The notes under the pieces: generated by a model | The model's input: the letters and a program-made list of their open reading frames with translations, nothing else | Databases searched by the model: none | Told to the model about the DNA's origin: nothing | Source of the DNA: a virus | Reading direction: 5' to 3' (one strand) | Virus record (IMG/VR): IMGVR_UViG_3300036719_004074 | Coordinates: 1-22,870 of that record | Length of the DNA stretch: 22,870 bases | Shown here: in pieces, positions 1-22,870 of the stretch | Numbering within the stretch: the stretch's first letter is position 1 | Layout: each line of letters opens with the position of its first letter | Made by a program: the position numbers and the translations under genes

Positions 1-137
1 TTGGTGGCGAAATCGTTCGCCGCGTCGTCGTGATTGACCGCGAAAAAGCAGCGCGCGAGATTATCTTTTACGCCTTCGATACCTACTCAGACCGACGCCG
101 AAAACTTCGCGAAGCCCGCGCTTTAGCCATCCCATGA
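1..137 (+). CDS. 3' end of an unrecognised gene (partial)
   Basis: An open frame enters from the left edge (first full codon at base 3) and stops at TGA 135-137, giving about 44 C-terminal residues. The visible part is highly charged: a run ending VVVIDREKAAREI is followed by an Arg-rich helix-like stretch (SDRRRKLREARA). Its stop overlaps the next start as ATGA, which argues that it is a real upstream gene. I do not recognise the family. Since it sits before the lysis cassette it may be the last gene of a tail or late operon, but that is inferred from position only. Confidence 0.55.
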   Translation, partial: GGEIVRRVVVIDREKAAREIIFYAFDTYSDRRRKLREARALAIP

Positions 138-292
138 AAAAAACCCGATACCCCAACAACATCAAACTAGGCATCACCAAGCCGCAAGCCGCGTGGATCA
201 AGCAGCAGGCCAAGGCGCGGGCGATGAGCGAAGCGCAGGTCGTCAGAACGGTTGTTGACCACGCTCGCGGATGCGTTACGGTGCATCAGTGA
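134..292 (+). CDS. small ribbon-helix-helix-like protein
   Basis: This 52-residue protein begins with a basic tail (MKKTRYPNN). A short strand-like stretch (IKLGIT) and two predicted helices (KPQAAWIKQQAKARA and SEAQVVRTVVDHA) follow. That strand-helix-turn-helix order, with 'MSEAQVVR' at the second helix, is typical of CopG/Arc ribbon-helix-helix DNA-binding proteins. Such proteins usually dimerise and bind operator DNA. The ATG overlaps the upstream stop (ATGA 134-137), and its own stop overlaps the next start (GTGA 289-292), so it looks translationally coupled on both sides. The target is unknown. The call is made by eye from the pattern and hydrophobic spacing. Confidence 0.6.
   Translation: MKKTRYPNNIKLGITKPQAAWIKQQAKARAMSEAQVVRTVVDHARGCVTVHQ
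255..289 (+). promoter_or_regulatory. weak candidate promoter before the spanin gene
   Basis: TTGACC at 255-260 lies exactly 28 nt before the GTG at 289, the same spacing as the better promoters in this window. The -10 region (TACGGT at 277-282, 16-nt spacer) is poor, and the site lies inside the coding region of the RHH gene. It may be a real leaderless promoter or a chance match. Confidence 0.25.
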
Positions 293-795
293 ACCGCCTC
301 GCCCTACTTGCGGCCATCCTACTTCTGACCTCATGCCAAAGCGCCCCGACAAAAGCCCGAAAGATCATGGCCCCGGTGGCGGCGAAAGCGGCCAAGGCAG
401 GCAAGATCGTCGCAAAGCAGACCGGCAGCATCGGCAGGCTAAAGGCGAGCGTGGCGGAGTCTGTAACGGTGGCGGAGAAGCTGAACAAGGAGCGCCCGGA
501 CGGCGACACAGCGCGGCTGATCCTTTCCCTCCGCATCGCAGCATCGGAGACGGATGCCTTACGTGGAACGAATGACGAACTCCGACTCACAATCAGCGGA
601 ATGGAGGTCGCCATCGCACAAGCCCAGGACAAGGTGGCCGTTGAGATCTCCGGGGCCGAGACGTGGAAATCGTGGGCGTGGTTTTGGGGCAAGGCCTTTT
701 TCGGATTGCTTGGGGCATGGGTTGCATTGCGGATGTTCAAAGCGTATCTTTTGACCGTTCCCGTTGTCGGCCCAATAATCAGCAAAATCCTATGA
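289..795 (+). CDS. lipoprotein with C-terminal membrane segment, candidate unimolecular spanin
   Basis: I place the start at GTG 289, not the upstream ATG 271. It overlaps the previous stop as GTGA and gives a compact signal peptide (MNRLALLAAILLLTSC) with a lipobox LTSC and lipidated Cys16. The product is 168 residues. The middle is a charged, Ala-rich, probably helical region. The C-terminal ~43 residues are hydrophobic and Trp-rich (WKSWAWFWGKAFFGLLGAW), ending in a second apolar stretch. An N-terminal lipid anchor plus a C-terminal transmembrane segment is the topology of u-spanins, which link the outer and inner membranes and complete lysis in Gram-negative hosts. The neighbouring holin candidate and endolysin support this. 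A different phage lipoprotein remains possible. Confidence 0.6.
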   Translation: MNRLALLAAILLLTSCQSAPTKARKIMAPVAAKAAKAGKIVAKQTGSIGRLKASVAESVTVAEKLNKERPDGDTARLILSLRIAASETDALRGTNDELRLTISGMEVAIAQAQDKVAVEISGAETWKSWAWFWGKAFFGLLGAWVALRMFKAYLLTVPVVGPIISKIL

Positions 796-799
796 ACCC

Positions 800-1174
800 A
801 TGAAACTTCTCAAATCCATCACCGCAACATTCCTCTCACGCAAGCTGCTCGCAACCATCGCAGCGGCATGGCTGCTCGTGTGGTTTCACGACGGCGCGGT
901 GAGCGACCTCAAGGGAATGGAGTCCGAAAAAGCCGCGTCTCTGACGACGATATTCATCACGACCTCCGGCACGTTGGGCGCGCTGCTCATCGGCTACCTT
1001 GGATTTCAGACGCTGCAAACCCGCTTCGGCTTATCCGGCGTGGCGCAGGTGATGGCGAACCGGGACGACGGCAAAACGGAACACACCGAAACCCAGAACA
1101 TCAACGAGCGGATCGAATACGTGAACGCGGGCCGCGCAAAAGACGACGACTACGACGATGAATCTATCTCCTGA
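800..1174 (+). CDS. two-TM membrane protein, probable holin
   Basis: This 124-residue protein has two hydrophobic segments, roughly residues 15-30 (LLATIAAAWLLVWF) and 47-70 (TTIFITTSGTLGALLIGYLG). The N-terminus is short and basic, and the C-terminal tail is long, polar and acidic, ending in several Asp. Two TM segments with a charged tail fit class II holins, which open the inner membrane to release the endolysin. It starts 4 nt after the candidate spanin and overlaps the endolysin start by 17 nt, a classic lysis-cassette arrangement. The role is inferred from topology and position, because holins share little sequence. Confidence 0.6.
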   Translation: MKLLKSITATFLSRKLLATIAAAWLLVWFHDGAVSDLKGMESEKAASLTTIFITTSGTLGALLIGYLGFQTLQTRFGLSGVAQVMANRDDGKTEHTETQNINERIEYVNAGRAKDDDYDDESIS

Positions 1175-1757
1175 ATCCAGAAAGCTCATCCTCGACTTTG
1201 AGGTGGGTGGCGGCGAAGCCTACTACACGAAATACCTTTCGCGTCCGACGTGGCCTGGAGCGGCCAGCGGAGTGACCGTGGGAATCGGTTATGATTGCGG
1301 ATACAACAGCCGAGCCGCCATACTCGCAGATTGGAGCGATTTAGGCGAAGCCGGGGAACTGGCAAAAACCGCAGGCATAAAAGGGGTGGCGGCAAAGTCA
1401 GCCGTCGCTGGCGTGAAGAATCTTCGCATCCCGTGGGCACTCGCATTGGAGGTTTATGAGGCGACGACGGTGCCCAAATTCTGGCGTCTCTGCCAGCGGA
1501 CATGGCCGGGATTCGATGCCCTGCACCCAAACTGTCAGGGGGCGCTGCTTTCGCTCACCTTCAATCGCGGCAGCGCGATGGACGGCGACCGCAGGCGCGA
1601 GATGCGCGCCATTCGCGACCTGACCAAAAAGCAGGACTACCGAGGCATAGCGTGGCAGCTTCGCGCGATGAAACGAATTTGGCGCGGCAAGGATATTGAG
1701 CAGGGGATGAACCGCCGCCGCGACGCGGAGGCAAAGCTCGTCGAGACGTGCCTGTAG
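1158..1757 (+). CDS. endolysin, lysozyme-like muramidase (GH24/pesticin type)
   Basis: This 199-residue protein has the lysozyme-type N-terminal signature: Glu15 in LILDFEVGGGEA, followed by GVTVGIGYD with Thr40. This resembles the E...T(x)GxG arrangement of T4-like and pesticin-like muramidases, which cleave the MurNAc-GlcNAc bond. The third catalytic acid is less clear; Glu20 is a candidate. A later segment (LSLTFNRGSAM) matches the 'fNrG' region of phage lysozymes. There is no signal peptide or SAR segment, so export should depend on the holin. The gene starts inside the end of the holin gene, in another frame. The fold family is fairly sure, the exact subfamily less so. Confidence 0.85.
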   Translation: MNLSPESRKLILDFEVGGGEAYYTKYLSRPTWPGAASGVTVGIGYDCGYNSRAAILADWSDLGEAGELAKTAGIKGVAAKSAVAGVKNLRIPWALALEVYEATTVPKFWRLCQRTWPGFDALHPNCQGALLSLTFNRGSAMDGDRRREMRAIRDLTKKQDYRGIAWQLRAMKRIWRGKDIEQGMNRRRDAEAKLVETCL

Positions 1758-1767
1758 CTTGCCGCCC

Positions 1768-1863
1768 ATGATCGCCGAGTCCCAATCCTTCGGCGCGTCC
1801 TTCATCGCGCTTATCGCACTCGTCATCTTCCTCGCCGTGGTCTGGAAAGGCATGCGCGAGTGA
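1768..1863 (+). CDS. 31-residue membrane protein
   Basis: ATG 1768 opens a 31-residue frame consisting of a short polar N-terminus, one hydrophobic span (FIALIALVIFLAVVW) and a basic tail (KGMRE). It begins 10 nt after the endolysin stop, and its TGA overlaps a GTG start (GTGA 1860-1863). A single clean TM span and tight spacing favour a real gene. The function is unknown; lysis control or an antiholin role is possible from position. Confidence 0.45.
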   Translation: MIAESQSFGASFIALIALVIFLAVVWKGMRE

Positions 1864-1952
1864 AAGCCACGGTTTGCGCTCTCGCTTGGGCCTTGGCAAC
1901 GCTGGCGACGGCGACGCTGTTGCGGTGGCTGACTGTGCGGGCGGAACGCTAG
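1860..1952 (+). CDS. 30-residue hydrophobic protein
   Basis: The GTG at 1860 overlaps the previous stop. The frame encodes an apolar helix (TVCALAWALATLATATLLRWL) and a short basic end, stopping at TAG 1950-1952. It resembles a small inner-membrane peptide. Support is only the TM span and the GTGA coupling that recurs throughout the window. Confidence 0.35.
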   Translation: MKATVCALAWALATLATATLLRWLTVRAER

Positions 1953-2072
1953 GAGCGCCGGAGCCGCTTATCAAGCAGGCGCAACGTAGCGGCCTTGTCC
2001 ATCCTTCGCACCATCCCGGCAGCTTTCGCGTTCGCCCGGCGCAGGCATTCTGAAGCTGCTCGACGAAAACTT
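1953..2072. other. 120-base stretch with no assigned gene
   Basis: No convincing start, promoter or hairpin is visible here. One + frame stays open through it to TGA 2051-2053, but it has no start codon in a sensible place and a composition like an out-of-frame translation. Confidence 0.3.
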
Positions 2073-2174
2073 ATGATCGACCCCAACAACCGCAACAGCC
2101 TTTTCTACGCCGGCATGTTCCTCTCGGCGCTGCTCGCTATCGCCGTAGCGGTCTGGACAGCGATCCGCGACTGA
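2073..2174 (+). CDS. 33-residue membrane protein
   Basis: ATG 2073 begins a polar N-terminus (MIDPNNRNSL), followed by one TM span (MFLSALLAIAVAVWTAI) and a short charged end. The stop is one base before the HNH gene start at 2176. It is the third small membrane protein downstream of the endolysin. The function is unknown. Confidence 0.45.
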   Translation: MIDPNNRNSLFYAGMFLSALLAIAVAVWTAIRD

Positions 2175-2175
2175 G

Positions 2176-2502
2176 ATGAAGCGTGACCTCGAAAAACTGC
2201 GCGCCTGGCAGCAGCGGAGCAGGACGCCGATGAAGCGAACGAAGCTGCGGCCGGTCAGCGCCAAGCGGAAAGCGGAAGCGCCGGCCAGGACGCGATGCCT
2301 CGCCGCGGTGCGGGAGCGGTGCGGAGGCCGGTGCGAGTTTCCAGGATGCCACGCCGCGATGCGGGACGGCCACGAGCGGCTCGCCAGATCCCAGGGAGGA
2401 AGCGCGACCGACGCGGCGAACGTCATCGGGCTCTGCCGACCGCATCACGAATGGGTGACCCAGCACATGAACGCAGCGCGGACGATGGGGCTCGCGATGT
2501 AG
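2176..2502 (+). CDS. HNH endonuclease-family protein
   Basis: This 108-residue protein has a basic N-terminus (about 40 residues rich in Lys and Arg) and an HNH-like core. A Cys pair (CGGRCEFPGC) is followed by DGHERLARSQGG, then NVIGLCRPHHEWV near residues 83-95. The His of HER, the Asn of NVIG and the His-His pair give the HNH metal and catalytic pattern. Phage HNH proteins of this size nick or cut DNA, and some assist packaging. Here the gene is separated from the terminases and next to early genes, so recombination or homing-type activity is as likely. The ATG is two nt after the preceding stop. Confidence 0.75.
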   Translation: MKRDLEKLRAWQQRSRTPMKRTKLRPVSAKRKAEAPARTRCLAAVRERCGGRCEFPGCHAAMRDGHERLARSQGGSATDAANVIGLCRPHHEWVTQHMNAARTMGLAM

Positions 2503-2505
2503 TCG

Positions 2506-2517
2506 CCCGGCGCCGGG
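2506..2517. repeat. intercistronic palindrome CCCGGCGCCGGG, copy 1
   Basis: A perfect 12-bp palindrome lies 3 nt after the HNH stop codon. The same 12-mer, each followed by GGA- or GAA-like purines, recurs after stop codons at 9081 and 18659. As RNA it could form only a 4-bp stem, so a DNA-binding site is as plausible as a transcript-end hairpin. Confidence 0.6.
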
Positions 2518-2576
2518 AGCCCTCAAAAAAACGCAAACTTTCTGCATTTACAGAGGAAAATAACGCCCAGAACGAG

Positions 2577-2605
2577 TTGACAGGATAAACGCCACATGAG
2601 AAGAT
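2577..2605 (+). promoter_or_regulatory. candidate promoter P1 (class A, leaderless)
   Basis: TTGACA (2577-2582) is followed by GGATAAACGCC, a block shared with the promoters at 4683, 8675 and 17718. A 17-nt spacer leads to a weak -10 (GAAGAT, 2600-2605). The ATG at 2611 is 5 nt further on, so transcription would start at about the start codon. Confidence 0.5.
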
Positions 2606-2610
2606 AGGTC

Positions 2611-2862
2611 ATGCAAAAAACCGCATCTCAGGCGACGCCCACTAAGGGCAACGACACGGCGAACCCCGTGAACGAAATCCGCAAGCTCGACCGCAAGGTC
2701 ACGGTCACCGTCGAAAGCGACCCGTGGGACTCCTACGGATGCGACTTCAAGATCAAAACGATCACGCGTAGCTTCACTCACACTTTGACGGTTGCCCGCG
2801 AGGAAGCGGAAAGCATCAAGACTCAACTCGACGCACTCCTCGCCATCAAAACACTCGCCTGA
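2611..2862 (+). CDS. small protein of unknown function
   Basis: This is an 83-residue protein. The N-terminus is polar, and the middle has alternating strand-like segments (KVTVTVESDPWDSYGCDFKIKTITRSFTHTL, split over residues 30-60). A C-terminal amphipathic helix follows (AREEAESIKTQLDALLAI). I do not recognise it. It is the first gene after promoter P1, with the ATG 28 nt after the -35 box and no Shine-Dalgarno. The alpha/beta layout suggests a small folded phage accessory protein. Confidence 0.6.
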   Translation: MQKTASQATPTKGNDTANPVNEIRKLDRKVTVTVESDPWDSYGCDFKIKTITRSFTHTLTVAREEAESIKTQLDALLAIKTLA

Positions 2863-2868
2863 GAACGA

Positions 2869-2895
2869 CGCCGGGAGCGCCTGCGGCTCCCGGCG
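2869..2895 (+). terminator. 10-bp hairpin after the 2611 gene, possible terminator or mRNA stabiliser
   Basis: CGCCGGGAGC (2869-2878) and GCTCCCGGCG (2886-2895) are perfect inverted repeats around a 7-nt loop, 6 nt after a stop codon. No T-run follows (the next bases are AATCTCAAACCC), so intrinsic termination is doubtful. It shares the GCCGGGAG core with the 12-bp palindromes elsewhere in the window. Confidence 0.45.
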
Positions 2896-2912
2896 AATCT
2901 CAAACCCAAAGC

Positions 2913-3122
2913 ATGAAACTCCAATCCACCATCTTCCTCGACCGCCCCGAAGGCGAGATCGAAGCCAACATCACCGGCAAACTCTACCGCGGCAATCCCC
3001 GCGACGTGGACGACCCTAGCGAGATCGACGACCTGACGGCGCACACCGCGGCCGGCGACGTGATCGAATTGAACGAAACCGAAGTCGAGCAGGCCGAGGA
3101 GGCGCTGCTGGCGATTGCCTGA
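2913..3122 (+). CDS. small acidic protein of unknown function
   Basis: This 69-residue acidic protein begins with a strand-like segment (KLQSTIFLDRPEGEIEANITG). It ends with an acidic helix (TEVEQAEEALLAIA) that includes a DVIELNETE turn. It is unrecognised. The opening sequence resembles a small beta-sheet fold that many phages encode next to early genes. The start has a G-poor leader (CAAACCCAAAGC) and no Shine-Dalgarno. It lies just downstream of the hairpin at 2869-2895. Confidence 0.55.
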   Translation: MKLQSTIFLDRPEGEIEANITGKLYRGNPRDVDDPSEIDDLTAHTAAGDVIELNETEVEQAEEALLAIA

Positions 3123-3146
3123 TCCAAACCCAAGAAAACCCAAACC

Positions 3147-3398
3147 ATGACCACCACCGAAGCCCTCACCATCCTCCAAAAAGCCGACCCTACCAAATCG
3201 TGGTTTGCCACCAAGCAGTCGGCGATTTACGACCACACCGAAAACAAAAGCGTAGAAACCGAATACACGATTAGCAGTCTGCCTGGATTGAACGGAAGCA
3301 AATGCCAGCAGATCAAGAGCAGCGAAGGATTCGATGCGCCCGTCCAACAGTTTCTCAGCATCATCAACTCAATACCCGCAACACCCAACGACGAATAA
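3147..3398 (+). CDS. small protein of unknown function
   Basis: This 83-residue protein has an N-terminal helix (TTTEALTILQKADPTKSWFATK), a central strand region and a C-terminal helix (DAPVQQFLSIINSI). There are no recognisable motifs. The ATG follows the A/C-rich leader GAAAACCCAAACC, and the next gene starts 3 nt after its stop, so it belongs to the same run as its neighbours. Confidence 0.55.
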   Translation: MTTTEALTILQKADPTKSWFATKQSAIYDHTENKSVETEYTISSLPGLNGSKCQQIKSSEGFDAPVQQFLSIINSIPATPNDE

Positions 3399-3401
3399 AC
3401 C

Positions 3402-4421
3402 ATGACCACCGAACCCATCACCCTCACCCTCGCCATTCCAGACGACACCGCGCCCGACATCCGGGACGAAGCGAAGCGCGAGATCGAAACCGTCGCCAGC
3501 GCAATCTTGGTAGCGATGCAGATCACCGGACTTGCCCCCGAATTTACCCGGCGCCGAGAGCGGCTGGTCGCCAACGCGCTGGCCGTCGCCCAAGTGCAGA
3601 GCACGAAAGACGAGGCCGCAGCGAACGCCGCCTACAAAGAACTCGGCGCGCTCAAGAAGGAGATCGAGGCGCAGGAGGCTGTCTGGAAAGGCCCGCTGAA
3701 CGCCACCAAGGCAAAAATCATTGACCTTGTGGAGGAAGGGCTCGAACCCGTCACGAAGGCGCGGAAGCGCCTGAAGGACATGATCGACGGCCACGCAGCC
3801 GAGCTGCTGGCCGAGCAGCGCCGGCAGGAAGCCGAGCGCCAAGCCGCAATCGCCCGAGCCGCCGCCGAGCAGCGCGCAGCCGAGGAAGCCGCCGCAAGAC
3901 TCGCCCGAGAGCAGGAAGCCGCCACCCGCGCCGCCGAGCAGGCCCAACGCGACGCCGAGGAAGCCGCCAAACGCGCTGCCGAGGCCAACAGCCCCGCCGC
4001 CAAAGCCGCGGCCGCCAAAGCGCAGCAGGACGCCGAGGATGCACAGCGCAAGGCACAGGAGGATGAGGCCAGGCTCGCGCAGGAGGCCCAGGACGCCGCC
4101 GACGCCGCCGACGCCGCCGCGATGCTCCCCACCGCCCCGCCTGTTGCCGAGATCACCCACGCCCGCGGAGTCAGCGCCAAGATGGTGCGCGACTTCGCCC
4201 TGCTCGGCGACCCTGACCCCTTCCGCGCGGCCCGCAGCGCGGAACAGTTCGCCGCCTTCATCCTCACCCAGCGCCCCGACCTTGCGCGCCTCCTGAAGAT
4301 CGAAATCCGCCGCGCCGATATGCTGGAATTCCTCAAGGACGAGGCAGCCGCCAAAGCCATCGCCGAGGCCAAGCCGCCCGGCATTCGCTTTTTTGAAAGA
4401 GTGCAGTCAACCAACCGCTAA
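3402..4421 (+). CDS. alanine-rich coiled-coil protein
   Basis: This is a 339-residue protein. The first ~110 residues are helical, with a stretch (VWKGPLNATKAKIIDLVEEGLEPVTKA, in two parts around residues 95-125) typical of phage proteins found beside recombination genes. Residues ~125-245 form a long Ala/Glu/Gln/Arg coiled coil with many AAEEA-type repeats, including the 9-base repeat GACGCCGCC at about 4094-4120. The last ~95 residues (from THARGVSAKMVRDFALLGDP) look globular. I suspect a single-strand annealing or recombination accessory role because SSB and the ERF annealase follow, but no enzymatic motif is visible. Confidence 0.7.
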   Translation: MTTEPITLTLAIPDDTAPDIRDEAKREIETVASAILVAMQITGLAPEFTRRRERLVANALAVAQVQSTKDEAAANAAYKELGALKKEIEAQEAVWKGPLNATKAKIIDLVEEGLEPVTKARKRLKDMIDGHAAELLAEQRRQEAERQAAIARAAAEQRAAEEAAARLAREQEAATRAAEQAQRDAEEAAKRAAEANSPAAKAAAAKAQQDAEDAQRKAQEDEARLAQEAQDAADAADAAAMLPTAPPVAEITHARGVSAKMVRDFALLGDPDPFRAARSAEQFAAFILTQRPDLARLLKIEIRRADMLEFLKDEAAAKAIAEAKPPGIRFFERVQSTNR

Positions 4422-4434
4422 CCAATCCAAACCC

Positions 4435-4686
4435 ATGACCAGAAAACCCGTAAAAAGCAGCCAACTTGCCGCCATCGGCTACGATCCCATCAGCCAAACG
4501 CTGGAGGTCGAATTCACCCCGACGAGAAAACAGGAGGCAGCCGACCATCCCGGCAGCATCTACCAATACAGCAACGTCGCACCCGGCGACGCCGCGCGCC
4601 TCGAAGAAGCGGAGTCCGTCGGCAGCCACTTCATCAAGATCATCAAGGCCGACCCCGAGCGTTTCCCGTTCAAAAAGATCAGTTGA
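4435..4686 (+). CDS. KTSC-domain protein
   Basis: This 83-residue protein matches the small KTSC domain, named from the C-terminus of a lysyl-tRNA synthetase. Visible landmarks are KSSQLAAIGYDPISQTLEV (residues ~7-25), a tyrosine strand SIYQYSNVAP (41-50) and a helix containing EAESVGSHFIKIIK. In other genomes KTSC proteins occur alone in phages and plasmids, and their biochemical role is poorly defined. I start at ATG 4435, which follows the leader CCAATCCAAACCC, not an in-frame upstream ATG inside the previous gene. Its TGA lies within the TTGACA of the next promoter. Confidence 0.7.
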   Translation: MTRKPVKSSQLAAIGYDPISQTLEVEFTPTRKQEAADHPGSIYQYSNVAPGDAARLEEAESVGSHFIKIIKADPERFPFKKIS

Positions 4687-4711
4687 CACAATAAACGACC
4701 AGCACCATACT
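4683..4711 (+). promoter_or_regulatory. promoter P2 upstream of SSB (class A)
   Basis: TTGACA (4683-4688), a 17-nt spacer starting CAATAAACGAC, then CATACT (4706-4711). The -35 contains the stop codon of the KTSC gene. The SSB ATG is 44 nt after the -35, so this is the one promoter of the family that would give a short 5' leader (A/C-rich, no Shine-Dalgarno). Confidence 0.6.
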
Positions 4712-4732
4712 TCGCAACACCAAAACCCACCA

Positions 4733-5197
4733 ATGGCATCCTTCAACAAAGTCATCATCATCGGCAACCTCACCCGCGATCCCGAGGTAAAATACAGCCC
4801 AAAAGGCACCGCAATCGCGGACATCGGCCTTGCGGTAAACCACACCTACAAGACCGGCGACGGCGAGAAGCGCGAGGAGGTCACATTTATCGACGTGACA
4901 TTCTGGGGCCGCGTCGCCGAGATCGTCGGCGAATACTGCAAGAAGGGCCGTCCGCTCTTTGTCGAAGGACGCCTTAAGCTCGACACATGGGACGACAAAG
5001 CCACCGGCCAGAAGCGCAGCAAGCTCAAGGTGATCGGCGAGAACATTCAACTGCTCGGCTCCAAGGGGGAAAGCGGCGAGCAGGGCGAAAGCCACCCGGC
5101 ACCGGGACGCTCCGCGCCGAGCCGACCGGCCGCACCTCCGCGGAGGCCGCCGACAGACTCAGACCTCGACGCACCGGAAAACGATGAGCCCTTCTGA
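4733..5197 (+). CDS. ssb: single-stranded DNA-binding protein
   Basis: This 154-residue protein opens with the classic SSB start (MASFNKVIIIGNLTRDPEV). An OB-fold follows: YSPKGTAIADIGLAV, then FIDVTFWGRVAEIVGEYCKK, then GRLKLDTWDDKATGQKRS. Residues ~108-145 are a Pro/Gly/Ser-rich linker, and the acidic tip DLDAPENDEPF ends in the DxPF-type tail that recruits partner proteins. Length and layout are normal for bacterial or phage SSB. The ATG at 4733 was chosen because the OB-fold begins there. It works with the adjacent ERF annealase and the DnaB helicase in recombination and replication. Confidence 0.95.
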   Translation: MASFNKVIIIGNLTRDPEVKYSPKGTAIADIGLAVNHTYKTGDGEKREEVTFIDVTFWGRVAEIVGEYCKKGRPLFVEGRLKLDTWDDKATGQKRSKLKVIGENIQLLGSKGESGEQGESHPAPGRSAPSRPAAPPRRPPTDSDLDAPENDEPF

Positions 5198-5224
5198 TTT
5201 CAACCAACCCAAACCCAAATAACC

Positions 5225-6262
5225 ATGACACAGCCAAGCAACCCAAGCTCGCCGACCGCGGGCAACATTTACATGGCGATGGCCGCGATTACCCGCGACA
5301 TCGACATCATCAGCAAAGACCGGAAGAACGAACAGCAGGGATTCAAATTCCGCGGCATTGACGACGCCTACAACGCCCTGCACCCGATTTTTGCGGCGCA
5401 CGGCGTCTTCTGCCTTCCGGTCATCGAAAGCGTGACGCAGACCGACGCCGGAAAAACCGCTAAAGGAACGCCAATCACCCGCACGATGCTCACAATGGGC
5501 TACCGCTTCACCGCCAGCGACGGCAGCTACGTCGAGGCCAGGCTGCCCGGAGAAGGCATGGACAGCGCCGACAAGGGCACCGCCAAGGCGATGAGCGTGG
5601 CGCACAAATACCTACTGCTCCAGACCTTCCTCGTCCCGACCGCGGACATCATCGACGCCGACTCCTACGACCCGACCGTGATGCCGCGCGAGGAGCTTGC
5701 CCGCCGCCGGGAGCAACAGGCCAAGGACGCCACCGACAAAGACATCATCGCGCAGATGATTGAGCAGCACCTCGAAAACGCCGCCCTGACCGAATCCACC
5801 ACCGAGAAAAGCCGCCTGCAAGGACTCGCCGCAGAACTTCGGTGCAAACTGGCGGAAATGGAGCGTCCAGTCGCAGGCAAGGAGATCGCCCAGCACGCCG
5901 AGAACGAGGAACCCGAGCAACCCGCATCCGACCCGGTGCCGGGACCGCACCCGAAAGCCGAACCGCCACCCAAGCGGATGGCTGCCGAGGCTACCACCGA
6001 CTGGCGCACCGTGGACTTCTCCCACAAAAGCCCCAAGGTTGGCAGCCTGCTCTACGGCAAGACCGTCGGCGACATCTACGCCAGCGAGCCCGGCACCATC
6101 GTCCGCGCCAAAAAAATCCTCGGCGGCTTTATGCAGACGATGGACGAGATCGCCAAGAAGAACGAGGCCGGCGAGACCGTCGCCTTCGCCCCGGCAGACA
6201 TGCGCCTCTACACCGCCGTCTGCGAGGCCGAACGCTGGCTCGCCAACCAACCCGCCAAGTGA
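5225..6262 (+). CDS. ERF-family single-strand annealing recombinase
   Basis: This 345-residue protein has the ERF core: KFRGIDDAYNALHPIFAAHG (residues 41-60), VFCLPVIESV, and the signature GEGMDSADKGTAKAMSVAHK (109-128), leading into KYLLLQTFLVPTADIIDAD. ERF proteins anneal complementary single strands during phage recombination and end repair. A Pro/Glu-rich linker (about 200-260) precedes a second globular region (265-345, DWRTVDFSHKSPKVGSLLYG) that I do not recognise and that may mediate oligomerisation or SSB contact. The gene follows SSB after the leader AACCCAAACCCAAATAACC. Its stop overlaps the RusA start (GTGA 6259-6262). Confidence 0.9.
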   Translation: MTQPSNPSSPTAGNIYMAMAAITRDIDIISKDRKNEQQGFKFRGIDDAYNALHPIFAAHGVFCLPVIESVTQTDAGKTAKGTPITRTMLTMGYRFTASDGSYVEARLPGEGMDSADKGTAKAMSVAHKYLLLQTFLVPTADIIDADSYDPTVMPREELARRREQQAKDATDKDIIAQMIEQHLENAALTESTTEKSRLQGLAAELRCKLAEMERPVAGKEIAQHAENEEPEQPASDPVPGPHPKAEPPPKRMAAEATTDWRTVDFSHKSPKVGSLLYGKTVGDIYASEPGTIVRAKKILGGFMQTMDEIAKKNEAGETVAFAPADMRLYTAVCEAERWLANQPAK

Positions 6263-6708
6263 TTGAGCCAATTATTTTCTCAGTCAGCGGAAAACCCCAG
6301 CCAGCCGGAAGCAAACGCGCCTTTGTCCTGAAAGGCGGAGCCCACGCAGGCCGAGCGATCATCACCGACGCCAATCCGAAAGCGAAAGATTGGAAGATGG
6401 ACGTGAAACACGAGGCCCAACGCGCCTACACCGGAGAGCCGTGGGACTGCCCGATTGAATTGACGCTGCGCTTTTTTGTGGAACGACCGAAATCGCACTA
6501 CCGAACTGGAGTGAACGCCGACAAGCTGAAGGACTCCGCGCCCGCGTTCCCGGCCAGCAAGCCAGACGTGCTGAAGCTGGCCCGCGGAGTCGAGGACGCC
6601 ATGACCGCGATTATCTGGAAGGACGACTCGCAGATCGTCACCGAGAAGCTGACCAAGCGATATGGCAGGCCGGGAGTGGAGATCGAAATCAAAGAGGCGG
6701 CAGTATGA
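6259..6708 (+). CDS. RusA-like Holliday junction resolvase
   Basis: This 149-residue protein starts at the GTG overlapping the ERF stop. Its N-terminus (IIFSVSGKPQPAGSKRAFV) matches the 'v.G.P.pkgr.r' opening of RusA proteins. The catalytic region KPDVLKLARGVEDAMT (101-116) followed by WKDDSQIV (120-127) holds the conserved acidic residues (Asp103, Asp113, Asp122-Asp123), and K-x-x-RY follows. RusA dimers cut Holliday junctions and branched DNA before packaging. Length is close to the usual 120-140 residues. An upstream extension of the open frame is a shadow of the ERF gene. Confidence 0.88.
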   Translation: MIEPIIFSVSGKPQPAGSKRAFVLKGGAHAGRAIITDANPKAKDWKMDVKHEAQRAYTGEPWDCPIELTLRFFVERPKSHYRTGVNADKLKDSAPAFPASKPDVLKLARGVEDAMTAIIWKDDSQIVTEKLTKRYGRPGVEIEIKEAAV

Positions 6709-6755
6709 GCGCCCTCGCCATCGCCGACTACGCCGACAGCCACTGGATACCATGA
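6705..6755 (+). CDS. 16-codon ORF bridging two stop/start overlaps
   Basis: ATG 6705 overlaps the RusA stop (ATGA), and the frame MSALAIADYADSHWIP ends in a TGA that overlaps the next ATG (ATGA 6752-6755). It may be only a coupling relay carrying ribosomes across the 43-nt gap, or the remnant of a larger gene. It is too short to judge as a functional peptide. Confidence 0.3.
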   Translation: MSALAIADYADSHWIP

Positions 6756-6934
6756 CGACTACCCACATCCTCAACGGCATACGACACCAACTCACCACCT
6801 GCCCCGAGTGCCACGGAGTCGGCACCCGGCGACGGGAGATCGAAGACCTGCACCGAAAGAGCGGCGCGACCACGATCATCCTCGACTGCAAACCCTGCAA
6901 AGGCCGAGGCTACACCAGAACCCAGCAACCATGA
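6752..6934 (+). CDS. small zinc-finger protein (DnaJ-like CxxCxGxG pairs)
   Basis: This 60-residue protein has two zinc-binding knuckles, CPECHGVG (Cys17, Cys20) and CKPCKGRG (Cys46, Cys49). They are separated by a charged 25-residue segment. These are CxxCxGxG motifs as in the DnaJ central domain, here as a single pair that would hold one zinc ion. Similar tiny proteins are common in phage replication regions, but their partners are unknown. It is coupled by ATGA to both neighbours (6752-6755 and 6931-6934). Confidence 0.7.
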   Translation: MTTTHILNGIRHQLTTCPECHGVGTRRREIEDLHRKSGATTIILDCKPCKGRGYTRTQQP

Positions 6935-7353
6935 CCACCCCAAGCCGCGAGACCATCGCCAAGCGCATTAAAGCCGGCTGGGAACCGGAGCGAGCCCGAA
7001 CGACTCCTCCGATGGCGGTCGGGATCAAGATGAAGACGGAACTCCGGCCCTACATCTACCCGAAGAACGGCAAGTTTTTCGGCAACGTCCGCGGGCCAGG
7101 CGACAAGCGGACATACCTCGGCACCTACCGGACCCGACAGGAAGCCGAGGACGCCGCCGCCCGCTACATCCTGACCGGCCAAAAGCCGCCGCGGTCGAAC
7201 GCACGGAAGGACCGGAAGCCACGCGAACCGAGAGCGCCACGGCCAGCGCAGAAGCGGGAACCGGTTACGGCCAGCGCCTCCCCGACGGCATCGCGCCGCA
7301 GCGGCGAGGAACGGATCGCCATGATGCGCCAAATCTGGAGGAGGCTCCAATGA
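6931..7353 (+). CDS. AP2-like DNA-binding protein
   Basis: This is a 140-residue protein. Residues ~41-82 (YIYPKNGKFFGNVRGPGDKR, then TYLGTYRTRQEAEDAAARYI) follow the AP2 pattern: a three-strand sheet with YLG-x-Y/F and a helix starting at the EAxxAY-like segment. In phages AP2 domains often accompany HNH nucleases. No HNH is attached here. The N-terminus (ETIAKRIKAGWEPERARTTP) looks like a small helical DNA-reading segment, and the C-terminus is a basic, Pro/Arg-rich tail. I start at ATG 6931, which overlaps the previous stop. It may be a regulator or a decayed AP2-HNH protein. Confidence 0.6.
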   Translation: MTTPSRETIAKRIKAGWEPERARTTPPMAVGIKMKTELRPYIYPKNGKFFGNVRGPGDKRTYLGTYRTRQEAEDAAARYILTGQKPPRSNARKDRKPREPRAPRPAQKREPVTASASPTASRRSGEERIAMMRQIWRRLQ

Positions 7354-8678
7354 AAGGACGCCCGCTACCCTACAGCGCCGAGGCCGAGGTCGGCTTCCTT
7401 TGCTCCTTCCTCCTATGCCCACGCGAACTCGGCGACTACTGCATCCAGCGCCGCATCACCGCGGCGACCATGCACCTGCCGGCCAACGCCGAGATTCTGC
7501 GAGTCCTGCTCGCGATGCACGCCGAGAAGGTGCCCATCGACCTGATCACCGTTACCGACGCCCTCCGAGACAAGGGTGAACTCGAAAGAGTCGGAGGAGC
7601 CGCCTACGTGACGGAGGTCTGCACCGCCACCGCCACCGCCGCGAACGCCGCCGCCTACGCCGACACGATCCTCGACAAAGCCCGCGCCCGCGCCCTGATC
7701 GCGACCTGCACCACGCACGCCGCCCGCGCCTACAGCGAGCAGGATGACATCACGGGCGTCCTCGCCAGCGCCGAGAAGGCAATACTCGCCATCGGAGCCG
7801 AGCGCTTTCAGGCCGGCTCCAAAACGATTCACGACCTCGTCATGGAGAGCATCCGCCGCATCGAGGCCGCGCAGGAGGCCGGCACCGGCATGAAAGGGCT
7901 GCCGACCGGGCTCCGCGACCTCGACGCCTACACCGGAGGCATGGCGCCCGGAGAATACATTGTCATCCAGGCGAAGCGCTCCGACGGCAAGACCGCGCTC
8001 GCCATGACCATTGCTGCCAACCTCGCCATCGACCTCAAGACCCCCGTCGGGATCATCAGCCTCGAAATGAGCGGAGAGGCGCTGACGACCCGCCTGATCG
8101 CCAGCCGGGCACGAGTGAACGGCGAAGACTTGATCCGCGGCAAGCTGACCAAGGGCGACGACCTCATGGCGCAGACCGACCCGTTCGCGGCCGTCGCGCG
8201 AGCCGCGTCCGAGATCGCCTCCTCGCCGATCCACATCGAGGACGAAGGCAACCAGGGTGTGCTCGAAATCAGCGCGAAACTCCGCCGCCTGCACTCGCAG
8301 CATGGCATCAAGGCTGCGTTTATCGACTACCTGACCTTGATGAAAGAGGACGCCCGCGGCGAAGACAAACGCCACGACCGCATCAGCGCCAACTCGAAAG
8401 GGCTCAAGAACCTCGCCAAGGAACTGAACATCCCCATCGTGGTGCTCTCGCAGGTCAACGCCGACGGCGAGGTGGCGGGAGCCAAGGCGATCTTGGACGA
8501 CGCCGACCAAATCTGGGCCATCTGGCCGGAAGGCGAGGACTTCGCCATCCGCATCCTGAAACAGCGCAGCGGAGCCAGGGGCGAAGACGTGCCCGTCCAC
8601 TTCGACAAGCCGACCACGACTTTCCGCAACGCCGAGCAGAAGCCGGAAAAGACGCCACCAGCAAGGAAAACCCGTTGA
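7350..8678 (+). CDS. DnaB-type replicative DNA helicase
   Basis: This 442-residue protein has the two-domain DnaB layout. An N-terminal helical domain (~1-110, PYSAEAEVGFLCSFLL, VGGAAYVTEV) is followed by a RecA-like ATPase introduced by GLPTGLRDLDAYTGGMAPGE. The Walker A is AKRSDGKTA (208-216), where DnaB normally has ARPSMGKTA, so Pro is replaced by Arg. Later motifs are IISLEMSGE, the Walker B region AFIDYLTLM, and IPIVVLSQVN. It would unwind DNA 5' to 3' at the phage fork. GGAGGAGG (7337-7344) lies 5 nt before the ATG, a rare clear Shine-Dalgarno here. No primase or loader gene is visible. Confidence 0.92.
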   Translation: MKGRPLPYSAEAEVGFLCSFLLCPRELGDYCIQRRITAATMHLPANAEILRVLLAMHAEKVPIDLITVTDALRDKGELERVGGAAYVTEVCTATATAANAAAYADTILDKARARALIATCTTHAARAYSEQDDITGVLASAEKAILAIGAERFQAGSKTIHDLVMESIRRIEAAQEAGTGMKGLPTGLRDLDAYTGGMAPGEYIVIQAKRSDGKTALAMTIAANLAIDLKTPVGIISLEMSGEALTTRLIASRARVNGEDLIRGKLTKGDDLMAQTDPFAAVARAASEIASSPIHIEDEGNQGVLEISAKLRRLHSQHGIKAAFIDYLTLMKEDARGEDKRHDRISANSKGLKNLAKELNIPIVVLSQVNADGEVAGAKAILDDADQIWAIWPEGEDFAIRILKQRSGARGEDVPVHFDKPTTTFRNAEQKPEKTPPARKTR

Positions 8679-8702
8679 CACAATACACGCCTGCACTACA
8701 CT
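8675..8702 (+). promoter_or_regulatory. promoter P3 (class A, leaderless)
   Basis: TTGACA (8675-8680) contains the helicase stop codon. A 16-nt spacer beginning CAATACACGCC leads to TACACT (8697-8702). The ATG at 8711 is 8 nt beyond the -10, so the mRNA should start at or within a few bases of the start codon. Confidence 0.65.
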
Positions 8703-8710
8703 CTATCCAC

Positions 8711-8818
8711 ATGATCACCATCATCACACACACGCTGGCAGTGATAGCGGGAGCAATCCTGCTTTTCGCGCTGTCGTTCGCAGCCGGCGCGGAACTCGCC
8801 TTCGCAACCACCCGATGA
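8711..8818 (+). CDS. 35-residue membrane protein
   Basis: It opens with MITIITHTLAVIAGAILLF and continues as one apolar helix into a short end (AELAFATTR). It is a single-TM peptide expressed directly from promoter P3. Its stop overlaps the next start (ATGA 8815-8818). The dedicated promoter argues for a real product. The role is unknown; membrane-located host takeover or superinfection exclusion are possibilities without direct evidence. Confidence 0.5.
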   Translation: MITIITHTLAVIAGAILLFALSFAAGAELAFATTR

Positions 8819-9075
8819 GCGCCACCAAAGAGCAGATCGACGCCGCCGCCCCGGTGCTGAAACGCATCCGCGAACTGTGCGACGCCGGGCTCGCGCAGAA
8901 AGGCGAGGTTGGCAGGTTCGTGCTTGGGGAATCCGCCAGCCGGCATGTCTGCTGCGCGACCGTCGTGAACTGGCTGGGAGGCCGCACCCCGAAGGCCGAA
9001 TACCTTGCCAAGCTCAAGCAGTGGATCGCCACCAAGGAGCGGCAGATGGCGAAGCTCTGCAAGCCCGCCAAGTAA
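8815..9075 (+). CDS. small HTH-like protein
   Basis: This is an 86-residue helical protein. Residues ~33-72 (GRFVLGESASRHVCCATVVN, then WLGGRTPKAEYLAKLKQWIA) resemble a Cro/C1-type helix-turn-helix ending in 'W..GR.P....L..l..wi'. This pattern is common in phage regulators and in some replication-region proteins. It is expressed with the 35-residue membrane protein from promoter P3. The DNA-binding call is moderate; the two adjacent Cys are unusual for the recognition helix. Confidence 0.5.
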   Translation: MSATKEQIDAAAPVLKRIRELCDAGLAQKGEVGRFVLGESASRHVCCATVVNWLGGRTPKAEYLAKLKQWIATKERQMAKLCKPAK

Positions 9076-9080
9076 TTTAA

Positions 9081-9092
9081 CCCGGCGCCGGG
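9081..9092. repeat. intercistronic palindrome CCCGGCGCCGGG, copy 2
   Basis: The perfect 12-mer starts 6 nt after the TAA that ends the 8815 gene and is followed by GAGACC. No T-run follows. Same element as at 2506 and 18659. Confidence 0.6.
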
Positions 9093-9118
9093 AGACCGGA
9101 CGCCACAACCCAACAACC

Positions 9119-9529
9119 ATGAACTACCCATCCCAACACGAAATCGTCCTGACCATTCTTGAGCTAATCGGCAGCATGGAAAGAGGCGAGTCACCGGCAG
9201 ATCGCGACAAAGAGCCAGGTCTTACGGCAATGGACTACTGGAGTAGCGATCTGCTCGACATTGCCGCCGATGTTGCCGGAATTCCCAGAGACAACACGGT
9301 GGAGACCGGAGCATGCGATGTTGCAAACAGCACTGGAAGCTGGCCGATTTGGGGGTATTGCCGAGACCAGATTAGGGAAAGGGTGACGGAGGAGAAAGAC
9401 AACCCCGAACGGCAGGCAGCAATCTTGATTACACAGGGCATGATGTCCAAAGAGATTTCCGCGCACGAAGCACTTGAAATGATGGAGGTCGCCGCACGCA
9501 AGCGGGCCACTCAGAATCAAAAGAACTGA
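9119..9529 (+). CDS. protein of unknown function, 136 residues
   Basis: The ATG at 9119 follows the leader CAACCCAACAACC. An upstream extension of the open frame crosses the palindrome and is rejected. The N-terminal helix (HEIVLTILELIGSME) is followed by an acidic region with several Trp (MDYWSSDLLDIAADVAGI, TGSWPIWGYCRD) and a C-terminal helix (SAHEALEMMEVAARKRA). Codon use is slightly less GC-rich than its neighbours. No family is recognised. Confidence 0.6.
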   Translation: MNYPSQHEIVLTILELIGSMERGESPADRDKEPGLTAMDYWSSDLLDIAADVAGIPRDNTVETGACDVANSTGSWPIWGYCRDQIRERVTEEKDNPERQAAILITQGMMSKEISAHEALEMMEVAARKRATQNQKN

Positions 9530-9545
9530 AACCAACCCAACAACC

Positions 9546-9734
9546 ATGACCGGCCACACCCTGACCATCCACGCAGACGGCGAAGAAAAGCCCTGCGTCC
9601 TCATCCACCTCGGCGAGATCGACCCCAAGACCGCCGCCATCACCGTCCTGCACGCCCTGTCGAGCGCACCAAAGCCCCGCAAGACCCGGAGCGACGCCGG
9701 ACACCCCAAGAAACCCGCAACAGCAGCAGCCTGA
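9546..9734 (+). CDS. small protein of unknown function, 62 residues
   Basis: An N-terminal strand pair (TLTIHADGEEKPCVLIHLGE) and a helix (KTAAITVLHALSS) precede a basic Pro/Lys/Arg tail that could bind nucleic acid. The ATG is preceded by AACCAACCCAACAACC, and the next gene starts 7 nt after the stop. Not recognised. Confidence 0.5.
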   Translation: MTGHTLTIHADGEEKPCVLIHLGEIDPKTAAITVLHALSSAPKPRKTRSDAGHPKKPATAAA

Positions 9735-9741
9735 ACCAACC

Positions 9742-10494
9742 ATGAGCACAGCCATCACAGAATCCGAGCAGGCGCTCGACACCATCCCGACCGCCATCGA
9801 CCTCGCTGGATGCCTCGAACAAGGCACCTTCGAGTTTTGGGTGACCGGACCAACCGGCATCGCCATCAGCCCGGAGATCCCGGAGACTCGCTGGCGCACC
9901 CTGACGCAAAACGTAGCCGCCATGTTTGAGGCGACCGGCAAAAAACACAGCCAGGCAGCCATGATGCTCGGCGATCTACTGGCATTCGGCGAGGATCGCT
10001 TCGGTGAACGCTACGCCGACGTAATCGACTCGACCCGCGAATACATGCGAGTCGCCATCGGGACACTGAAGAACTGGCAATGGATCAGCGGCAAGATCGA
10101 GCCGTCCCGCCGCCGGGAAAACCTGAGCCTAAGCCACCACGAGGCCGTTGCCAAGTTGCCAGCCGACGAGCAGAACGAATTCCTTCGCGCCGCGGACAAC
10201 GAGGGACTGAGCGTGAAGGAACTGAAAGACCTCATCAAGGTGGCGCACCCAGGCAAGCCTCGGGAGTCAAAAGGCGCGACCATCAAGGTCAAAATCGACA
10301 CCGACGACTCCAGCGCGGTGCTGGACGCCATGAACATCGTCGCCAAGTGGCTAACCGAGAACCAGGACGAGGTCACCGACGACTGGAGGGAGCCGATGCA
10401 CACCATTGCCAAAGAGTTTCGCCGGAGATACCAGAACGGGCACAAGAAGCCGGAACCGCAGTCCGAGTCTGCCGCAACGGAGGAGGCAGCATGA
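9742..10494 (+). CDS. ParB/HTH-like DNA-binding protein
   Basis: This is a 250-residue, mostly helical protein. A central part (GDLLAFGEDRFGERYADVID, then TREYMRVAIGTLKNWQWIS) precedes a segment typical of ParB-family HTH regions (LSLSHHEAVAKLPADEQNEF, then LRAADNEGLSVKELKDLIK, about residues 130-168). There the 'lS..H...vA.L' and 'g.SvkeL' patterns are recognisable. There is no ParB CTPase (GExRxxA) motif. The C-terminus has a second small helical domain and a polar tail. It may regulate transcription or replication. The gene at 16532 is a possible distant relative. Confidence 0.6.
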   Translation: MSTAITESEQALDTIPTAIDLAGCLEQGTFEFWVTGPTGIAISPEIPETRWRTLTQNVAAMFEATGKKHSQAAMMLGDLLAFGEDRFGERYADVIDSTREYMRVAIGTLKNWQWISGKIEPSRRRENLSLSHHEAVAKLPADEQNEFLRAADNEGLSVKELKDLIKVAHPGKPRESKGATIKVKIDTDDSSAVLDAMNIVAKWLTENQDEVTDDWREPMHTIAKEFRRRYQNGHKKPEPQSESAATEEAA

Positions 10495-11219
10495 TCTCGA
10501 TCACGCACGCATGCAGCGCCTGCGGCTTTCAATGGAAGTCCGGCGAAAACGGAGCGCACGATTGCAGCAAAAACCTGCGAGTCCAAAGGGAAGACCTGCA
10601 ACGCGATTTTCTCGACCTCCGAAACCGCGCCGAACTCGCCGAGAAAAGCGCCCTCGACCTCAAGGCCATCGCCGACCACATGCAGCGCCAGCGCGCCGAG
10701 ACCGAGGCCGCACACGGCCGCATCTACGACGAGAAGAACAAGGAGATCGCGGAATTGCAGTCGCGGATGACAAGATACGAGCGCCTGCTTGAGGACGCCG
10801 AAGGAAACGCCGAGACGCTGCGTAAGGCATACGACGAGGCCAAGAACCGGGCCGACAGCACCACCCACGGCAAAGACATCGCCGACCTGCAAAAGCAAAA
10901 CGGGCAGCTTTACAAAGACTTGAACGACAAACACGAAAGCTGGAGAAACACACAGGTCAGACTGGAAAAGGCGATCAAAGAGCGGGACGAGTACGCCAAG
11001 GTCGCCGCCGACCTCCAGAAGGCGCTCCGCAACCAATGCGCGGAACTGATGCGCGAGCGGGACGCCTACAAAGCCGAGAACGAAGGCCGCGCTGGCGCCA
11101 CCGACACCGAAGCGCAACTCGACTCCTTGGAGCGCGACAACGACCGCCTCCGCGCCGTGCTTGACGGCATCAAATCATCCATCGACGGAATCCAAACCCT
11201 CGTCACCCTGTCTGAGTGA
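10491..11219 (+). CDS. coiled-coil protein with N-terminal zinc-like motif
   Basis: This is a 242-residue protein. The first 25 residues hold a possible zinc site (HACSACGF, then GAHDC: Cys8, Cys11, His23, Cys25). Residues ~30-235 are almost continuous heptad-rich helix with frequent Glu/Lys/Arg and Leu/Ala/Ile spacing. AGGAGG (10481-10486) lies 4 nt before the ATG, and the start overlaps the upstream stop (ATGA). A structural or scaffolding role is plausible. No enzyme motif is seen. Confidence 0.65.
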   Translation: MISITHACSACGFQWKSGENGAHDCSKNLRVQREDLQRDFLDLRNRAELAEKSALDLKAIADHMQRQRAETEAAHGRIYDEKNKEIAELQSRMTRYERLLEDAEGNAETLRKAYDEAKNRADSTTHGKDIADLQKQNGQLYKDLNDKHESWRNTQVRLEKAIKERDEYAKVAADLQKALRNQCAELMRERDAYKAENEGRAGATDTEAQLDSLERDNDRLRAVLDGIKSSIDGIQTLVTLSE

Positions 11220-11392
11220 AGACCAAGCTGAAAGCCCTCGACACCGTGCGCTACCGCACCGGCAAACGCCGGATGCGCGGTACCGTCGTGGACTTTCTGC
11301 CGATGCCCGGACTCGACGCCGTGCCTGTGCTGCTCCGCAAAAAGGTAGTCTGGAAGCCGAGAGACGAAATCCGCAAGCTGCCCGCCAGATGA
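11216..11392 (+). CDS. small basic protein of unknown function, 58 residues
   Basis: The GTG overlaps the upstream stop (GTGA). The sequence has short strands around DTVRYRTGKRRMRGTVVDFL and VPVLLRKKVVWKPRDEI, resembling an SH3-like or KOW-like barrel with very basic loops. This could bind nucleic acid. Its stop overlaps the next ATG. Not recognised as a named family. Confidence 0.5.
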   Translation: MKTKLKALDTVRYRTGKRRMRGTVVDFLPMPGLDAVPVLLRKKVVWKPRDEIRKLPAR

Positions 11393-11724
11393 AGGCCAAA
11401 CGCAAAGCCAGCAAGCCGAAGCGCAGCCCCGAGGCCGACCTCTTGCAAGAAATCATCGCCGCGATGCTGCAAGGCTACGGCCCCGGAGGTCTGACAGCCC
11501 TTGCCAGCGCCCTCAAGCTTACCCCGAGTAATCTCCGCAAACGGATGGCGAGCCCGAGGGGGGCGTTCGATAGCGCCACGATCCTGGCCTACGTCGCCGC
11601 GAAGCAATGGAAGGCCGAGAACTTCACCGCCACCCCCATCCGCATCGCCCGCGTCGGACGCTTCGAGGTCGCCGTGCAGGACACGGACGCCGGACAGATA
11701 CCGACCTGGAGGGAAGCTCAGTGA
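11389..11724 (+). CDS. small HTH-like protein, 111 residues
   Basis: The ATG at 11389 overlaps the upstream stop. After a basic N-terminus (MKAKRKASKPKRSPEADLL), residues ~22-65 contain LTALASALKLTPSNLRKRMA, a good helix-turn-helix. A further helix (SATILAYVAAKQWK) and a C-terminal beta-like stretch (IRIARVGRFEVAVQD) follow. It may be a small regulator. An upstream open extension of the frame is a shadow of the two preceding genes. Confidence 0.55.
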   Translation: MKAKRKASKPKRSPEADLLQEIIAAMLQGYGPGGLTALASALKLTPSNLRKRMASPRGAFDSATILAYVAAKQWKAENFTATPIRIARVGRFEVAVQDTDAGQIPTWREAQ

Positions 11725-11894
11725 ACATTCTCGAAACCTACCTCCGGCAGCGCTCAAGCCCGCCCCACACCGCCGACGCGATGAACCTCCTGCAGGAGCA
11801 CGGAATCATCAGCGACCTCTGCGTCACCGACGCCGACGTGCCAGACTGCGACGCCGCCGACGCCGCCGACTTCTTGGAAATGACCACGCCATGA
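11721..11894 (+). CDS. small acidic protein of unknown function, 57 residues
   Basis: The GTG overlaps the previous stop, with GAGGGAAGC just upstream as a weak Shine-Dalgarno. The N-terminal half reads like a helical domain (TADAMNLLQEHGIISDLCV), and the C-terminal half is an Asp/Ala run (DCDAADAADFLE). Phages often carry short 'MNLLqehGiISD.cV...DV...D' proteins of this kind in accessory blocks. The function is unknown. Confidence 0.5.
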   Translation: MNILETYLRQRSSPPHTADAMNLLQEHGIISDLCVTDADVPDCDAADAADFLEMTTP

Positions 11895-12169
11895 CTGACC
11901 TAATCAACGAACTGCGCGCACAACTCGCCGCCGTCACCGCCGAGCAGGGCATCGCACAGGAAGTCCTGCGTGTGACCAAAAATGCGCTGGAGAGGCTCAC
12001 CGCCGAGCGCGACGCCGAACGCACGGCTCGGAAGGCGCTGGAGGAAGCAGGGAAAGCCGTGATGACTTTCCTCGACACACCGCTGTCTCCCGACACCATG
12101 CCCGATCCTGCGCTGGCCGTCGCCATGCTGGGCAGCGCCCTCGCCATCGCCGCCAAACTTCCCGCATGA
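11891..12169 (+). CDS. small coiled-coil protein, 92 residues
   Basis: The first ~55 residues form a heptad helix (LINELRAQLAAVTAEQGIAQ, continuing to RKALEEAG). The last ~35 are an apolar, Ala-rich helix (LAVAMLGSALAIAAKLPA). ATGA overlaps couple it to both neighbours. The downstream overlap at 12166-12169 leads into the 13-codon methyltransferase remnant. The function is unknown. Confidence 0.5.
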   Translation: MTDLINELRAQLAAVTAEQGIAQEVLRVTKNALERLTAERDAERTARKALEEAGKAVMTFLDTPLSPDTMPDPALAVAMLGSALAIAAKLPA

Positions 12170-12207
12170 AACTCGTCACCCGAAAGCTCAAGAGCCTCAA
12201 GCCGTGA
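12166..12207 (+). pseudogene. 5' remnant of the ParB-methyltransferase gene, cut by a homing endonuclease insertion
   Basis: ATG 12166 overlaps the upstream stop and reads MKLVTRKLKSLKP before TGA 12205-12207. The intact gene at 12722 begins MKLKTVSLKALKP and continues APWNPRE. Nine of 13 residues agree, and the break falls right after LKP. This fits an original gene start, coupled to the upstream gene, that was separated from its body when the homing endonuclease gene entered. The DNA identity is only moderate, so co-conversion from a related donor is likelier than a fresh duplication. Confidence 0.6.
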
Positions 12208-12212
12208 AATTG

Positions 12213-12241
12213 TTGACGGATATCAAACCAGCACATACAAT
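12213..12241 (+). promoter_or_regulatory. promoter P7 of the homing endonuclease gene
   Basis: TTGACG (12213-12218), a 17-nt spacer and TACAAT (12236-12241) are a near-consensus sigma70 pair. The ATG at 12249 is 7 nt downstream, predicting a leaderless message. The spacer lacks the ATAAACGCC block of class A promoters, which fits an imported gene with its own promoter. Confidence 0.7.
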
Positions 12242-12248
12242 GTGCCGG

Positions 12249-12725
12249 ATGAATGATTTAACAGACGAACAATTTGGACACTGGATGGCTGGCTTTACAG
12301 ATGGAGAGGGCTGCTTTTATTGCCGCGTATCAAGGCCGCGGCGAGGGTCGATATCTGAGGACATAGAGCCAGCGTTCAGCATTATTCTGAGAGATGACGA
12401 TCTTGCAATTTTAGAAGAAATAATTCTCAGGACGGGATGGAAAACAAGGATACAGCGGCACGGCGCGATGACCAACCGTCAAGGCATTCGATCAAATCCC
12501 AGGGCAAAACTTGAAGTTAGAAGGGCGCTGCACTGCATGGAGGTCGTGAGATTCTTCGACAAATTCCGACTCAGAGCTAAGAAGCGGAACGACTTCGCCA
12601 TCTGGCGAGAAATCGTGATAGGAATCGCGCAAGGACCAAGGGGCAGTAGATGGGGAGGCCCAGCAGACCGATCCGACATCATTTCAAAAATTGAACAACT
12701 CAAGGCAGGTAGGGCATACAAATGA
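12249..12725 (+). CDS. LAGLIDADG homing endonuclease (single-motif)
   Basis: This is a 158-residue protein. The motif HWMAGFTDGEGCFYCRVSR (residues 11-29) is a LAGLIDADG helix with the catalytic acidic residue in GFTDGEG. Further on, LRAKKRNDFAIWREIV is the familiar second-helix region of phage and organelle members. One motif implies a homodimer. Codon use is visibly more AT-rich (tta, aga, ttt, tat codons) than the flanks, indicating transfer. GTG 12204 is an alternative coupled start adding 15 residues, but the promoter P7 spacing favours ATG 12249. Its stop overlaps the methyltransferase ATG (12722-12725). The probable target is the conserved LKPxPWNPR-coding DNA. Confidence 0.9.
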   Translation: MNDLTDEQFGHWMAGFTDGEGCFYCRVSRPRRGSISEDIEPAFSIILRDDDLAILEEIILRTGWKTRIQRHGAMTNRQGIRSNPRAKLEVRRALHCMEVVRFFDKFRLRAKKRNDFAIWREIVIGIAQGPRGSRWGGPADRSDIISKIEQLKAGRAYK

Positions 12726-14050
12726 AACTCAAGACGGTCTCGCTTAAGGCGTTAAAACCTGCCCCGTGGAACCCCCGCGAAAGCCTCCAACCAGGAGAGC
12801 ACGAATACGAGGCGATCAAAGCCAGCCTAAACGAATTCGGGCTCGTCCAGCCGCTCGTTTTCAACCGCAAGTCTGGATTTCTGGTCGGAGGCCACCAGCG
12901 CCGCCAAGTGATGCTCGACCAAGGGATCACCGAGTGTCAGGTCGTGGAGGTGGACCTCGACGAAGCCGCCGAGCGCAAGCTGAACATCCAACTCAACGGA
13001 ACCGGCCGATGGGACGAGGATAAATTGGCGAGCCTGCTCGCCGAAATGAAGGGCCAGAGCATCGACCTCGGAAGCCTCGGTTTCTCCAAGACCGAGATCG
13101 CCGACCTCCTGACCAAAGCCAAGCCCAAGCCCAAGCAAGACCCCGACGCGCCTGCGCCACCGACCACCGTGGCGGTGACGAAACCCGGCGACATTTACGA
13201 ACTCTGGACCGAAGGCAGCGCCACCCGGCACCGGGTGATGTGCGGGGACTCCTGCGACCCGGAGCAGATGCATCGGCTGATGGACGGACAGAAGGCGCGG
13301 CTGGTCTTTATTGATCCGCCGTATGGCGTCAGCTACGAGAGCGCAGAGACCTCCAGACCCGGCACACGCCCACGTTACCAAGGCGCAATCGCCAACGACA
13401 ACCTCCGCGCTGGCAACCTCGTCCAGTTCCTCGCCCGAGCGTTCGAGCGCCTGCACGAGTCCACCATCGACCGCGCCGCCCTCTACTGCTTCTTCGCCTC
13501 CTGCAACCACATCGAATTCGAGACCGCGCTGATCGAGACTGGATGGCGAGTGAAGCAGGAACTGATCTGGGCCAAACAGATGGTCCTGAGCCGATCAGAC
13601 TACCATTGGGCGCACGAACCACTCCTGAGCTGCGCCAAAGCCGGCCAGAACAGCGAATGGCTCGGCGACCGCACCGAGACCACCCTACTGGACGAGGACG
13701 CGCCCGACATCGAGAAGATGAGCAAAGACGAGATGCGCGACCTTCTGCGCCAGATCCAGCAGAACAGCACCTACTGGCAGGAAAGCCGCGACAGCGCGCC
13801 AAGCCTCATACACCCCACCCAGAAGCCCACCAGCCTCTCCCGCCGCGCCCTCCGCAACAGCAGCCTGCCGGGCGAGATCGTCATCGACTCGTTCCTCGGC
13901 AGCGGATCAACCCTTGTGGGAGCGGAACTCGAAGGCCGCGTCTGCTTCGGTTCCGAGCTAGATCCCTGCTACGTGGACGCCGCGGTCGCCCGCTTCGGCA
14001 AGACCTTCGAGCACGCCCACACCAGCCTCAACGGGAAACAGTATGAGTGA
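12722..14050 (+). CDS. ParB-like domain / DNA methyltransferase fusion
   Basis: This is a 442-residue protein. Residues 1-110 are a ParB/Srx-type N-terminal domain: LKPAPWNPRE (11-20), GLVQPLVFN, and GGHQRRQ (56-62) in place of GExRxxA. After a Lys/Pro linker (~132-150), the methyltransferase has the catalytic motif DPPY (198-201) and then the SAM-binding motif FLGSGST (about 391-397). This DPPY-before-FxGxG order is that of beta-class N4-cytosine or N6-adenine enzymes. No restriction enzyme partner is visible, so self-protection or regulation is likelier than a restriction system. Such fusions are common in phages near terminases. Confidence 0.9.
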   Translation: MKLKTVSLKALKPAPWNPRESLQPGEHEYEAIKASLNEFGLVQPLVFNRKSGFLVGGHQRRQVMLDQGITECQVVEVDLDEAAERKLNIQLNGTGRWDEDKLASLLAEMKGQSIDLGSLGFSKTEIADLLTKAKPKPKQDPDAPAPPTTVAVTKPGDIYELWTEGSATRHRVMCGDSCDPEQMHRLMDGQKARLVFIDPPYGVSYESAETSRPGTRPRYQGAIANDNLRAGNLVQFLARAFERLHESTIDRAALYCFFASCNHIEFETALIETGWRVKQELIWAKQMVLSRSDYHWAHEPLLSCAKAGQNSEWLGDRTETTLLDEDAPDIEKMSKDEMRDLLRQIQQNSTYWQESRDSAPSLIHPTQKPTSLSRRALRNSSLPGEIVIDSFLGSGSTLVGAELEGRVCFGSELDPCYVDAAVARFGKTFEHAHTSLNGKQYE

Positions 14051-14057
14051 CCCCACT

Positions 14058-14086
14058 TTGACAACCGCCCAACCCACACCAGAGTA
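14058..14086 (+). promoter_or_regulatory. candidate promoter P6 before the small terminase (class B)
   Basis: TTGACA at 14058-14063 lies exactly 28 nt before the ATG at 14092. The -10 position (AGAGTA after 17 nt) is poor. The TTGACAACC...ACCCAC spacer resembles that of the promoter at 16498. Confidence 0.4.
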
Positions 14087-14091
14087 GAACC

Positions 14092-14841
14092 ATGCCGAAA
14101 CACACCACACCCGGCGCCGGAAACCCGACCGCCAAACAGATCAACGACATTGTGGCCGCAAGCCAAGGCGGCAACCCGCTCCCGCTGATATGCAAGGCGA
14201 CCAAGCTTAAACTCGAAACCGTCGAGGACTGGCTCCAGCGAGGACGCGAGGCCAAACCCGGCACCGATCTGCACACATTCGCCGCCGACTACGACGCAGC
14301 CGCGGCCCTTGCCGAGATCAGCCTCCGCAAATCCCTAAACGACCACGCCAAGACCAGCCCAGAGGCCGCATTTAAGCTCCTCGAACTTCAAGCCAAGGAC
14401 CGGGAAGCACCACCAGAAGCCAGCCGCCCGCTGGCAAACCCACTCCACGAAGCCCTCTGCCAACTCATGGCCACCCACGGCATGAAAGCCGGGCCAGCAT
14501 GGCGGAAACTCACCGGATGCAACCCGAAAAGCGCCAAAGCCAACGCCTCGCGCGCGCTAACCAATGCTACCCTGAAGTCCAGACTGGTCGCCCTGCAGAC
14601 CGCCAAGCACCAGAGTAATGTGCTAACGAAAGAGGACCGGCTGCGCGTCAGTTACGAAGTCGTTAACAGCGCGACCGCCACGCACGCCGACCGTCTCAGG
14701 GCAGCAAGGCAGGACGCCGAGCTAAAGGGCGAACTGATCGGCAAGACCGAACTGACCGGGCAGGACGGAGCGCCGCTGCCGAGCATCATCCCGGCGATCA
14801 TCATCCAAGCACCGCGGGCATCAGGCCGGAGAGCGGGATAA
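14092..14841 (+). CDS. probable terminase small subunit
   Basis: This is a 249-residue protein immediately upstream of the large terminase. The N-terminal helix-turn-helix-like region (PLICKATKLKLETVEDWLQR, about residues 30-50) precedes a helical stretch containing ALAEISLRKSL. The C-terminal half (AWRKLTGCNPKSAKANASRA, then a long helical segment to LKGELIGKTEL) resembles the Nu1/Terminase_2-type pattern in which gene-end helices carry oligomerisation. Small terminases recognise the packaging start site and load the large subunit. Identification rests on position and the HTH more than on a signature motif. Confidence 0.75.
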   Translation: MPKHTTPGAGNPTAKQINDIVAASQGGNPLPLICKATKLKLETVEDWLQRGREAKPGTDLHTFAADYDAAAALAEISLRKSLNDHAKTSPEAAFKLLELQAKDREAPPEASRPLANPLHEALCQLMATHGMKAGPAWRKLTGCNPKSAKANASRALTNATLKSRLVALQTAKHQSNVLTKEDRLRVSYEVVNSATATHADRLRAARQDAELKGELIGKTELTGQDGAPLPSIIPAIIIQAPRASGRRAG

Positions 14842-14860
14842 TCCACCAGCGCGCAGATCA

Positions 14861-16450
14861 ATGATCAGCCCAGCGCCAGAGTTCGGGACGCCAGGCAAAG
14901 GCGTGGCCGAGTTCCTCGACAGCCCGGCCTTCATTCGCGTCATGCTGGGAGGCCGAGGTTCGGGGAAAACGTACGGGCTCGCGCAGGACGCCTGCGAGCA
15001 CATCTGGCTGAACGCCGGCGCGAAAGTGATCGTGGCCCGCGAGACCGAGGCCAGCCAAGCGGACTCATCCATCGACACCTTCCTGACCTACTTCGAGAAC
15101 ATGGGACCGGGATGGGAGCCGGCCAGCACCGGGCTCTTTCAGACATGGAGCAACGGACGCAAAATCCGCGTGCCGAGCAAGCTCGCCCTCGAACGGCTCG
15201 CAGCCGTGCGGGACAGCCTGAAGAACCGAGCGGACATCGCCCACTGGATCGCCACCGAGGGCGACCGCCTGTGCGGCTACATCCACTTCCGCGGACTCCC
15301 AAAGGCCGAGAAGGGCAAGTTCCGCGGCATGGAGTGCAGCTACCTCGCGCTGGTTGAGGCCGACCAGATCGCCCGCTGGCAGTTCGACCTGAGCCTCGCG
15401 TGCCTGCGGTGGAAAGGCACCGACCCGGCGACATGCGACGAGAAAGGATTCATCAAAGACCGCTGCGTGGTGCTCGACACCAACCCGCCAGGGCCAGAGC
15501 ACTGGATCGCCAAGCTGGAGGCCGAGGAGACAGCCAAGCCCGAGAGCGAGCGCATCATCCGCTTCTGGCACCTCACCACCTACGAGAACGAGCACAACCT
15601 CCCCGAGAACTACATCCGCGACACCATCATCCTGCCCTACAGCGGCAACCCGGCGATGCTGGAGCGGATGCTTTACGGCCGATACGCCGACGCTTACGAC
15701 GGGAGCCCGGTTTATTACAACTTCAGCATCCCGATCCACGAAGGCAACGAGCTACCGTGGCCCGCCGGCGCCTACCTGATGCGCGGCCACGACGTCGGGA
15801 CCAACGCCGCCACCGTCTGGAGCGCCTATTGGGTGGAGAACGGCACCGAATACTGGCACGACCTCTTCGAGTTTTACCTCGAAGGCAGCGACACCGACCG
15901 GCACGTCAACGAGGTACTGAAGCTCACCGAGAGCGAGTTTCCCTTCTGGAATGACCGCGGCATCTGTGCCGGCATAGAGGACTTCATCGACCCAGCGGCA
16001 GCGAACAGCAGCTACACCAAGCAGATCGTCGTGGACGGCAAGAGCGTGAAGGAGAGCGCGCTGAACATCTTCCGCACCTACGGCATCTACCCGCGCTTCC
16101 AGACCCAGAGCCGCGGACTCATGGAGACTTTCGGCATCGTCAACCGCCTGATGGCGAAGCGCGACAGCCAAGGACGCCCCGTGTACCGCCTGGACGCCAA
16201 AGGATGCCCCAGACTCGCACGCGGCCTACACGGAGGCTACCGCTGGCCCCCAGCAGACGAGCGCGGAGGCAACGAGAACGTGCCGCTGAAGGGCGAGAAG
16301 TGCGAAAACCTCGACCACGTCCAGGACGCCGCCCGCTACGCCAAGATCAACGCCCTACGGCTCCTCAAGCTGGAGATCGAGAAAAAGGCACCACCGACCC
16401 CCTGGAACATGAGCAAGCCGAAGCCGGCGAACATGAAGCGCCGCATCTGA
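14861..16450 (+). CDS. terL: terminase large subunit
   Basis: This 529-residue packaging motor and nuclease has an N-terminal ATPase with Walker A GGRGSGKT (residues 30-37) and a Walker B-like LALVEADQI (163-170). Its C-terminal RNase H-like nuclease has acidic residues in RGHDVGTN (Asp311), GIEDFIDP (around 371-378) and a late DHVQDAARY (around 485-493). It translocates DNA into the prohead through the portal and cuts concatemers. The ATG at 14861 was chosen because it leaves the ATPase intact; no Shine-Dalgarno precedes it. The genus-level headful or cos type cannot be told from the sequence alone. Confidence 0.95.
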   Translation: MISPAPEFGTPGKGVAEFLDSPAFIRVMLGGRGSGKTYGLAQDACEHIWLNAGAKVIVARETEASQADSSIDTFLTYFENMGPGWEPASTGLFQTWSNGRKIRVPSKLALERLAAVRDSLKNRADIAHWIATEGDRLCGYIHFRGLPKAEKGKFRGMECSYLALVEADQIARWQFDLSLACLRWKGTDPATCDEKGFIKDRCVVLDTNPPGPEHWIAKLEAEETAKPESERIIRFWHLTTYENEHNLPENYIRDTIILPYSGNPAMLERMLYGRYADAYDGSPVYYNFSIPIHEGNELPWPAGAYLMRGHDVGTNAATVWSAYWVENGTEYWHDLFEFYLEGSDTDRHVNEVLKLTESEFPFWNDRGICAGIEDFIDPAAANSSYTKQIVVDGKSVKESALNIFRTYGIYPRFQTQSRGLMETFGIVNRLMAKRDSQGRPVYRLDAKGCPRLARGLHGGYRWPPADERGGNENVPLKGEKCENLDHVQDAARYAKINALRLLKLEIEKKAPPTPWNMSKPKPANMKRRI

Positions 16451-16497
16451 TCTGGAAAGAAAACGGACAGGCAATACAGAGAAGCCGCGTCAATTAT

Positions 16498-16526
16498 TTG
16501 ACAACCCAGCCGACCCACGCCATTAT
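16498..16526 (+). promoter_or_regulatory. promoter P5 (class B, leaderless)
   Basis: TTGACA (16498-16503), a 17-nt spacer (ACCCAGCCGACCCACGC) and CATTAT (16521-16526) are followed after 5 nt by the ATG at 16532. The spacer resembles that of the promoter before the small terminase (14058), not the class A promoters. The stretch 16451-16497 upstream shows nothing else. Confidence 0.6.
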
Positions 16527-16531
16527 GCCGC

Positions 16532-17098
16532 ATGAGCCCAGCCGAAATCACCGCAGCCGTCGAGAAGACCAAGCGCCTCGGGCGACTTGACTGGAACGAA
16601 CGACAAATGAGCACCGCCGCCAAAAGCATCGCCAGCAGCCTCAAGGAAATCCACGACCAGAAACTCTGGCAGGACACCTACGTAAGCTTCGAGGCATACT
16701 GCAAGACCAAGTGGGGAATCTCCCGGCAACGGGCATACCAGATGATCGGCGCGGAGAACGTCCGCATGATGCTGGCCGACTCGCCGGACGCCGAGGTCGC
16801 CGCTGTGGCCCCGACGCTCAACGACGGCCAGGCCAACGAACTAGCCGCCATCGAACCGGAGCAGCGCGTCGAGGTGCTCAAAGCTGCGCTCGCCGACCCA
16901 GCAAAGCTGACTGCATCGACCATCAAGCGCGCCAAGGCCCGCGTGATCGACGCCGCCACCGGCAGGCCCGAGCAGCAGGAGTTCAGCTTTACCATCAAGG
17001 CCAGCCCCGAGCACCGCGAGGACGCCGAATGGTTCAGTAAGCTGGCCGAGACCGACCGCGCCAACATCATTGCCGCAGCACGGAGGGCGATGGAATGA
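16532..17098 (+). CDS. helical DNA-binding-like protein
   Basis: This is a 188-residue, all-helical protein. The segment YVSFEAYCKTKWGISRQRAY, then QMIGAENV (about residues 50-77), is the 'f..y....w..s...ay..i..a' pattern seen in plasmid and phage ParB/KorB-like accessory proteins. A C-terminal portion (PEQRVEVLKAALADP, then LTASTIKRAKARVIDA) supports a similar fold. There is no nuclease or CTPase motif. It is directly expressed from promoter P5, 82 nt after terL. It may be a distant relative of the 9742 product. A regulator or partition-type role is inferred. Confidence 0.6.
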   Translation: MSPAEITAAVEKTKRLGRLDWNERQMSTAAKSIASSLKEIHDQKLWQDTYVSFEAYCKTKWGISRQRAYQMIGAENVRMMLADSPDAEVAAVAPTLNDGQANELAAIEPEQRVEVLKAALADPAKLTASTIKRAKARVIDAATGRPEQQEFSFTIKASPEHREDAEWFSKLAETDRANIIAAARRAME

Positions 17099-17400
17099 AA
17101 CGCTACGCTTACGACCGCACATCATGCCAGCTTCTCGAAATGGATGAGTCCGACTTCGCCAACGGCGTGCTGTGCCACCAGAACGGCAAAAAAGCGAGCG
17201 CAGGAACCGCCGTGCGCCGAGACGACACCAGCGCGACACCGGAGGAAGCGATCCTTCGGGCGGCTCGACTTTTCCACAGCCAGATCGAAAACAGCGCAGA
17301 ACTCGCCCGCCAGCACCTTGCGAACGTGAGCCGCTGGAACGAACACCTGAAGCGCATCACCAAGCATCCAAACACGCTGCCCATCACCACCCTGCAATGA
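17095..17400 (+). CDS. protein of unknown function, 101 residues
   Basis: The start overlaps the previous stop (ATGA) and has GGAGG (17082-17086) 8 nt upstream. The N-terminal half has short strands (KRYAYDRTSCQLLEMDESDF), and the C-terminal half is a long helix (ATPEEAILRAARLFHSQIEN, continuing to SRWNEHLKRI). Not recognised. Confidence 0.55.
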   Translation: MKRYAYDRTSCQLLEMDESDFANGVLCHQNGKKASAGTAVRRDDTSATPEEAILRAARLFHSQIENSAELARQHLANVSRWNEHLKRITKHPNTLPITTLQ

Positions 17401-17714
17401 ACCTCCACCGCACCGGCTACCGAATCATCAAGAAGCTCTACAGCCAAACGCGAGCGATCATGGCCGAGCACCACCCCGACCCGAACGCGCTCAAAAAGGC
17501 GCTTGCCGCCGGCCACGACATCGACATCGACCAGGTGCCGGGAGGCGACCCGATGCTCTACATTGTGGCCGACCAGCAGGCCGCGCAGAAGATGGCCGAC
17601 TTCAAGATCCCAAACCCGACGCTCCTCCAGATCATCGGCACCAGCCGCGTGATCGCCCTCACCGAGCAGGACGCCATCGACCGCTTCGAGAAGCTGATGC
17701 AGGCCGAGGAATAG
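17397..17714 (+). CDS. protein of unknown function, 105 residues
   Basis: An N-terminal basic helix (HRTGYRIIKKLYSQTRAIMA) is followed by a HHPDPNALKKALAAGHDID segment and a C-terminal helix (ALTEQDAIDRFEKLMQAEE). The centre has mixed strands (GGDPMLYIVADQQAAQKMA). ATGA coupling to the upstream gene is the main support for the start. No named family is apparent. It is the last gene before promoter P4. Confidence 0.5.
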   Translation: MNLHRTGYRIIKKLYSQTRAIMAEHHPDPNALKKALAAGHDIDIDQVPGGDPMLYIVADQQAAQKMADFKIPNPTLLQIIGTSRVIALTEQDAIDRFEKLMQAEE

Positions 17715-17717
17715 GAG

Positions 17718-17745
17718 TTGACTCGATAAACGCCGCGAGTAGGAT
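17718..17745 (+). promoter_or_regulatory. promoter P4 (class A, leaderless)
   Basis: TTGACT (17718-17723), a 16-nt spacer (CGATAAACGCCGCGAG) and TAGGAT (17740-17745). The ATG at 17751 follows after 5 nt. The spacer carries the ATAAACGCC block of class A, despite lying within the late region. Confidence 0.6.
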
Positions 17746-17750
17746 TCAGC

Positions 17751-18407
17751 ATGAACATGACACCTGAACAAAAAGCCCAATGGCTCGACGCCGCCAAAGC
17801 CATGATCGACGGCGAACCGATTGAGTATCACCACATCACGGGACAGTGGATTGAAACTGACGGAATCAGCACGAAATGGCCCCACCGCCGCAAACCCAAG
17901 GCCGCGCTGTGGACGCTTGCCGACCACATGCGCCGCTTTTTCCCGACATGGGACGGAGCGACAATGCCGTTGCATCGCACGGACTGGACCGAGAACATGC
18001 TGCTGGAGGGGTGGAGGCCGTTGCTGAAAGGGGAAGCCTACAAAAATGGAGATGAATTTAAGCTCGGGTCAGAATGGAGAGTAGAAGCCAACGTAAGCTC
18101 ATATCAGACGACTGAGTGCTGCTACTACCCCACCCGCACCCGACGCCCGCTCCCCACGCCTCCGCGCATGGTGCCGTTGACGCGCGCAGACGTGCCGCTA
18201 GGCGCCGTGTTCCGCGCGCTGTCCGGCAGCGATTTCCTGCCGGTGCAGACCTCAGATCACGGCATTACACTGGCTTTGCATGGCGAGTCCGGATTCCGAG
18301 GGTGGACGCAACTGCAAAGCATGGGCTGGCTCATCCACCGTCCAGGCGACAACGACGCAGACGGCAAGCCGGTGTTTCGCAAGTGTGAAAAGGAGGAAAC
18401 GAAATGA
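17751..18407 (+). CDS. protein of unknown function, 218 residues
   Basis: The centre (NMLLEGWRPLLKGEAYKNGD, around residues 82-101) matches a 'GWRpLL.GE...nGDE' motif seen in assorted phage hypothetical proteins. Aromatic and Trp residues are frequent, with a later Arg/Pro-rich patch (TRTRRPLPTPPRMVPLTRAD). It does not resemble an enzyme by eye. It is the first gene after promoter P4, with the downstream gene coupled by ATGA. Codon use between about 18010 and 18110 is less GC-rich. Confidence 0.55.
   Translation: MNMTPEQKAQWLDAAKAMIDGEPIEYHHITGQWIETDGISTKWPHRRKPKAALWTLADHMRRFFPTWDGATMPLHRTDWTENMLLEGWRPLLKGEAYKNGDEFKLGSEWRVEANVSSYQTTECCYYPTRTRRPLPTPPRMVPLTRADVPLGAVFRALSGSDFLPVQTSDHGITLALHGESGFRGWTQLQSMGWLIHRPGDNDADGKPVFRKCEKEETK
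18391..18396 (+). promoter_or_regulatory. Shine-Dalgarno AGGAGG for the 18404 gene
   Basis: A perfect AGGAGG lies 7 nt before ATG 18404. It is one of few canonical sites here; others precede 7350, 10491 and 17095. All four serve starts that overlap an upstream stop, whereas genes with intergenic leaders lack any SD. Confidence 0.75.
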
Positions 18408-18655
18408 CCGACCGCGCTACGCTGGAGACGGATGCGGCAATTTATTGCGCCAGCCCCAACGAAAGCGTGGTGCATTTTGGCTTTGCCCGCAAACTCGAAA
18501 ACGAACGCGACGCCGCCCTCGCCAAGCTCGCCAAGTGCCGGGAGGCGCTGGGGCAAATAGCCAATGCCGTAGTGATGAAATCACACGACGCCGGGGAGTG
18601 CATCGCCGCCGAACACAGGGACCAAGCCCGCGAAACCTTCGACGCCACCAAGTAG
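18404..18655 (+). CDS. small coiled-coil protein of unknown function, 83 residues
   Basis: The ATG overlaps the upstream stop and has an ideal ribosome binding site. An N-terminal short region (ETDAAIYCASPNESVVHFGF) is followed by a helix rich in Ala/Leu/Arg (ARKLENERDAALAKLAKCRE). The arrangement resembles other small phage accessory proteins with a 'LEreRDAAl.kl..c' helix. The palindrome copy 3 begins 3 nt after its stop. Confidence 0.55.
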   Translation: MTDRATLETDAAIYCASPNESVVHFGFARKLENERDAALAKLAKCREALGQIANAVVMKSHDAGECIAAEHRDQARETFDATK

Positions 18656-18658
18656 CAA

Positions 18659-18670
18659 CCCGGCGCCGGG
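18659..18670. repeat. intercistronic palindrome CCCGGCGCCGGG, copy 3
   Basis: The perfect 12-mer starts 4 bases after the TAG of the 18404 gene, at the boundary between the accessory block and the structural genes. It is followed by AAACTTTCC. Same element as at 2506 and 9081. No other element is obvious in the rest of 18671-18716. Confidence 0.6.
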
Positions 18671-18716
18671 AAACTTTCCTCTTGTGCGGGACTCGTGGGC
18701 ATGGTAACGGGCAAAT

Positions 18717-19100
18717 ATGCCATCACCATTTGCACCGCCCTCCGATCAGCCACCCATCGACGACAGCTTTCCCGGAGGCGACGGCTCCGACCAGGAACTC
18801 GCATCACCAGGCCTGACCCTCACGCCCGACCAACTCGCAGGAGCGGGATTGGTGGACCTGATGGAAGGCGACACCTTCACGGTGACGATCACCGGCACAG
18901 TGACCAGCGCCGACGGCGATCTCACCGCGGAGATCACCGGAGCGACCGGCGGAAAGCTCGGCATGGGAGAGATGGAGAGTCCGATGCCCGAGCCGATGGG
19001 CGAGGAGGAGCCCGAGAACGAGATGATGACACCAGGCGTCAAAGGCCCAAAGGCCGCAGGATTTGGATTCAAGAAACCCTACGACGAAGACGAGGAGTAA
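18717..19100 (+). CDS. acidic low-complexity protein, probably structural-module
   Basis: This is a 127-residue, very acidic protein with a Pro-rich N-terminus (MPSPFAPPSDQPPIDDSF). A strand-rich centre (DTFTVTITGTVTSADGDLTA) is followed by a Met/Glu/Pro segment and an acidic end. It lies just before the portal region. The centre could be a small beta domain. The start has no promoter of the TTGACA type and no Shine-Dalgarno. The position suggests a head-module accessory protein. Confidence 0.55.
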   Translation: MPSPFAPPSDQPPIDDSFPGGDGSDQELASPGLTLTPDQLAGAGLVDLMEGDTFTVTITGTVTSADGDLTAEITGATGGKLGMGEMESPMPEPMGEEEPENEMMTPGVKGPKAAGFGFKKPYDEDEE

Positions 19101-19103
19101 CCC

Positions 19104-19457
19104 ATGATCCCGAGCACCAGCCCCGCAATGCCAATGGGCGTCGCCGCCAACCGCTACGACCAGCCTGCGAACCTCACGCCACCCATGCCAGCCGGCGGAA
19201 TGGCCCCGCCACCGCCCGCGGCACTCGCCGCCGGAGCACCGCCACCCGCCGCGATGCCGATGGGCAGCACCCTCCCGGCGATGCCAGCGCCCAGCGCCCC
19301 GGCAGGCCCACCGTGGAGCGTCGCGCTGCAACCGGACGGCAGCAGCAAATACTTTATCCCGAGCCCCGACGGCGACCCATCGAAGGAGATCGTGCTCGGC
19401 GTGAATCCGCCACCCAAGCTCCCCAAGGCAATGGCGCCCGCCGCACCCAAGGCGTGA
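19104..19457 (+). CDS. Pro/Ala/Met-rich low-complexity protein
   Basis: This 117-residue sequence is dominated by Pro, Ala, Met and Gly (for example MPMGVAANRYDQP and PPPAALAAGAPPPAAMPMG). A short apparently ordered patch (WSVALQPDGSSKYFIPSPDG) and a DPSKEIVLGV segment lie near the end. It is probably intrinsically disordered and may be a linker or structural accessory protein. It starts 4 nt after the previous stop and ends 9 nt before the tRNA gene. Confidence 0.55.
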   Translation: MIPSTSPAMPMGVAANRYDQPANLTPPMPAGGMAPPPPAALAAGAPPPAAMPMGSTLPAMPAPSAPAGPPWSVALQPDGSSKYFIPSPDGDPSKEIVLGVNPPPKLPKAMAPAAPKA

Positions 19458-19466
19458 ACACTCAAC

Positions 19467-19541
19467 CGCGGGATGGACAAGTCTGGTCAAGTCGTCAGGC
19501 CCATAACCTGAAGATCGAGGGTTCAAATCCCTCTCCCGCCA
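19467..19541 (+). tRNA. tRNA-Met (CAU), initiator-like
   Basis: A full cloverleaf is visible. The acceptor stem CGCGGGA/TCCCGCC has 6 pairs, and the 1:72 pair is C:C. The D-arm has G10:C25, A11:T24, C12:G23 and GG at 19485-19486. The anticodon stem TCAGG/CCTGA encloses the loop CCCATAA (anticodon CAT, 19502-19504). The T-arm is GAGGG-TTCAAAT-CCCTC, and the discriminator is A. The unpaired 1:72 and A11:U24 are hallmarks of bacterial initiator tRNA; the third hallmark, GGG/CCC in the anticodon stem, is only partly kept (AGG/CCT). Position 33 is C instead of U. CCA is not encoded. Elongator Met or Ile2 identity is less likely. Confidence 0.88.
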
Positions 19542-19552
19542 TAAACAAACCG

Positions 19553-19663
19553 ATGACGCCGTGGGAGCAGTTTGTCGCAGAAAAAGCGCAGCAAATGCAC
19601 GAGGAGATCGAGAAGGCGTTCCTTTTCGGAAACAACCCACCCGGCACCGGGAAAGCCGCATGA
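19553..19663 (+). CDS. 36-residue helical protein
   Basis: ATG 19553 opens an amphipathic helix (TPWEQFVAEKAQQMHEEIEK) followed by a short polar end, with its stop overlapping the next ATG (ATGA 19660-19663). It starts 11 nt after the tRNA. It is a real-looking mini-gene by coupling and composition. The function is unknown. The longer open frame reading through the tRNA is rejected. Confidence 0.5.
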   Translation: MTPWEQFVAEKAQQMHEEIEKAFLFGNNPPGTGKAA

Positions 19664-19824
19664 CCCTCTCGACCGACATCACCGACCGCCGCCACAGCCT
19701 CGGGCGCAACGGATTCGTGACCCTCTGCCGAGCGCCGCTGATCGACATCCGCTGGTGGGCACACCGCGATTTCACCATCAAACTGACGCTCGGAAGGCGC
19801 AGCTTTACCATTTGGACCGCCTGA
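19660..19824 (+). CDS. small basic protein of unknown function, 54 residues
   Basis: The ATG overlaps the upstream stop. It is strand-rich (FVTLCRAPLIDIRWWAHRDF, then TIKLTLGRRSFTIWTA) with several Arg and Trp residues, suggesting a small beta-sheet protein. It stops one base before the portal start, so it belongs to the head operon. Confidence 0.5.
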   Translation: MTLSTDITDRRHSLGRNGFVTLCRAPLIDIRWWAHRDFTIKLTLGRRSFTIWTA

Positions 19825-19825
19825 C

Positions 19826-22189
19826 ATGGACGCCTCCCTCGAAGTCCGACTCAACAGCGAAAGCCCGTTCTACGACGCAAGCCTTTTCATCAGCCTCGCC
19901 AAGCTCGGCGGGGACTATGTGAAGAACGGGCTGGCCGTCCTGAACTTTTACGTGAACGACTTCGACTGCGCCTTCGACGTGGCCAACGCGCTCGCGGCCC
20001 TGCCGGACGGCACCACCTTCAGTCAGTTCGACAAGACCGACCGGAGCAACAGCCGCAACTACAGCCACCCCTGCGGCAGCACTCAACTCGAAGTGCTGGC
20101 TACCGCCATCAGCCAGATACTCTTCGGCGGCGAGACCAACCGCCGCGTCGAGGCCCGCAACGACGACGACGAAACGAAGGCCGAGGCAGTCAACCAACTG
20201 CTGGCTTGGAACGACGCCCAGAACGACAGCTACGCCACCGGCTACGATTGGGTGATGGACAGCATCATTACCAACCGCGGCGTGATGTATGACCACTGGT
20301 GCCACCTTTACGAGACGGAAAAAGAGGCGGTCGAATACACGATGCCCTACGTGCCCGAGATCGACCCGGTGACCAAGAAGGCGCTGCCCAAGCCGGCCAA
20401 CTACCAGCCAGTGAAGAAGACCCGCTGGCGCACCGTCCGGAAGCCCGCAGGTGGATACTCGAAGCTCGAAGTCATCAGCCCCTACGACTTCATCTGCGAC
20501 CCAGCGCTGCCGATCAAGGATATGCAGCGCGGCCGCTACGCCGGCCACCGCGTGACCCTGACGTGGCAGGAACTCAAGCGCCGCAGCGAACTCGACCCCG
20601 AGGATTACGACTACGTGCTGCCGAAGGTCGTCGAGAAGCTGAAGAACGCCAAGGCACGCAAAGGACTGACCGGCATCGCGGCCAGCAACACCACCACGAC
20701 CAGCACCAGCCGCAGCTATTGGGAACGTCAGCGCCGCGGCATGACGACACCCGACCTCGGCATGACCGATAAGGTGAACAAGGACGACGGCGGCACCGTC
20801 GAATGCTGGCTCATTACCGTGCGGGCCAAGCCCAAGACCTACAAAATCTACGAGGACGACGAATACGAACTGATCGAGATGCTGATCGCCGGCGAGACCG
20901 ACCTCCTGTGCGTCAACATCAAGACCAACGCGCACGGCCAATTCCCCTACGCGGTCGGCGAGAGCAGGCCTGGAGCCCACCAGCAGTTCACCCCAGGCCG
21001 CGCCCTGATGATGAAGCCCACGCAGGACATGATCGATGTCCTCAAGGGCGCACACGCCGAGCAGGTCGAACGCGCCGGCAGCCTGTTCCTCGGCGACGGG
21101 ACCAAGTGCGACGTGGCTCAAGTGCTGACCGACAAGACTCGGGTGCGGCAACTCATCCTCAAGACCGAGGAAGCAGGCAACACGCCGAACGAGCAAATCC
21201 TCCAGCAGATGAAGGTGGACGACCCCACCAAGGAGTTCGTCGGCGAGATGACCTTCTGGCAGCAAGTCATGGAGCAGACCAGCGGAGCGAACGCGCCGAT
21301 CCAGGGGCAGACCGAAGACCCCGGACAGACCCTCGGCCAATACCAGGACGTCCAGCAGATGGCGATGGGCAGGCTCTCGACCATCGCCCGCAACCTGAGC
21401 AGCCGCTCGCTGGTGCCACAGACCCGCCGGATCGTTATGGACCTGCAGCAGTTCATGCCCGACACCATGAAACTGCGGATCACCGGAGACAACGACGACG
21501 AATACGACCCGGACGAACCGCCGCCGAAATACATCGACATCCGCAGGGAGCCGATCACCAGCGAGGAACTGAAGGCGATGGAGGGCGACAGCCCCGAAGT
21601 CGCGGCGCAGAAGCTCGCCGCCGGCGAGGAACCAATTCCACGCGACCCGCGCCTCGGCGACGACGACGCGACCGCGCAGGCCAAGATCAGCCGCGGCGAG
21701 GTGCCCAACCCACCCGACCCGACCCTCACAGCGCCTGACATCCAGTTCGGGTTTGACGTGTCGCCGCACGATGGATCGATGCCAGGCACCGACGCCCGAG
21801 CGGTCGCCGCAGCCGCCCGCGTGATCGAAGCCAGTGCCAACCCAGCCTTCCAGGCGTGCTTCGACAACACCGTCCCCGGCAACATCGACCCCAAGGCGTT
21901 GATCGTCTGGACCGCCCGCAAGGCCGGACTGCCGGTGAAAAACTTCCTGATCACCCGCAAGACCGCGCAGCAGAACGCCAAGGAGCGCCTGATGGCTGCA
22001 GGAGGCGGGATGCCACCACCTGAGCAGCCGTGGCAACCGCCGCCGCTCCCAACTTCCGGCGCGCCTATCGGCCGGCCCGCAGCGCCACAGCCGCCGCCTG
22101 ACGCGCTCGGGCAGCCTAGCGCCGCCTTGCTGCCTCCCAACCCCAGCGCCGAGCCGCCGCAGGCCCAAGGCGTGACCCTCTCGCTGTGA
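19826..22189 (+). CDS. portal protein
   Basis: This is a 787-residue protein in the expected place downstream of the terminases. The N-terminal third has RNYSHPCGSTQLEVLATAIS, a segment rich in AVNQLLAWNDAQN, and GYDWVMDSIITNRGVMYDHW. These match large podovirus or siphovirus portals of the P22-like size class (about 700-800 residues). Middle helices (YQDVQQMAMGRLSTIARNLS) and an acidic strand section follow. The last ~80 residues are Pro/Ala/Gln-rich and probably disordered. Twelve copies form the ring through which TerL pumps DNA. The identification rests on size, position and general resemblance. Confidence 0.85.
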   Translation: MDASLEVRLNSESPFYDASLFISLAKLGGDYVKNGLAVLNFYVNDFDCAFDVANALAALPDGTTFSQFDKTDRSNSRNYSHPCGSTQLEVLATAISQILFGGETNRRVEARNDDDETKAEAVNQLLAWNDAQNDSYATGYDWVMDSIITNRGVMYDHWCHLYETEKEAVEYTMPYVPEIDPVTKKALPKPANYQPVKKTRWRTVRKPAGGYSKLEVISPYDFICDPALPIKDMQRGRYAGHRVTLTWQELKRRSELDPEDYDYVLPKVVEKLKNAKARKGLTGIAASNTTTTSTSRSYWERQRRGMTTPDLGMTDKVNKDDGGTVECWLITVRAKPKTYKIYEDDEYELIEMLIAGETDLLCVNIKTNAHGQFPYAVGESRPGAHQQFTPGRALMMKPTQDMIDVLKGAHAEQVERAGSLFLGDGTKCDVAQVLTDKTRVRQLILKTEEAGNTPNEQILQQMKVDDPTKEFVGEMTFWQQVMEQTSGANAPIQGQTEDPGQTLGQYQDVQQMAMGRLSTIARNLSSRSLVPQTRRIVMDLQQFMPDTMKLRITGDNDDEYDPDEPPPKYIDIRREPITSEELKAMEGDSPEVAAQKLAAGEEPIPRDPRLGDDDATAQAKISRGEVPNPPDPTLTAPDIQFGFDVSPHDGSMPGTDARAVAAAARVIEASANPAFQACFDNTVPGNIDPKALIVWTARKAGLPVKNFLITRKTAQQNAKERLMAAGGGMPPPEQPWQPPPLPTSGAPIGRPAAPQPPPDALGQPSAALLPPNPSAEPPQAQGVTLSL

Positions 22190-22443
22190 GCGCCGACCGC
22201 CAGAAGCCCGACGACCGCATCGGCAAGCTGCTGAACATGCCGCCGGAACTGGTGCGAGCGGAACGGCTGCGATGGAACGGCGAGACGGTGCAGCGAACGA
22301 TCCTCACCGAGCGGCTGAAAGGGCTGATCGACGAGCGCGACCTGAACCTTCGCAAAGTCACCACCGACGACCTCAAACACACCCAGGGCGAAATCTCCGG
22401 ACTCCTGCTCGCCCTCGATGTCCTCACAAAGCGGGAATCCTGA
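22186..22443 (+). CDS. small helical protein after the portal, 85 residues
   Basis: The GTG overlaps the portal stop (GTGA 22186-22189). The protein is helical (IGKLLNMPPELVRAERLRWN, TILTERLKGLIDERDLNLRK) and ends in a helix (TQGEISGLLLALDVLTKRES). Small helical genes of this type are common between portal and scaffold genes. The function is unknown; a head-assembly accessory role is possible. Confidence 0.55.
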   Translation: MSADRQKPDDRIGKLLNMPPELVRAERLRWNGETVQRTILTERLKGLIDERDLNLRKVTTDDLKHTQGEISGLLLALDVLTKRES

Positions 22444-22458
22444 ACCCAACCAAAAACC

Positions 22459-22870
22459 ATGCACATCAAACGACACATGCAGTTCAACGCTCCCGACACC
22501 GGAGCGACCATCGCGGTCCCGGCCAGCCAGAGCGCCACCGGGCAAGCCATCACCGTCACGGAGCCGACGCCTCCACCACCCGCGGAGATCATCCAGCCGC
22601 CGGCCATTGACCGCGGGATCAGCGCACCCGGCCCGAAGATCAAGCCCGCCGACGTGGCTAAGGAACTCGGCATGAGCGAGAGCCCGAGCCGAGCCATCGA
22701 GCGAGCCGCCAAGGCGACCCGAGACAAGCTGACCGGCCGCTTTAAACCCGAGCGACAGACGCGCCACAAACCCGAGGCACGACCCGCGGCAGCCAAGCCG
22801 AAGCTCGGCGAACCTGACCCCAAGCCGACGCAGCAGGCGGTACCGGCACTCGGCGAACCGGAACCCAAGG
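22459..22870 (+). CDS. possible scaffolding or head-assembly protein (5' part, runs off the window)
   Basis: ATG 22459, after the A/C-rich leader AACCCAACCAAAAACC, opens a frame with no stop by base 22870 (137 residues visible). It is Pro/Ala/Lys-rich. A short helical patch (KPADVAKELGMSESPSRAIE) is followed by a basic region and two LGEPxPK units (KLGEPDPKPTQQ and ALGEPEPK). Position directly after the portal is where scaffold genes are often found, and low complexity fits. No conserved motif proves it. Confidence 0.45.
   Translation, partial: MHIKRHMQFNAPDTGATIAVPASQSATGQAITVTEPTPPPPAEIIQPPAIDRGISAPGPKIKPADVAKELGMSESPSRAIERAAKATRDKLTGRFKPERQTRHKPEARPAAAKPKLGEPDPKPTQQAVPALGEPEPK

Follow-up and report, generated by a model that had tools for sequence, protein, structure and literature searches.

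Six genes in a fragment of an uncultured phage genome are preceded by promoters that lie at a nearly constant distance from the start codon. This main pattern is real, and the promoters, which are of the sigma70 type, are quite probably set for the production of leaderless mRNAs, with a spacer element shared by four promoters probably serving a phage regulator. The stretch of DNA analyzed, here called the window, is a linear IMG/VR fragment of 22,870 bases (IMGVR_UViG_3300036719_004074, positions 1 to 22,870). Genes recognized on its forward strand encode SSB (ssb, 4733..5197, PF00436), an ERF recombinase, a DnaB helicase, a LAGLIDADG endonuclease, an N6/N4 methylase, the small and large terminase, and an SU10-type portal. 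A megablast comparison of known phages with the window gave no matches.

Promoter geometry and start codons

The six promoters, all on the forward strand, are TTGACA-17-GAAGAT at 2577..2605 (5 nt from the -10 hexamer to ATG 2611), TTGACA-16-TACACT at 8675..8702 (8 nt to ATG 8711), TTGACG-17-TACAAT at 12213..12241 (7 nt to ATG 12249, the start of the endonuclease gene), the weak TTGACA-16/17-CAGAGT/AGAGTA at 14058..14086 (5-6 nt to ATG 14092), TTGACA-17-CATTAT at 16498..16526 (5 nt to ATG 16532), and TTGACT-16-TAGGAT at 17718..17745 (5 nt to ATG 17751). As an earlier sequence-only reading had reported, the -35 hexamers end exactly 28, 30, 30, 28, 28, and 27 nt before these starts, and the -10 hexamers are present 5-8 nt upstream of ATG, those at 2577 and 14058 being weak. 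The predicted +1 falls on the ATG or at most about 3 nt away, and the start codon is ATG at all six predicted leaderless sites. Among the genes that follow, the ORF at 2611 encodes 83 aa, that at 8711 is a 35-aa membrane-type ORF succeeded by an ATGA-coupled gene at 8815, that at 14092 is small terminase-like, and that at 17751 encodes 218 aa. The endonuclease gene (12249-12725) is free-standing, lies directly upstream of the methylase gene, and owns the best-scoring promoter of the window.

The leaderless type of spacing does not extend to two further forward-strand promoters, TTGACA-17-CATACT before ssb (4683..4711), with 21 nt between the -10 and ATG 4733 and a predicted leader of about 15 nt, and TTGACC-17-AATAAT at 751..779, with 20 nt to ATG 800 and a predicted leader of about 13 nt. 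The proposal that ssb is alone in having a leadered promoter therefore fails. The gene preceded by the strong leadered promoter at 751 is small (800-1174). A seventh candidate of the family, the forward-strand TTGACC at 255..260 before GTG 289, was rejected because its promoter score was too low, outside the top 24, and because GTG 289 overlaps the stop codon of the upstream gene (GTGA), for which ordinary coupling suffices. The reported placement of the upstream TGA inside the -35 box was borne out at 4683 (4684-4686) and 8675 (8676-8678). The supposed lack of a Shine-Dalgarno (SD) sequence holds for 2611, 8711, 12249, 14092, and 16532, but not for 17751, where AGGA within the TAGGAT hexamer stands at SD spacing.

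The significance of the spacing was assessed with start codons picked blind to promoters, the first ATG close to the preceding stop being taken; TTGACN was then counted by distance, measured between its first T and the A of ATG. TTGACN stood at 33-36 nt in 5 of 38 genes, TTGACA in 4, and the other 4-nt bins held 0-2. When the 19 forward TTGAC sites were relocated at random, 0.13 were expected 33-36 nt before a start versus the 5 observed, and this count was never attained in 200,000 relocations. The predicted enrichment in the window is thus confirmed as far above chance. A sixth site, 12213, lies 36 nt before ATG 12249; the blind rule took the in-frame upstream ATG 12240 instead, and the choice of 12249, made partly on promoter grounds, is a caveat to the leaderless case.

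A promoter-first scan of both strands with a sigma70 weight matrix placed seven of its nine best matches upstream of forward genes, namely 12213 (rank 1), 751 (rank 2), 8675 (rank 3), 16498 (rank 4), 4683 (rank 5), 17718 (rank 8), and 2577 (rank 9). The gaps between -10 and ATG at these seven fall into two groups, 5-8 nt at five sites (12213, 8675, 16498, 17718, and 2577) and 20-21 nt at 751 and 4683. Pairs of sigma70-type -35 and -10 hexamers 16-18 nt apart numbered 7, versus 2.5 expected from shuffles.

From these data we infer that host RNA polymerase would use the sigma70-type promoters and start on the A of ATG or at most about 3 nt off, yielding leaderless mRNAs for 2611, 8711, 12249, 16532, and 17751, and probably for 14092. 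Ribosomes, either 70S or 30S loaded with initiator tRNA, would then initiate at the 5' AUG without an SD sequence. Downstream genes would be read off the same transcripts through ATGA couplings, SD sequences, or A/C-rich starts. The leaderless prediction thus stands as the best interpretation of five sites and as a likely one of 14058, where the -10 is weak and the matrix rank is 18, and it is dropped for 255.

Three kinds of start coexist in the phage: promoter-adjacent, SD, and A/C-rich. SD starts occur at 7350, 10491, 17095, 18404, and 19104. An A/C-rich run abutting ATG, as in AACCCAACAACC-ATG, marks the SD-less starts at 2913, 3147, 3402, 4435, 4733, 5225, 6931, 9119, 9546, and 9742. The A/C fraction of the last 6 nt before the start is 0.74 in the phage versus 0.50-0.58 in candidate hosts, a signal that exceeds every candidate host sampled, and comparison of these starts with the candidate hosts singled out no single host genome.

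Shared elements, related phages, and competing explanations

An element, GTTGACNNNATAMACG, lies over four promoters on the forward strand (2576-2591, 4682-4697, 8674-8689, and 17717-17732). The spacers at 2577, 4683, and 17718 contain ATAAACG, and that at 8675 contains ATACACG. Three of the GTTGACNNNATAMACG sites carry an exact 7-mer at equal offset, a coincidence seen in 16 of 100,000 random draws, while the flanks of the four sites are otherwise unlike. The window holds four forward copies and none of the backwards pattern, and the 23 matches in 93 candidate host genomes are at about control level. The element is evidently not a host motif and is possibly a phage operator, and the spacer element of these four promoters, the leadered ssb promoter included, would probably serve a phage regulator. 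It is unnecessary for the leaderless spacing, since the leadered ssb promoter has it too. A scan of IMG/VR for the motif GTTGACANNATAAACGNC returned 89 stretches, mostly within coding sequence (V-D-x-I-N), with no ATG at 33-36 nt. By eye, the promoters at 14058 and 16498 have TTTGACAACC and ACCCACNCCA in common (14057-14082 and 16497-16522). The promoter family is heterogeneous, with four sites sharing one spacer element and two sites another. The 14058 and 16498 promoters flank terminase genes.

Among related phages, the leaderless geometry recurs in L312 (IMG/VR 3300006931_000005), whose ssb and DnaB are 67% and 33% identical to those of the window. In this phage, TTGACA at 4600, 5396, 8389, and 18136 sits 34-36 nt upstream of ATGs, and the -10 is strong at 5396 and 8389. 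The promoter at 5396 resembles that at 16498 of the window, CATTAT included. Dyads of the form TTGACA-N4-TGTCAA, identified by eye, cover the -35 in L312, exact at 2382 and 4600 and degenerate at 5396 and 8389; those at 2373-2400 and 4600-4616 resemble a repressor operator set. The expectation of the same spacing in relatives holds for L312 but not for the terminase relatives L005-L007 (45-47%), where the geometry is absent, nor for most other ssb-bearing phages, as 80 pooled ssb-bearing viral loci showed no peak at 33-36 nt, L312 being the exception. Scans of viral contigs with DnaB and portal returned no relatives.

It has to be considered whether compaction could have generated the pattern, the promoters having been squeezed into short gaps, so that leaders are tiny although leaderless translation as such was not selected for. 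The gaps before 8711 (32 nt), 17751 (36 nt), and 14092 (41 nt) barely hold a promoter, and the upstream stop codon coincides with part of the -35 box at two promoters. However, the gaps before 2611, 12249, and 16532 are roomy (108, 79, and 81 nt), yet the -35 still stands 34-36 nt from ATG, and a different spacing, 20-21 nt, is found at 751 and at the ssb promoter, which lies in a 46-nt gap. Because three sites sit in such long gaps, crowding does not explain the placement, and compaction appears an unlikely origin. It is also improbable that the repeated TTGACA elements act chiefly as operators for a repressor or activator of the phage, with their likeness to -35 boxes and their spacing being secondary and transcription possibly starting elsewhere. 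The occurrence at four sites of GTTGACNNNATAMACG, which is not a host motif, and the dyads over the -35 in L312 agree with such a role, but the promoters at 12213 and 16498, which lack GTTGACNNNATAMACG, have the best -10s with identical spacing, and a search of the genes of the window for a clear HTH regulator recognized none.

Translation could, moreover, depend mainly on read-through from upstream operons, leaving the promoter-like hexamers as chance or vestigial sequences. Nearly all genes lie on one strand with tight couplings, and AGGA precedes 17751 at SD spacing, as this explanation would have it. Nevertheless, chance would hardly produce the spacing enrichment and the promoter-first ranking, and read-through as the main route is very unlikely. 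ATG is the start codon favored in leaderless initiation. The leaderless reading is preferred because of the position statistics, the long-gap sites, the ATG codon at every start, the geometry of L312, and the recurrence of this geometry in candidate host lineages whose SD signal is slight or absent.

Candidate host lineages

The SSB of the window is most similar to chromosomal SSBs of Verrucomicrobiota. Host signals were examined in 93 genomes from the class of G016, a genome of which locus L122 is titled Prosthecobacter; the window terminase was not found in these 93 genomes. Across them, the pattern TTGAC-N16-20-TANNNT-N4-8-ATG occurred 2570 times versus 1526 for N14-18 in place of N4-8, with backward controls of 1003 and 925, respectively. 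The short distance was commoner in 80 of the 93 genomes and rarer in 12. In 26 genomes, exact TTGACA was counted 913, 764, and 624 times at 27-30, 39-42, and 49-52 nt, respectively.

The signal is pronounced in four Verrucomicrobiae genomes selected by high pattern counts, which show the existence of such lineages and not their frequency. At 11-17 nt, TTG..TANNNT occurred 12 times in G086, 20 in G117, 8 in G030, and 9 in G103, versus 2.7, 3.7, 0, and 1.3 per 7 nt elsewhere. An SD peak was absent from G086, G117, and G103 and modest in G030 (4.43 vs 1.79). E. coli K-12, handled identically, gave 0 for TTG..TANNNT at 11-17 nt and a strong SD peak, and at the gene level the short-distance peak was absent from G016 and G047. 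By these counts, G086, G117, and G103 are probable leaderless lineages, and the trait is lineage-specific, as G086, G117, G030, and G103 have the peak whereas G016, G047, and E. coli are without it.

The SSBs most similar to that of the window belong to G015 and G016, where leaderless signals are weak, and SSB similarity is lower in the lineages with the strongest leaderless signals. The link to a Verrucomicrobiota host is consequently suggestive and not proven, since the genomes with the closest SSBs give weak signals. Upstream of chromosomal ssb in many soil Verrucomicrobia (L097-L147), a conserved TANAAC-like box lies about 13 nt before ATG; it is possibly an internal leaderless promoter.

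Known systems and biological meaning

Lambda cI is expressed from PRM as a leaderless transcript of a sigma70 promoter, and leaderless transcripts in Thermus phages would be a further precedent, for which a literature search found no reporting paper. The lambda case resembles the window in combining a phage gene, a leaderless transcript, and a sigma70 promoter, but only one gene is concerned there, in a phage that elsewhere relies on SD sequences, whereas six promoter-proximal genes are involved in the window. Leaderless initiation in lambda phage is covered in a study in which leaderless genes were found to carry TA-like signals (PMC3160421), and in Deinococcus-Thermus the -10 region is adjacent to ORFs (PMC12340547). 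The systems of these two papers are alike in having a -10 few nt upstream of the start and a leaderless or very short-leader mRNA; however, they comprise cellular genes, while in the window the genes belong to a phage and the -35 is near-consensus. Verrucomicrobiota, the likely host phylum, goes unnamed in the text of the Zheng survey.

Cluster O mycobacteriophages (the Corndog group) have leaderless SigA-like promoters, PL1, PR2, and PL2 (PMC4351075). As in the window, a repeated phage element is found elsewhere in their genomes. They differ in having an actinobacterial host known for leaderless mRNAs and in that only some of their 8-9 promoters are leaderless; moreover, the repeat in these phages is a 17-bp dyad separate from the promoter spacer, whereas the element of the window lies in the spacer. 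Verrucomicrobia include lineages in which SD sequences are scarce (PMC10783764), leaderless genes not being described there, and in a literature search no title or abstract described leaderless genes in Verrucomicrobia or Verrucomicrobiota. The leaderless layout is thus already known from other bacteria and phages, and Verrucomicrobia and their phages are a setting for which the literature searched gave no precedent.

More tentatively, the first gene of every transcription unit could as a rule be translated from leaderless mRNA, in this phage as in its relatives, in keeping with a translation style common to several Verrucomicrobiae lineages, with the -35 and spacer doubling as an operator through which one protein controls the leaderless set; this broader scheme is conceivable but rather doubtful. 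If the leaderless reading is correct, promoter placement alone would suffice to assign the start codons of SD-less genes accurately in this group of phages, and the finding would point to leaderless translation in some lineages of Verrucomicrobia.

Follow-up and report, generated by a model that had tools for sequence, protein, structure and literature searches.

Almost every bacterial tRNA has uridine at position 33 (U33), since this base makes the U-turn in the anticodon loop. The initiator tRNA-fMet of Escherichia coli and Pseudomonas aeruginosa conforms to this, and combines a CAU anticodon with an unpaired 1:72 position (commonly CxA), an A11:U24 pair, GG:CC next to the loop, and A37 and A38. 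In P. aeruginosa the 5' half of tRNA-fMet1 is CGCGGGGTGGAGCAGTCTGGTAGCTCGTCGGGCTC, which reads ...GGGCTC, that is, U33 (PMC11380944). Initiators with C33 also exist. Metazoan tRNA-Met(i) has C33 for U33, but it is of the eukaryotic type with A54/A58 (PMC9023262), and the bacterial formylation marks are not common to both. Closer are the C33 initiators native to Weissella, Leuconostoc, Oenococcus and the CPR, which have the loop CCCAUAA in an initiator-type arm. However, these are chromosomal, are usually the sole initiator arm found and typically have CNGGG/GAGC stems.

Initiator tRNA is also a nuclease target. VapC toxins cleave it in the anticodon stem-loop (PMC8522696, PMC7180214). Where host defences cut tRNAs, phage tRNAs rescue phages, and in those phage tRNAs that anticodon nucleases target, mutations have altered the loop so that one of its bases differs from that of the host (PMC10264068). 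That work concerns other tRNAs and makes no mention of position 33. In the open-licence papers searched, neither a report of C33 in phage initiator tRNAs nor a case of phage evasion by a loop change at an initiator-tRNA target was found.

The tRNA gene described here lies in a 22,870-base IMG/VR virus record, the whole of which was analysed and is called the window. It shares the features listed above with tRNA-fMet of E. coli and P. aeruginosa, but has C33, C1xC72 and A29:U41, the last being a common natural variant. Its closest named phage counterpart is the tRNA-Met of Pseudomonas phage D3 (AF165214, 53398-53473; CGCAGGGTGGAGAAGTGGTCATCTCGCCGGGCCCATAACCCGGAG...), also a phage-borne initiator type with CAU, C32-C33, A11:U24 and a mispaired 1:72 (C1xU72 in D3). 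In contrast to the window gene, that of D3 encodes CCA, has a CCGGG anticodon stem and a GAGA/TCTC D-stem, and comes from a phage with a known host, P. aeruginosa. The reading favoured here, with a probability of roughly 0.4, is that the window gene encodes an initiator tRNA in which U33C leaves P-site function intact and evades nucleases.

The tRNA gene of the window

ARAGORN calls a single tRNA in the window, a tRNA-Met with anticodon CAT, and the same segment matches Rfam RF00005 over its full length (58.5 bits against a cut-off of 29 bits, E = 1.6e-10). The fold z-score is -2.7. An earlier note, made from the letters alone, had read here an initiator-like tRNA-Met with CAU, C1xC72, A11:U24, A29:U41 and C33. 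All of these base assignments hold, and the tool-based calls agree on tRNA-Met(CAU). CAT starts at tRNA base 36, so that C34 is 19502 and base 33, a C, is 19501 within the loop C32-C33-C34-A35-U36-A37-A38 (19500-19506). Infernal marks C1xC72 as a non-pair (C72 is 19540, followed by A73 at 19541). The A11:U24 pair is 19477:19492 in the canonical alignment, although the D-arm fold is ambiguous: in the minimum-energy fold GAC pairs with an upstream GUC to form the D stem, unlike in the canonical one. Two features were absent from the earlier account, namely the lack of an encoded CCA and an A.A at 13:22 of the D-stem in the canonical fold. The window contains a single copy of the loop motif, and 100 shuffles contain none with at most one mismatch allowed.

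A tRNA fold with CAU, a non-Watson-Crick 1:72 and A11:U24 points, on these sequence marks, to a bacterial-type initiator. The tRNA departs from the usual form in two respects. Instead of three G:C pairs at 29-31:39-41 it has two, plus A29:U41 (19497:19509). Verrucomicrobiota genomes usually carry this arm, so it is compatible with the bacterial initiator class. It also has C33, and U33 is typical rather than defining for bacterial-type initiators because native C33 initiators exist. The feature is very probably a genuine phage-borne initiator tRNA gene.

Table 1. Features of the tRNA gene and its surroundings in the window.
Feature	Position	Strand	Basis
Terminase large subunit (tailed phage)	14861..16450	+	Pfam PF03237 3.2e-12; phrog_2 4.1e-24
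Upstream ORF, proline/alanine-rich, 117 aa, flanks tRNA	19104..19457	+	no PHROG or Pfam match
Initiator-type tRNA-Met(CAU), without encoded CCA	19467..19541	+	ARAGORN; Rfam RF00005 58.5 bits
C1 of C1xC72, initiator mark	19467..19467	+	position reading; Infernal non-pair
Anticodon-arm positions 29-41: A29:U41 outermost, G30:C40 and G31:C39 inside	19497..19509	+	position reading
C33 replacing U33	19501..19501	+	base position relative to CAT anticodon
Anticodon CAU	19502..19504	+	ARAGORN; reading by position
Downstream ORF, 36 aa, flanks tRNA	19553..19663	+	no family match
Portal protein, SU10-like	19826..22189	+	Pfam PF23899 7.1e-16

Genomic setting

A gap of 95 bases separates the stop codon of the 117-aa ORF (19457) from the next ATG (19553), and the tRNA takes up 75 of them. 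It shares its strand with the neighbouring genes and lies in the late-gene region between terminase and portal, a short distance upstream of the latter. The window encodes large and small terminase subunits, the SU10-like portal, a DnaB-type helicase, an ERF-family protein, an N6/N4 DNA methylase and a LAGLIDADG endonuclease. The gene for the last of these (12204-12725, + strand; PF00961, 5.8e-13) is just upstream of the methylase gene. With terminase and portal genes flanking the tRNA on one strand, the claim that it is phage-encoded is borne out, and its place among packaging and structural genes assigns the contig to the tailed phages (Caudoviricetes). No promoter-like site was found around the tRNA, and it would therefore be processed out of a longer transcript.

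Terminase homologues were also sought as a guide to the host. None was found in 289 Verrucomicrobiota, 399 Pseudomonadota or 199 genomes from the phylum of one Planctomycetes MAG (G011), but these searches had no positive control, and their empty outcome says little. The terminase has three relatives in IMG/VR (45-47% identity), and the stretches examined for these contain no tRNA. An initiator-type tRNA directly adjoins the terminase large-subunit gene in several unrelated phages (L342, L346, L349, L356, L571).

C33 among viral tRNAs

A C33 scan with GTCNGGNCCATAACCNGAAG matched 99 IMG/VR stretches. The GTC pattern misses GCC-type arms, so these were scanned separately with GCCNGGNCCATAACCNGGAG, which matched 110. 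ARAGORN accepted most of the stretches as tRNA-Met. The first scan gave 73 distinct tRNAs and the second 79; of these, 48 and 58, respectively, have a mispaired 1:72, and A11:U24 is present in 58/73 of the first set. Therefore most, but not all, are initiator-like outside the anticodon arm.

Pooled and compared with column 33 masked, the viral sequences comprise 149 distinct initiator-type tRNAs with C33 and at least 199 with U33, plus one core that occurs with both; the broad-pattern U33 counts are lower bounds, so these numbers do not make a frequency and no overall C33 fraction is given. The ATCTC D-stem class is the only one with both counts complete, and there 20 of 110 viral stretches have C33 and 90 have U33, a ratio that covers viral stretches only. 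The commonest arm of the U33 viral tRNAs is the one with A29:U41 (106/199 among the matches listed). For a purine at 33, nine IMG/VR stretches matched in the one arm type scanned; all were rejected, none being a tRNA. A match in planctomycete phage ZRK32 was rejected on the same ground.

Named phages show both forms. U33 is found in all 16 initiator-type tRNAs classed among 17 sampled named phage records, and C33 is present, in addition to D3, in Janthinobacterium phage Donnerlittchen, Virus Rctr197k and ANMV-1 virus. The ANMV-1 tRNA (an archaeal-virus record; L566, 280-355) has the loop CCCAUGA and overlaps an annotated ribonucleotide reductase CDS. Mycobacterium phage Erdmann (L695) has a large tRNA cluster that includes a U33 initiator-type tRNA, close to which lie an annotated tRNA-Pyl(cta) (2259-2331) and a gene for peptidyl-tRNA hydrolase (1578-1952).

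How often has C33 arisen? On a FastTree tree of 348 tRNAs, built from few columns and with column 33 masked, the C33 label needs at least 65 changes compared with a mean of 112 in shuffles, and well-supported branches force seven. C33 is clustered yet not of single origin. It is a recurrent minority class in phages and can be phage-specific.

C33 in cellular genomes

The anchor genomes used here were picked for carrying the C33 pattern. Among the matches listed for Verrucomicrobiota (289 genomes), nearly every arm is TCAGGCTCATAACCTGA, which has U33 together with A29:U41, and the exact C33 arm is in at least three of the genomes (G186, G012 and the anchor G010). The pattern is confined to the anchor in Pseudomonadota (1/399), where ARAGORN finds no tRNA at the place concerned (L385), and in Bacteroidota (1/198; 0/197 others). 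The GCC-form C33 arm is in none of 200 Pseudomonadota.

Elsewhere C33 is native. The genome scan matched many Leuconostocaceae and CPR genomes, and most of the C33-matched genomes checked showed no U33 arm. Among them, C33 is the sole initiator arm found in Leuconostocaceae, CPR, Opitutales, Lentisphaeria and Victivallales, with the exception of Oenococcus, which has a second, differing match. Within the Leuconostocaceae, C33 initiator-type tRNAs were seen in Weissella, Leuconostoc, Oenococcus, Fructobacillus and Convivina (L225, L230, L258, L299 and others; G001-G004), and no U33 initiator arm was found in Weissella minor, Convivina or Fructobacillus. Two Victivallales MAGs each have two identical C33 initiator-type tRNAs in tandem (L248, 914-1077; L301, 3720-3883). 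Spartobacteria UBA695 (L298 / L376) and Acidisoma (G015) have a C33 initiator-type arm beside U33 arms, and this extra copy may be a prophage tRNA.

The earlier note had called the changes in the window tRNA unusual. This is right for C33 as regards the main cellular phyla sampled, where few genomes have it, but A29:U41 is common. Nor is C33 peculiar to the window tRNA, because it recurs in phages, in 149 distinct tRNAs, and belongs natively to the Leuconostocaceae and to many CPR bacteria. The recurrence of C33 in phages, together with its rarity in the main bacterial phyla sampled, suggests that phages favour it.

What might C33 do for a phage?

Under the favoured reading, the tRNA is probably matured from a late polycistronic transcript and would have CCA added by a host enzyme. 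By analogy with the native C33 of Leuconostocaceae and metazoa, U33C most likely keeps P-site initiation working. At the same time it would alter the anticodon loop that host nucleases, VapC-type or other, attack. A usable initiator pool would then be left to the phage when, during infection, the host cleaves the anticodon loop of its own initiator tRNA. On this reading the window tRNA itself would be expressed, charged and formylated, would serve in initiation and would resist nucleases. The evasion step fits, by analogy, the published evidence on other phage tRNAs. What does not favour it is that native C33 hosts exist, that many phage initiator tRNAs keep U33 and that phages as a rule avoid carrying a gene for tRNA-fMet where VapC-LT2 cleaves that tRNA (PMC10264068). 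LshCas13a was considered as the selecting nuclease; it prefers U-rich anticodons, and its paper makes no mention of initiator tRNA. The wider proposal, that U33C is a convergent phage adaptation gained many times that shields initiation from nucleases of the initiator anticodon loop, is a tentative one.

What if the change brings no benefit? Initiators bind the P site directly, so U33 might matter less to them, and U-to-C could drift on mobile, non-essential phage copies. The C33 of metazoan initiators (PMC9023262) sits well with this, as do the U33 retained by most phage initiator tRNAs and the variation at 1:72 in many of those with C33. However, free drift should also give transversions, and no purine-33 tRNA was found in the one arm type scanned, which is a mild objection. 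Another is that the CAUAA loop and the stem are intact, although the search patterns required both. Drift of this kind is rather unlikely. A third possibility is that the host has a native C33 initiator which the phage acquired or matches, and for such a host C33 would be nothing unusual. Lineages with C33 as the sole initiator arm found could supply such hosts, and the closest full tRNA found to that of the window by global score is a C33 tRNA from a Stahlbacteria MAG (84% identity). Yet the nearest neighbours of the window tRNA in the viral set, by alignment, have U33, C33 is essentially absent from the sampled Pseudomonadota and Bacteroidota, and D3 has C33 in a U33 host. Inheritance from the host is a serious alternative for this contig, though rather unlikely.

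Perhaps the gene is instead a pseudogene, an integration-site remnant or a product of sequencing error. The absent CCA, the A.A at 13:22 and the metagenomic origin of the contig would be in keeping with that. Nevertheless, the tRNA is full-length and high-scoring rather than a 3' fragment, and bacterial tRNA genes do not always encode CCA (PMC5143459). The earlier note had itself named an error at 19501 as a way for its claim to fail. Such an error is unlikely because C33 recurs in other phage tRNAs, in independent assemblies as well as in the named phages D3 and Donnerlittchen. A defective or misread gene is therefore very improbable.

Returning to retained initiation with nuclease evasion, repeated U33C in phage initiators without purines would point to constraint combined with an initiation-specific benefit. 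If evasion is the cause, phages would be defending the start step of translation, and bacterial defences directed against initiator tRNA could then be expected. Phage D3 and its host offer a way in. Base 33 of the anticodon loop is C in the phage and U in P. aeruginosa, and thus U33C can be phage-specific and the evasion idea is directly testable with a named phage. Four other Pseudomonas phages carry copies that are 98.7% identical to the D3 tRNA-Met.
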